Below are positions 1 through 64,000 of a DNA stretch of 64,000 nucleotides, piece after piece. How positions within the stretch are numbered: position 1 is the stretch's first letter; every line of letters starts with the position of its first letter. This stretch comes from Bryoerythrophyllum caledonicum (taxonomy: Eukaryota; Streptophyta; Bryopsida; Pottiales; Pottiaceae). The stretch covers positions 21,567,022 through 21,631,021 of the forward strand of contig OZ020524.1 in the NCBI GenBank assembly GCA_963971425.1, written 5' to 3'. A program made the position numbers and the translations under genes. The notes beneath the pieces were generated by a model, which was not told the DNA's origin, did not search any database, and saw only the letters and a list, made by a program, of their open reading frames with translations.

Positions 1-75
1 ACGTGGCAGTTGCAAGCCAAAGCACCTAGGAAGTGGGGTCCGTAACTTTGAATTCTAATATTTATAATAAATTAG
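1..75 (-). promoter_or_regulatory. Promoter and leader start of a minus-strand gene lying off the left edge
   Basis: A minus-strand TATA-like stretch (TTATAAAT, about 59-68) lies next to a GC-rich minisatellite (84-200). Positions 1-48 closely match 2163-2210, which sits at the same place in the promoter of the gene at 1121-2073. Both contain CACGTGGCA followed by a similar purine-rich tract. The direct duplication implies another minus-strand gene of the same cargo set beginning here and extending beyond the window. Confidence 0.5.
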
Positions 76-83
76 TGACCTAT

Positions 84-200
84 GGCGGGCGCATACGACC
101 AAGAGGTGTGCGTACGCGAGAGGGCTGGGCGCGTGCGCGAGAGGGCTGGGCGCGTGCGCGAGAGGGCTGCGCGTGTACGCTGAAGGGCTGAGTGCGTAAG
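84..200. repeat. GC-rich minisatellite (unit about 22 bp, GGGCGCGTGCGCGAGA type)
   Basis: About five tandem units of alternating purine/pyrimidine GC-rich DNA, for example GGGCTGGGCGCGTGCGCGAG. It directly abuts a minus-strand TATA-like box at 59-68. It is related to the longer array at 2235-2545. Confidence 0.75.
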
Positions 201-219
201 CAAGAGGGGTGTGCCTTGA

Positions 220-440
220 ACTTGTGCCTTGAACTTGACATACAATACTCATATTTACTTATAACCTTGTGCCTTGAACTTGACATACAATACTTATACT
301 TACTTATAACCAATGACCTTGAACTTATACTTACTTATACAATACTTATACTTATACATACAATACTTAATATTTATACTTACTTATACAGTACTTATAC
401 TTACTTAGGCACACAATACTTATACTTACTTAATGATTTT
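220..440. repeat. AT-rich degenerate tandem repeat (ATACTTATACTTACTTATA type)
   Basis: Runs of ACTTATACTTACTTATAC and CCTTGAACTTGACATACAAT recur many times. The array is low complexity and I see no coding content. Confidence 0.75.
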
Positions 441-1120
441 TTGGGGAGAGCTAGTACCTTCAATTAGCATGGGAAATGATTTGTATGGCAAACTTATACT
501 CATATTATACTCATATAATATGGATAATTTGTATGGTAGAATGCCATCTCTTATCATTTGGAAGGCCGTTGCAATTAGTTACATATAGTTCAACCAAGAA
601 TAATAATGTTGCATTAATATTGGAGATTTTGTTACATCCCAAATCATTTATTATGCAAGAAAGTAACATGATTTTTATTGTTTAGTCTTATGATTTACAT
701 GATTGAGACAAAAATTTAAGTTTATTCTTCAACACATGATATAAATTCCACTACAAAAAAATTCTCGATGATACTATAGACTATTGTAGTCGGTTATCAA
801 ATATTAGACAAAAGTGAATTTAATTTATAGACTAGAGTGCATGAAGTTGTACAATCATGGAAGATCATAACACATTCATCAAATATATAATTTAAACATA
901 TACAAGACAGTATAGAACATTCACTTTATTACATTGTACAAATCAAAAAACATGCTGAACCATACAAACTTGATTAACGTCAGAGATAAACAATATTGTT
1001 TCGAACTAAAGCCATTTACAAATGTAGTGCAATTTACAAAATTCACAAGATCTATGATTTCAAAATGTTACAAAATTGCCCGTTTATCATTCATGGCACT
1101 ACTGCCATTGCTATCAAATT
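441..1120. other. AT-rich intergenic DNA without a recognisable gene
   Basis: Only short unconvincing reading frames occur. A CACTACAAAAAAA string at 749-761 resembles a CACTA terminus, but no matching inverted end was found. The stretch lies 3' of the minus-strand gene at 1121-2073. Confidence 0.5.
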
Positions 1121-2073
1121 CTACGACTTTAAAGTAAACACCAACTTCGCGTATTCCTGGATTTGATTGTCCTTTTCTTGGAGTATAGCGCGTAATTTTT
1201 GAAGTTCTTCTTTGTTGCAGTTGGCTTCTTCTACCAGATCCTTGTTTTCCTGTAAACTCTGCTGATATTTAGCAAGAGGTTGAAGATGAGCTTCTCGTCC
1301 AATTGGAACATCATCAGAAGACTCTAGGTTTTCATTGATGTTCTCATATGCAACCGCGTCCATCTCAGTTGGATCTTCTTCCTTGCCAGAATCTTCTCCA
1401 ATTGTCGGTGTTTCTTGGAGGGCAGAATCTAGCCAATGGCATTTAATAAAGCCTTCAATCTCCTTGCGAATAGTTGAGTCACACCCAGTATCTGAGTCGT
1501 CACTGGAAGTGTCAGACCACACGACTTCCTCGTTTGGAACTTCAACCTCCTTGGCCTTTTTCCCTAGAGCTTCGCCCGAAAACTTGCGCTCTATTGGTAG
1601 TGACGCCGTGGATACTGGTGTCATCTTGGAGTTTGGTTGTATTTCCATCGTCCTCCAATCGACTACTACTCCGAGTATAATCTCAGCATACACCATACGT
1701 AAAATGGATAGATTCACCTCGTTCCGGTGAACCTTTGCCGTGTTGTAGATGTGTTGGTACGCATGATGCACCGTTCTTTGAATACTTCATTGGTGCAGTA
1801 ATTTAAATTACCCTTGTCGTATTTCCGAAGTTGCGAATACCGCGAATGCGGCCACATTCGTCCCAAATGACACCAGACAATGTACTTTGCACACTGTGTA
1901 AATGTCCACGGACTTGGTACATCTCCCCAACCTTGAAATGCCTTCAGCTCACCATCGATGAATATGTGAATGCGTTTCTTCTGCTTGTGGTTGCGTACTC
2001 GTCCCGCATCACGCTGTCGTTTCTTCATTTTCTTCTCGGAAGCCCGAATCTTAGAAGGCCCACTTGAGTCCAT
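1121..2073 (-). pseudogene. RING/coiled-coil family member, N-terminal half only, frameshifted
   Basis: Starting at the ATG at 2073, the product has a Lys/Arg-rich start and then the family's N-terminal domain: a GWGDVPSPWT motif matching GWEDVPEPWT in the intact gene at 36600-38729, then WCHLGRMWP and a KERCI motif. A one-base shift near 1770 moves the frame. The second part contains VDWRTM, equivalent to KRVDWST in the paralogs, a Ser/Asp-rich acidic stretch and a terminal coiled coil, then stops at 1121. The RING domain and C-terminal domain are absent, so this is a truncated or decayed copy. Function is unknown; it is placed in the family by its domain order. The promoter and minisatellite upstream (2217-2545) match the architecture of the other cargo genes. 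Confidence 0.7.
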
Positions 2074-2216
2074 GCTTGAAACTAACGTGAAGGGGCACGG
2101 GGAGTAAAAGGGTGTCAATAGACACCGGGACCCACTTTCCAATAGTGCTTAGCAAGCAGCCGCCACGTGGCAATTGCAGGCCAAAGTGCCTGGGAAGTGG
2201 GCCCATCGTGCCACAA

Positions 2217-2235
2217 TTCCCAAACTTATAGCAAG
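2217..2235 (-). promoter_or_regulatory. TATA box of the minus-strand RING-family gene
   Basis: Reading leftwards, GCTATAAGTTTGGG lies just beside the minisatellite at 2235-2545. About 145 bp separate it from the ATG at 2073. Confidence 0.6.
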
Positions 2236-2545
2236 GCGCGCATGCCCCCCGTACGCCGCGCGCGTACGAGATGAGACGGTCTTGCGCGTACCAATCATGG
2301 TCTCGGAAGGAGGAACGAAATGGCCGGGCACGTGCGAATGGGGCCGGGCACGTGCGCTTCAGGGTCGGGCGCGTGCGCTGTGAGGCCGGGCGCGCGCGAA
2401 TGGGGGCCTGGCGCGCACGAACAATGGCAGTGCGCGCGCGAATGCAGACCGGGCGCGTGCGCTTTGAGGCCGGGCACGCCCAAGCAGTGGCCGGGCGCGT
2501 GCGCTGTGAAGCCGGGCTCGCGCGAACAGGGACCATGGAAAGTTC
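2235..2545. repeat. GC-rich minisatellite, about ten units of 21-22 bp
   Basis: Units have the form CCGGGCRCGTGCGCNNNGAGG. The array ends beside the TATA box of the gene to its left. The alternating CG/TG sequence could adopt Z-DNA. Reading frames on both strands inside it are repeat artefacts. Confidence 0.85.
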
Positions 2546-2737
2546 TGTTCTTGCAAATTTGATTATCTTGAATGTTACAAACTAATTTCAATGTTTCTAA
2601 GGAGATGCAAGCAATGGGTTAATGCTTTAAAGACGTCCTTATATTCATATTGCACATGCAAATTTTGCAACATACAAAATGGTTACAAATGCTACCGTGC
2701 TTTCATCTTGCATTCTATTTGCCTACACTCCACTTCA
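2546..2737. other. Short AT-rich spacer
   Basis: No gene or repeat recognised between the minisatellite and the C-terminal coding fragment. Confidence 0.4.
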
Positions 2738-2859
2738 TCACGCATCGGCTCCGCTTGGTTCACCACTTCCTGAGGCCCCATCATGCAGCAATTTACGAGC
2801 CGCTTGCGTCCTCCGGTGAGGCCCATCCACGTTTACCAGAGCACGTAACATTTCGGAGT
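2738..2859 (-). pseudogene. C-terminal fragment of another RING/coiled-coil family protein, cut by the assembly gap
   Basis: The minus-strand frame ends with a segment containing VDGPHRRTQAAR, which resembles DEDGPARRTRSAS at the C-terminus of the copy at 3243-5449, and stops at 2738-2740. The rest of the gene would lie in or beyond the N gap. Only about 100 bp separate the gap from the hAT terminus at 3161, so sequence is probably missing from the assembly here. Confidence 0.5.
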
Positions 2860-3059
2860 NNNNNNNNNNNNNNNNNNNNNNNNNNNNNNNNNNNNNNNNN
2901 NNNNNNNNNNNNNNNNNNNNNNNNNNNNNNNNNNNNNNNNNNNNNNNNNNNNNNNNNNNNNNNNNNNNNNNNNNNNNNNNNNNNNNNNNNNNNNNNNNNN
3001 NNNNNNNNNNNNNNNNNNNNNNNNNNNNNNNNNNNNNNNNNNNNNNNNNNNNNNNNNNN
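2860..3059. other. Assembly gap of 200 N
   Basis: Exactly 200 unknown bases, a typical placeholder length. True gap size is unknown. Confidence 0.99.
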
Positions 3060-3161
3060 ACGCAACTGTCTGCCAAAAAGTGTTGTCCGTCCTGTCCGTC
3101 CGTCCTACTGTCCGTCCGTCCGCTGTCTTTGGGCCCCTGTCCGTCTATGTAGACAACCCTG
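3060..3161. mobile_element. Right terminus of a giant hAT element (subterminal GTCCG repeats plus TIR)
   Basis: The sequence has repeated GTCCGTCC motifs, then ends in GTAGACAACCCTG at 3161. The same final ten bases end the complete giant hAT at 45811 and the fragment at 52458. Confidence 0.65.
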
Positions 3162-3242
3162 CTCATGGCCACGCTCGCAAAAATGAATAAAGAAGAACGA
3201 GACAAGAGTCGACTACAATCGGGAAACAAATAGTGGAAGAGG

Positions 3243-5449
3243 TTGCACGTGCTTCGAAATCTAGTAAAACTAGCTTTTAAAGGTTGGGAAGAAGTTCTGG
3301 AGCCATGGAGTTTCGAGGATTGTGCAAACTTCATCGAGTGGTGCCATATCAACAAGGCTTTTCCAGAGGAGCGACACAATTATCACCGATGCTTTCACAA
3401 GGAAAATTTATGGAAGTGCACCGACAAGGCGTTCAAAAATCGGTGCATTGAAGCATACCAGGTGTTGTACGACATCTTTTATGTCAAACGCAATGAAGTA
3501 CTCTCTTCCTTACGTGAGGTGTCTACGCGAAGGTAAAGTTGGGCAAGAGGGTGGATTGGTCCACCTTAAAAGCCATGGGAGATAGCATAAAAGTTCCTTC
3601 TCCGGCAAATGGATTGATTCCAATGAGGACACGGAGGTATCCAGAAGGCGGATTGGGCATATTGATGGCAAAGACTGAACCAGTCCACACGTACAAGACC
3701 AATCCCTCAATCACGGATACAGACTTTGACGGATCCCACGTTCCAATCACAACGAGCTGAAGGACACAAGCGCGCATCAAACAAAGGAGGGCGGAACAGA
3801 CGGTTAACGTAGTCGTTAACGATACCATTAATGAAGTTGTAGCTTAGGTGCAATCCCCCGCGGTTGTTGATCGAACGTTAGAAGCCTCTACTCGTGCTAT
3901 TTTTGCCAACACTATCCAAACCTTGCTGAACCAATTGGAAGGGAAGAGGACAGAACTATTGTCATTGCATGATGAAGTTCACAAGTTGAGAGTTGAATTC
4001 AATGACAAAAACATTGTTATTGACCAGCAACGACGTGATATAGAGGAGCTTTGACTTGCCCTACAAGCTAGTACAATGACCACAGAAGATCGGAATCCAC
4101 GACGGGAGGAAGAAGGGCTTGTACACGTGTCAACCCAAGACGATTCATTGTCGTTTGACGAGGCCCCTACCAACGCAGAGAAAGCTATGGTCAACAAAAA
4201 AAAAAGGCGCGACGGGTGACAGCGGCAAAGAGCTCGCTAAAGCGCTTGAAGAGAATTGAAGATTACAAAGTCGCATGGATGTGTTGGTAGAACATTACTA
4301 TCAATGGAAGTTGGCCTGCGTCTTCACGGTCGATCGGTCCCGACAATTGGTGGCAGAATTCCAAAAAATCGACAACAACTATACCAACAATAACCAAGAG
4401 AGGGTGTTTGGTTTGACATTTGGAGCCTCGTAGATGATCTTTTCAAGATGGATGAAATGGCAATGGTGAAAACCACCAGTGGGCAAACAACCATCAATTG
4501 GTCCTGTTACAATTGGGATTTCAAAAAAGAGGTTTCATCCACCCTCAACCATTGGAGCAACCTCATGTTATTGTGGCCACAACCTTCGAGCTTTGTATCC
4601 GACCGTACGACTTGCTCAATTTGTCTAAACCCATTTGGTCCAGAAGGTGGGATCTATCTAGGCACTTGCGAGCACTTGTACCATCCATTTTGCTTGATTA
4701 GCTTGATGATTGTACGCCGGCGGTGCTCATTGTGCAAGGCCCCTTTTCATGAGCGATTGTACAATTTTTTTGGATTAGTTGCATACATGCCCCCACATTG
4801 GGAGTTCAATGTGATGAACGCCCCTGATCAATCACAAATGTTGGGAAAGGATTTGGTGTGGAGCTGGAAACTGAAGATGCACTCGATGGATAAGATGCAC
4901 TTCTCAAACGAGTGAGGTTGGGAAAGGGACCCGGAGCAGATTGTCCGGATGTGCAAGAATTTGATCCCGTTAAAGGACAAATACGGTCAAGGGAAACAAA
5001 ATTTCTTCTACCAATGCTTTAATGGGCATTGGGACAAGAACGAGGAGCAATTTCGATTTGGACCTAATCCACGGCAATGGTTGTGGGCCGTTGACGGAGT
5101 TTGCATCACAGACGACAACGGCGATCGCATTTCTCACGACGTTGACCAACCGGACCCGCAAGAACTAAGCCAATTATCGAAATCAGAGTGGAAAGAAATT
5201 TACCACAATGACGGAATCAACTTCTTGCTTGATGTGCACAGTCGAGGGACACGGCAAGCGCTCGACTACCTCATGCAATTCCAAATCCTAAGGACCATGT
5301 TGGATGAAGATGGACCAGCGAGGAGAACACGATCGGCATCTTGTAGACTTGTATTGGGCTCGGATGAAGACCTCGCGCTGCATGTAGGGGCACACGACAA
5401 GGAGGCAGGGGCGAGTGGCACTATTAAAAGCCCGATGAATATTCACTAG
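3243..5449 (+). pseudogene. RING-H2/coiled-coil family pseudogene, nearly full length
   Basis: Domains occur in the family order: N-terminal domain with GWEEVLEPWS and WCHINKAFPEE (3280-3480); GKRVDWST (3540-3565); a coiled coil (3850-4055); a RING-H2 finger with CSIC, GTCEHLYHPFC and CSLC spacing (about 4610-4740); then a C-terminal domain with FFYQCFNGHWD (4950-5449). All eight expected RING zinc ligands are visible. Several frame changes and stops between the blocks break the gene, and no start codon is clear. A giant hAT end at 3161 lies just upstream, so the promoter was probably displaced by that insertion. The RING finger implies a ubiquitin-ligase-like ancestor; its target is unknown. 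Confidence 0.75.
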
Positions 5450-5752
5450 GTGTATTTTTTGTTTTTGCGGTACCAAAAGACATTTTTCTTACAATGCTAT
5501 ATCTTTAAGCGTATAATGTTTTTTTTCCATTTTCGTACTACACTATGCATAGTAAAAAAATATGAATAGTAGTGTCTACTTTACTTAATAATAGTGGTGT
5601 GATTATGGATGTACTTAAGCCTCATAAGGATTTGTGCGTTTGTATAAAAAAAATGGTATGGACCAACTTTTAAACCTCCAAACATTTTTAACCCCTAAAG
5701 GACCAAGGCATTTTTGCACCAAAAACACTTCAAAACTGCTCGGCTTTAGTAT
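5450..5752 (+). repeat. Start of dispersed repeat R1 (interrupted by LTR-like element A)
   Basis: Sequence around 5640-5752, including AACCCCTAAAGGACC, resembles 33170-33380, which follows the RING gene of the giant hAT. The repeat continues at 8357 after the inserted element. Confidence 0.5.
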
Positions 5753-8351
5753 TGTGAGTGGCCAAAGTGGGCCCTCAATCTTTTTCTTCATTTTTTCGAG
5801 TTTTTTTGATAGTATTAACCCAATTTAGTTAAATTGGTGGACAACCCATCTATTAGAGTCAAATTCCTAGATTAATAGACCTAGTGCCATGATGTGACAC
5901 TAAATTTCCTATTCTTCCTCCTTCCTACTAATATGCTTGAAAGTGTAGTGGAAGTGGAATGGAAATGAAGAGAAGGATTAAAAAAAAAAAAATGGAAAGA
6001 AAAGTCCTTGGAAAATGGCTAAAATTTGAGAAATGGGTCAAAAAATATGGGAAAAATTGGAAGAGTGTCTCCTAGCAGGTAGAAGTAGTGGTAAAATTTC
6101 TAGAATTTCCCGAGTTGAATTGCTATTTTATTCTAGGGTTTGACTTGTGGATCGGCGGGTTGACCGTTCGGGAAAAATACTTAGGAACCTTCAAAAATGC
6201 TAAGGAAATTTTTGGTAGACTAATTAGGGTGCTGGGAGTCCAGCTATGTGGTTAGTTTTTGAAGTTATAAGTAAATTGCAAATCATCAGTAGATAGTATT
6301 AGATCTAGTGTAATAGTCTTTAAAAGATCAAAAGAAAAAGAAAAAGGAAAAAAGAAAAGAAAAAGGAAGTGGTTGGATGTGCTTCTCCATGCACATGCCA
6401 CATGACAATTCTTGCCACCATGGATTTAATTTTAGGGAGGCTTGTCAGGAGCAAAGCGGCGAGTTAATGCTGGTGATAAACTTAAACCATGCAAAAACGG
6501 CTGTAAGTAGCCAATCCTGCACTTCTGTGAGAGGTCATGGGCTGCCTCATTAAAACTAAGCGAGTCTTGTCGGGGAAAAAAAAGAAAAAGGCAGAGAAAA
6601 AAAAAAAAAAAAAGTGAAGGGAGGCAGCCATGCGGAATCCCTGGCGAGGAGAGCTGGAGCTCTCTGGTTTTTTGGGTGTGTGTTGTTTTTTTTTTGGGGG
6701 TGCACCGCGATCGGCGTGGGAGAGGAGCTCTTGCGAGCGAGGGAGCTGGGTAGACTCTGTTTTTTTGGGAGAGCCATTTTTTTTTGGGGTAGAGGCACCT
6801 GTGTGTGCGAGAGGAGGTTCGTGCGAGCTGGGGGACAGGGCGGTCCACGAGTCTGTGTGCGCCTGAGTGCGGGAGGTTGCGAGAGGCACCTATAAGTGTG
6901 CAAGCTGGAGATTGGGAGGCTGGGAGCTCGGTGAGGCTCCGGTGGAGAAGTGCCGGCGTCTGGAGGATTGCGCGAGACTCCTGCGAGTGTGTGTGCGAAG
7001 GGAGCTCACACGGCTGGGAGACTCTGTTTTTTATTTTGTGAGAGGGCGGTCCACGAGGGGCTGCGCTGCGATCGGCGTGTGTGAGCGGAGCTCGCGCGAG
7101 GTGCGAATTGGTAGGATCCGGAAGGAGAGCGCGCTCGAGTGCGCGAAGGCTTCGACGAGGGCTGCTGGTTTTTTTTGAAGACTCTGTTTTTGGTGGGCGC
7201 ATCTGTGTGCGCGATCGGGTGAAGGGAGGAGCTGGCACGAGCTGGAATTTGGCGTTGGAGTGCTGCGGAGAGTGCACACCTGCTTGCGCGAGGTGTGAGG
7301 TGTGGTTTCCATTTTTTTTATTTTTTTTTGTGTGCGAGGCTGTCTGTGAGGGAACTGTTCCGGAAGCGCGCCTTGTGCGGCAAGGGCGGAGCTGAGGAGT
7401 GCGCGGCAGTTGGCGATCGGAGGGTGAGAGTGCGGAATGAGTGCCGGCGTTTGTAAACGCCTCTGACCACAGGTGGTGTGTTCGGGGTGAGGGTCTATGG
7501 AGGTGGATGCGTCTGTACGAGAGATCAAGAGCCTGCGCGCGCGGTGCTATCTGGAGAGAAGGTGCTGGAGAGCTGGGAGGAGCAAGGTGTTAAAATTCCG
7601 GTGGCCGAATCCCATGCGGAAGCGCTGGTAAATTTTTGCCAGAATTAGGTATTTGGCTACAAAGTTCCATCAGAACTGAACCGGTCCACAGCCCATGGAT
7701 TCCATTTTGTATGCATAAGTTCGTCTTTGGGATCATAATGATGTGTTGAGATTGTTGGTGCATGAAAATTGCTTGTGATGGTGGTTTCTATGTCCTCGGC
7801 TTGCTGATTTTGGTTCTAAGTGGTCTATTCAAGTTGGAATTGAGTTGCTGGTCATTTTAAGAGGAATTTTTTTGGATTCGGAGTTCCGAATTAAAAGATA
7901 AAGGCTGCCGAAGTTGCTGCTCCAAAACAGAATCTGGATCAGGCCTGATTAGCCGACCTAAACTCGGAAAAATTAAATAAAAATAATAAAAATAAAATAA
8001 AATAAATATAACAAACAAAAATTAATAAAATAATAAAATAATAATAATACTAATCATAATAAATAATAACCGTAATAATTAGATAAAAAATAATTAAATA
8101 ATTATTTATACCTATTTAATTTATCCAACGTTAAGTGCTTAATTCCAAGGAAGGGTTAATCGAGTCCACTTAACGGGGTTAAAATAATAGTACTATTGGA
8201 TTCTAAATATATAAATAGATATGCCAAAGATCCAGATCCAGAAAAATTAGAATGTACAAGTTAAGAATAAGGAATGGCTTACGTGGTGCAACGATAGGAC
8301 CTTGTGGGTTTAAAAATTGATTCTCTTAGTGGGTCTATTTTTGGGCTTACA
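5753..8351. mobile_element. LTR-like element A (probable solo LTR), 2.6 kb, TSD AGTAT
   Basis: The element begins TGTGAGTGGCC and ends TTTTTGGGCTTACA, and is flanked by AGTAT on both sides (5748-5752, 8352-8356). TG...CA ends with a 5-bp duplication are the hallmark of LTR-retrotransposon integration. No internal direct terminal repeat, gag or pol was found, so it is best read as a solo LTR. A TATATAAATAG box lies 140 bp before the right end at the same place in all three copies (8208-8218 here). An A/T-rich tract at 7965-8110 and GAGCTGGAG-rich DNA at 6600-7560 are family features. Reading frames inside are low complexity and not credible genes. Confidence 0.85.
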
Positions 8352-8356
8352 AGTAT

Positions 8357-8975
8357 AATGCCTAAGAAGGGAGACAAAACCTTTTTATTTCTACATCTAA
8401 CTATAGGATCTCAATAAGTACTTCTTTGTTAATGTCCCTACAAAATTTCATAAATTTTGACCGCACGGATTGAAAGATTACAGTGTTTGAAGTCAAACAA
8501 ATGGTTCATTTTCTTCCCTGCGATTGGTGGATGAGGAGACTTTGACTTCACTTGGTATCAAATTTTTACACTACATAAGGTCTAAGCCCATTACTATTGT
8601 GTTTAGGATGATGTTAGTTCCTTATACACCAATTGATAGAGGTAGAAAAAGGATGTAGCTTATTCAAGTCAACTATGCAGTAGTAGAAGCTCAAAAATGG
8701 CCAATTGACGTTTTAGTTTTAGATACTTGATATGTTTTAGATTGATGATCCAAACGGTCAATATGAAGGTCTACACCACATATTGTTGTGGAAAAAATCA
8801 AAAGTATAAAAAGTTAAAATCTCTAAGTTTATGGTAAGACGTTTTTGTTTTTGGTACCTTGCCCGACAATGTGTGGCAATATGTGAAAATCTTTGAATTG
8901 GGTTGAAACGCTATTTTCTACTAAAGACAAGATTTCTTTTTAAATATGAAAGGAAATAATTTTCTAATCCCTTGT
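8357..8975 (+). repeat. Dispersed repeat R1, copy 1
   Basis: Shares long similarity with 33410-33965 on the same strand and with the reverse strand of 35500-36090, including GACTTTGACTTCACTT, CCAAACGGTCAAT and GCCCGACAATGTGTG. No coding capacity was recognised and the superfamily is unknown. Confidence 0.7.
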
Positions 8976-9886
8976 ATCCGCTCCAAAACTAATAGGGAGC
9001 TAATAAAGGTGTTCCATGGAGTTTGATGATTGCGCAAACTTCATCGAGTGGTGCCACATCAACAAGGCTTTCTCAGAGGAGCGACACAGCTATCACCAAC
9101 GCTTCCACAAGGCAAACCTGAAACGTTGCGTCGACGAGACGTTTAAAAATCGGTGCATTGAAGTTTACCAGGTGTTGTCCGACGTCCTATTCGTCAAACG
9201 CATCGAAGTAAATCTCTTCATTGCGTGGGGTGTTCATGCGGAGGTGTAGTTGAACAAGAGAGTGGATTGGTCCACTTTGAAGTGGATGCCATGGAAGATA
9301 AAAATTTCTCGCCCAGCATATGGAATAATTCCAATGGGATGGCGCAAGGATTCGGAAGGTGGATTGGGCAAATTCATGACTGTCATGGACGACACAACCA
9401 GCTTCGATACCGACACGTCGAGTTCAGATTCAGACTCCGACGGAACCCACGTCCAAGTCGCAAGCGAAAAGGCACAAGCACTTGGTAGGCTGAGGATGAC
9501 CAAACGAGCCTTTCACCAACGTTACCACTGACTTGGAGTATTTAAGGGTTTAGGACGTAGCAAAAAAAATTTGAACAATACTTTTGCTCTAAATATAATA
9601 TGATTTTAAAATATCCTTTTTGTTTGTAATGGTACGTTTTATTTAGAGAACTTGCACATTACATTCTACTAGAAGCTTATACTACCCCTTATGGATGGGG
9701 ACTTGCATAGCTCCCTTGTTGTTCAACACTTGATTTATTAAATTCTTACGAAACTTGAAAAGTCTCTTATTTTAACCTCCTTAATAAATTCAATATTTTT
9801 CCAATTTCCTATGTCAAGTGGTGCATTCATTTCTAGTCTCTTATGTCCGCCCCAAAACTAATAGGGAGCTAATAAAGGTGTTCCTT
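8975..9886. repeat. Direct repeats (about 45 bp) bracketing a RING-family gene fragment
   Basis: CCAAAACTAATAGGGAGC and its flanks occur at 8975-9015 and 9834-9886 in the same orientation. Between them lie the gene fragment at 9016-9531 and AT-rich DNA. The arrangement could come from a local duplication or from movement of an unrecognised unit. Confidence 0.55.
9016..9531 (+). pseudogene. RING/coiled-coil family fragment (N-terminal domain only)
   Basis: The frame starts inside the N-terminal domain (FDDCANFIEWCHINKAFSEE) and continues to a VKRIEVN motif. After a stop and frame change it continues with KRVDWST and a Ser/Asp-rich acidic segment. Coiled coil, RING and C-terminal domains are missing. 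It is closest in motif wording to the pseudogene at 3243-5449. It cannot encode a RING protein. Confidence 0.7.
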
Positions 9887-10089
9887 ATTGAAGAGCATGT
9901 CGTCAAAGGACAAAAGTCGTACTTTCCATTTAGCCTTTCTTCCTAGACATAATCTGCTTGTTATTTTAAGTGTGTCGCAATGTTGTCGGAACCAAAAATA
10001 AGGCACCCTATATTAAACCTCCACCCGCCCTATGGAGAACTGGAGTGCATAAGCACCCAAAATGCCCCAAAGGCCTCCTGCTCCTGGGT
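9532..10089. other. AT-rich non-coding spacer
   Basis: No credible gene. It contains the second copy of the direct repeat (9834-9886) and leads into a GC-rich array. Confidence 0.4.
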
Positions 10090-10235
10090 TGGGGGGACGA
10101 CCTCGCCCCCACCAGGTAGGGGCGGAGACATCTCCGCCCCTCCAGGGCAGGGGCGAGGGCATCCCCGCCCCTGCCCGAATAAGGGCGGGGACGTCTCAGC
10201 CTCTTCACGGGGACATCCCCGCCCTTGGCGCGTCA
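10090..10235. repeat. GC-rich tandem/palindromic repeat (GGGGCGGGGACRTCCCCGCCCC type)
   Basis: Alternating GGGGCGGAGACATC and CCCCGCCCCT blocks make a self-complementary GC-rich array. It lies 25 bp upstream of the TATA box of the hAT pseudogene. Similar blocks recur at 52205-52290 beside a hAT right terminus. Confidence 0.75.
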
Positions 10236-10258
10236 AGTCTCACCCGTTCTTGGTTCGT

Positions 10259-10268
10259 GTATAAAAGG
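10259..10268 (+). promoter_or_regulatory. TATA box of the hAT transposase pseudogene
   Basis: GTATAAAAGG, immediately downstream of the GC-rich array and about 260 bp before the ATG at 10526. Confidence 0.65.
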
Positions 10269-10525
10269 ATTGGGGAGGGCCGTTTGTCCTCACGCTCGTC
10301 ACCTTGGCCTCTATCCCTTGGACCCCAATTCAGTTTGAGCTCCTTGCGAGTCTACTTGGGTGGCAGGCGGCACTGGTGTGCAGCTAAGGTGATGTAAAAA
10401 TTGGTTCAAGGAGTGCACCAGCGCTATCAGAACTCATATTTTTACCCGATTCTATATTGTATCTAGCCCCGTATTTTGGCTTAGACGGGAGAAGCTGTGG
10501 GTATTTGGCATAAGCCGTGAATGCA

Positions 10526-13500
10526 ATGGGAAGTCAAAGGAAGCAAACAAAAGAATGGGAACCTTGGTACAATTTTGGTGACAACGGGGGCAAAGTGAGT
10601 TGTGTTTTCTGCAACTATACTTTTAGCTATAAACGTGAGCGTGCGTTCGCTCACTTTGGATATGGCGCCAAGTCAGAGAGGTCGATTTGTCGCAGCCTAC
10701 CTCCCCATGTGCGACATCGATTTGCCAGCTGTGGAAACATTGTTTCGCAAAGAATGACGGGCGGGGACATGTATGGCGGAGATTCAGGTCCGAGTGGTCC
10801 ATTGAGGGCACCAACTATTGGCACTTCAAGCCAATCCAACGCTCAAAATAATGTGGCGGGTAGGGTAACAAGTGGGCCTCATAAAGGAGTGCCTAATCTC
10901 TCTAAAGGAAATGACCCTTCACATATGTCGAGTGGTCTTGCCGCCTTGAATTCTACTAGATCTGGGCAACTACATCAACAACGGATGCTTGATGCTTTTA
11001 ACATTGCAAAGAGGAAGGAACTTGATGAGAAGTGGGCAACCTTTTTTTATTCGGCAAATGTGCCTTTTAATGTGGCGCAAAATCAAGCGTTCATTGATAC
11101 GGTGAGGGCAACATCCGTGGCAAAGTTTGAGTACACTCCTCCTATATATCACCAATTGAGGACTAGATTGATTGAACCTAAGAGGTTGCAAATTGAGAAA
11201 GAGATTGAAGCCAAAGTTGGTTTTGCAATCAAGAATTATGGGGTGTCGATATGCACGGATGGTTGGGATGATGTCAACCGGAGGCCCTTCATGAATTTAA
11301 TGATGTCGTGCCCCACTGGTGACGTATTCTTGGGGAGCATAGACACCAGTGGTCAAAAGAAGTCCATGCGGTACATAGCGGACCAAGTGAAAGTTTACAT
11401 TAAGAAGGTGGGTTCCAAGAATGTGTCATAGATTTGTACAGACAATGTTGCTAACATGCTTGGAGCGATGGATGATATTATTCTCACATACCCGCACATT
11501 CACAAGCAGGGGTACATGGCACATGCATTGGATGTCATGTTGGAAGATTGGGCGAAGGTCCAAGAATTTAAAGATTTAATAGAGAGGGCAAAGAAATTGT
11601 GCCAATATATTTGAAACCATCATGCGACAATGGGGGCACTTCATGGGTTGAGTCCAAACCTGCATATTGTAGTGCCGAGTGAAACCCGCTTTGCTTGTAA
11701 TTTCCTTATGTTGGATCGATTGGTGAGACTTAAAGGAGTGTTGGAGCACTTGAAAGACCACTCCCGTGTTGTAAACTACTTTGCAACCCTACGGAATAGA
11801 CAAAATGGAGAGCAAGCAGCAACCGCTTCGCGTAATGTGGTGCAAATCATCGAAGATGTGGCCTTTTGGCAACAATGTCAGAATTACGTGCACATGACTG
11901 GGGATGTTTTGAAGGCATTGTTTGTGTTTCATGGCCGAGAACGAGCCATGGGTCGTGCGTGGCTCGTAATGCATAATTTGCGACAACACGTGTAGTCTTT
12001 GAGAGAGTCACCCTTTACTCTACGAGCTGACATAGCATCCACTTTTGAGCAATCTTTTGATGCCCGGTAGCAAATGGTTTTTAGCAATGTTCACTACGCC
12101 GCGGCTCTTTTGAATCCGTATCTCAAGGATAAATTTGTGGCGCTTAGGACTGACGGAATTGCACAAAGAGCATTGAATCGGGTTGTTCGCAAAATGATGG
12201 CGGTATTGAACATCTCTTATGACGACGTCCTATTTGAATTAACACAGTACGAGGATGGGACATGACCATATGGCCCTATTGAAGCATCTAACATGCGCCA
12301 GAGAAAGCTTCAACTCCACCAATGGTAGGCCAGGATTGCAGACAAGGCATTGTCTAAAATAGTTGTTTGTATTCTAGCCCTTACGTGTTTAGCTAGCTCT
12401 TGCGAACGAAATTGGAGTATGTATTCTTTCGTCCACAACAAGAGCCGAAATCGATTAGGGCCGGAAAAGGCTGCGTCATTGGTGTATATTTATACCAATA
12501 GCTGATGCCTTCAACAAAGACTAGGGGCCGATCCCGTTCGATGGTACGATGCGAATATTCACTCGGAGGACTCCGACCCAAATGCCCTGGGGCCGGTCCT
12601 GGTGGGTGAACATAATCGTGAATTTGATGTGTTGATAGCCAAAGAAGAGGAGGAGCACAATATAGAAGCTCCTTGCTCTCCGCTAGAGTATTAGAGGAAC
12701 CATAATCTTTGGACGGAAGGCGCTGATCACCTTGAGGAAACGAGAAACTATTACAGAGATAATGACAACGTGGAAGAAGAATTGGCTCAAGATCATTGGG
12801 GACCTTGGAATCGAAGTCCTTGTCACAGTCGTTTGCCTCATCTTCCTCAAAATGAGGGCATTCATGAAGTGCATCATTTGTCTACTTCCTCAGAGAGCGA
12901 CATCCCAAATGTGACTAACCTTGAAGAGCCATAAACGGAGGGGGGCAATGTTGGGAACGTTCGCGACGATGACAATAGCCCATCAGATTATGGAGGTGGA
13001 AATGGAGACGCCGACAACAACGGAGCCGGAGAGAACGTATTAAATACTACAACTCGAAACAACCAAGGATCGGTTGAAAACCAGTATGGCCAGGAGAGCC
13101 CTATCGAAATGGGTGCATCATTTCATAGCACTGGAGTCGTTCAAGGAGACTCTAACGCAAATGTTATAAACACAACAATTGTAGGGACGACTCCAAGAAA
13201 TGAAAGGGTTGTTAATCAGCGAAAGCGTTTTGACCCGGAATATGTAGACCCCTCTGATGCTTTTGCATTCACAGAGGACCTTGAGCCACAACCATCTCCG
13301 GTTGTGGTGTTGCCTACTGTTATATATGACCAGAATATACCAACGCCGCCTTCCCGGAATTCCTCTTCTCCTAGAACGGCAAATGCCATGTATGGACCTT
13401 TCCAACAAAGTGTAGGCGTTGAGGGGATGGGTCTAAACACTTCCGCTACTACTGCCAGAAATAGCAGACCCCCTTTGGCCGCTAGAGCGGGGCCAATTAA

Positions 13501-13534
13501 TCGAATGGATCAATATCAACAAGGCAGTCATTAG
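10526..13534 (+). pseudogene. hAT-superfamily transposase pseudogene, one frame with nine stops
   Basis: A single reading frame of 1003 codons runs from the ATG at 10526 to 13534 without a frameshift but with stops at 11429, 11612, 11993, 12068, 12263, 12326, 12503, 12692 and 12932. An N-terminal BED-type zinc finger (WEPWYNF, CVFC) is followed by a DUF659-like catalytic core with CTDGWDD and CTDN, both carrying the expected Asp, and then by the hAT dimerisation motif SSCERNWSMYSFVHNKSRNRL-like in wording. The C-terminal extension is acidic and Ser/Asn-rich. It is a diverged paralog of the transposase at 41605-44892, and alignment shows Gln, Trp or Arg at stop positions. It is dead, though its Asp residues are kept. 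Confidence 0.85.
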
Positions 13535-14126
13535 AGAGAATTTTGGGTCTTGGGATGCCTAATACTTTTGGCTTGAAAATTCATTTATCGGTATTCGGAA
13601 AAGGGATTATTACCATTTATATGGTCCCTGTCGAAGGTACCCATGAACTTGTGGACCAATCAGGTGTTTGGAGAGAAGTGCAACCAAAGCCGAGGTGGCC
13701 CAAAAATCATCATTACAAAGCCTTGGTGGCAAGGGGCGTGTGTCTAGGTGGAGTACTAGCAATGCCCTTGTTGGCACCGCAACACTTCAAATAATGATAA
13801 CTGAATGATGTACATCAAATTAAATTGGGATTAGTTTATGGGTATCAATGGAGTATACACCATGTGGCCATGCGGAACCATGAGTGTTCAAATTCAGTAC
13901 ATATGGTGCATATTACAGTGGTGGGCGGAGAGGTATGGATAGGCCGGGGTACAGTTGTCCCTATGTCAAAAATTCCCGCCATTGGGGACTCGCCAATGAA
14001 AATGTTTCCCGGCAAATTCCCGCCACAACCAGGTTTTTGTTCTACAAATAGAATACTTGCCCGCCCTATACAGGTTTTTGGCTCATTCCAGGTGGCCACT
14101 AGATTGTCACAGTTTTATTGTTAGAG
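13535..14126. other. Spacer between the hAT pseudogene and the split gene
   Basis: No convincing coding region. It may hold 5' untranslated or undetected 5' exons of the split gene; an acceptor-like TTTTATTGTTAG lies just before the ATG at 14127. Confidence 0.35.
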
Positions 14127-15362
14127 ATGGCACTTCAGGATATTGCTAACAAGGGAAGGGGTAGTGGATATACGGCATCTGTAGCTCTTGATAGCAAGTT
14201 TGCACCTATTGTCAAGAAAGGGGTTCGACTTGATCAACAACTCTCCAGATTAGAATTTCCAGCCTTGAGAGCATCTGGTGCCACCAACATGGATCTGTGG
14301 TTGGATGGCAATTTGTACCCAACAGATCCACTCACTAGGAAGCCACCGCAGTTCGGGACGTTGAAGAGTTGTTTGGAATTTCTTTGTCATGGGGAATCTG
14401 GCTTGTTAGGATATACTAAACGCCTCATTAGCACCAACGATGCAATAGTGGGGTTGGAACAAGAACTGGAAAAGGCAAGGGCTGATTGTATCCGTGAAAA
14501 GGTTGGCTTGCAAAATTGTGTTGTCAATCTGAAGTCCGAACTTGATGCTGCAAACAGCAGATGGACGATGCGTTCAACTGACCTTCTTGTCGGTAGTACA
14601 GAGGAGATTATTATGTCGAAGAGCGAATCTGAATCTTTGAGGTCTCGATGTGTAGCACTAGAAGATCAGTTGGAGCGTAATGAGTACATTTACAACAGCA
14701 ACTTACTGCAACTCTGATAGCAGGGACAAGAAGCGGCTGATCAACATGGAGAAGAAATATCGTCGGCAATGTTGCAAGCAGCCCATGGTTTGCGACAAGT
14801 ACGTGAAGCGCACCAACAACAACTTGCAGCCGGGCAACATGAACTGATGGAAGCAAGGAGGGCCTTGTCGAAGTTGAGGAAGAAAATTGAGCGAATGATT
14901 AGTACTCCACTAGGAGCACAATTGAGAGCATCCAAGGGTTTATCTGAATTAGCCAAGACTGGTGGAGCTGCAAGAGCTTGTATAGCCAAAATTAGAAGCT
15001 TGTTGCAACCCCGTGTAGTTCAATCTATACATGATGGAAACAAGACATCAAAAGGTAGGAAGCGGTTGTGTGGCGACAGGGACATACAAGAGGGGACAAG
15101 CCATGCACTGGCTCAAACAATGTCACAAGGAGAGACATTGGCTTTGGTGTCAAATCCGCGAAATAGTTTTGCTGCAACCAGGATGACCAACTACTACCTT
15201 GACAGAATTGGAAAGGAGTTGGGAAAGAAAGCGGTACTTGCAGCATGTGATATGACTGGAGTGTCTCAAAAAGGATACGGTGAGATCTATAAGACAGTTA
15301 AAAGGAGAGTGCAACTTGTTGACAAACGCTTAAAGCCAACATTCTTGCCAAATCCGCACAAG
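14127..15362 (+). pseudogene. Split gene, first recognised exon
   Basis: From the ATG at 14127 the frame is open except for adjacent TGA TAG at 14715-14720. Residues from about 105 form a long heptad-rich coiled coil that continues after the stops in the same frame. The exon ends in AAG|GTATGT at 15362/15363, a good donor. An upstream 5' exon cannot be excluded. Confidence 0.65.
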
Positions 15363-15604
15363 GTATGTGGTAACACTGATTGGGAACACTGATTTTGAAG
15401 CAGAGTAATTAACCTTGATACTAGTCTTACTGTTGAGAACACTGATTTTGAACAAGAATAGACGAGAAAAAATCATTTGGTTTGCAATTTTTTTGTTCTA
15501 ATCAAATGACATGCATGCATGTGATTGTTGTATGACTTTTAAAACTGAACTCTTGGCAATGCATTGAACATGTCAGTTTGTTGCGATCAGAATTAAATTC
15601 AAAG

Positions 15605-15762
15605 TTGAAAGACCTTGTTGGTGACTATTACTACATTGATAATACACTGGAGCTTGTAACACAAGTTCCAACGACCAAAGGAAAGAAGAAGAAATCAGAG
15701 ATTGAAAGAGTTGTCTTGACATCAAAAAATTCTTTGTTTGTTGACATCAAAGCTGTGCAAAG
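15605..15762 (+). pseudogene. Split gene, exon 2, left part (cut by LTR-like element B)
   Basis: With the acceptor TTCAAAG|TTG at 15604/15605 the frame continues from exon 1 in phase 0. It includes a Lys-rich GKKKKSEIE segment and runs straight into the element at 15763. The exon resumes at 21357 after the second TSD copy and ends at 21391 with GAAG|GTAACT. Confidence 0.65.
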
Positions 15763-18700
15763 TGTGAGTGGCCAAAGTGGGCCCTCACTCGTTTTCTTCA
15801 TTTTTTCGAGTTTTTTTAATAGTATTGACCAGATTTTGGTTAAATTGGTGGACAACCCATCTATTAGAGCCAAATTCCTAGATTAATAGGCCTAGAGCCA
15901 TGAGGTGACACTAAACTTCCCATTCTTCCTCCTTCCTACTAATATGCTTGAAAGTGTAGTGAAAGTGGAATGGAAATGAAGAGAAAGATAAAAAATGGAA
16001 AGAAAAGTCCTTGGAAAATGACTAAAACTTGGGAAATGGGACAAAAAATATGGAAAAAATTGGAAGAGTGTCTCCTAGCAGGTAGAAGTAGTGGTAAAAT
16101 TTCTAGAATTTTCCGAGTTGAATTGCTATTTTATTCTAGGGTTTGACTAGTGGATCAGCGGTTGACCGTTCGGGAAAAATACTTAGAAACTTTCAAAAAT
16201 GCTAAGGAAATTTCGGTAGACTAATTAGGGTGCTAGGAGTCCAGCTATGTGGTTAGTTTTTGAAGTTATAAGTAAATTGCAAATCATCAGTAGATAGTAC
16301 TAGATCTAGCGTGATAGTCTTTAAAAGATCAAAAGAAAAAAAAAGGAGGAAGAAAAGAAAAAGGAAGTGGTTGGATGTGCTTCTCCATGCACATGCCACA
16401 TGACGATTTTTGCCACCATGGATTTAATTTTAGAGCGGCTTGTCAGGAGCAAAGCGGCGAATTAATGCTCGTGATAAACTAAAAACATGCAAAAACGGCT
16501 GTAAGTAACCAATCTTGCACTTCTGTGAGAGGTTATGGGCTGCCTCATTAAAAGTAAGCCAGTCTTGTCGGGGAAGAAAAAGAAAAGACAGGAAAAAAAA
16601 AAAAAAAGAGAGAAAAAAAAAAAAAAAAACATAGCCAGGCGGAATTCCTGGCGAAGAGTGTTGGGCTCTCTGTTTTTTTCGGGGGCTCTTCTTTTTTTCG
16701 TGTGCGCCGGGATCGGTGTGTGAGTGGCCAAAATGGGCCCCCACTCTTTTTCTTCATTTTTTCGAGTTTTCCTGATAGTATTAACCAAATTTTAGCTAAA
16801 TTGGTGGTCAATCCACCTATTAGAGTCAAAGTCCTAGAGTAATAGGCCTAGTGCCATGATGGGACACTAAGTTTCCTATTTTTTCCTCCTCCCTACTAAT
16901 ATACTTGAAAGTGTAGTGGAAGTGGAATAGAAATGAAGAGGAAGATAAAAAATGGGAAGAGAAGTCCTTGGAGAATGAAAAAAAATTGAGAAATGGGTAA
17001 AAAATATGGAAAAAAATTGGAAGAGTGTCTCCTAGCAGGTAGAAGTAGTGGTAAAATTTCTAGAATTTTCCGAGTTGAATTGCTATTTTATTCTAGGGTT
17101 TGACTAGTGGATCGACGGTTGACCGATCGGGAAAAAGACTTAATGAACTCCAAAAATGCTAGGAAAATTTAGATAGACTAATTAGGGTGCTAGGAGTCCA
17201 TCTGTGTGGTTAGTTTTTGAAGTTATAAGTAAATTGCAAATCATCAGTAGATAGTATTAGATCTAGTGTAATAGTCTTTAAAAGATCAAAAGAAAAAGAA
17301 AAAGGGAAAAAGAAAGAAAAGAAGGTGGTTGGATGTGCTTCCCCATGCACATGCCACATGACAATTCTTGCCACCATGGAATTAATTTTAGGGAGGCTTG
17401 TGAGGAGCAAAGCGGCGAGTTAATGCTAGTGATAAACTAAAAACATGCAAAAACGGCTGTAAGTAGCCAATCCTGCACTTCTGTGAGAGGTCACGGGCTG
17501 CCTCGTTAAAACTGAGCCAGTCTTATCGGGGAAGAAAACGAGAAAGATCAAAAGAAAAAGAAAAAAAAAGATAAAGGGAAGAAACCAGCCAGGCTGATCG
17601 CTGGCGAGAGAGCTGGAGCTCTCTGGATTTTCGGGGGCCGTTTTTTTGTGAGGAAGAGCGAAGCGCTCCTGCGAGAGAGGAGCTCCTGCGAGCTGAGCTG
17701 TTGGAAGAGGTGTGCCTGCGAGCAAGCAAGCTGGAGCTCGCTGTTCCGTGTGTAGGTTTCTTTTCTTTTAGGGCTCCTGTGTGTGTGCAAGAGCTGGGGG
17801 ATCGGGAGCTGGAGCTCTCTGTTTCAGGGTGCTGGGTCTTTTGTGTGAGGTGCGCGCTGGGCGCGCAAAGGAGAATCGTCTGGAAGATCAAAGGCTGGAG
17901 CTCTCCGGGTTTCCGTGGTGCTGTTTTTTTTCTTTTGGTACGCACCTGTGTGCGCGAGGGGGAATCGGGTGTGTGTGCCGAGGGCGTGCGAGCGAGGAGC
18001 TCCTGTGTGTGCAAGAGCTGGAGGATCGGGAGCTGGAGCTCTCATTTCATCCTCTGCTGTTTTTGGTGTGTGTGGGTGCGCCGCGAGGGCGTGCGAGCGA
18101 GGAGCTCCTGTGTGTGTGAGCTGGAGACCCGGAGGCTGGGAGCTCGGTGGGACTCCGGTGGAGAAGTGCCAGGCTTGGAGAAGTGCGCGAGGAGCGGGCG
18201 CGAGCTGGAGGATCGGCGTGAGCGAGAGGAGCTCGCACGGCTCGGAGACTCTGTTTTGTTTTTTATTATTGATCGTGTATGTGTGTGCGCAGTCCTCTCC
18301 CCGGGTGGATTGATTGTGTGTGTGTGCGTGCGGTGGTGTGAATGTGCCGCGAGCTGGGAAGACTCGAGGAGGAGGATCGATCTAGAAGGTGCCGGCGTTT
18401 GTAAATGCCTCTGACCACAAGTGTTGTGTCGGAGTGTGAAGTCTGGTGTGAATTTCCGGGGGTCGTCACCCGGCTTGTCGCGAAGCTGCGGGCGTCTGTG
18501 CGAGAGATCAAGAGCCTGCGCGCGCGGTGCGATCCGGAGAGAAGGTGCTGGAGAGTTGCGAGGAGCAAGGTGTTAAAATTCTGGTGGCCGAATCTCATGC
18601 GGAAGCGCTGGTAATTTTTTGCCAGAATTAGGTATTTGGCCACAAGTTCCATCAGAGCTGAACCGGTCCTCAGCCCATTGACTCCGTTTTGTATGCATAA

Positions 18701-20959
18701 GTTCGTCTTTGGTTCATAATGATGTGTTGAGATCGTTGGTGCATGGAAAATGCTTGTGATGGTGGTTTCTATGTCCTCGGCCTGCTGATTTTGGTTCTAA
18801 GTGGTTCGTTCAAGTTGGAAATAAGTTGCTGATCATTGTGAGAGGAATTTTTTTTGGATTCGGAGTCCCGAATCAAAAGATAAGTGCTGCTGAAGTTGCT
18901 GCCACAAAACAGGATCTGGATCAGGCCTGATCAGCCGACCTAAACTCGAAAAATTAAATAAAACAAATAAAAATTTAAAAAAAAATACAAAATAATTTTT
19001 TTTTTAAAAATAAAAATAAAATAAAAAAATAAATAATAATAATAATAATCATCATCATAATAATTAATAACCGTAACAATTAGATAACAAATAATTAAAT
19101 AATTACCTATACCTAATTAATTTATCCGGAGTTAAGTGTTTAAGTTCCAAGGAAAGGTTAATCGAGTCCACTTAACTCGGTTAAAATAATAGTATTATTA
19201 AATTCTAAATATATAAATAGATATGCCAAGGATCCAACTCCAGTAAATTAGAATATACAGTTAAGCATAAGGATTGGTTAAGTGGTGTAACAATAGGACC
19301 TTGTAGGTTTAAAAATTGATTCTCTTAGGGGGTCTATTTTTGGGCTTACACGGTGCGCGAGGAAGGGCTCCTGGGTTGTGTGTGCGAAGGGAGGTCGCAT
19401 AGCTGGGAGACTCTGTTTTTTTTCTTTTTGGTGAGAGGGCGGTTCACGAAGTGTGCGCCGGGATCGGCGTGGGAGTCGGGGAGACTCGGAGGCTGGACGC
19501 TGCGGAGAGTGTGCACTCTCGTGTGTGCGAGGGTGCAAGCTGGAAAATCCAGGTGGGGAAGCTCTCTTGTTTTTTTTTTAAGGCACCGGTGTGCGAGAGC
19601 TCCGACGAGCGAGGGAGCTGGTAGTCTCGTTTTTTTTTCTTTTTTTTTGGTTGTGTGTGTATGCGAGGCACCTGTGAGTGTGCGGAAGGCACTTGTGAGT
19701 GTGCGAGTTGGAGATTCGGGGGCAGGGAGCTTGGTGAGGCTCCGGTGGAGAAGTGCCGGTGTCTGGAGGAGTGCGAGCAGGAGGATGGCATCAGGAATCG
19801 CGCGTGTCTATAGACACGCGCAGTAGTGTGCATGCTGGTTGCCGGAAGGGGGGAGAGCTGTTGTTGGCAGACGCGCATCTGTGGGCGCAAGGAGAGACTC
19901 CGGTGGAGAAGTGGCGGTGCCTGGGGGCGGCGTCTGAGTGTGCGAGCGGGGAGACTCGGAGGCTGGACGCTGCGAGAGAGTGCGCACCTGTGTGCGCAAG
20001 GCGTGGAGTGCGGTTTTTATTTTTTTTTCCTTTTTTTTCTTGTGTGTGTGAGCTGGAGGATCCAGGCGGGAAGAGCGCGCGCGTGTTCCGGCGCGCGTGA
20101 GCTGGAAGTGAGGTACGATTGTGGAGAGCGCGGCGGAGAGATCGTTGGGCTGGAAGTGAGGTGCTGGAGTCGGATGTGCGCGAGAAGAGGCTGCAGCGTT
20201 CGGACCAGGGAGTATTTCCTGGGTGAAGCTATTTTTTCCCTAAATTCCCACATGCATGCTGTCGTAGCAGTTTCTGTTTTTTTTTTTTTTTGTGTTGACT
20301 GAATTTTCGGGATCTCTAAACCTGCGTGGAAGCGCTGGAGGAATTTTGTGGACTTTAGGGTTTCAGAACTTAGTGATGATTGCTCGCTGGTCGATGCAAG
20401 AGTGCTGGAACAGACTTAACTAAGAGTGTCTGGCTCATGTAAGTTGAACCAAACTGTTGCTGAATAGTCTAGCTGAATGCTTGTAAGTTGGTGCTTGTTG
20501 CAACCGTTGGAAGTTTGATGAATGGCGTCTCCACTTGAATGATGTGGAAACTCATGAGGAAGTTGTGAACGCTTGTTGTGGTTGTGGGTCACTGCTGCCG
20601 CCTGTATGAGGCAGTCTTCAAGGTCCGGTTGGATACTCTCATAAGTCTATCGTCAAGAACACAAAAAATTAATAAGACTAGAAGTTGAAAACGCTCAATT
20701 CGGAGTTAACCCTAGAAAGTTAAGCTGTTTTAAGAAAAAAAAAAACTAGAACTCACAGGGACTGTCTGCTGCAACTGCTGGTTGAGGTCGGTGTTAGTCT
20801 TGAATTAGGTATTTAGTGGTTTATTCAAGTTGGAAATGAGCTGCTGATTAGTTTAAGAGGAAATTTTTTTGGATTCGGAGTCCCGAATCAAAAGATAAGG
20901 GCTGCTGAAGTTGCTGCTACAAAATAGGATCTGGATCAGGCCTGATCAGCCGACCTAAA

Positions 20960-20994
<35 letters not shown>

Positions 20995-21351
20995 CTTTAA
21001 AAAAATAATAAATAAATAAATAAATAAATAAAACAACCCAAAAAAAAAACAATAACAAAAAATAATGATAATAATTATCCCATAACCAATAATTAAATAA
21101 TTACTTAGACCTATTTAATTTTATCCAGAGTTAAGTGTTTGATTACAAGGAAAGGTTAATCGAGTCCACTTAACTGGGTTAAAATAATAGTAATATTAAA
21201 TTCTAAATATATAAATAGATCTGCCAAAGATCCAAATCCAGTAAAAAGTAGAATTTACAATTACATATAAGGAATGGTTTAAGTGGTGTAAAAATAGGAC
21301 CTTGTAGGTTAAAAAATTGATTCTCTTAAGGGGTCTATTTTTGGGCTTACA
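15763..21351. mobile_element. LTR-like element B (same family as A), TSD CAAAG, contains element C
   Basis: Starts TGTGAGTGGCC, ends GGGCTTACA, flanked by CAAAG (15758-15762 and 21352-21356). After removal of element C (16719-19350) and one CGGTG it is about 2.95 kb. The TATATAAATAG box is at about 21208-21218, 140 bp from the right end as in A. It interrupts exon 2 of the split gene. A TA dinucleotide run (20966-20990) and an A-rich tract lie near the right end. Confidence 0.85.
16719..19350. mobile_element. LTR-like element C nested in element B, 2.6 kb, TSD CGGTG
   Basis: Begins TGTGAGTGGCC and ends GGGCTTACA, with CGGTG at 16714-16718 and 19351-19355. It shares its whole layout with elements A and B, including the TATATAAATAG box about 140 bp from the right end. 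Because it sits inside B it is younger than B. No internal genes; low-complexity open frames arise from GAGCTGGAG-type repeats. Confidence 0.88.
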
Positions 21352-21531
21352 CAAAGGACTATGGTGAAGCTGTATGGTTATACCACCGAAGGTAACTACT
21401 TCGTTCAACAGCAACCGTAGACAAGTATGGACAGTTAGCTATGTGTTCAAGCGGGTTTCTTATTGATTAGCAATTCTACACTTTGTCATGATTGCATAGT
21501 GCTCAACTCTGGTAGCTGTTGGGATGTGCAG

Positions 21532-22604
21532 AAGTTGGGAACAAGCCATTGGTCTTTGTGTTGAAGATGGACGAAGCTGAGATTATGCATGGAAGGAAGT
21601 ATGAAAGGGTTAGTTTGACAATTATGAATCGTGCCTTAGACACCAACATTGAAAAAAGCGATGATAGGTATTTTTCGGTTCAGTCAGAAACTAAAATATG
21701 GCCTGTTGCTTGCTTTGAGGTTGCCAAAGAATCACATGAAGTCCTCCAATGGGTGTTCCAACTAACTGCGTTCCCTACTTTGATCAAAGCTCAAGAAGGG
21801 GGCCAACTGCTTTCTGTTGAGGGTGTTGGAAGCTTCAAAGTCGAGTGGCATTTATCTGCAGATATGAAGATAATTAAATGTTTGTATGGATTGAAGCACG
21901 GTGCCAATGCCAAACATTCTTGCATCTACTGTAACCAAGAGAGGACAAAACCTGTGGTGGGAACAGCGGCAGGTGCCACCTCTGAGGCTAGGACAAGAAG
22001 ACATTCGTGGCCTGGAGGTCTATTCGCAAGTAATGTCACATCCAACCCGTGTCCTATTGTAGAAGAATCGCGATGGAAACCTATACTGCCTATTCCACTT
22101 GAAAGAGTCCATATTTGTACATTGCATGCATTGACAAGAATGATTGAGAAAATTCTTCACATGCACTTCATGTTCATTTGGAACATGGAGAATGAAGTCC
22201 GTCAACAAGCTGCTATAGAGAATATGGAAAAGACACTGTCTGCAGCTGGGCTTCATGGTGGGAACGTGCGCATAATGAAAGACACAACACTCAGCGGTGC
22301 TTTCAACAGTGTCCCCATCAAACCCTCCCTCAGTGGCGTGACTGCAGCTAGGATGTTCCAACCGTCCACTTGGTCAGGGCAAGATCGAGTGTGGTAGGAT
22401 GTTTTGCGCTTAGAAAACAACACCCTAGATCAAGGTAGGCAATATCTAGATAGGGTGGAAATGTGGGAAGCGTTGGAACAAGTGTTTCCATATCTGGTGG
22501 GCCTTACCTTGAATCAGGAGCAAATCAGCACTTTTAGGCCTAAAATTGAGAGATGGGGGCGCCTTTACTTGAAGTGTTTCGGGGAAGACCACATCACTCA
22601 TTAT
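21532..22604 (+). pseudogene. Split gene, exon 3 (cut by the giant hAT)
   Basis: Acceptor TGTGCAG|AA at 21531/21532 joins in phase with the preceding exon. The segment encodes the best conserved part: KMDEAEIMHGRKYERVS, WHLSADMKIIKCLYGLKHG, CIYC and a HICTLHALTRMIEK motif. One TAG at 22396-22398 interrupts it. The frame runs into the hAT TIR at 22605 and finishes with ATG at 45820-45822 before a GT donor. Confidence 0.7.
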
Positions 22605-22700
22605 CAGGGTTGTCTATCGCAACATTGTGACAGTGACGCGTCGTCATGACGCGTCGTGTCGTGACGGACCCTTTCGTCACGATACAATAGGGTCAACGTA
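22605..22700. mobile_element. Left TIR and subterminal region of the giant hAT
   Basis: CAGGGTTGTCTAT followed by repeated GTGACG, GACGCGTCGT and GTCGTGACGG motifs. The right subterminal region (45715-45811) has the same GTGACG vocabulary in inverse orientation. These are likely transposase-binding sites. Confidence 0.8.
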
Positions 22701-22869
22701 GGATCAAAGACAGGCTTTACCCCCACAAGAGGTAACTTAGTTACCTTAGGGTGGACGTGGCCGTCCTAGGTGGCAATGACATCCTACGTGTATATCATCT
22801 CGATTACCTTTAGGGATGTAATATTAACCCTTGAGTGAAAATTTTGTGAGCTTGCATTTTTTTGGCGGA
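22701..22869. other. Spacer between left TIR region and minisatellite
   Basis: No gene or promoter recognised; no TATA box facing outward from the adjacent minisatellite was found. Confidence 0.4.
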
Positions 22870-23290
22870 CAGGCGCGGATGGGGAGCGGGTATCGACTGC
22901 GGATGAGGAGCGGTTGGGGAGCGAATGGGGGCGGGTGGGGAGCGGATGGGGGCGGATGGGGCCCAGAAGGGTGCGGATAGGACGCGGACGGAGAGCGGAC
23001 AAGAACTGCGGACGCAAGTATTGCGGATGGTGTGCGGGTTGGGAGCGGATGGGGAGCGGGTATCGACTGCGGATGAGGAGTGGGTGGGGAGCAAATGGGG
23101 GCGGTTGGGGACTGCGGATGAGGAGCGGATGGGGGCGGGTGGGGATTGCTGATGGGGAGCGGGTGGGGAGCGGATGGAGCAGATAGGGAGTGCGGATGGT
23201 GTGCGGATGGGGGCAGGTTGGAATTGCGGATGGGTGCGGATAGGATGCGGATGGGGAGCGGACTGGGCGCGGACTGCCTTCGATGGGCCA
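22870..23290. repeat. G-rich minisatellite (GCGGATGGGGAGCGGGTGGGGA type), left subterminal
   Basis: Tandem 10-11-bp units such as GGATGGGGAGC, GGGTGGGGAGC and GGATGGGGGC. It lies 3' of the kinase-like gene. Closely spaced runs of three or four G give many potential G-quadruplexes on the + strand. Unlike the other arrays it is not next to a convincing TATA box of a recognised gene. Confidence 0.85.
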
Positions 23291-23545
23291 CAAACTGGTT
23301 GCGGTTTAGGCGGTTGTGTGATTGTGGATTGAGTTATTTTGTCTTTATTTGAGAGGTTTTGAAGGGCAGGATGGGAAGACGAAAACATCGTTTCATAAAC
23401 ACTTTGCCTTTATTCAAAACATCAGGGAAGTCCACGTAGGATTTCTCTTGTTATAAAAAGGGATTACAAAAGAAGTATACACTTCACACCATTAATAACA
23501 TCCTACATATCGAGCAAAATCTAAGGTCTATGAAATCACAATATA

Positions 23546-25487
23546 CTACTCATTGCGGAAGAAGTCCCATGGGGTTTCCAGGTTGTAAGGCGGTCTTTTC
23601 AACATGTCTACCACATGCGTGACGGTGGATCGCTCTAGTGGATCAGATTTCAACAACTCATCCATACTTTGCTCAAACCGACGCGACAATGAACTTGGAT
23701 TTTTGTTCTTCTGGAACAAGCTTGAAGAGCAATCGCGGTTGTAAATCCTCCTTGCCAAGTACCCCACTGCATACGCCTCAGATCTATGGTTGTGCTTATG
23801 CTTTATTCCCATTCTTCTCGGTGATATTGCTGTTCCGGGCTTGCCATACACATGGAATAGCTCGGGGGCCGCATGTTGGTATTTACCTTTGTAAGCTTGC
23901 ACCTCCCTACTAGGTGGTCGACCATAGTTCGACATCTTATCTTCGCCGTCCCAAGATACCATTCTCCAATCACACACCCCAATGTATACGGCGTCGGTTT
24001 TGTCTTTTGGGAAATGAAGCATTACATTGTTGGGACTCAAATCATTGTGCAATAGCCGTTGAGAATGTATCACGTCCATGATGCACATGAGTGCCCATGC
24101 TAAATATGCCCGGTTTTTGCGATAAATGCACAATTCTAGACGGGCATCGAGGTCGATTCCAGCACTTCTTAGAATGTCATCCTTATGTTCCTCTTCGTAT
24201 TTTGAGTCAATTCTCCAAACGGACGCAAGTGAGCCTCCGTTCCACCATAGAGTATATGACTCGTACGTTCTTCTATCGAGAAATTGAATCTTGATTACCC
24301 CCGCATGATCCACCGGACACGCTAGCACCTCGATTGATCGTTTCTCCCGATTCTTCGTCTTCGAATCCTCCTTCATTGTCTTCCCCGCGAACTCTATACT
24401 TGGTGGAATGCAACTCACACCTTCGATGCTCACACGTCGCACAATTCCAAAGCCACCTTCATAGTTCCTCCCATCTAGTCCCTTTATCACCGCCTCTAAT
24501 GGGAGCTACACCACCCCTTTGCGACCTCTCGTTGCAATTCGCGCGGACAAATCACGTTCAATCCAAGGGACATTTTGGCTCACTCTCCCTCGAGGCTTGA
24601 CTTTCATTACCCCCTCCTTGAATTTATCTAACTTCACCTTCAATTCTTCCCACCCAGATATCACACGACCTTCTTTTGTTAATATCTTGGCTTGTACCTC
24701 CCAAGCGTTAGACGGGGTTAAAAATGGCATTCTCAGTGTATTCCTTTACCCACTCTTCGTAAGAAAAACGGCGTTTGTCTTCGGCAAATGTTTCTTCGTT
24801 AGCAACGCCGTCGACAATTGTTTTCAATCTCTCCCCCAACGATTCCAATCCAGCAGCACCTCGATTCAAGTAGCGTCTCTCCAGCTGACCTAGATCATGA
24901 TCTTTATACCATGATAATAACTCGGCCACAACCTTGGTCCTGAAAGGCTTGCTCATCTGATCTACATGAGAGGTCCTTTGCCTTTTCTTCCCACGTCCCG
25001 AGTCCTCTGAATCTGCTCGCCGTTTGCCCCGTCCACGTCCTGTTGCGTCTGAAGGTTTGCTGGGAACTAAGGACTCTGATGGCGTTGGTACCACATTATG
25101 TGAAAGTGGTTGTACCGATGAGGCTCCACGCTCGGGATCAACACTGGAGCCACCTGAACTACGACCTCCAAGGTTTCGATCCCCAACCAAGCTTTCTGAT
25201 CCTCGAGACCGCCCAGCTCCACGTCCTCCCCCCACAGATCCTCGTGTACCTCGTGAATGTGATTGTGATCCACAAGAATTACTTCGTCCGAGAGCAAAAA
25301 ATTCTTGGTTCATTCCGGGTTCTCGTCTGCCACCTCTCTCGCTTGGTCCACCTCTGCTGCCTTGGCCTCTACCTAAGGTACCACCGCTGACATCGTTAGA
25401 AGCTGCAATAGCAGATGCAATTTCCACATTATAAGCTTCATGGAGTTGCATATCTGCATCTTGGTAATGCACCCTGTTGTCAGCCAT
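23546..25487 (-). pseudogene. Protein-kinase-like cargo gene of the giant hAT (one frameshift, one stop)
   Basis: From the ATG at 25487, an Arg/Gly/Ser-rich N-terminus (RGGPSERGGRRE, GRGKKRQR basic nuclear-type signal) is followed by a helical linker, then a C-terminal protein-kinase fold: GGFG loop, Lys in EFAGKTM, catalytic loop HNDLSPNN (HRD with Arg to Asn; Asp and Asn kept), CDWR in place of DFG (Asp kept), AAPE, and SEAYAVGYLARR like the αF helix. Near 24715-24730 the frame shifts by one base, and TAG at about 24503 breaks KGVV|LPLEAV; otherwise the frame is open for about 647 codons. The metal- and substrate-binding residues suggest an ancestor with phosphotransfer activity. The specific substrate is unknown. 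TATA and minisatellite lie about 210 bp upstream, shared with RING gene 1. Confidence 0.75.
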
Positions 25488-25692
25488 TGTGTGAAAAAAT
25501 GTTAACCGGTTATCCGGTGTGCAACGTTTATGTGAGTGAGTCTGGAAAAAAACTGCAAGGGTTTCCCCGCAATTCGTCATTCCAAACTCCTGTACCATCA
25601 AAACTCGTGCAATGCTGCTCACGCAACAAGGTCTCGGGTTCCCATTGGGCAAGGAGTGGAGTGCAAAAAGTGAAATCGTCAATGGCCTCGTT

Positions 25693-25707
25693 GCCTTTAT
25701 ATAGGCC
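25693..25707 (-). promoter_or_regulatory. TATA box of the kinase-like gene
   Basis: On the minus strand GGCCTATATAAAGGC, about 210 bp before the ATG at 25487 and about 30 bp from the edge of the minisatellite at 25735. Confidence 0.75.
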
Positions 25708-25734
25708 CCGACGGGTCGCGAACATTGGGAACCG

Positions 25735-26310
25735 CACGGTCGGGGAGCGGACGGGGAGCGGACGGGCAGCGGATGGGCGCGGATGGGGAGCGGATGGGGG
25801 TCGGTGAGAGCGGATGGGGCGTGGATGAGGAGCGTACAGGGACTGCGGATGGGGGCTGCGGATGGTAACTGCTGATGGAGAGCGCTTATGGAGCGGATGG
25901 GTGCGGATAGAGCGTGGATGAAGAGCAGACAGGGGGTGCGGATGGGAGCTGCGGGTGGGGAGCGGGTGGGGAGCGAATGGAGGCGGGTGGGGAGCGGATG
26001 GGTGCGGATAGGCGCGGATGGGCATTGGACAGGGACTGCGGATGGAGTTGCAGACGGGGAGCGAGTTGGGAGCGGATAGAGGTGGGTGGGGAGCGGATGG
26101 GTGCGGATCGGTGCGGATGGGCATCGGACATGGACTGCGGATGGGAGCTGCGGATGGAAGGTGCGGATGGGGAGCGGGTGGGGAGCGGATGGGTGCTGCG
26201 GATGGGGAGCGGGTGGGGAGCGGATAGGCGCGGATGGGCATTGGACAGGGACTGCGGATGGGAGCTGCGGATGGGGAGCGGGTGGGAAGCAGATGGAGCG
26301 GATGGAGGCG
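25735..26310. repeat. G-rich minisatellite acting as shared element between two divergent promoters
   Basis: GCGGATGGGGAGC and GGGTGGGGAGC units repeat for about 575 bp. A minus-strand TATA box (25693-25707) and a plus-strand TATA box (26326-26335) flank it. The same unit type occurs at 22870-23290, 39170-39905 and 45061-45590. Open frames through it are artefacts of its periodicity. Confidence 0.85.
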
Positions 26311-26325
26311 GACATGGCCGACGTG

Positions 26326-26335
26326 TTTAAAAAGG
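26326..26335 (+). promoter_or_regulatory. TATA box of RING-H2 gene 1
   Basis: TTTAAAAAGG just after the minisatellite, about 435 bp before the ATG at 26767. RING gene 2 has nearly the same TATA-to-ATG distance. Confidence 0.65.
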
Positions 26336-26374
26336 AAGAGGAGTTCAATGTGGCCTCACTCTTTCTTACTCATC

Positions 26375-26630
26375 AGGACGCCCTGACGCACTTGCCTCTA
26401 CGTTGACGGCGGGTGTGCGGGGTTTTCAGATGGGAAAGTGGCCCTTTTGAGGTCCAAGATTCTTCCAAGGGGGGGAATTTTTGTCCTCAAAACGCAACTG
26501 ATCAGGTACAAAAGACATTAGATATTCCAAGAAGGGTTTAGGGTCTTAATACTCCTAGGTAGCACTATTATGAAGTGCATGATTGGGACTTTATTTCAGT
26601 ACTACTTTGAAGTGCAAGTAGTTGTGGTAG
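26375..26630 (+). promoter_or_regulatory. Conserved 5' leader block of RING-H2 gene 1
   Basis: The block matches the leader of RING gene 2 (38875-39115, minus strand) over about 200 bp: CTGACGCACTTGCCTC, GTTGACGGCGGGTGTG, GGGAAAGTGG, GTCCTCAAA and two GAAGTGCA boxes in the same order. The match is better than might be expected for untranslated DNA, given how far the encoded proteins have diverged. It may hold transcriptional or translational control sites, or a leader intron (AG|GTAC is conserved). Confidence 0.7.
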
Positions 26631-29600
26631 TTGTTATAGTTGTTTTAGTTGAGCAATCATTTGGAACTCTCATATCACAATAGATAATATCGCCAAGATA
26701 ATAGGTTCAAACATAGTATTGTTTTGTATTGCGGGAGCCCATAGAGGTTTCCAATAATTTTCCACCATGCATAGTGGAGGTCGAGTTGTTAGTTCAGCGA
26801 AGAAGCCGAAGAGGAACCCTGCGGATTTGGAGCTTGAAGTATATCAAAATCGTGATGTTCTAGGGGAACCAGGATGGGAAAATGTTTGCGAGCCATGGAC
26901 TGCCACAAATGCTATGGACTATATTAAGTTTGCGCATCTTGATAGATGGTGGCCGGAAGAGCTCCACGAGAAACATTGTTCAGCAAAGGCTGTTACGTAC
27001 CGCGACATCAAAGACGTGGATGTGAAGTGGAGGTTCCTCGAGATTCTACGTGCAATTTCCAACTTGAAGCGATGGCCCAAAAACAATATCCCTAGAAATA
27101 TCACGGCATTGATGTATGCGGAACATCAATTGGGGAAGAGGGTGGATTGGTCAACGCTACACAAACCTTATTGTGGTGGGAAGATTCTTGGACGCCCCCT
27201 TTCTGCAAAGAAACCGATAGAGATTTCAAGAAAATCCGTTCCTGCATGGTTCCGCAATAACCCAAGCTTGGTTGACGACCCTGATGAATCATTGCCAGTG
27301 GACCGAGAAGCACCTCCTAAACAAAAGAGGAAAGTAGTTAAGAGGACAAAAGTAGTGGATGCCATTGAACAATTATTGCGCGAGCCCGAAGTCGCAGATG
27401 CGAGGCAGTTGGGCATCCATGTGAGTAATGAGATTAACGTGGAGTCAATGCCATCCCCATTATCTATGCAGGTGACCAATGCGGATCAAAACGAAGCCAT
27501 TCAGATATCAACAACATGCATGCCGCATGGTACTGTAAGTGACCATGGGGGGTTTGTTGGCAAAACAAGAAGTGATCATGAATACGAACGACTGGGCGAT
27601 GCAATTGAAGGAACAAGGGCAATGGTCAGTATTGGTGATTTGCAAGCTCATGCAGACCCCAATATTCAGGATAAGTGTGTTCTGTTGAAGGCGCAATTAC
27701 AAGTGCTCCGCGTGGAAATTACAAGGTTGCAATGCGATAGGGACGATGCCGTAGAAGTTGCATTCAAAGCATGTGTGCTAGAGTCAGAGAAGGACACCAT
27801 GCTTGCCGAAATGGCCATGTTACGCGATGAGCTCGACCATTCCAAGAATGATATTGGAAATTATCAAGTTGAAATCGCAGGCTTGAAAAAGGAACTAGAA
27901 GAAGTCAAAGCACAACATATTACAAACGAGGCGACATGTGCAAATTTCCAATGTGAGGTGGATGAATTAAAGGCAATTAGTGCAAATGACGAATCGAAGA
28001 TAAATAAATTGACAGCCTTAGTTTTAGAAACCGTTGCCGAGCGGGAAGAGATGATGCTTATAACGGTGTTTGTGGTGGCACGAGCACGGCAGTATGAGGC
28101 GGAATTCAAGAGCATTGTTGCCGAATGGACGTTGGATAATAAATTGAGGACCCTCTTGCTCACATCGTGGCCTCTAGAGGAAACTATGTATTTGAAAAGT
28201 TGGGACAACAAGAAGCCGTCGATACAGACGAATAACAATAGCATTGATTGGAAGCATGTCACAAAAGACGATCATCATTGGAACATCGAGGATGTGCATG
28301 ACTATCCGCTAGATATGATGGGGAAGCCGTTGTGGCTAAAACCACATCCAATGACATCCGACGGATCGTCATGTTCTATTTGCGGAAATGCTTGGGGCCC
28401 AGAAGGGTGTTTTACGATTGGATCATTTGGCCATTCGTTCCATCCACAATGTCTAATCAAGAGCATGATTCGCTCACGTATGTGTAGTATCTGTAGAGCG
28501 CCATTACATCCACGTTTATATCTGCAATTTGGCATCCGGGATTTCATGCCTAACCATTGGGTGTATCGCCAAGATGATTATGATTTTGAACTTGGCGACT
28601 TCAATGGGCACCCTGTTGAGTGGAGCTCGAGGCACAATATGTCAAAGGCAGAGGTGTGGCATAAGTTTGGAGGGGGGAACTTGGAAGATGATGCACAGAA
28701 ACTAATTCAAGCTGCGAACGAGATGTATCCTGACAACCCGCTTGGGTACGGCATGAAGATGTTTTTTTATCAAACTATGGGATGGCATTGGAATCCTCAG
28801 AGGAAGGAGTTGGTGCACGGTTTAGGACCAAAACCATATTACAACTCATCTGGTGAGCGAGCGGTAGAGACCCTGGAACTACGCAGATCCTATCGTGGAA
28901 CTCCTCTAGCTGTGAACACCGGTACAGAGGACTTGTTTTGGGAAGAACGCTACCATCGTAAACGACTACTGGTGGCGGTGCTCGATGCCATATTGGATGA
29001 AGTTGCCCCGGAGGTAAATGAATGGCTCAATGGTGGGGATATTGTTGCAGTTTGTAGAGTAAGTATTCCTCCGGATAGCAATTAGTTGAAACTAAATGTG
29101 CCCGGAATGGTCGCTCTAAATTCGTTCCCACAGAGATCTGTTGTTTCTTCTTGGAATGATAAGTAAGCTATCTGCTATCCCTCTACCACACGCCGATTAG
29201 CATTCCTATTCTACGCCTGACCTATTCATCCAGATTCTTCCGGACGTCCGATGTAGTTTCCTACTATTTTCCGGGTCCTGCCAACTTCCGGAAGGTCAGA
29301 TGGAGTTTGTCTTCCGGAGTTTTTAAACGAGTGGCCGGGTACCACTGATCCTATTTTGTGTAAGTGGCCGGATTCCCCACTCCCTTGTGACTTTAAGTGG
29401 CTAGACACCCACTCTCCCTAGGTTGCTAATTGGTCGTTGGTTTGTTGTTTCCGGATGCACTCTCTCACATTAACCGGAAGGCCTTCCGGATACGGTCACT
29501 CAGAGGCTCACCTGGGCTACAATGACATTCTGGGGGATGATTAGTGGTTCGGTGAGGTGTGAAGGGTAGATCTGCATTTGGACTTCCTTCTAGACATACA

Positions 29601-30114
29601 CCACAGGCTTTTCCATCTATCGTAAGGGGAAATTCCGGTCGCAACCAGAATCCGGGTTCACACGGAATCTCCGTGCCCTAGAAGCTACCAAGCCACCGCC
29701 TAAAGTACCCTCCCTCCCCCTCCAGGCTTCTTCCGGTCACGAAGGATCGTCAGACTCTATCTAACCTCTCCTTCAGCTGTTCCGAGCGCTCTCCCACAGC
29801 AAGTCCCAACCGGTTAGACTAGATGCTTATCTGTGAACACTTCAGCTTCCACAACTATTCCGCTAATCATCAACCACAATGGGCCCTATCCTTCATTCAC
29901 GAAATGATACATGCAACCATAATTTCAAGACAAGAAAATATACTAACAGCAAATATCATTCCTGAGGAAGAGAAAAAGGACCCTGAGCCGGCCACGACTC
30001 CTGCCTTAAGAGCCCGCTACCACTGATCTAAAATCGGAACTAAGAAGCTAAAAATCCGGGAAATCCTATCCTAAAAGTGAAAGGGATATTATCCCTAGAA
30101 ATCCGGAATTCAAA

Positions 30115-30141
30115 CTCAGATCCGAAAGTTTCGGATCTGAG
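30115..30141. other. Perfect 13-bp inverted repeat downstream of the element D ORF
   Basis: CTCAGATCCGAAA, one base, TTTCGGATCTGAG. It lies about 130 bp 3' of the minus-strand stop codon and is preserved at 57483-57509 in copy E with only the central base changed. It could form a hairpin in the 3' part of the transcript. Confidence 0.7.
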
Positions 30142-30271
30142 ATCCGGTTTCTACGGATGTATCTCTAAAACTAAAAGAAAACTGTCTTTAATCTTACCGC
30201 AAGATAGCCGGGTGCAAACTTGAGCCCCATCGTTAATCGCTTATCAGACTTTTAGAACTAAAGATTCTAAT

Positions 30272-32413
30272 CTACAGGGTTACTTGGTTCCGCCTCCGAC
30301 TGCTACGGCGTGAAGGGATAACCTCTGCTAGAGCGGTGCCGGCCTCGGTTTGCGCCTGAATGGCTGCTGGTGGCTCCGGTGAGGTGGTCGGCGTCGGCAT
30401 ACCTGGTCCGGATGGTGCATCCGGGTCCTCTATTGTGACCGCCTGGCCGGATGGTGCATCGGCCCGGTCTTCAACGTCCGGAAGGTCCCGGAAGCTACCG
30501 CTGGGGCTGACCACCATGGGTGTCGCTGCCGAGCTTCCGGGTAAAGGGTCCATCACTGGTGGCCCCGGAGAGGGAGACTCGGAGGGAATTCGGAAGGGCA
30601 AGGGTAGTACTGCCTGACTCCCTGGCACCTGTTCCCACTTTTGCATACTCTCCGTGCTTGGGAAGGCCACCCCATTCCAGCTCATAGGAGAGCTGAAACC
30701 CGGCGTTCCCACGAGGTCATTGAACTGTCCGGTGAGTGACTTCGCTGCTCCAGATGCAGGTCTGGGTGAAGAGCCGGCCGGAGGTTGAGTAGGAGAAACA
30801 GCTGCCAGACCGGATGGGGATCCGGACGGGCCAGCAGTGGTTCCAGACGGATCTGCCTGGGTTCCGGATGGTCCCTCAGCATCTGAAGCAGGAGGTGCCG
30901 GAACTGGAGGGGGAGCTCCTGGTACTGTTGAGGTGGCTGCCACGAGATCCCTTGCTAGCTCCTGCATCTTGGACCAAGTGCCCTCCATTTTCCGGCTGTG
31001 ATCTACCAAGAATCGGATAACCTGCCCCCTGTTGAGCTTCTCGTTCTTCTCCAAGCTCGCTGTGTAGAGTAATGCCCGGTTAACCGTATCCACCGGAAAA
31101 TCCAGAGCAGTGCGAATATCGGTCAGTGACTGTGACGCCGCCCGGGCCTTTGTTTCTGCCACCACTCGGGCATGTTGTGCTGCATCCCGTGCGGCTTCCG
31201 CCTGCCGGACCTGACTCCAGAGCCGGGTGTTAACCTTGGTTATGGTGGCGTTCTCCTACTCCAGTCTTGTGACGGAATCGTGCTTCTCCTTCATCTCTCT
31301 GAGCTGGGCGATGAGGTGAGTGGTGTCCTCCAGTCCGACTGCCTCTAAGATGGCCATGATCATGGCATGCCTCTCCCGGATCTCCCCCTCCTGGATCTTG
31401 GTCCTACAGACAATATGTCTGCACAGCTCGTGGACATCCACGGGAATGTCGCCAATGATGCTTGGGACAAACGTCGGTCCCGGCTCTGATCCGGTCGCGA
31501 ATCGTTCGTCTTCTGGGGCCGGTTCCGGTGCTGTAGGCTGTGCTGCGGTTGGTAGTGCTATGGGTGGGCTCTGCGCCGGGATTGTTGACAACAGCCGGCA
31601 TTCTCCCGGGGTCTCCGGAGTCCTCTGCACCGAACGACTACGCTTCTGGTTCGATCTTCGAAGTATAAGGGGGGATGACGACTTCTCCGTGTCAGAGTCC
31701 GTTGATTCATCCAGTTCCTCATCTGTTTCCATCCCTCCGTATGACTGGATGGTGAGCAAGCTGTCGTACTCGGCCTGCTCATCCGGCCTCAACATCTTCT
31801 GCTTGGCGTACATGTGAGCCAGGTAGGTGGAAAGCGGGGATGGGGTTTTCCGGGCTTTCGGCAGGTTCTTCACCATCCTGTCAATCTGCTCGTCCATGAT
31901 GGCCGCCCAGTCGACGGACAGCTTCCCTCTCATCGAGCCTAGGATTAGGGTTGCTAGCTTGGCCACTATCCGTTTCGATTTCTCGGGGTGGAAAATAGGG
32001 TTGAAGAATACCATTACTAACCTGGCATCCGGATCGGTGAGATCGCTGAGGACATACCCGTCCTTAGGGTTAGCCTTCGCGCGGAATTCGCCCTTCAGGA
32101 TGGCGTCGTCACGTTCCGCCACCTTGATTGTTCCTGCCCGGAACTCGTAGGTGTCTCTCCAGAGCGCCGTGGTCCAGACCTCCGGATGCGCCCTAATCTT
32201 CTGCGCGTATTGGCTTGGTGGCTCTCCCAGGAGCTCCGTCATCATTGTTTCGCTTTGGAAGGCCCACGGTGTCGCTAGAAGACCTTCACAACCCATGATT
32301 TCGAGGTAGCTCTCTAAAACCCGACAGGTCTTGACCGGCTTCGGAATCTCCGGAGTCACCTTCTGCAGCACCAGTGTTTCGGTAGCCGGAGCCTTGCCCT
32401 TCTTGGCCGCCAT
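30272..32413 (-). pseudogene. ORF of element D, about 713 codons, one internal stop
   Basis: From the ATG at 32413 the frame is open to 30272 except for TAG at 31256-31258, where copy E has Gln (CAG). The N-terminal third is globular and alpha-rich (WAFQSETMMTELLGEPP, VDWAAIMDEQIDRMVKNLP), then a Ser/Asp/Glu-rich segment, a Pro/Thr-rich linker, a helical coiled-coil region (QAEAARDAAQHARVVAETK) and a Pro/Ser/Gly-rich tail ending in an Arg-rich SRRSSRRRNQ motif. No zinc knuckle, protease or reverse transcriptase is seen. It could be a gag-like or accessory protein; function is unknown. The relative at 52459-53230 shows that the ORF is old. Confidence 0.65.
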
Positions 32414-33013
32414 CCGTGCCCACCTCTCCGTGAACTTGCGCCTCGCAATATTGTCAAGAGAACCTACACGCACTGTCCTTACCAAGTCCCTCTTGCTAAC
32501 CTAAGTTGGCTCTTCCGTCCTTCACCAAGACCGGATTCGAAACCCTAAGAGAATGCGAGAAGTGGAAAGAGAATGAGCCTGCTGGAAACCCTAAAAGATT
32601 GGTGCACAGGGCTGCCAGTCGCGTTTTGTATCTGACGCACTCGTACGGAAAACCGTTATGAGTCATGATGGCATTTCCGGGTCCGGCTGTAACCGCCCTC
32701 CGGTTTTGCAACTTTCGGGAAGGGTGCTGTAACTACCTTCATTAGGGATTCCGGCGCAGCACTAAAATCTTATTCCGTTCCATGAACTACTTATGCTCTT
32801 TTGGCCAACTAACTAACTAATTTTTCTAATTTTTTTTCTTATTTTCTTCCGGGATTGGTATTAAGTTCCGGAAGTATGTGGGGACAGCTTCCCACAGATA
32901 TACCTCGATATTTGGAAATGGTGATTCGCCAGGAACGCCATGGATATGGGACACGGAGTAATGTTCGTGCACAAGGCGGTGACTCCTCCAACCCTTCAAG
33001 ACCGCAACAGTAA

Positions 33014-34065
33014 TTTGCCAAGGTTTAGGCAAGGAAACCGGGTAATATGATCGGCAATAGATTCCCCCTTCAATTAGTATCTTTGAAAATCCTCGTCCAT
33101 GTTGTTGCCATTATGGACATAGCCATATAGGTACAATAATTTATGAAGGGATTTTTTTGTCTGTTTTGAATTTATTAACCCCTTGAGGACCAATTGTCAA
33201 CAATGGCCTTTTTGAAAGTTTGGTCAGGTTCCTCGGGTTTAAATTTCCAACATTCCACTTTCAAATTTTTATTGTAGGAGGACATTACTAAGACCTTGAT
33301 AGGAGAACAATTTTTCCCTAAATCCGCCATTTAACCCCTAAATGACCACGACCACTTGTGTTCTAAAACCAGTCCAAAACTGCCACTGCAAAAAAGAGAC
33401 ATGAAAATCACAATTTAAAGTGAATTTCGGATTTCCAATCGTAAGATCTTAAAATATACTTCTATAGAAACATGTTGTTCAATTTTGGTTGCAATCCACT
33501 GCACGGATTGATAGATTTTAGTGTTTAAAGTCTAAACAATGGTTCATTTTCTTTCCTGGGTTGAGCAGATCAGCAGACTTTGACTTCACTTTGTATCAAA
33601 AAATTTCATTGTACAAGGTCGAAATATTTTACCATTGTCTTAAGCATGATGTTATTTCCCGACACACCAATTTTTAGAAGTAAAAATGGGGTGTAGCATA
33701 TTCAAAACAAGTGTGCAAGGAGTGGAGGTTCAAAAATTGCCATTTCACGTTTTATTTTTTTGTGAACTACGTATGTATTCAAATGATAATCCAAACGGTC
33801 AATAATAATTTTTTCACCACATATTGTTGTTGAAAAAATAAAAAGTGAAAAATATGAAGATCTCTAGGTTTTATGTACAAAAGATGAATCTTTTTCTCCC
33901 GTTGCCCGACAATGTGTGAAAATGTTTGACTTGTAATAAAATGCCTTTTTACACTAAAGACAAGAATTTTTTCTGAAAATTTCCAGAAAAGGAAATATTC
34001 TTTATATGTGTGAAAAATCTCAATGTCAATAGAAACTTTTGTCAAAAAATTTGGAGGTGCCCGGT
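33014..34065 (+). repeat. Dispersed repeat R1, copy 2, 3' of RING gene 1
   Basis: From about 33150 the sequence follows the same series of motifs as 5640-5752 plus 8357-8975. The copy at 5640 also lies just 3' of a RING-family gene, so R1 may be an old component of these elements rather than a chance insertion. Confidence 0.6.
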
Positions 34066-35499
34066 GTCCCCACTTTTGGCTTTAAGTGGTACTAACTTTC
34101 AAACCACAAATCCAAAAAAAAAAAAAAAAAATGTCCACAAAGCTCTTTTCAGAGGCAATCTAGAATAAAAATGTCAGAGAAAAAAAAAAATCCGAATTTT
34201 AGGAACTGCCCAAAATTAGAAATCCCCCCGAAGGAGACTCTGGTCCTTTAGGGGTTAATGAAAAATTTAATAGGGTTTCCAATTTCAAATGGGAGAGCGG
34301 ACACTTCGGGCAACTAAAAAAAGTTTTAAGAGGACACTCTATTGAATGTGAGTTTTTCACACATTGTCTGGCAAGGTACCAAAAAAACATCTACTTTTCT
34401 AGAAGAAGAAGAAGAACACCGATCTCGGAAGGAGGCCGGCGTGAATAAAGTGTCTGTTCGATCCACTGCTAAGACCATGTCCACTACTAAGACCATGACC
34501 ATTAATTTCTTTAATAGAATTGTATATGCCATAGCCAGCTTTTTCTTTGCGCTAGTTTCCTGGACTAACTTGTTCAGGTGGTTTGAGAGAGTCATCGATA
34601 TTATAACTGTATGCCGGGTCAAAATTTGGTGAGGTTAAGGTTTGGTAGTTTGGAAGGGGTGGAGGTGTTACAAGGTAATCTAATGTACTGTTGATGTAGT
34701 TTAGTTTTGCCCATTTTTTGCCATGAAAGAATCTCGGCAAACCACAATAGATTCTTATTTTGAATCAACGTAGTTGATTTATTATTCATATTTTTTTGTA
34801 CTTTCGTTATTTAGTTTTATAAAAGTTTTGAATCTATGTTTGACGTCTTACAAATTGAATCTTTGATATTTATATGCAATTATTTTCTAAGTATTATAAA
34901 AGTTTTAAAACTATATTTGAAGTATTAGAGAACTTGTGGTTTTTAATATTTGTTACACATTCATTTTTTAAGTATTATAAATTTTTTAAAACCTAGTGTT
35001 TGAAGTCTTAGAAATGTGTTTTTTCATATGTATTGTTCATTCTTTTTTTAAGTATTATAAGTTTGATACCTTGATAAATGTTATAAATTAATTTCTCATG
35101 GCTTATAAGTGTTATTCTCGATATGTGTTATAATTATTTTTTTCCAAAATTTACAAGTGTTATTTTCAATGTGTTAGACCTCGATAAGTGTTATGCTTTT
35201 GGCCGCTCCCAAGGAGTAACATTTAAAGAGGGTCGACTGTAGTGCATGTGGTGGGGCATGTTCGATGACAAAAAAGTTTTTTGGCAATATGTAAGGCATT
35301 TGTTATTAGTTTGGATGGGGTGAAGTGGAAGGTTTTGAAGTCCTCATTATTCATGATGTGTGTGCCGTTTGGTAAAGTAATTTGTTTTAGTTTGAAAATA
35401 AGAAATGAGAGGATTTTTTGTAAGAGGTTTTCGGAGAGTTGGGCGTTGAGTGTGTTATGGTTTAGTGTTTCTTGATGCCATAATATTTCTAATGATGTT
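34066..35499. other. AT-rich non-coding region of the giant hAT
   Basis: No credible gene. It contains a short inverted R1 piece (34350-34400, CACACATTGTCTGGCAAGG) and AT-rich degenerate repeats at 34780-35200 of the form TTTTAAGTATTATAAAAGTTTT. Confidence 0.5.
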
Positions 35500-36090
35500 T
35501 GATAAAGGATCTACTTTTCTACATAAATCTTAGAGATCTTTTCATATTCAAATTTTCATTTTTTCCACAACAATATATGGTGTAAGCCTTCCTATTTAAC
35601 ATTCGGATTATCAATTTAAAACATGTTTACTTCACAAAAAAATTAAAGCATGAATTGGAAAATTTTGAACCTCAATCCTTGCACAACTGATTTGAATATG
35701 CTACACTCTTTTGCCTCACAAAATTGGTGAATAAGGAACTAATATCATGCTTAATATGATGGTAATGGATTTGGACCTTGAATAGTGAAAAAAGTTGACA
35801 CCAAGTGAAGTCATCCGCGCTGATCCACTGAATGTAGGGAATAAAATGAACCATTTGCTTGACTTCAAACACTATAATCTATCAATCCGTGCGGTCAAAG
35901 TTTATTGCAAATTTTGAGAGTATGTTGCTTAATAAGTCTTAATTGAGATCCTAAGGTCAAAACTAGTAATATTATTTCTTTTCACATCGTTACAAACTAT
36001 TTGTCTTTAGTGGAAAATTGCATTTCATTCCTAGTCAAAAATTTTGCACATTGCCACACATTGTCTGGCAAGGAATCCCAAAAAACTCTT
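35500..36090 (-). repeat. Dispersed repeat R1, copy 3, inverted
   Basis: The minus strand follows the motif order of 8357-8975 and 33410-33965. With copy 2 it forms a large imperfect inverted repeat between the two RING genes. Confidence 0.65.
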
Positions 36091-36599
36091 CTTTCCACCC
36101 ATCCTCAAACATCGTTCCAATGACAAGGACATGGATCCCGGTGACATGGACAATGAATTCCAATGACGAGGGAGAGGGAGAGGGAGAGTGAGGAAATTAA
36201 ATATTATGCTCTTTTAAAAAAAACACAAATAAAGAAGAAGAGAAGGACGAACTTATTTAGAATATACAAAAGTACTTTTGCTATGTTGAATCTAATGAAG
36301 GTAGTTCTAGTTATGCACATGACATACATTTCTTTGCAATACAAATTAATGCACCTATGAGATTAATGCACCAAAAGAAGCCTTTGAATCAATACCTTCT
36401 ACACACCAAAGGACACATGATTTTTCACAGAATATGACAGGTAGATATATTCATAACAACGCTGTACACAAAAAAAAATAGAAAATATCATCTAATGTTT
36501 TTCCTAAATACTTAATCGATGTTGAGACTATAGGCGCTCTATTGTTTGCTATCCGCATTGAGATTCACTTCCGCAGCATCTCAAGAATTGCCGCATTAT
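36091..36599. other. 3' flank of RING gene 2
   Basis: Contains a GAGAGG microsatellite at 36160-36190 and AT-rich DNA. No gene recognised. Confidence 0.4.
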
Positions 36600-38729
36600 T
36601 TATCTTGGTTGCGACGAGGATGCATCAGTATCGCGCGTTTGGTTTCCATGAGAAGCATGAGGCACTTCCATTCCCCGTCTCTGTAGGTTTCTCTCACGTT
36701 CTAGCCAAGCCTTGACTTCTGGGGAAATATTGTTTAATATAACGTCTAGTGCCGCGGCCCTCAGTCGTGCGTGATGGTATGTTCTTTCTTCAAGCAGATC
36801 CTCTTCTGCACTTCGAGCTTCTTGAATATCTTGCACACGCCGATATAATCGGTTGAATCCTGCAGTGGTGAGCGCCTCTACTCCCCTAGAGTTGTAATGC
36901 GGTCCGATTCTCATTCCCGGCAATAACGTCATGCTCTCTCGATTGTAATGCCACCCCATTACGTTGTAGAAAAACATCTTCAAGCCGAAATCCGGTGGTT
37001 GATTTGGATACATGCCCTCTACCGCCTTCATTAAATTCTCTGGATCATTTAATGTGCCAGCTTCTTCATTTGCGGCAATAAGTTGTGCGGATGAGACGTT
37101 GTATCTCCAATTCCACGTGACAGGTTGTCCGACATCAGCGCCAATGTCAAAATCTGGGAAGTCTTCTTGGCGATACACCCAATGTCTTGGCATGAAATCC
37201 CGAAGGCCAAATTGAAGATACAAGCAGGCATGATAAGGCGATTTGCAAACCGTGCACGTACGCTTTCGTATCATATCCTCGATTAGACATTGAGGGTGGT
37301 ACGAATGACCACATGATCCAAGCGTGAAGCACCCTTCTGGGCCCCACGGATTTTGGCAAATGGCACACCGCGATCCATCATTGGTCTTCTCATCCACGTG
37401 GCCCCATATTTTATGGACATCTCCGAGGCCACCAACCGTCTCGTGAATATTCCATCGGTGATCCTCTTCGACAATATGCCCCCAGTCAATGCTACCGTTG
37501 GCCTTTAACACTGGTGGATCTATGTCATCCCAATTGCTTGGATACATATCATCTAACGTTGGCCAAGACGTGAGTAACAATGTTCTCAGCCTACCGTTGG
37601 TTGTCCACTCAGCAGAAATCTTTGCCAACTCTACCTCGTACTGCTTTGCCTTTATCGAAGCTAACACCGTGCCTAGCATCATGGTGTCCCGCTCGTTGTG
37701 GAGTTTGCTAACATCGCGTTGCAATTTAGTAACATCCGCCTCGTATTTCGATTTTTGAATGTTTGCTTCTTGTAACTCAATGCGCAAATGGGCCATGTTG
37801 GCAACCAGATCGTTCTTCTCTGCTTCCAACGTCAATGTTTTCATCGCCGCTTTTCTTGCACGCTCCTCCATCAACGCCTTGTATGCAGTAAATTCCGCAA
37901 TTAATTCTTGGTATCCTTGCGATGTGCCATCTGTGATATTGATGCGCTCGATACCATATCCCACTACCTCGGTTTGTCCAAGCCCGGGAAGTTCACTTCC
38001 ACCGCTAATTGGCGTGTTCGACTCCACATCCATTGCATCGGTGTTGAGAATGGCAAGTTCATCATATAACTCTAATGGTAAATCCGCCACCTCTCGAGCT
38101 CTTGTTGTAGTAGCTCGTCTCTTTGGCAATTCTCGATCCGGTGGCAACGGTTGGTCCGGTGGATCAACCAAGCTACTGTTGGTGCGGAACCATTCTGGAA
38201 CCGGGTTCCTCGGAATGTCAATGATGGGTTGCTTCGCGGAAAGTAGCGGGCCAAGAAACTTCCCAACATTGCCACCCGCGGTTATCGGTTGGTGAATTGT
38301 TGACCAATCAACCCGCTTGTGCAACACACACTCCGCATACACCATGGCTCCTATCCTCCTCGGAATGCTATTTTTGGGCCAATGTCCTTGGTGAGAGATG
38401 GCTCGTAAAATCTCCAAGAACCTCCACTTTGAATCCACGTCGGTAATGGCATTCCACGAGAGTTGTCTGTTGCGGCAATGCTCTTTGTGAGATTCCTCCG
38501 GGTACCACCGATCGAGATGCGCAAAACCAACAAGGTTGAAGGCCTGCTGACATGTCCATGGCTCTGGCACATCTTCCCATCCATCATACGCCAATAGTTC
38601 GGTGTTTCTAAAAATATCCATCTCCAAAGGCACCCCTTTCTTTGGTTTCTTTGAGGAACCAGCTTCCGCGCTTGGAGCATTTGGTCTCCTCCGGCCCGCA
38701 TCATCTCCACCACCGCCTTGCATTGCCAT
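36600..38729 (-). CDS. RING-H2/coiled-coil cargo gene 2, intact 709-residue protein
   Basis: This is the only long uninterrupted cargo gene. Order of parts: Gly/Arg/Lys-rich start with KKPKKG basic signal; N-terminal domain with YDGWEDVPEPWT (about residues 48-145); KRVDWST; Pro-rich linker; coiled coil (about 275-360); WTTNGRLRTLLLTSWP block; RING-H2 finger (from about residue 455: CAIC, GSCGHSYHPQC, CTVC) with all eight ligands; C-terminal domain with LKMFFYNVMGWHYN; helical end. RING-H2 fingers usually recruit a ubiquitin-conjugating enzyme, so ubiquitin-ligase activity is plausible; the N-terminal and C-terminal domains are not recognised and may choose the partner. The start at 38729 gives MAMQGGGG; TATA lies about 430 bp upstream. 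The location between R1 and a minisatellite inside the giant hAT marks it as element cargo. Confidence 0.85.
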   Translation of the reverse strand: MAMQGGGGDDAGRRRPNAPSAEAGSSKKPKKGVPLEMDIFRNTELLAYDGWEDVPEPWTCQQAFNLVGFAHLDRWYPEESHKEHCRNRQLSWNAITDVDSKWRFLEILRAISHQGHWPKNSIPRRIGAMVYAECVLHKRVDWSTIHQPITAGGNVGKFLGPLLSAKQPIIDIPRNPVPEWFRTNSSLVDPPDQPLPPDRELPKRRATTTRAREVADLPLELYDELAILNTDAMDVESNTPISGGSELPGLGQTEVVGYGIERINITDGTSQGYQELIAEFTAYKALMEERARKAAMKTLTLEAEKNDLVANMAHLRIELQEANIQKSKYEADVTKLQRDVSKLHNERDTMMLGTVLASIKAKQYEVELAKISAEWTTNGRLRTLLLTSWPTLDDMYPSNWDDIDPPVLKANGSIDWGHIVEEDHRWNIHETVGGLGDVHKIWGHVDEKTNDGSRCAICQNPWGPEGCFTLGSCGHSYHPQCLIEDMIRKRTCTVCKSPYHACLYLQFGLRDFMPRHWVYRQEDFPDFDIGADVGQPVTWNWRYNVSSAQLIAANEEAGTLNDPENLMKAVEGMYPNQPPDFGLKMFFYNVMGWHYNRESMTLLPGMRIGPHYNSRGVEALTTAGFNRLYRRVQDIQEARSAEEDLLEERTYHHARLRAAALDVILNNISPEVKAWLERERNLQRRGMEVPHASHGNQTRDTDASSSQPR

Positions 38730-38874
38730 TTCTTTCCTCTAAAATCACCACCACCACGAAATAATGTCAAGTGGCTATCCTATACTGATTGACTAAGCCG
38801 GTAAACTAACTATTCTAATATGAAAATCCTAGCTGTAACTAAACTCCCATAAACACCCTAAAACTAACTGCACT

Positions 38875-39115
38875 TCAAAATAGTGCTAAAATAACCCCAA
38901 GCATGCACTTCAAAATAGTGTTGCGTAGGAGTGCATACAAATGTTTAGAAAAACCCGGCCTTCAACAGATCTCTGACGTCTTCGGTACCTGCTCTGTTGC
39001 CTTTGAGGACAAATTCCCCCTTGAGAGAATCAATGTCCTCATAAGGACCACTTTCCCACCTGGAAACCCCACACACCCGCCGTCAACAAGGAGGCAAGTG
39101 CGTCAGAGCGCCCGA
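38875..39115 (-). promoter_or_regulatory. Conserved 5' leader block of RING-H2 gene 2
   Basis: Minus-strand counterpart of 26375-26630, with GTTGACGGCGGGTGTG, GGGAAAGTGG and paired GAAGTGCA boxes in the same order and spacing. Confidence 0.7.
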
Positions 39116-39150
39116 GAAAGTGGGAAAGAGTAACCTTGTTTTACTTCATC

Positions 39151-39164
39151 CTCCTTTTTATACC
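39151..39164 (-). promoter_or_regulatory. TATA box of RING-H2 gene 2
   Basis: On the minus strand GGTATAAAAAGGAG, immediately beside the minisatellite that begins about 39170. Confidence 0.75.
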
Positions 39165-39169
39165 GTAGC

Positions 39170-39905
39170 CGCGGCCCACCATCCACGACCTGTCCGCACC
39201 GGTCCATTCGGCCCATCCGCGGCCCGTCCCAAACCGTACACGCCCCATCCGCCACCCACCCGCTCCCCATCCACGCCCCATCTGCTCCCCATCCGCGCCC
39301 GTTCGTTGCCCATCCGCTCCCCACCCGCTCCCCACTCGCCACCCACCCGCTCCCACCCACCTCCCATCCGCTCCCCATCCGCGCCGGTTCGCTGCCCATC
39401 CGCTCCCCACCCGCTCCCCACCCGCTCCCGTCCGCTGCCCATCCGTGTCTCGTCCGCATCTCCCAGCCCGCTCCCAATCCGCGCCCGTCCGCTGCCCATC
39501 CGCTCCCCACCCGCTCCCGTCCGCTGCCCATCCGTGTCTCGTCCGCATCTCCCAGTCCGCTCCCCATCCGCGCCCGTCCGCTGCACATCCGCTCCCCACC
39601 CGCTCCCCACCCGCTCTCGTCCGCAGCCCATCCGCGTCTCGTCCGCATATCCTAGTCCGCTCCCCATCCGCGCCTTGTCCGCTTCCTAGTTCCCCTCATC
39701 CGCCCTCCATCCGCCCCCCGTTCGCGGCCCATCCGCGCCCATCCGCGCGCATCCGTGCCCCGTTCGCTTCCCCGTCCCCCTCCCATCCGTACCCATCCGC
39801 TGCCCATCTGTTGCCCATCCGCGCCGCATCCGCTTTCGAGTATGCAACCCAGTCCGCTCCCCATCCACTCCCATCCGCTCCCGTCCGCTACCCATCCGCT
39901 TCCAC
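39170..39905. repeat. C-rich (minus strand G-rich) minisatellite upstream of RING gene 2
   Basis: CGCTCCCCATCCGC and CGCTCCCCACC units for about 735 bp, the reverse complement of the units at 25735-26310. The G-rich strand is therefore the sense strand of both RING genes. Some longer units of about 70-100 bp containing CCCATCCGTGTCTCGTCCGC are duplicated within the array. Confidence 0.85.
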
Positions 39906-41604
39906 TTCTAAGTATTTGTGGGCAAGAATAGTTTTGTTTTGGTATGTGCTTGCATTGACAATGTGTCACAATTTTAGAAATTGGCAATTCTGAAGATCTC
40001 CAAAAACAATTCAAAGCTCGGTGCTTAAAGATTATACGAGCATGGAAAATAAGAAATGAAGACTGAAAACCCGAATGGTAAAAAGACCGCTTATCCAGTA
40101 CCTTGGTATGAATAGCATATGTACAGTTTGAATTTTTAACATCTCCCTAAACATACGCAAATAAAGCTCTTCCATCATACAAAGATGGCAAATTAGGAAG
40201 TAACAAAGTCAACACCGAATGGTTGAGAACAAGACTAATTCATTAATCAACAAATATTGTATAATCTTCTAGGCAATGCACATAGCATGAGAATTGCCGC
40301 CGAATACACGAAGGGGAAAATACCACCGCCAAGAGCTTGCCGACGAGCACATGAAGTTCCTCACACCCCATCAAGGCACCTTAAACATCGTACTCCTCCT
40401 CCCCAAACCACATGTGAAATTGCTAATCACTTGAAGAATCCACATATATATATATTTAACAAGCAACCATATCTAGGCAGTAATTTTGGCAAACTAATTC
40501 CAACTGACTAGGCATGTGCTCAAATTGCTCAGGTTCGTTTTGTGACCACCCCCTCTTGACTATCTCAATTGTTGAATGCACGAAGTTTTTTTCATCTTCC
40601 AATATATTGCCATGATCCAAGAGTCGTGCTCATGTGTGTAAAGGTCTCTAATGCTCTGACTTCCAAAGCTTCTACCTTTCTAGCTCCATTGTCGGAACAT
40701 TCGGTTCCTGGTTCAATTATCACCACGTACGATGTATACTCTTAGAAAGTAGAGGGATGAGGTTGGATTGACAATATGGTGATTTTGGTGTTAATAAAAC
40801 TGTAAACATGGACATGGAGGTTGCCATGTGGAGCTTGTTCCCATGCGAGATCCTTGAGCAAGTGCCTGCGTTTGTGACGGTCCCTCACACGTGCAAGGAC
40901 CGCGTCGTATGCGAGGCCTCGGACCGCCTCATGAAGAAGTTGTTCTTGTTTATTCTTGTAATGTTAGTGCATTAAGGATAACATGTCATTACAATAGTTC
41001 AAAACAATGGTGCATAAACTCGAGGTCCAAGAATAAAAATCCAAATGGCCAATACAAAGAAGAACTTGCACAATTTAGGAAAAATAAATTAAAAAAACAC
41101 ATGAAGATCTTGGAGTTTTATATGGAAGTGGGGAGAGGTTTTGTTGGTATTGGTTGGATAGAGTATGTCAATTTGACAAATGTGACAAACTCTAACAATT
41201 ATACAATTTTGAATACCTCCCCAAAAAAATTGAGCTCAAAGCTCATAGGGAATACAAATTTGCAAAAATAAGAAATTAAGAAGGATAATCCGAATGGTTA
41301 AAAAGACTAGTTAACCGACATTTTGTATGATTTAAAAAAAAAATGGGAATTACAAATGTCTCTAAAAACACACGTAGATAAAGCTTTGTAATCATACAAA
41401 GCTGAAAAATAGGAAGTAACAATGCAAATCCAAATGGTTAAAACATCTTTGAATCATTAAAATATACTACCACATAATCTAGCAACGTACACCTTAAACA
41501 TCTATACTAATAAATTGCTAAGAACCATAGCAGATATAAATTAAAAATATTATAAATAGACCTCGTCTTACGTGTATTGGGAAATTTAGACATCCCACTA
41601 GGAC
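39906..41604. other. Spacer with direct repeats and a scrap of hAT coding sequence
   Basis: Two related blocks (about 40045-40270 and 41265-41490) share CCGAATGGTTAAAAAGAC and CATACAAAG...AGGAAGTAACAA motifs in direct orientation. About 65 bp at 40262-40328 resemble 43487-43552 inside the transposase gene (ATTGCCG, ATACACGAAGGG), suggesting a duplicated remnant. No gene recognised. Confidence 0.5.
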
Positions 41605-44600
41605 TTAAGTTCGCACTCGAACTGTGGGGTCGTTTTCTTCTATGCACCGTGGATCCACATCAGACTCGTCTGGGCTCTCTTCGTCATCGGATTGAGGAGT
41701 ACCACTTCTCAGTTGTAAGTTGTCGTCTGTAGTAATGACCAACCTCCTTGTTGGATGAGATCCCTCGGCGTCAAGTAACCCATCATCATCCAAATTGGGT
41801 CTTCCATCTGATGGATCGTAATCTTCACCAGTAAATGGAATTGTACTACCTTGATTCCTTTGACGTCTCTTCGTTCCTCGTGTAGTTCTCCGCCATCTAT
41901 TATTGCTTACGGTGCTAGTGGAAGCTACTCCGCCATGTGGAAGAACTATAGGTACGTGGACAACCACATTGAGGTCTACATCCGAGGAGGAAGCCATTCC
42001 TCTTAATACTATTCCAGACCCCCTCCCACCACTTTGCACGACATCGCCTTGTTGATTTTGACGAGCAAGAGGTTGCCTTCGCAGGCAAGGAAGTTGAACG
42101 CTACTAAGCCTATTGGCTTGACGACGATTTTGTCCCATTCCATTGTTGGGACGATCATTATGAAGGGCTACCAATGAAGCACCAATCCCCCGTGTAGTTG
42201 TTGCACCGGTTCTAACCGCAATTACATGACTACGGGTCACCGGCCGATGTGGTATTCCAACTTGGGAAGACACTTCGATCTCTGTGGTTCCAGCATTCCC
42301 CATAACTTCATCAAGGGGCACGGTTACCCTTCCTATGATTGAAGTCGGATTACATTGTGGACTTGAATTGCAATTGCGAGCCGACCTCGACGGCGTTAAG
42401 GAGATACGACCAGCCGTTGTAGGGACCTCCACTTCTTGATGATTCAAGATATGTTGCCCTTCATCACCAAATGATAGCGAATCACTTTGAGGTTGGGAAG
42501 GCAAGTCAACGTTTGCAGGGATCGCCAAGTTCTGTAGCCCCCCTTTGTGGTCACGCCAAAGTCCCTGACCAGCACAAAGTTGTCCAAACGACGGCCCATC
42601 AACATCTCCACTCGGGTTCAATGGACCTTGAACATGTTGTTGTGCTGCCTCGACTTCGTTGAAATCAAAAACCCCTATGCCTCCACCTCCACCATTACCA
42701 TCAGAGTTTTGTCCATCCAAGTCCCACACGTCCTCGCCCACACGATGACCACCGCCACTGCCATCATCGGAATCTCCACTATCCAAATCCAAATTGTCTT
42801 CGTCTATGTCAAGATTACCTTCTTCGTCATTCTCGTTAGGATAACGTCCTTCTTCATTTGCATCGTCTGGATCTTCTCCGTTGCTTTCATCATCGGAATG
42901 CACACCATTTAACTCAAGCCACTGACCAACCCTTGTCCCCCTTCGATGCCTTAGGAGCCTAGAATTTGTGTAAATGTACACGAGGTCCTCCGCTCGACTA
43001 TGTTTAAGGCGATTGCGGGACTTGTTGTGTACATAGGAGTACATGCTCCAATTGAGTTCGCATGCTGATGAGGAACACACTTGAGCAAGTATGCGTCTTG
43101 CAATTATCTGCAATGCCTTTGCGCCACCTCCCATTGCATCCCACCATTCATGGGGCAATACATTAAGCACATTTGGATCCATCGAATCTACAAATGATCC
43201 TCTATTTTCAATGAAGTCTTGGTATTGGTTGAGGACCCTTCTAAAATCTTCCTCACTCGAAACTGGCTTTCAAAGGACTTGATTTAAGATTGGTCTTGAA
43301 TGCTCATTCTCATGCAAAGGGGCCCATCCTCGTAAAGAAGGGTTTAACATAGCTCCCGCCCAATGAAGGTCAGTTATCATAAGCCCCCACCTCGCGTTAA
43401 AGGCATCTAGTGCCCGTGTTGCCAATTCTTGCCCCAATTGGAAAGGGGCCCTGACAAACCCTTGAACATGGATTTCCAAATCATACATAACCTTCCATGC
43501 AACGCCCATAGTAGGAGCATTGCCGTCAAATATACGAAGGGTACGTACCACAGGCAACACCATGTACTGAAAATTCACACATGTATCCCAAAACCCGTCG
43601 CAGCGTATCACCTGCCGTACAAACAAGCCTTTAATATGTGTAGCTGGGGCTTTTGTCCGCAACTCCGCCATGAAAGCATGCCATGCGTCATCAACCACCA
43701 TTCTCTCTAGGGCTTGGCGAACTTGGAGGAGGCATTCAATCATGATGAAGTTGGTTGCAAATCGTGTCTCATTGGGCATACGAATAGCAAGATCTGGTGA
43801 AAGCCTTCAGAAGATTGCTTGTGGAGCGTGGTGGTTCTTGATGAATAAACAAATAACCCTAGCCTTCCTCACAGTCCTTTTCACCCAATTTTCTTTGCCC
43901 CAATCCTCCAGTAAAAGATCCAAGCAATGAGCAGCGCATCCCTGAACATAGAGATCGGGAATCACTTGCATGATGTCACGGCAAGCAGACGCCATGACTG
44001 GAGCGTTATTGGTGCATACCTGGACAACATTTTGGGGCCCAACTGTTTGCAAAAACGGTTGGATTTGAGAAGCAACGTAGAAGTGGTCCTTATAATTCCC
44101 CGATGTATCGATGGTGCCGAGGAAAACATCCCCTTTCGTGCCTGGCTGAACAACATTTAGCAATGGCCGATTCTGAACGTTGTCCCAACCATCACTACAT
44201 ATTGTTACTCCATACTTTGATATAGAATCACTCATTTTCTCTTTGATCCCCCTTTCTAGATCTGCTCGCTTGTTTGTCAACAACTTTGTACGAACGGCGT
44301 TGTAGGACGGTGGGTTGTATGCCGGCATTCGTACGCGTGCACTTTCACGAACCGCTTTTAAAAAAGCAGGGTGCCTAATGATATTAAATGGAATGTTTGC
44401 TTCGTAAAAAGCACTAGACCAAACCCTAACCAAAAGTTGTTTTGCAGAAGAGTTGAACCCCTCGGTCAAAGAAAGTTGTCGTAGCTCTCTAGGTTCAGTC
44501 TCTATCCGTGTCGGTTCCACGTCACCAGTGCTTTGCAAATTTTGAACTTGCTCCACGACATTGTTCTGAGACAATGATAATAAAGGTTCCACCCGAACTT

Positions 44601-44892
44601 CATCCTCGCCAGTTCTGTGAAAGGATATATTGTTGGCAACATCAGGACGATCCGGGACACCCCCATCACATTCTTGAAACAACACACGCACATGTGGAGG
44701 CACCATCCTACACACTTGAACATCACGTCCTGCCTCGTTACGAGGACGGTACCCCATGTGGGACAACATCCTGTCCGCTCTATAGGACATGGTGTGAGAA
44801 CAAAATCGACATTTCACTTGTCGTGCCGATCTTGAAGAAGTGAGACCCATGTCTTCGTACCATAGATCCCATACAGAATTCCGACGCGGCAT
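41605..44892 (-). pseudogene. hAT transposase of the giant element, 1096-codon frame with two TGA stops
   Basis: From the ATG at 44892 one frame runs to 41605, interrupted only by TGA at 43807 and 43270. N-terminal BED-type finger (WDLWYEDM, CRFC), a DUF659-like RNase-H core with CSDGWDN, VCTNNAPVM and GCAAHCLDLLLEDW, and the C-terminal dimerisation motif CELNWSMYSYVHNKSRNRL-like in wording. The position expected to hold the second catalytic Asp (TDN in the copy at 10526) is Asn here. A C-terminal extension of about 400 residues is acidic and Gly/Ser/Asn-rich. With two stops and the Asp-to-Asn change this copy should be inactive. The TATA box is about 150 bp upstream and the gene points away from the right TIR. 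Confidence 0.88.
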
Positions 44893-45037
44893 GGCGTCGC
44901 AAGAATGAAAGTGCCACTGTTGGGCTCCTCAAACCTTCCTCATCAGTGGGGTCTCATGCAATGTATTCTTGTACAAAGAATCCAAGGTCTTGAAACGCAC
45001 TAAGCGAGAATAAGTAAGGTCACCCTAGGAAGATAGG

Positions 45038-45047
45038 AATTTATACT
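45038..45047 (-). promoter_or_regulatory. TATA box of the hAT transposase
   Basis: On the minus strand AGTATAAATT, about 15 bp from the start of the minisatellite at 45061. Confidence 0.7.
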
Positions 45048-45060
45048 GGACCTCGTACGG

Positions 45061-45590
45061 AGCATGCGGACGGCAAGGCGCGGATGAGGCAGGGTCCAGC
45101 CAGCGGACGGGCGAAGGACCTTGGGCGGATGGGGGCGGACAGGCTCTGATGGGAATTACGGATGGGGGCGGGTGGGGAGCGGATGGGGGCGGATGGGGAG
45201 CGGATGGAGGCGGATGGGGACTGCGGATGGGGTGCGGAAGGGGGCGGATGGAGACTGCGGATGGGGAGCGGAAGGGCGGATGGGTGCGGGTGGGGAGCCG
45301 ATGGGTGCGGGTGGGGAGCGGATGGGGGCGGGTGGGGAGTGCGGATGGCACGCGGATGGAGAGCGGAAGGGCGGGTGGGAACTGCGGATGGCATGCGGAT
45401 GGCACGGATGAAGGCGTGGATGGGGAGCGGGCGAAGATCGGACGGTTTACAGGGATGGAAATTGGATACGGTGCGGATATGTGCGCGGATGGGCCGCAGA
45501 TGCTGTGCGAATGGGGCCCGGATGGGGAGCGGATTGAGAGCAGAATGCTTGGATGGGGCGGACGGGGACTGCGGACAATGTGGTAAATTA
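45061..45590. repeat. G-rich minisatellite upstream of the transposase
   Basis: Units such as GGATGGGGGCGGATGGGGAGC and GGTGCGGGTGGGGAGC. The G-rich strand is antisense to the transposase, as it is for the kinase-like gene but opposite to the RING genes. Confidence 0.85.
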
Positions 45591-45811
45591 TCGAGCATGT
45601 AATTAATTTGGTTGATGACATGTCCGCACATGTGGCACACAAATTCCGACGTGTCTCTTTTGAGGTAAATGTAAATATTGATTATCTGGAAGTAAAAATA
45701 GCTCCGTCAGGATTATGTCACGAACCGTCATAATGACGGCATGACATTGTGTCGTGACATTGTGACATTGTGACGGATTTTGACACCGTCACGACACAAT
45801 AGACAACCCTG
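45591..45811. mobile_element. Right subterminal region and TIR of the giant hAT
   Basis: Multiple GTGACATTGTGACGG-type motifs from 45715, ending ATAGACAACCCTG at 45811, followed by TSD CTCATTAT at 45812-45819. Confidence 0.85.
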
Positions 45812-45944
45812 CTCATTATATGGTAGGATTCTGGATTTGTTCCACCATTACTATTTGATCTTAATTGTTGCCAACAGTTCTAGTCATTACTACCGTATTG
45901 TTTAGGATGTACTAATAATTCATGAAACTGGCATGTTTTTGTAG

Positions 45945-46019
45945 CATAACCTTGTGAGGCAGGGTCCTTGGTATGTGGAAACATACGAGGCAGTCACGTA
46001 TGTTCTAGGATGCTCTTCA
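45945..46019 (+). pseudogene. Split gene, last exon, left part (cut by the CACTA element)
   Basis: After an intron (GT at 45823, TTTTTGTAG before 45945) the frame reads HNLVRQGPWYVETYEAVTY and reaches the CACTA terminus at 46020. It continues at 51644 after the second TCA. Confidence 0.7.
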
Positions 46020-46639
46020 CACTATAAGAAAACCGTGTTTTAGGTGGCGTCAAGGTTGCAACGTGTTGTGTTTTCTGAGATGTCAGACGTTTGTCGGACA
46101 ACGGCCGCAGTACCAGAATTTTTTTTTGACGTTGCATGAAACGTGTTCGTGTTAAAGGCAAAATGCACAAATGTCACCGCGAACAGACACGGTTTGGAGG
46201 ACGTCAGTAACAATGTGGTTATGTATGACTCTCTGAGTGCAACGTCATAGAAAACGCGGGAGGTCCATGTCAGCCACTACATTCAGTTTCACTGTGGGAT
46301 GACTTCAAACCGCTGCCCGGAAGTAAAAAACCTGAGCAAAATTGGGTAGCTCTTCTATATGGATAGGCAAAACTTGTTCGTATGGAAACATTGGCTTTGC
46401 TTACATGGGATAAATTATTCTGATGGACTTACAGGACACATAAAACTAAAAATTTATTAGTGGCTCAACTTTGATGCACATGTTATATTATACATATATT
46501 TAGTATTCATAATATTTTTAAGTTGATAAATATGGGATTATTTGCTCATTGATATAAATTGGATCACACAACATGCTTGATAATATAGCAATTCTAGTCA
46601 TTCATTCATTAAATTCATTTATTTAGAAGAATGAATTCC

Positions 46640-48860
46640 AAAAAATGACAAATGTTTAAGTGGTCTTGGGTTGTTAAAAAATTATGAAAGTGGAAAAAAG
46701 AAATGAGGAAGGTGTAAGTGGTCTTGTGATGTTTCAAATTCTAAGAGTAATTAACAAAAATTGGGAAATTTGGACATACTCCTGTAAGTTTGTTCTAAAA
46801 ATTGCAAGAGCGACTAAGAAAATGGGAAAGGTGAAAGTAGTCTTTGGCTATAGAAAAATTGAAAAGGGTGAATTAAAAAAAATGGGTAAGATTTAGAGTT
46901 GTTGGGTTGTTTTTAAAATTTGAAGCATTAGACAAAAAATTTACGGAAATGAATGAAGTGGAATATAAATGTTTTAAAAATGTCCCTACCTTGAATAGAA
47001 AAAAATTATAAACTTACAAGTGGTCTTCAATTTTAGGGTAGCTCAAAAGAGTGAATAAAAACTTTAGGAATGGTTGAAGGGGTCTTGGGATCTTCTAACA
47101 ATTCCAAGAGTAAATGAATAAAATGGGAAAGTGTAAGTGGTCTTTGAGTTTTTTTAAACTCACAAGAATGGATAGATTTTATTAGGAAAGGCACCGTAGG
47201 TTTTATTTGGATACGTGTTTACAAATTACAATACTTAAAAGAGTGGATACAAAAATGAACCAAGTGGCAATGGGTCTTGGAGTGTTCTATATATAAATTG
47301 AGTGATTGAAGACAATGGAAAGGTGAAAGTGGTCTTTGGATATCTTAAAACTCACCAAAAAAAAAATTCAATTAGATAAGGTATAAGTTTTCTTCTCGAT
47401 AAATGATTTAATGGACTTACAGGAACTCTTGAAACCAAAAATATGTTAATGGCTCAACTTAAATGCACATGTTACATATATTTTTTATACATAATATTTT
47501 TAAGTTGATTAAATATGGGATTATTTTCTCATTAATTTAAATAATATCATAGAGCATGCTTGTTAATATAGTAGTTCTAGTAATTCATTCTTTAAATTCA
47601 TGAACTTAGTGGCAAATTTTTGAGTGGTTGTTAAAAAATTGCAAAAGTGGGGGAAAAAATGAAGAAGGTGAAAGTGGACTATAAGTTTAGGAAAACTAAA
47701 AAGAGTGTATTAAAAAAATGGGTAAGGTTTAGAGGTATTTGGTTGTTTTAAAAATTTGATGACAAACATAAATGACAACCTACTGCCTTAAAAAAATATA
47801 TAAAATAAACTGAACGAATGAATTGGTCTTGGGCTTCTTTGAAAATTGCAAGAGTGAATGAAAAAAATTGGAGGATGAAAAGTAGTCTTTGGTTGAGGAA
47901 AAACTCAAAAGACTGAATAAAAAACATAAGAAATGGTTGAATTGGTCATCGACTGTTCCTTACATGTGAAGATTGTAAAAAATATAAATATGTGAGTGTT
48001 TATCAGGTGTTCTTAAATAGAAACCCATTGAAGAAATAATTGAGAAACGCTGAAGTGCTCTTCATATGTTTGGAAATTTGGAAGGTTAAAAAAAGTAAAA
48101 TGGGAATGCATGAGTGGTCTTGGGTAGTTAGAGAAATTGCAAGAGTGACTAGAAAAAATTGGGAAATTAAACAATGGTCTTCTATTTAGTCAAAACTAAA
48201 AGGAGTGAATAGAAAAAATGGAAAATGGGTGAAGTGCTCTTGAAGGGTTTCAAAGATTTGAATATTGAAAAAAAAAATTGGAAATGTGTAAGTGTTTTTT
48301 GGATCTTTTAAATTGCCCCAAGTTTGAAGAAAAAAATGGGAAAACTTAAAGTTGTCTTAGGGGATTTTAGGAGTGAATTAATAAAACAAGAAAGGTTGAA
48401 GTGATCTTGCTTGAAGTACTTCTCAGTTGTTTTACACATGAAAAGACTGAAAAAAATGGAAAAACTTGAAGTGCTTCTCAGTTGTTTTACACATGAAAAG
48501 ACTAAAAAAATGGAAAAACTTGAAGTGCTCTTTTGGTGTTTGGAAACTTAGAAGGTTAAAAAAAAAATAATGCACATGGATGAAGTGGTCTTGGGCTGTT
48601 TTCAAATTTGCAAGACTGAATGACAAAAATTGGGAAATTGTCAAGTGGTTTACCGATTACACAAAACTCATAACAATGAATAAAAGAATGGGAAATGGTT
48701 GAATTGCTCATGGGTTTAGGCATAAGCCTCAATATTATATAATAAAGGGAAAGTGTGTAAATTCTCATTGGGTGTTTTAAAACTAAAAACATTGAATAAA
48801 AAAAGGCAAAGGTTGTGGTAAAAATAGGGTGTTTATAAAGTTGAAATAGTAAATGCAAAA
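46640..48860. repeat. Long degenerate tandem array inside the CACTA element (about 65-80-bp units)
   Basis: The phrase AAGTGGTCTTGGG, then TTTTAAAAATTGCAAGAGTGAAT, then AAAAAATGGGAAA recurs about thirty times with heavy drift. Two nearly identical units lie at 48410-48530. No coding content. Confidence 0.75.
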
Positions 48861-49309
48861 ATTCTACATGAGTCTACTTAACCGAGGAACATATTTTGCA
48901 CTTCTTTATCACATTGTTTATTTTCATTGGCCTAGCCACTTTTTCATAGTTTTCCTTTTCAGTACAAACATTTCAAAATACTAATGAATAGAGCTATGTA
49001 TGTTCCTCAATTACAGATTGGATAAACTTAAAACAGATTCAAAGAGCGGCCAAGGATGCAATAACTTGAAGAGAATAGATAACCACATATGTTGTATTAA
49101 TGGCTTCCCTACATTGCAAAATACACCATAATCAATAATATTCAAATCATTCACTTACAACTTGAAGTTTGTCAACTATAGTTGCCGTTACAATTGCCAT
49201 CATTTAAGACTAGACATCATCGAAGACGTTACTAAATATGTGTATGAAAATGTCACTACAAACATGGAGTATCCAAAACGACGTCGCCCATGACATTGGT
49301 GTCGACATC

Positions 49310-49405
49310 CTCAACGGAACTACGTCATCTCTAATAAAACTACGTCATCATCAACGGAACTACATCAACCTCAACAGAACTACGTCATCCTCAACGGAAT
49401 TGTTG
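49310..49405. repeat. 20-bp tandem repeat AACTACGTCATCCTCAACGG
   Basis: About five units with small changes, within the CACTA element. Each unit contains ACGTCA, a bZIP-type core, but no function can be shown. Confidence 0.75.
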
Positions 49406-49481
49406 TAGAAGACCGCTTAGAGCAAAAGTATTTAAACATGAAGATGAATATCATCAAAGGCCGGATCACCTTTCATCCATA

Positions 49482-49859
49482 GTGGATGAAATTTGTTGCA
49501 TGGAAGGAAGAGCCGAATGGCAACTTACACAAAAGCAACCTCCACATCACTCACACTTTACTTTTGGAAGTGTGGGTGAGAGCAAACTGAACTTTGGTGA
49601 AAGCAATGGTAGGTGGGGAGCGGCGAAGTTCACTACAATGCTAAGACGAGGGAGATTAGGAGAACAACAAGAAGTAGAGAGAGGTGACTTGAAGGTTGGA
49701 GCAAAGAAATGGCGGCTATGGCGGCGGCTATGGCTAGAGCCATGGAGCGGTGAGGACGGAACTAGCTGGGAGCAAGAAAGGCAATTTGCGGGAGATCAAG
49801 ATGGCAAGGAGAGAGCTCAAAGGAAAGAAGAACAAGGGCAAGAGGAGGTTTGGCCATAG
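49482..49859 (+). other. Weak open frame in the CACTA element
   Basis: A charged Arg/Glu/Lys/Gln-rich frame of about 125 codons with no recognised domain and no clear ATG context. It may be a chance frame or a captured fragment. Confidence 0.25.
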
Positions 49860-50085
49860 CCAACTAACCCCAGCCATAGCGGACCTTAGTCACGGCTAGG
49901 AAACCCTAGCCATAGCCAAGTTCAGTGCTCGCCACCACGAAGAGGCTACAGCTAGAGTAAGGATGAGCTCAAGTATTTGTAAGTTTACACGTTAGTACCT
50001 CCTTCTCCCGTGCTTTTTTTATGCTCACAGAAGAATTATTGACGTCCTTCCTTGATGTGAATGTATGCGCTTTATCACATAGACC

Positions 50086-50450
50086 ATGGTGTTAGGAAGG
50101 CTAGCGTTCGACCCCAAGATAGATGTTGAAGTGGCAAAGGAGTACCAGCGGCAACAAGTGGACAAGTGCAAGGTCCATCATGATTACGCAAGAGCGATTG
50201 ATAAGGTACGTTGTCGTATCGCCAAGATTGAGTATATCAAGTTGTGTATACGGGCAATGAAGTGGTGGGTGAAGAGAACATAAAGGAGCAAGAGGCGGTT
50301 GAACCCCTTTCTAGCAATCAGGCAGTTGTCCAGGTACGCACAAAGTCCATGAACTCATTATTTGGAAATTCTTTGAATCCTGTTGCCGTTGAAGATGATG
50401 AACTTTGCGACTTGAACGCGGTAGACATGACATCTTCACGTCAGTTGTGA
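50086..50450 (+). other. Two overlapping weak frames in the CACTA element
   Basis: An ATG at 50086 opens a 65-codon frame rich in Lys/Arg (VAKEYQRQQVDKCKVHHDY). A second frame from 50244 ends at 50450. They could be parts of one frameshifted exon; no family recognised. Confidence 0.3.
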
Positions 50451-51643
50451 CGTCTTGGTTGACATCGCAAATAACATTATATTATGTCATTGAAGATGAG
50501 GGCAGTTCCTCTAATTTACATGGAGCGTTGCTGTGAAATTATAGATTGTCCTTTACACTTTAATATGTCATCTCCGTGAACTCTTGCGGGAAGAGAGTGA
50601 AGCAGAAGGTGAGCCATCAACCCACCCATGACGTGCTACAAAGACAACAAAGCAGACAACTACTGTAGTAGGAAGCAATGGCCCAACACCAAAGCGAGCC
50701 AATCTACTCAAGCCTCTAGAGGTTCTGTTAAACAAGTGATGCTAGCATGACTTCATTGATGTCACAACATACGGGCAGTGTCTTTTGGGATGTTTGAAAC
50801 AACAGCTCCCATTTTTTATTGCGTTAGATGAGACATGTTGTATATGTCATAGTTGGATTTGTTAGAACATGAAGTGTTGACTAGAAATGTCAAAGCCAAC
50901 AACCGATGTTGATGGCATGTTCATCTTTCACATCAACGCTAACATCATGGCTTCTCTGTACTCATGTTTAGTCCACGCTAAAGTGGACACCACATATTTA
51001 GCCATACTTGTTGTGCATGTTACAATAAATGTTGAAATAAACAAAGAGAATGTGCAAGTGAACATGGACTCCAACATGGCTAACGTGAATGTGAACATAT
51101 TGTTGGACAGGTTGTTGATGTTCAACAGCAGCTCCCAATGTTTGATGTGGTGTCGTAAAAAATGGGCCATCATTAAGGAAAACGTATTCCATAATAGGGA
51201 CATGTTCGACTTAACGTCAATTCTAACAACCCTGGGAAGAGATAAAATGCCCGAAAATTAATGATGTCAGCTGACGTGGACTGTACATATCATGCCAGGG
51301 GATCCACGTCAGCAAAGTACAAAATTTTATGCCACTGCCCGGTCAAATTGGTGTTGGATGAAAAAAGTCCCACGTGGCAACACCTAACGAAATCATTGCT
51401 TATGTGGACATGTACATCCGTCCACGTGGAGCCTTTCCCAAAGCAATTCAGACCTTGTTCTTTTGGACGTCATGATTTTGACAACCTCAAATCACCCGTG
51501 TCACATAAAATTTGGCATGTTTTTTGCCTGTCTAGATAGACGGATTTTAGATGACATCAACATCAACGTCAAAGCATGTTTTTTTTTACATTCATACATT
51601 TTCGACAACGCGTTACATAAAACGCGGATTTCTTATAGTGTCA

Positions 51644-51994
51644 TCAACTCCGGCGTTTGTTGTTCCGAGTCAAGCAGTTCATCCTACCAGCAGCCTAATC
51701 ATAAATTCCGACGGCGATGATCCTCACGCACATCGACAAAAGAGATTCGGACGCTTGCGTTGTGATGGTGAAAGAGTCGTAGAGCTCCGCAATGACAACT
51801 CTAAAGTAGAGGGCTTTTGGACTACGGATGGTAGCAATGGAGAATACGAAGATGAGAGTGATGAAGGTGCTAATGATGACAACCGTCTAGATTGCGTTGA
51901 GTTACCAGATGATGATGATATTGTCCTACGAGATGCGGTTATGAGTGGCCCATCCACCGAAGGAGTGCGAAGATTGGGTCGTTTGAATAATTAA
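51644..51994 (+). pseudogene. Split gene, last exon, right part and stop
   Basis: After the second TCA the frame continues STPAFVVPSQAV, then a basic RQKRFGRLRC segment and an acidic Asp/Glu-rich C-terminus, ending with TAA at 51992. Confidence 0.7.
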
Positions 51995-52204
51995 GGGACA
52001 AGAAAAGTAGCTACGTATATGTATGCGAAATCAAGAGAGTTGTGATAATTCATAGAAGAAGCTAGGAGATTAAAAAGTTTCTTAGATAACTAGTGCCGAT
52101 ATTACTTGGTTTGGAAGTATGAAATCAAGGCATTGTTGTTATATCGTGAAATGATTTAATGTAATAAACATATTTTGCTTTCAGACATTAAGGTCCTCTA
52201 GGTG
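51995..52204. other. Probable 3' untranslated region of the split gene
   Basis: AT-rich DNA directly after the stop codon, with AATGTAATAAACAT near 52157-52171 as a possible polyadenylation region. Confidence 0.45.
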
Positions 52205-52458
52205 AATGATGCAGGAGCGGGGACGCCTCTACTAGGGGCGGGGACGTTCCCGCTCCTAATGGAGGCGTCCCCGCCCTAGCGCCACCGTGGCGTGACACGT
52301 CTGAATGTGACGTGTCCATCACAGTAAAAATTTCTTACTTGCAAAAAATTACTGGGCGCACTTCAGGCAATCCGTCCGAATCGTCTGCCTGTCTGGTCAG
52401 GACCGCCCGTCTGGTTGTCCCGTCCGATCACCTCAACTCGTCCGTTATGACAACCCTG
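52205..52458. mobile_element. Remnant right end of another giant-hAT-type element
   Basis: GC-rich palindromic repeats at 52205-52290 (GGGGCGGGGACGTTCCCGC) resemble those at 10090-10235. The segment ends in GTCCG-rich DNA and TTATGACAACCCTG at 52458, matching the hAT termini at 3161 and 45811. TGATAGAG (52459-52466) would be the TSD; no partner or left end was found. Confidence 0.5.
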
Positions 52459-53230
52459 TGATAGAGGGGTTTTGGCCGGAGGTGGGTCCGCATCTTCTGT
52501 TTCGTCCTCGGAGTCGATCTTTGGCCCGCCATACTTTTGGATATTTAAAAGCTCGTCGTATTTGTCTTGCTCCGCCGGCTTCAGCAGTTTGTGCCGGAAG
52601 TAGAGGTGAGTCAGGTAGGCCGGAAGTGGTGATCCGGCCTTCCTTGTCTGGTGGAGGCCCTTGACCAATCTTTCGACCAGTTCTTACATTAACGACGCCG
52701 AGTCAACGATGATCCTTCCCCGCATTGCTCCCAAGAAAACATTCGTCCACTTGAACACTAGTCGCTTGGGCTTCTTCGAATGGAAGATTGGGTTTAGAAA
52801 CCCAATCACTATCTGGGCATGAGGGTCGACGAGGTCACTCGTCGTTAAGCCGTCCTTTGGGTCGGCATTTTGGTGGAACTCCTCGTCCATGATGTTGTCT
52901 TTCTTCTCCGCCACCTTGACTTCCCCGTCCCGGAAGCCATACGAGCGCTGCTACTCCAATCTGATCCACTTCTCCAGGTGCGCTCGGAGACTTCCGTCGT
53001 ATTGGTTGTCCGGGTCCCCGATCAACTCCGTAACCATCTTTTCCTCCTTCGTCCCCTGGGAATGCCACCTCCAGAAGTCTAGAACACCCCGTCTTGTCGA
53101 GGAAATAGAATAAAACATGCAGGTCTTTGTCCTCCGTTGGATACTCCGACATCACCTTCACGATTGGCGGCCCTCCGGCGGTCGCGCTCTTCACCTTCCC
53201 CGATTTCCCGGCTCGCTCTCCTACGGCCAT
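52459..53230 (-). pseudogene. Decayed ORF of element F
   Basis: Pieces match the D ORF: NADPKDGLTTSDLVDP, FLNPIFHSKKPKR, LGAMRGRIIVD and PLPAYLTHLYFRHKLLKP, in the same order but separated by frame changes and a stop at 52684-52686. The ATG at 53230 gives an N-terminus similar in length to that of D. Confidence 0.6.
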
Positions 53231-53732
53231 GGCGGTCACTCTTCCTTTCCTCCGGTCGCACATGCACGCACTGACCTCACAAAAGCACTCGTACTTTAGA
53301 AATACTGCCGGATGCTGAAAAGCAAACGGAAACTAGGGCCGAAAACAAGGAAGAGAGAGAAGGAGATGGAGAAGAAACGACAACTGTGAAGAGTTCCTGT
53401 TTTTGCCCCTTTTTATAATGGGCACAACGTACGGAATCTCATAACTGCTTTGACATCGCTTCCGAAACGCCATAATGACGTTTCAGCTTCCGGATATCTT
53501 TCCGATATACTCCGGATAATTTCCGGCTATCCGGATGTCTGGTTTTCGGAAAGTTGTTAAAGACAACGATTTCTAACGATTCTGTTTTAACACAAAATTC
53601 TTATTTTTTATTTCTTATCTAGTTATACTAATCTACATTGCACACCATTTTTATCACTAAATTTTTTAATTTTTCTTTAATCGCCGGAGTTTAAAGGTTA
53701 TATCCGGAACCTTGTGGGAATGGAGTCCCACA
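52459..53732. mobile_element. Truncated, diverged relative (F) of elements D and E
   Basis: The right end reads AAGG...CCGGAACCTTGTGGGAATGGAGTCCCACA at 53732, similar to the ends of D and E. CCGAT would be the TSD. The left part was lost or displaced at the hAT end at 52458. It keeps a minus-strand TATA-like box (TTATAAAAAGGGG, 53409-53424) upstream of the ORF, which is less clear in D and E. Confidence 0.6.
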
Positions 53733-54559
53733 CCGATCGAGACCGAAATCTAGTCAATGATACCCAAATTCCTTCTTAGCGTTTTTAGGGTTTCCAATCT
53801 TAGGTAACGAGGACTTTTGATAGTTTTTAGTAAAACTATGTATTTATAATGGGATGTTCCTAATTTCCAAAAATCACCACCCATTCTCCCTTGACTTATA
53901 CTAAGACGACAATTCTTCAAAAACTAGGTTCCAACACAAAACTTGATTTGACAAAGATGTCAAGTCAAGGACGTGTGCGGCGCTGTAAGCACACGCATAC
54001 AATCCTAAGTGGATGAAAATCATCCATGGATGAATGTGGTGCGCCGTCGTTTGTCCCTAAACACCCGTAGATTAGTAATAAACTAATCTACGCTAAAACT
54101 ACGGAGAGGCCCTCGACACCACGTCCCGTGACAGTTGTTGTGTAAAGAATGATTGATAACCACAACAGATCAAGAGTCCTAATCAACATCAAATAAACAA
54201 AAAAACACTAAAACAAGTATACGTAATACACTCTCAAGTGCCCTTCCATAGCAAATAAATAGGCCTCCTATCCAGCTAGGACCATACAACACTAATAAGA
54301 CTAAATGCTATGATGATGTTGCTGCAACAATTGTACACATCCAGTCAAAGATGTCACCCGTTGCCAAATCAATATGTACAAGAAGAAGTAACAAAGAGAG
54401 GGTAGGCCGGGTGCAATGTAAGCCCTATCTTTAATCGCCTTTGACAACTTTGTTGCCAATTTCTTGGTCAATATTCACGTTGCCTATCCATGAATCAAAA
54501 CCAAGAATACCAACTCGATGGCAACGCACCACACAGTGACAAGTCCATGAGGAATTCAA
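53733..54559. other. Non-coding, possibly retrotransposon-derived DNA
   Basis: No gene recognised. A TATTTATAATGGG at about 53850 looks TATA-like. It may be the 3' part of the Gypsy remnant at 54560-55500. Confidence 0.35.
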
Positions 54560-55500
54560 GTCGTTTCATTAGATGAAACGTGGCTCGAAGACCTTTGACA
54601 ACGAGGGCAGGTCCAATCTCCAAAGTCTGGGCGGTAGAGTTGAAAGAGGCGGCGTCAGGCAAGCCATATGTCTACCACGTTGGCAATGGTTACAAAACAA
54701 CATGGTAGCCGCGTCCTTCTTCTCACCACACAGAAAACACGGAAGGCCGTTGGATACAACCGCCAACTCCGGATAAACGGAGCCATCAATGAGGTAAATG
54801 GCAGGGAACACAATTCTTAGAGTGCTCTTGACACTCTTGGCCATCCTTGCCTTCCAGCACTAAGATGCCACTAGGCAACACATCCTTCACGCAAAGAATG
54901 ATGCGCCCAGCCTTGACATCCAACGTCGTGGGCACTTCACGCTGTAGATAAACGTAAGCCCCTGTGGAGAATCGTTGCAGCTGAGGTCGGTAGGCACCTA
55001 CAAATACGAGTGTACCATAAGGTATCACGGTGTTGAGCGATGGACAAGTTCTCCATGGACATGGACATAGCCCGCTTGAAGAACTCTGCTCGATCTCGTA
55101 GACACTTCACACCGAGAAACATACATGGCAGCCTATTGATACATGTTGGTCCACTAGTACTGACTACGCAACATTGAATGAGTCCGTCGCACATCAAAAT
55201 GTCCTAGGTCTTCGTGTACTTGCCATACCAACGAAGCCCTCTGATTTGGCCTAGGAACTATGCGCCTAGTCCCATCTGGCTACGCCCAAAATAGTAGACC
55301 GTTCTTCCAACGAAACCTTGTAATTTGGTGCCCAACTCTATCATGCTCTACAACACAAAGAGCTCGGAGAAGTGTCCTATATTGTATCTTGTGCAAGATT
55401 GGACCGTTGTTCCACACATTGCTAACAACTTGAGCCCTATCCGGGCTCTCATCCGTTGCCAAATCAAGCAACGTCGATGCAAAGCTAGATATCAACATAA
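54560..55500 (-). pseudogene. Ty3/Gypsy-type polyprotein remnant: integrase zinc domain plus PHD finger
   Basis: Reading leftwards: an RFRWKNGLLFW segment, then VWQVHEDLGHFDVRRTHSML and a downstream YVSRCEV, which is the HHCC zinc-binding domain that starts a retroviral-type integrase (last Cys region broken). Further on, in another frame, a PHD-like finger reads PCFLCGEKKDAATMLFC, then HCQRGRHMACL. Several stops and frameshifts separate the pieces and the DDE core is unrecognisable. PHD-type fingers are known in some plant Gypsy integrase regions; this assignment rests on motif reading only. Confidence 0.65.
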
Positions 55501-55509
55501 GGTAAGCCG

Positions 55510-55602
55510 CTACATGCCACCCCAGGACTGACTCCCTGTCACAATCTCCATGCCACCTCGGGATTGACTCCGTGTCACAGTCTCCATGCTACCTCGCACC
55601 AG
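55510..55602. repeat. 44-bp tandem duplication
   Basis: CATGCCACC...GACTGACTCC and its near copy follow each other at about 55514-55557 and 55558-55600. Confidence 0.7.
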
Positions 55603-56369
55603 CCAAATCATCTTCCAAAGGACTTCGAGTGCAAGATAGACCATCCGCATCCAAGCTCGTGATATCGGCATGATGAACAACGTCAAAGTCATACTCCTGA
55701 AGTGTTGTAGTCCACTGCTTTGTAGTTCTCAAAGTTAACCGAAATTAACCTTAAGCGAGCCCACCTAACCAAATCGTTTCCAAGGATTTTTATCGTGCGT
55801 CAAACTCTCTAAATCTTAACAACACTTCACACTTAATACCTTAACACATCCCGGAGGATGGCTTCCTCGGTACCCTAGTAACCGGTAACAAGTAACAACG
55901 AGTGTTTAGTTTAAACTTTGTTGAGCCTTAGAGTAGTTTTTTGGTAAGTCTTTACAGTGCTCGGAAAGTCACTGCCCTCCTTTCTTGCAATCTACAGGGC
56001 ACAATATCCTCAATGTAACTCTATACCTTGAAAGAGTTAAAAAGGTTGTAACTAGTTTACCGATCTTCACAATCTACCGGAAACTTGTCCCAGTAAACCG
56101 GTCACGCAAGCTCGGGTTCCAACTACAACCACATCCAATGAATCAAACAAAGAAGATACAAGGCTCACAACAAGTTAGTGATAAGCAAATCCTATGAGCA
56201 AGACAACCTTCCATGGAGATTGTCAAAACTTGTCTATTGCAAGGGTAGAAACCCCAGAATTCTCCGGACTCAAGCTTAGCCGGGATCTCTCCCGGTAAAT
56301 CAAGAGGGGGGATATCATCCCTCCTCCCCATCAATCCAAACACTTTCTACTTAAGGGAGGCTATCATGA
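55603..56369. other. Non-coding DNA left of element E
   Basis: No gene recognised. CCGGT-rich phrases around 56080-56300 resemble retroelement terminal DNA, but no ends or TSD could be assigned. Confidence 0.35.
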
Positions 56370-57482
56370 ATAGCTGTTGCAGTGTGTAGAGTCAGTATTC
56401 CTCCGGATAGTACTTAGTTGGAGCTAAATGTGTCCGGAATGATCGCTCTAAATTCGTTCCCACAGAGATCTATTGTTTCTTCTTTGAATGATAAGTAAAC
56501 TAACCGCTATCCTTCTACCACGCACCAGTTAGCATTCCTATTCTACGCCTTATCTATTCATCCGGATCCTTCCGGACGTCCGATGTGGTTCCCTACTAAC
56601 CTCCGGATCCTTCCCACTTCCGGAAGGTCCGTTGGAGTTTTTCTTCCGGAGTTTTTAAGCGAGTGGCCGGGTACCACTGATCCTATTTTGTGTAAGTGGC
56701 CGGATTCCCCACTGCCTCGTAATTTTAAGTGGCTAGACCCCCACTGCCCTGAAACTTATAGTGGTTGGACACCCACTCTCCCTATATTGCTAATTGGTCG
56801 TTGGTTTGTTGTATCCGGATTCACTCTCTCACATCATCCGGAAGGCCTTCCGGATACGGTCACTCAGAGGCTCACCCGGACTACAACGACATTCTGGTTG
56901 ATGATCAGTGGTTCGGTGAGGTGTGAAGGGTAGATCTGCATTTGGACTTTCTTCTAGACATACACCACAGGCTTTTCCATCTATGGTAAGGGGAAATTCC
57001 GGTCGCAACCAGAATCCGGGTTCACACGGATTCTCCATGCCCTAGGAGCTACCAGGTCCACCACCTATAGTACCCTCTTTCCCCCTCCAGGCTCCCTCCG
57101 GTCACCAAGGATCGTCAGACTCTATCTAACCTCTCCTTCAGCTGTTTCGGGCGCTCTCCCACAGCAAGTCCCAACCGGTTAGACTAGATGCTTATCCGTG
57201 AACCACTTCAGTTTCAACAACTATTCCACTAATCATCAACCACAATGGATCCCCTCCTTCATTCACGAAACAATACACCATCAACATAAATTCAAGGAGA
57301 GAAAATATACTAACAGAAAATATCATTCGGGAGGAAGAAGAAAAAAGACCCCGAACCGGCTAAGGCTCCGGTATTAAGAAACCGCTACCACTGATCTAAA
57401 AACGGATCTAAGAAGCTAAAAATCCGGAAAATCCTATCTTAAAAGTGGAAGGGATCTTATCCCTAAAAATCCGGAATTCAAA

Positions 57483-57509
57483 CTCAGATCCGAAAATTTC
57501 GGATCTGAG
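57483..57509. other. Perfect 13-bp inverted repeat in element E
   Basis: Same hairpin as at 30115-30141, with a different central base. Confidence 0.7.
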
Positions 57510-57637
57510 ATCCGGTTTTTTCGGATCTAACTCAAAACTTAAAGCAGGGTTTTCTTTAGTCTTACCGTATGATAGCCGGGTGCAAAATTGAGCCCCATCG
57601 TTAATCGCTATCATACTTTAGCTCTAAAGATTCTAAT

Positions 57638-59718
57638 CTACGGAGTTACTTGGTTCCGCCTCCTACTGCTACGGCGGGAAGGGGTAACCTCTGCTGGTGC
57701 GGTGCCGGCTTCGGATTGCGCCGGAATGGCTGCTGGTGGCTCCTGTAAGGTGGTCGGCGTCGGCATCCCTGGTCCGGATGGTGCATCTGCGCGGTCTTTG
57801 ACGTCCGGAAGGTCGCGGAAGCTACCACTGGGGCTGACCACCATGGGTGTCGCTGCCGAGCTTCCGGGTAAAGGGTCCGTCACCGGTGGCCCCGGAGAGG
57901 AGACTCTGAGGGAATTCGGAAGGGCAAGGGCGGTACTATATGACTCCCTGGCACCTCTTCCAACTTCTGCATACTCTCCGTGCTTGGGAAGGCCACCCCA
58001 TTCCAACTCGTAGGAGAGCTGAAATCCGGCGTTCCCACGAGGTCATTGAACTGTCTGGTGAGCGACTTCGGTGTTCCAGCTGTAGGTCTGGGTGAAGAGC
58101 CGGCCGGAGGTTGGGGTAAGGAAGTAGCTGCCGGTCCGGATGGGGATCCGGACGGACCTGCAGGAGTTCCGGACGGTCCAGCCGTGTCTGGAGCAGGTGG
58201 AGCCGGAAATGGAGGTGGAGGTTCTGGTACTGTTGAGGTGGCCGCCACGAGATCCCTCGCTAGCTCTTGCATCTTGGACCAGGTGCTCTCCATTTTCCGG
58301 CTGTGATCTACCAGGAACCGGATAACCTGCCCCCTGTTGAGCTTCTCGTTCTTCTCTAAGCTCTCCGTGTAAAGCAACGCCCAGTTGACCGTATCCACCG
58401 GAAAATCCAACGTTGTGCGGATATCGGTCAGTGTCTGTGAAGCTGCCCGGACCTTCGTTTCTGCCACCACTCGGGCATGCTGTGCTGCATCCCGTGCAGC
58501 TTCCGCCTGCTAGACCTGACCCCAGAGCCGGGTGTTGATCTTGGTTATGGTGGCGTTCTCCTGCTCCAATCTTGTGACGGAATCGTGCTTCTCCTTCATC
58601 TCTCTGAGCTGGGCAATGAGGTGAGTGGTGTCCTCCAGTCCTACTGCCTCTAGGACGGCCATGATCATGGCGTGCCTCTCCCGGATTTCTCCTTCCTGAA
58701 TTCTGGTCCGCCATACAATGTGTCTGCAGAGCTCGTGAACGTCCACCGGTATGTCTCCAGTGATGGCCGGAACAAATGTGGGTCCTGGCTCGGATCCGGT
58801 CGTGAATTGGTCGTCTTCCGGTACCGTTTCTGGTGCAGTTGGCGGTGCTGCGGTTGGTGGTGCTGCGGGTGGGCTCTGAGCCAGAATTGTTGACAAAGGC
58901 CGGCATGCTTCGGGGGTTTCCGGAGTCCTCTGCACCGAACAACTCCGCTTCCGGTTCGGTCTTCGAAGTATGAGGGGGGATGATGACTTCTCCGTGTCAG
59001 CGATCGTCGATTCATCCGGTTCCTCATCTGTTTCCATCCCTCCGTATGAGTGAATGGTGAGCAGGCTATCGTACTCGGCTTGCTCATCCGGACTCAACAT
59101 CTTCTGCTTGGCGTACATATGAGCCAGGTACGTGGAAAGGGGGGATTGGGTCTTCCGGGCTTTCGGCAGGTTCTTCACCATCCTATCGATCTGCTCGTCC
59201 ATGATGGCCGCCCAGTCGATGGACAACTTTCCTCTCATCGAGTCCAGGATTAGTGTAGCTAGCTTGGCCACTATCCGTTTCGGCTTCTCGGGATGGAAAA
59301 TAGGGTTGAAGAATGCCATTACTAACCTGGCGTCCAGATCGGTGAGGTCGCCGAGGACATACCCATCTTTAGGGTTAGCCTTCGCGCGAAACTCGCCCTT
59401 CAGGATGGCGTCGTCACGTTCCGCTACCTTGATCATCCGTGCCCGGAACTCGTAGGTGTCTTTCCAGAGTGCCGTGGTCCAGACCTCCGGATGCGCCCTG
59501 ATCTTCTGCGCGTACTGGCTTGGTGGCTCTCCCAGGAGCTCCGTCATCATCGTTTCGCTCTAGAAGGCCCATGGTGTCGCTAGCAGACCTTCACAACCCA
59601 TGATCTCGAGGAAGCTCTCTAAAACCCGGCAGGTCTCGACCGGCTTCGGAATCTCCGGAGTCACCTTCTACAGTACTAGGGTTTCGGTAGCCGGAGCCTT
59701 GCCCTTCTTGCCCGCCAT
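57638..59718 (-). pseudogene. ORF of element E, several stops and one frameshift
   Basis: Homolog of the D ORF. In-frame TAGs lie at 59668-59670, 59561-59563 and 58510-58512, at places where D keeps Gln, Gln and Arg. A one-base loss near 57900 shifts the Pro/Ser-rich tail relative to D. At the D stop position E keeps Gln. Comparing the two shows that their common source had the full frame. Confidence 0.65.
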
Positions 59719-60204
59719 CCGTGCCCACCTCTCCGTGAACTTGCGCCTCGCAATGGTGTTTAGAAATCCTGCACGCACTGACCTCACCAAGTCTCTCGTG
59801 CTAACCTAATTTTGAGCTACCGTCCTACACAAAGACCGGATTCGAAACCCTAAGATAATGCGAGGAGCGGAAAGAGAAGAAGCCTGCTAGAAACCCTAAA
59901 AGATTGGCACAGAGGACTGCCAGTCGCGTTTTGTATCTGACGCACTTATACGGAAAACCGGTATGCGTCATGATGGCATTTCCGGGTCCGGCTGTAACCG
60001 TCCTCCGGTTTTGCAACTTCCGGGAAGGGTGCTGTAACTACCTCCATTAGGGATTTCGGCGCAGCACTAAAATCTTATTCCGTTCTATGAACTACTTATG
60101 CTCTTATGGCTGACTAACTAGCTAATTTTTTTAATTTTCCTTTACTTTCTTCCGGATGTGGTATTAAGTTCCGGAAGTCAGTGGGAACGGCTTCCCACAA
60201 TAGC

Positions 60205-61280
60205 CGTGGGCTTCCCTGATCCCATCCAGTAAAGCAACTTTTTTTGGTCCCACCGGTGAAAGGTTTGAAGCAGATCCCGGATCTTACTCCACCTATCTAA
60301 CTTTGATATTCTACACCCTCCTAAAGCCTCTACTTACACTCAATCACATAGCACTCGACAAGCCACAACCTTGCACATCCTAGCAAAGACTCACTAGGAA
60401 GACTCAACCCTCTCCACCTCTACTCAGGATTGCTAGGGCGTGAGCTATGAGCCATGAGTGATGAGCGGTGAGCTATGAGCAGTGATAGTTACAAAAAAAT
60501 ACCCTATTTTTTTTAGTGTATAATGGAGAATCGAGGAAAAATAGCAGTATGAAAGTCTGTATCCGTGGAAAATTTGAACAACCTATATATGATGTAATGC
60601 CTATGCTTCTAATTTCAATGTGTTAGTATCTATTCTCATTTTAGTCTCACATTGGTCCCCGTATTTTGACAACTCTTTTTAGTACTATCAATTATAAGGT
60701 GATGTGATATATGTTTTTACCATTTCATCCTTGTATTTTTGAATATACTTGTTACTTATTTTTTCTATAATTATGGCCTTGCCTTTTATGATATAAAACA
60801 ATTTGATAAAAAATTCAATTATACATTATTGTTTATTCTTTCCAAAAAAAAATTTGTTGCGTTCATGAAATTATCTATTTCTCTCTAACCTTTATCATTT
60901 TTTAAAATACAATCATTGGTATAAATTTCTACTGCTTTGACTTACGTCTATATTAATTGTAGTATTCCCAGAGTCTATGAAATTTGATACTAACAGAATG
61001 CTCTCTAGAGTTCACAAACTAATCACGTAACTTATTTTTTATTATAAATTATGATATTTGCTATTTATCTTTCACAAGCTATGCTAATATCTATTGAAAA
61101 AATAAACTGTAGAGAATAAAATGGATAATATAATGAATACACGTTACAAGTTTGAAGTTAAGAAGACAATAAAAACAAGAAATTGAGTACTAAAAATGAA
61201 AGGAGTTCTGCAATGTAATAGACACGTACAAAGTGAACTAAGAAAATTTAGAAATGAAGAAGTACATGACAATAGCAAAA
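60205..61280. other. AT-rich non-coding DNA
   Basis: A short tandem repeat of GAGCTATGAGCNNTGAGTGAT type lies at 60430-60487. The rest is AT-rich without a recognised feature. Confidence 0.45.
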
Positions 61281-61494
61281 TTAGAAAGTAGAATTAAAAC
61301 TATCATCACTATCCTCCCTAGCCTCAATCGCTTCAATGTCCACAAATTGAACAATACGGGGGTCATAACGAGGAGTCTCTGACGATGGACTAATAGATGG
61401 TAAAGTAGCTAATAATTGAGCTAAGTCTTCTATATGCGAAGGAAGTAGAAACGCTTTAGGAGGTGATTCGGCGTCCGCCATCAATCTACAATGA
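61281..61494 (-). other. Possible extra 3' exon of the methyltransferase-like gene
   Basis: After an acceptor-like CATTGTAG, a frame starting MADAESPPKAFLLP runs 65 codons to an acidic end. A GTAAGT donor lies just after the stop of the preceding exon, so it may be an alternative or lost continuation. No domain recognised. Confidence 0.35.
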
Positions 61495-61580
61495 ATCAAA
61501 CATTAATGTCAACGCTGAACATTAAAATATTTAAAGAATGCAAGGAAAAAATAATTCACAACTTACTTACTTAAACGGTT

Positions 61581-63596
61581 TTATTTTGCAACATGACAAA
61601 TAGGAATGTCATCCTCCTCCAAGTCAATATCCGCTTGCAAAGACACAACAGTCTCTACCGATGGTGGCACATCTCGAAGTGGTGCAAGGATCGCCTCAAA
61701 AATAGCAGGATCCGCCTCAAAAGCAACCAAAATTCAAATGGCGACTTGAGCGGCGGCAAGCGTGAATCGAGGCTCCTAAATTTAAAAGGAACATATTAAT
61801 GAAACTCTATATCATCAAGGATTTAAACATCAAACGTATCAAAATTACCTGTAGAAGCATAGGCATCAAGAATGACACCACCTGGCTTGGTTAGAGCTTG
61901 AATAAGAATTTGCAATAAAATTGGATCTTTCTCCTGACCTCCTCTCCAAGGAACAATTCCATTCATGATTTGTGATGCTTCTTATACAAAGTTGAAGAGA
62001 ACATCATCCTCGCCAAGGTTGGTAGTGCCATCCAACAGTGGTTGGTCTTGTTGAAAGGAGAACTCAGAACTTGATGGTTGCAAATTATGAATAAGGAGGA
62101 GGATGCGAAAACGTCGTGTCTACCCAAAAACAATAGTGTTGTTAAAATAAATATGTGAGAAAATAACATTATAGAAAGAGTAGAGATAGGGAAACACACC
62201 GAGATTGACTGGTTTGTTGGAGATGTCAATTGGAGCTCATTGATGCCCCACCAATCTTTGATGATTTTGAAGTCATAAGTCTTTGCATATGTACGTACGT
62301 CTGCTCGAATGGTCATTGACTCAGGCATAAAGATAAGTAAAGATGCATGAATTTGCAAGTAGTAATGAGCAAATTCGAAGATAGCTTCTAGTTCAGACAC
62401 ATTATACGTATTCCATTGCGGAATGTCATTCGTAAGAGATGAAATCTTCGGAACCGATAAACCTTCGGGAATGTCAATAATGATGAGATCAAATCCATCA
62501 TGAGGGCACGATTTTGATCGCACCTGAGTTCCTCGACCCTTTCCAACCTATACATATAAAATATAACAAACATTAATTATCCACTCCAAAAAATTATCTC
62601 TTAAGAAGGCAATAAACCACTAAAAAAATTATAACAAATTACATATTAGTTATACCAATGTAAATGATTATAAATAAAGCTACATACCGTTGAAACGAAA
62701 TCATGCATCTTCTTCATAAGAGGATGATCGCTCCCAGATTCCATCAATGTGAAAATTGAAGTATTTTCAACAAGAGTTTTTGTCGAAGAAACCATGGAGG
62801 AAGAAGCAATATACGTTGCATTGACATTTTCTTGGCCTGAATATTAGTCTGATAAACTTCGATGGCATTGGTGACTTGAGAAGGAATTGATGAATTTACT
62901 AAATTCAATAAATTAGGTGGGGCAATCACCCCACTGCCATCTACAGGAATAATAGTCGCAGTTGAAGTCTGAGTTACCTTTGAAGCTTCAGATGCCTTGG
63001 ATGACTTTGTTGCCTTTGTAGCCTTTGTTGTTGTTGTTGAATCTGTTGCCTTTCTCTTCCCTTTCTGAGCTGTTACTAGTGCCGCAGCAACTTCGGAGGC
63101 ATCCAATACATCATCTACATCGTCTTCAGGTACAATAGAAGAGACCTTGGCTTTTAATTCTACCTTCTCTTCTTCCTCCTCTGCAGGACAAAACGCATGT
63201 GGACAATCTAGGTACCATGCTCCATTATGTAAATGAGCAAGACTCCACTTTTGAATCTGCATAGGAGTGTAGATACAAAGCGGAGACGCCTTGTCTATCC
63301 AAGATGATAAAAACGGTGGTAAAGATTGTGGAAGTATGGCCTTCTTGGCCACCAACTCCCTACGTAGATATCTACACAAAAAAAATCAATAAAAAATTAG
63401 TCCTTATGAAATGAGATAACGTGAAATCAAATGTATAAGTTGATAATATTACCTAAATAAGACACGCTTGATAGCTAGAATACCAGTCGCCATATCAACG
63501 AGTTTAGATGATTTTGTGAAGAGGGTATCAGCTTTAAAAAAGGAATGAAAGCCTTCTCCTAAATTGCAATCCTCCAACGCTCCACGTATTCACCCA
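61581..63596 (-). pseudogene. Permuted adenine/cytosine-N-methyltransferase-like gene, five exons, decayed
   Basis: Exons by GT-AG logic: 63453-63596, 62688-63371, 62200-62547, 61849-62120, 61581-61775. Order of parts: N-terminal MGEYVERW; a WSLAHLHNGAWYLDCPHAFC block; acidic and Lys/Thr/Ser-rich linker; FDLIIIDIPEG, where DIPE stands at the DPPY (motif IV) position; FKIIKDWWGINELQL; then ILIQALTKPGGVILDAYASTG, a motif-I-like AdoMet-binding loop; and LVAFEADPAIFEAIL as the acidic-loop strand. Motif IV before motif I is the permuted order of some DNA amino-methyltransferases. Damage: frame changes near 63558 and 62830, TAA at 61982-61984, and one base shift near 61720. Such genes can be transposon cargo, but no element ends were found. 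Confidence 0.6.
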
Positions 63597-64000
63597 TCCT
63601 CAAAATTCCAGGTGATGCCTCCTGTGAGCCAAATAAACCACCCCCTAATGGGTGGCTTACCTTGAACACAAGATCCTACATATGGGATGCAGCCCCTAGT
63701 GCAAACATACTTTAACCCTTCAAACAAGCATGGTGCCCCCAGGCGTGCTCACTTAAGAGGGTTCGTTGATAATTAGTGACGTGGTGGCTGAATTCAGCCT
63801 TAGGTTGAGCCCAACCTTTAGACAAGCGTAAATTCCGCCTCAAAGCTCCGTTTCCAATGTTTTAAAGCTCCATTAGGTTCAATTTCGCCTTGTGAACTTG
63901 ATTAGCACCTTAACCACCAGTTCCAGGCCCAAGTGCGACCTTGACAGCAGCAACCAGCAGACAGGCTCCCCTTTTTATGATAAAAGTTCAATTCTTCATT
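63597..64000 (-). promoter_or_regulatory. Upstream region of the methyltransferase-like gene
   Basis: On the minus strand a TATA-like ATCATAAAAAGGGG lies at about 63969-63982. The intervening DNA shows no gene; CCTCAAAGCTCCGTTTCC and TTTTAAAGCTCC form a short imperfect repeat. Confidence 0.35.

Follow-up and report, generated by a model that had tools for sequence, protein, structure and literature searches.

A giant hAT transposon family in Bryoerythrophyllum caledonicum with a kinase-like gene and two RING-finger genes beside its transposase

hAT elements are usually small and carry one gene, VANDAL elements are Mutator-like, and Starships are fungal tyrosine-recombinase elements with varied cargo. 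In a survey of plant hATs, the longest in a set of 276 consensus sequences is Gulliver with 7,144 bp, target-site duplications range from 4 to 8 bp, and the moss Physcomitrella is reported without hAT elements (PMC6027215). The VANDAL/VANC system uses a short motif repeated in tandem in non-coding DNA, and these repeats differ from one related element to the next (PMC5735166, PMC10398659). The brown alga Ectocarpus has giant DNA transposons of the KDZ, EnSpm, and Sola-1 groups, and hAT is a minor component of its genome with 4 families (PMC12477816).

The window analyzed here is a stretch of 64,000 nucleotides from Bryoerythrophyllum caledonicum, in which positions 22605-45811 form one 23,207-bp unit containing a hAT transposase and three further genes, a kinase gene and two RING genes (RING A and RING B). 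The unit is one member of a hAT family with at least 2 subfamilies (A and B) in a 437-Mb genome. We consider it highly probable that this is a giant cut-and-paste hAT family with its own gene set of transposase, RING B, RING A, and kinase, in which the extra genes serve the element. The features of the window copy are as follows:

22597..22604, no strand: left target-site duplication CTCATTAT, from the empty site on contig C4
22605..22617, + strand: left terminal inverted repeat, kinase-side end type (CAGGGTTGTCTATCG...), a CAGGGTTGTCTAT end
22861..23280, - strand: YCCGC array lying between the left end and the kinase, ~11-bp spacing
23546..25487, - strand: kinase gene, frame interrupted between its two parts in the window copy, start inferred from subfamily B
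23546-24505, - strand: kinase domain, by Pkinase match
24708-25487, - strand: N-terminal part of the kinase, RG-rich and probably disordered, by comparison with subfamily B
25736..26320, - strand: YCCGC array 5' of both kinase and RING A, in the region they share, ~11-bp spacing
26767..29043, + strand: RING A gene, coiled coil and RING-H2-like finger, truncated at its 3' end where the nested insertion begins, with a substitution at one zinc ligand
29044..32895, no strand: nested later insertion with TG...CA ends and a 5-bp direct repeat GATAT, outside the family gene set, by self-comparison
36600..38729, - strand: RING B gene, coiled coil and RING-H2 (by spacing), open frame
39236..39910, + strand: YCCGC array 5' of RING B, ~11-bp spacing
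41605..44892, - strand: hAT transposase gene (DUF659, Dimer_Tnp_hAT, by Pfam match), single frame with two internal stops
45101..45440, - strand: YCCGC array 5' of the transposase, beside the right end, ~11-bp spacing
45799..45811, - strand: right terminal inverted repeat, transposase-side end type (CAGGGTTGTCTATTG... on the - strand), inverse of CAGGGTTGTCTAT
45812..45819, no strand: right target-site duplication CTCATTAT, from the flanking letters

The terminal repeats and 8-bp flanking repeat that an earlier note on this DNA had claimed were both located, with CAGGGTTGTCTAT ends and a duplication that is perfect on both sides (8/8). The terminal repeat CAGGGTTG fits the hAT consensus [T/C]AGNGNNG given in the survey (PMC6027215). 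The earlier note had proposed a search for empty sites, and a related one on contig C4 aligns with the joined flanks of the window copy without a gap at the junction. This site upholds the borders themselves, which the note had considered confirmed by a flank that reads through in frame; the frame argument is weak evidence. The claimed 23-kb span also stands, but the length is partly secondary since 29044-32895 is a later nested insertion. Gag-like open reading frames at 30272-32500 were considered as element genes and rejected, as self-comparison places them in this nested repeat, with a second copy at ~56375-60198. The window copy has decayed: besides taking up the insertion, it has lost the integrity of three of its four genes, and RING B alone looks intact.

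Genome-wide, the 13-mer end CAGGGTTGTCTAT occurs 392 times and a reversed control pattern once. A further check suggested at the outset, a search for copies elsewhere that share these ends and have 8-bp duplications, was positive: in 11 further end pairs that were fetched, the flanking 8-mers agree at 8/8 positions in 6, 7/8 in 4, and 6/8 in 1. End pairs were counted on the 11 fully listed contigs only (C1-C4 and C6-C12), the end places used are the first 100 of 118 and the first 100 of 112, and genome counts of gene matches are lower bounds. Facing ends on these contigs form 48 pairs, of which 47 are mixed, joining a kinase-side with a transposase-side end. The numerous short elements with the same ends could suggest that the window's ends come from two unrelated small elements flanking the genes by chance, but the perfect duplication, the C4 empty site, the mixed pairing, and flanks agreeing at 6/8 or better in all 11 fetched pairs leave this reading, one of two outcomes named beforehand as fatal to the element, with a negligible probability. 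The other, kinase and RING genes lying outside the terminal repeats, was seen nowhere that ends are exact, a judgment confined to matches with an exact end.

Long and short members share these ends. Among 24 end pairs longer than 15 kb, at least 13 contain all four genes and at least 20 contain three or more; three have only the kinase (K), kinase and RING A (KA), or RING B and transposase (BT) among the matches listed, and one, joining two same-type ends, has none of the four among the matches listed. With these 24 pairs and accessory genes beside the transposase, the family belongs with giant transposons, defined as exceeding 10 kb. Because 8 of the 24 cluster at 18.0-19.2 kb, the insert-free size of the family is taken as ~18-19 kb. 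Eleven further pairs measure 0.5-1.6 kb, with none of the four genes among the matches listed.

Gene matches, taken one row per match, give the same arrangement. Of 108 kinase rows, 51 have a kinase-side end that points toward the gene from no more than 5 kb away (strand-flipped control, 0/108), the other 57 being without an exact facing end, and a transposase-side end lies upstream of the transposase in 46 of 92 rows (flipped control, 1). Of the subfamily-A RING B rows, 21 of 34 have a same-strand kinase (within 40 kb) and transposase (within 15 kb) with RING A nearby (within 40 kb); strand counts for RING A take a single row for each copy, 58 of 88 in all, since the other 30 are additional stretches of copies already counted, and 110 of 111 transposase rows were entered. 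These 21 rows and the 13 or more complete long pairs bear out the expectation that the four genes recur as a set, in one order, between the terminal repeats. A more distant RING B class (~56% identity) has 18 of 30 rows without a same-strand kinase within 40 kb, and near these 18 we found the transposase only in 16, transposase and RING A in 1, and nothing in 1, all among the matches listed.

Homologues of the kinase and transposase elsewhere fall on 52 and 65 distinct contigs longer than 10 kb, with 6 equal contig sizes between the two sets (118 of 120 transposase homologues entered). Linkage outside this genome is only suggestive, because contigs of up to hundreds of kb could carry both by chance. 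No RING homologues were found on the contig sizes common to both. Three homologues carry an organism name, among them a protein of the moss Ceratodon purpureus. In the genome itself, TTTAGGG telomere repeats stand at two of three contig starts examined (the third reads N) and a LEAFY SAM domain is encoded, which with the moss homologue indicates a streptophyte, perhaps a moss.

The hAT transposase claimed inside the ends is confirmed by two domains above their Pfam cut-offs, DUF659 (2e-34, 118.7 bits, cut-off 34.7) and Dimer_Tnp_hAT (2e-10, 40.7 bits, cut-off 21.4), which together with the 8-bp duplication and short terminal repeats place the element in the hAT superfamily. Two Asp motifs, presumed to be catalytic, were followed in an alignment of relatives (A3). 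Of the 9 relatives that have residues at the first motif, 7 retain it, as does the window copy; the second is retained in 10 of 11 and replaced in the window copy.

The kinase gene product is a predicted protein kinase by its motifs. The window copy matches Pkinase at 2.5e-7 (30.8 bits, slightly under the Pfam cut-off of 31.7) and its DFG position is altered, while all 35 aligned members match at E 0.01 or better. Across 30 loci the Gly loop is present in 30, the Lys in 26, the catalytic-loop Asp/Asn in 28, a DFG-like motif in 25, and APE in 27, with HND and DWG as motif variants in the family. The kinase-like identity first proposed holds, but the reading frame on which it was based is too short: comparison with subfamily B puts the start of the gene at 25487, with the N-terminal half inside the open reading frame 24708-26369. 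Sequence comparison of the kinase with solved structures gave no relative at E 0.01. An NCBIfam search returned weak, partial matches only.

Of the two genes originally called RING-H2, RING B has the C3H2C3 spacing, at 15 of 16 loci and in each of the two subfamily-B copies, and the window RING A does not. RING models score under the Pfam cut-off for both window proteins and above it for one protein (P0005). Among homologues from public collections, 7 of 15 fit the RING-H2 spacing and 8 fail, so the ligand set varies across the wider RING family. Foldseek and VIA searches with the RING B structural model returned mainly RING domains, and the model predicts a helical N-terminal domain at about residues 36-155. 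Comparison of the RING alignment (A1) with viral contigs gave 33 pattern-matching stretches and no confirmed relatives; a viral origin was rejected on this search, which covered the RING genes alone.

Selection between the subfamilies bears on what the extra genes are for. For the kinase, subfamilies A and B are separated by a dS of 0.80 and a dN/dS of 0.114 (144 pairs, 24 x 6 loci); dN/dS is 0.287 for RING B (16 A loci, the full-length ones out of 30, against 1 B copy, ~534 codons) and ~0.32 for RING A (529 codons, the window copy compared with a single B copy). Inside subfamily A the values rise to 0.53 for the kinase (276 pairs) and 0.66 for RING B (120 pairs), showing little visible constraint among these copies, which is expected because copies decay after insertion. 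In a phylogenetic tree, RING A and RING B form separate clades (support 100/99 and 100/100), each uniting sequences of subfamilies A and B with two public-collection proteins; the RING A/RING B duplication predates the subfamily split.

Gene-carrying non-autonomous plant elements such as Pack-MULEs are known (PMC12477816), and a hAT could likewise have swept up host kinase and RING genes that play no role in it. Such captures are host fragments without conserved function, but here the same gene set occurs in two diverged subfamilies, the RING duplication is older than both, and the between-subfamily dN/dS of 0.11-0.32 argues against a purely passive role of the extra genes, which makes this origin very improbable. 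Nor does it seem probable, if a little less remote, that the element is retained for genes that benefit its host. Giant cargo transposons do exist, including a fungal hAT-like element of 14.3 kb (PMC6737239), but the cargo here is not varied, with the same four genes recurring in at least 13 of 24 long pairs, both RING paralogues are retained as a set, and stops are present in many copies of the family genes. Purifying selection on the kinase and RINGs instead supports some use to the element, and we infer that the three extra proteins work for it.

A possible clue to that use is given by arrays of a YCCGC motif at ~11-bp spacing, newly described here for the element, which lie 5' of all four genes and beside one end. 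Their spacing was measured at kinase loci, first at 13 of the 24 in subfamily A and 5 of the 6 in B, and then at all 24 and 6. Subfamily B has arrays at both readable sites, with the core and spacing of A and mostly different spacers. Orientation is uniform in A and mixed in B (reversed motifs, 57 of 287 beside the end and 60 of 135 upstream), and the B arrays are less regular, with one array absent or altered at 2 loci (L033 and L036). The arrays resemble the repeats that the anti-silencing proteins of VANDAL elements target.

The earlier suggestion that the extra proteins act on phosphorylation and ubiquitin pathways or in self-regulation is compatible with these observations, and among mechanisms we tentatively favor anti-silencing or self-regulation as the likeliest, though at somewhat less than even confidence. 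An element protein, either a RING/coiled-coil protein or the transposase through its N-terminal Cys/His finger, would bind the phased arrays; the RING domains could then mark silencing or chromatin factors at the arrays with ubiquitin, and the kinase might switch the array-bound complex or the transposase on and off. The specific form of this idea, an independently arisen VANC-like self-addressing in a plant hAT whose own proteins read the helically phased arrays with their subfamily-specific spacers and counter silencing by ubiquitination and phosphorylation, is possible but doubtful.

hAT transposases commonly bind near element ends, and the kinase and RINGs could instead be needed for transposing a very long element (end assembly, repair, or copy number) rather than for evading silencing. 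The shared unit with the transposase, the selection on the genes, and the arrays near both ends (22861-23280 and 45101-45440) are consistent with this, but arrays also lie 5' of internal genes, distant from the ends. In addition, the ends seem sufficient in cis because the 11 short pairs carry none of the genes listed, a point that bears on cis only and is compatible with a need in trans; we regard this explanation, too, as possible though on the unlikely side. The phased arrays, with spacers that vary by subfamily, lend themselves to a simple binding test. Retention of a kinase and two RINGs across a deep subfamily split shows that the hAT class too can become multi-gene, and makes it possible to test directly whether a transposon acts on the phosphorylation and ubiquitin pathways of its host or on its own silencing. 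If the VANC-like reading is true, this would be the first transposon we know of in which a kinase and RING proteins are matched for self-directed anti-silencing.

A search of an open-access library of papers found no hAT with kinase and RING genes. Like plant hATs, the family has hAT transposase domains, 8-bp duplications, and terminal repeats of the same type, but it is 2.5-3.2 times longer than Gulliver, the longest consensus in that survey, and has three further conserved genes. ToxhAT of wheat-pathogen fungi is similar in its hAT-like transposase, its 14.3 kb, and its several genes inside terminal repeats, but is fungal, and kinase and RING are not among the genes named in the accessible text (PMC6737239). 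Starships are likewise giant eukaryotic elements with genes besides the mobility gene, and the Ectocarpus giants also exceed 10 kb, with additional genes, nested insertions, and an often pseudogenized transposase, but belong to other superfamilies with other accessory genes, e.g., ParB-like and DNA methyltransferase. From VANDAL the family differs in having a hAT rather than a Mutator-type transposase, in its kinase and RINGs, in the ~11-bp phasing of YCCGC, in the mixed motif orientation of subfamily B, and in being known from sequence alone; Pfam matches of nine element open reading frames at E 0.1 include no VANC domains (DUF1985, DUF287). What the family has in common with VANDAL/VANC is extra element genes together with dense short motifs in non-coding tandem repeats that vary between subfamilies.

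The kinase, RING A, RING B and hAT transposase genes form one mobile unit of four genes that keeps a gene order, has moved recently and is under selection. In the window, this unit spans 23,207 bp (22605-45811), with CAGGGTTGTCTAT at its start, the inverse of CAGGGTTGTCTAT at its end, and CTCATTAT on each flank. An earlier note had drawn these borders and proposed a search for empty sites matching the joined flank. Such a site was found: the joined flanks with a single CTCATTAT give an unbroken match to C4:31437758-31438124 on another stretch of the genome (query 1-367, 98%), a related site that lacks the insertion. Because this empty site matches without a break, the borders are real.

The same ends, which the earlier note had proposed to search for, recur in the genome. 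There are 392 occurrences of the 13-base end in 437 Mb, versus one of a reversed control pattern. Kinase-side and transposase-side ends diverge immediately inside these 13 bases, and the longer patterns specific to each occur 118 and 112 times, respectively (controls 0 and 0). On the 11 contigs with a complete end listing, pairing of neighbouring ends that face each other within 60 kb gave 48 pairs, 47 of them with one end of each type and eight clustered in size at 18.0-19.2 kb. All four genes lie inside 13 of the 24 pairs longer than 15 kb, and at least three inside 20; three contain only one or two (kinase; kinase and RING A; RING B and transposase), and the one without any is a pair of same-type ends. 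Sixteen pairs measure less than 5 kb; 11 of them (0.5-1.6 kb) have none of the four genes and look like non-autonomous derivatives. The expected 8-bp target site duplications were also recovered, with flanks alike in all 11 fetched pairs (6 perfect, 4 at 7/8, and 1 at 6/8).

Genome searches returned at least 129 match rows for the kinase, 88 for RING A, 64 for RING B, and 111 for the transposase (each a lower bound). Among the matches listed, 24 of the 64 RING B rows have all four genes close together; where kinase and transposase matches are listed around RING B, they mostly lie downstream and upstream of it, respectively, on the same strand. For subfamily A, one of at least two branches of the family in this genome, all four genes are close together at 21 of 34 listed rows, which together with the long end pairs upholds the proposal that the genes recur together in the same order; in the other RING B class, 18 of 30 rows are without a listed kinase. 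Again among listed matches, RING A and the kinase are on opposite strands in 24/24 subfamily A cases where a kinase is found no more than 12 kb away (a further 7 have none) and on the same strand in 24/25 subfamily B cases (a further 2 have none), so the orientation of the RING A segment differs between subfamilies. An exact end faces the kinase within 5 kb at 51 of 108 listed rows (full-length 37/62, partial 14/46), compared with 0/108 for a strand-flipped control and 0.07% of random places, and 46 of 92 listed transposase rows have their own end (flipped control 1).

The window copy itself is decayed. Its transposase frame has two internal stops and a change at a presumed catalytic position, its kinase frame is interrupted with an altered DFG-like motif, and RING A has lost one zinc ligand and has its 3' end cut off by a 3.85-kb repeat that carries a 5-bp direct repeat. 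The RING B frame is open, and stop-free kinase and RING frames are present elsewhere in the genome. The ~3.85-kb repeat is found twice in the window (29044-32895 and about 56375-60198, about 89% alike), with TG...CA ends, 5-bp direct repeats (GATAT; AATAG) and gag-like ORFs; the two ORFs of the inner copy had no Pfam match. The AT-rich stretch separating the convergent RING genes contains an inverted repeat (33498-33896/35501-35895; ~400-bp arms, about 74-81% alike) that could give a hairpin RNA, and a related sequence lies outside the element at about 8404-8875. Also outside are local duplications of 0.85-0.95 kb each at 88-92% identity (5753-6676, 15763-16614, and 16719-17635; also 7509-8351 and 18492-19350).

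The transposase has DUF659 and hAT dimerisation domains, with open frames of 1,043 to 1,135 residues at seven other places; the one or two stops counted within each match presumably lie 5' of the start codon. The subfamily B kinase (~650 residues) has its kinase domain at the C-terminus, and its N-terminal part is RG-rich and probably disordered. Kinase motifs are widely kept across 30 loci (Gly loop 30, Lys 26, HND catalytic loop 28, DWG 25, APE 27). The two RING proteins share a coiled coil and conserved N- and C-terminal regions, the C-terminal one preceded by a RING-H2-like finger. RING-H2 spacing is present in RING B at 15/16 loci and in both subfamily B copies, but in only 7/15 RING homologues from public collections, and a structure search returned chiefly RING domains as weak matches. 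Six kinase/transposase homologue pairs from public collections coincide on equal-sized contigs (P0028/P0116, P0032/P0126, P0069/P0119, P0088/P0124, P0067/P0164, P0062/P0204), suggesting kinase-transposase linkage in another organism. Separately, the LEAFY SAM domain has seven matches in the genome (G000:C7:27203369-27203596 and six further places), all above the Pfam cut-off, six of them far weaker than the first; the number is unusual, and the matches may be fragments or a mobile domain.

Comparison of the subfamilies gives dS 0.80 and dN 0.09 for the kinase domain, a ratio of 0.114 (144 pairs, 24 x 6 loci), and again 0.114 in 14 x 5 loci without stops. The RING B ratio is 0.287 (16 loci versus one subfamily B copy), and that of RING A about 0.32 (window copy versus one subfamily B copy). 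Ratios are high among subfamily A copies (kinase 0.53, RING B 0.66), and within subfamily B the kinase ratio is low (0.09, 15 pairs); we read the high values as post-insertion decay of individual copies while the still-moving lineages stay constrained. Some subfamily B kinases are almost identical (dS 0-0.009) and have therefore moved recently. A tree built from 19 RING proteins places RING A (100/99) and RING B (100/100) in separate clades, each with both subfamilies and two public-collection proteins, and so the two-RING set predates the subfamily split.

Non-coding tandem repeats built on YCCGC, spaced by ~11 bp, occur at four sites of the element:

Array 1: between the left end and the kinase
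Array 2: in the 5' region common to the kinase and RING A
Array 3: 5' of RING B
Array 4: 5' of the transposase

With a cluster defined as at least six same-strand motifs in 150 bp, the 64-kb window has 120 cluster positions, none of them outside the element. In the subfamily comparison, which covers the two arrays beside the kinase, spacings of 10-12 bp beside the kinase end make up 53-57% in subfamily A and 58-60% in B, versus 4% in shuffles. The hexamer that most often follows the core is TCCCCA in subfamily A (108/677 beside the end) and AGCCAG in B (35/230); core and phase are kept, and spacers have changed. Orientation is near-uniform in A (677 forward, 3 reverse) and less so in B (230 forward, 57 reverse), where two of six kinase loci (L033 and L036, both with runs of N) have an array missing or altered.

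We infer that the kinase and RING proteins serve the element. A direct part in transposition is the less favoured role and seems rather unlikely to us; our preferred reading, held tentatively, is that they act in anti-silencing or self-regulation through the YCCGC arrays. The published targets of VANC, the anti-silencing proteins of VANDAL transposons, are densely packed motifs within non-coding tandem repeats, which differ from one related element to another (PMC5735166; PMC10398659), and the YCCGC arrays resemble these targets in being dense, non-coding, tandem and different between subfamilies. In the open-access literature searched, we found no hAT that combines a conserved kinase with a pair of RING genes; a survey of 276 plant hATs gives a longest consensus of 7,144 bp (PMC6027215). 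A 14.3-kb hAT-like element is already known in fungi (PMC6737239) and giant DNA transposons with accessory genes in algae (PMC12477816); the general type of element is known, and the gene set may be new.
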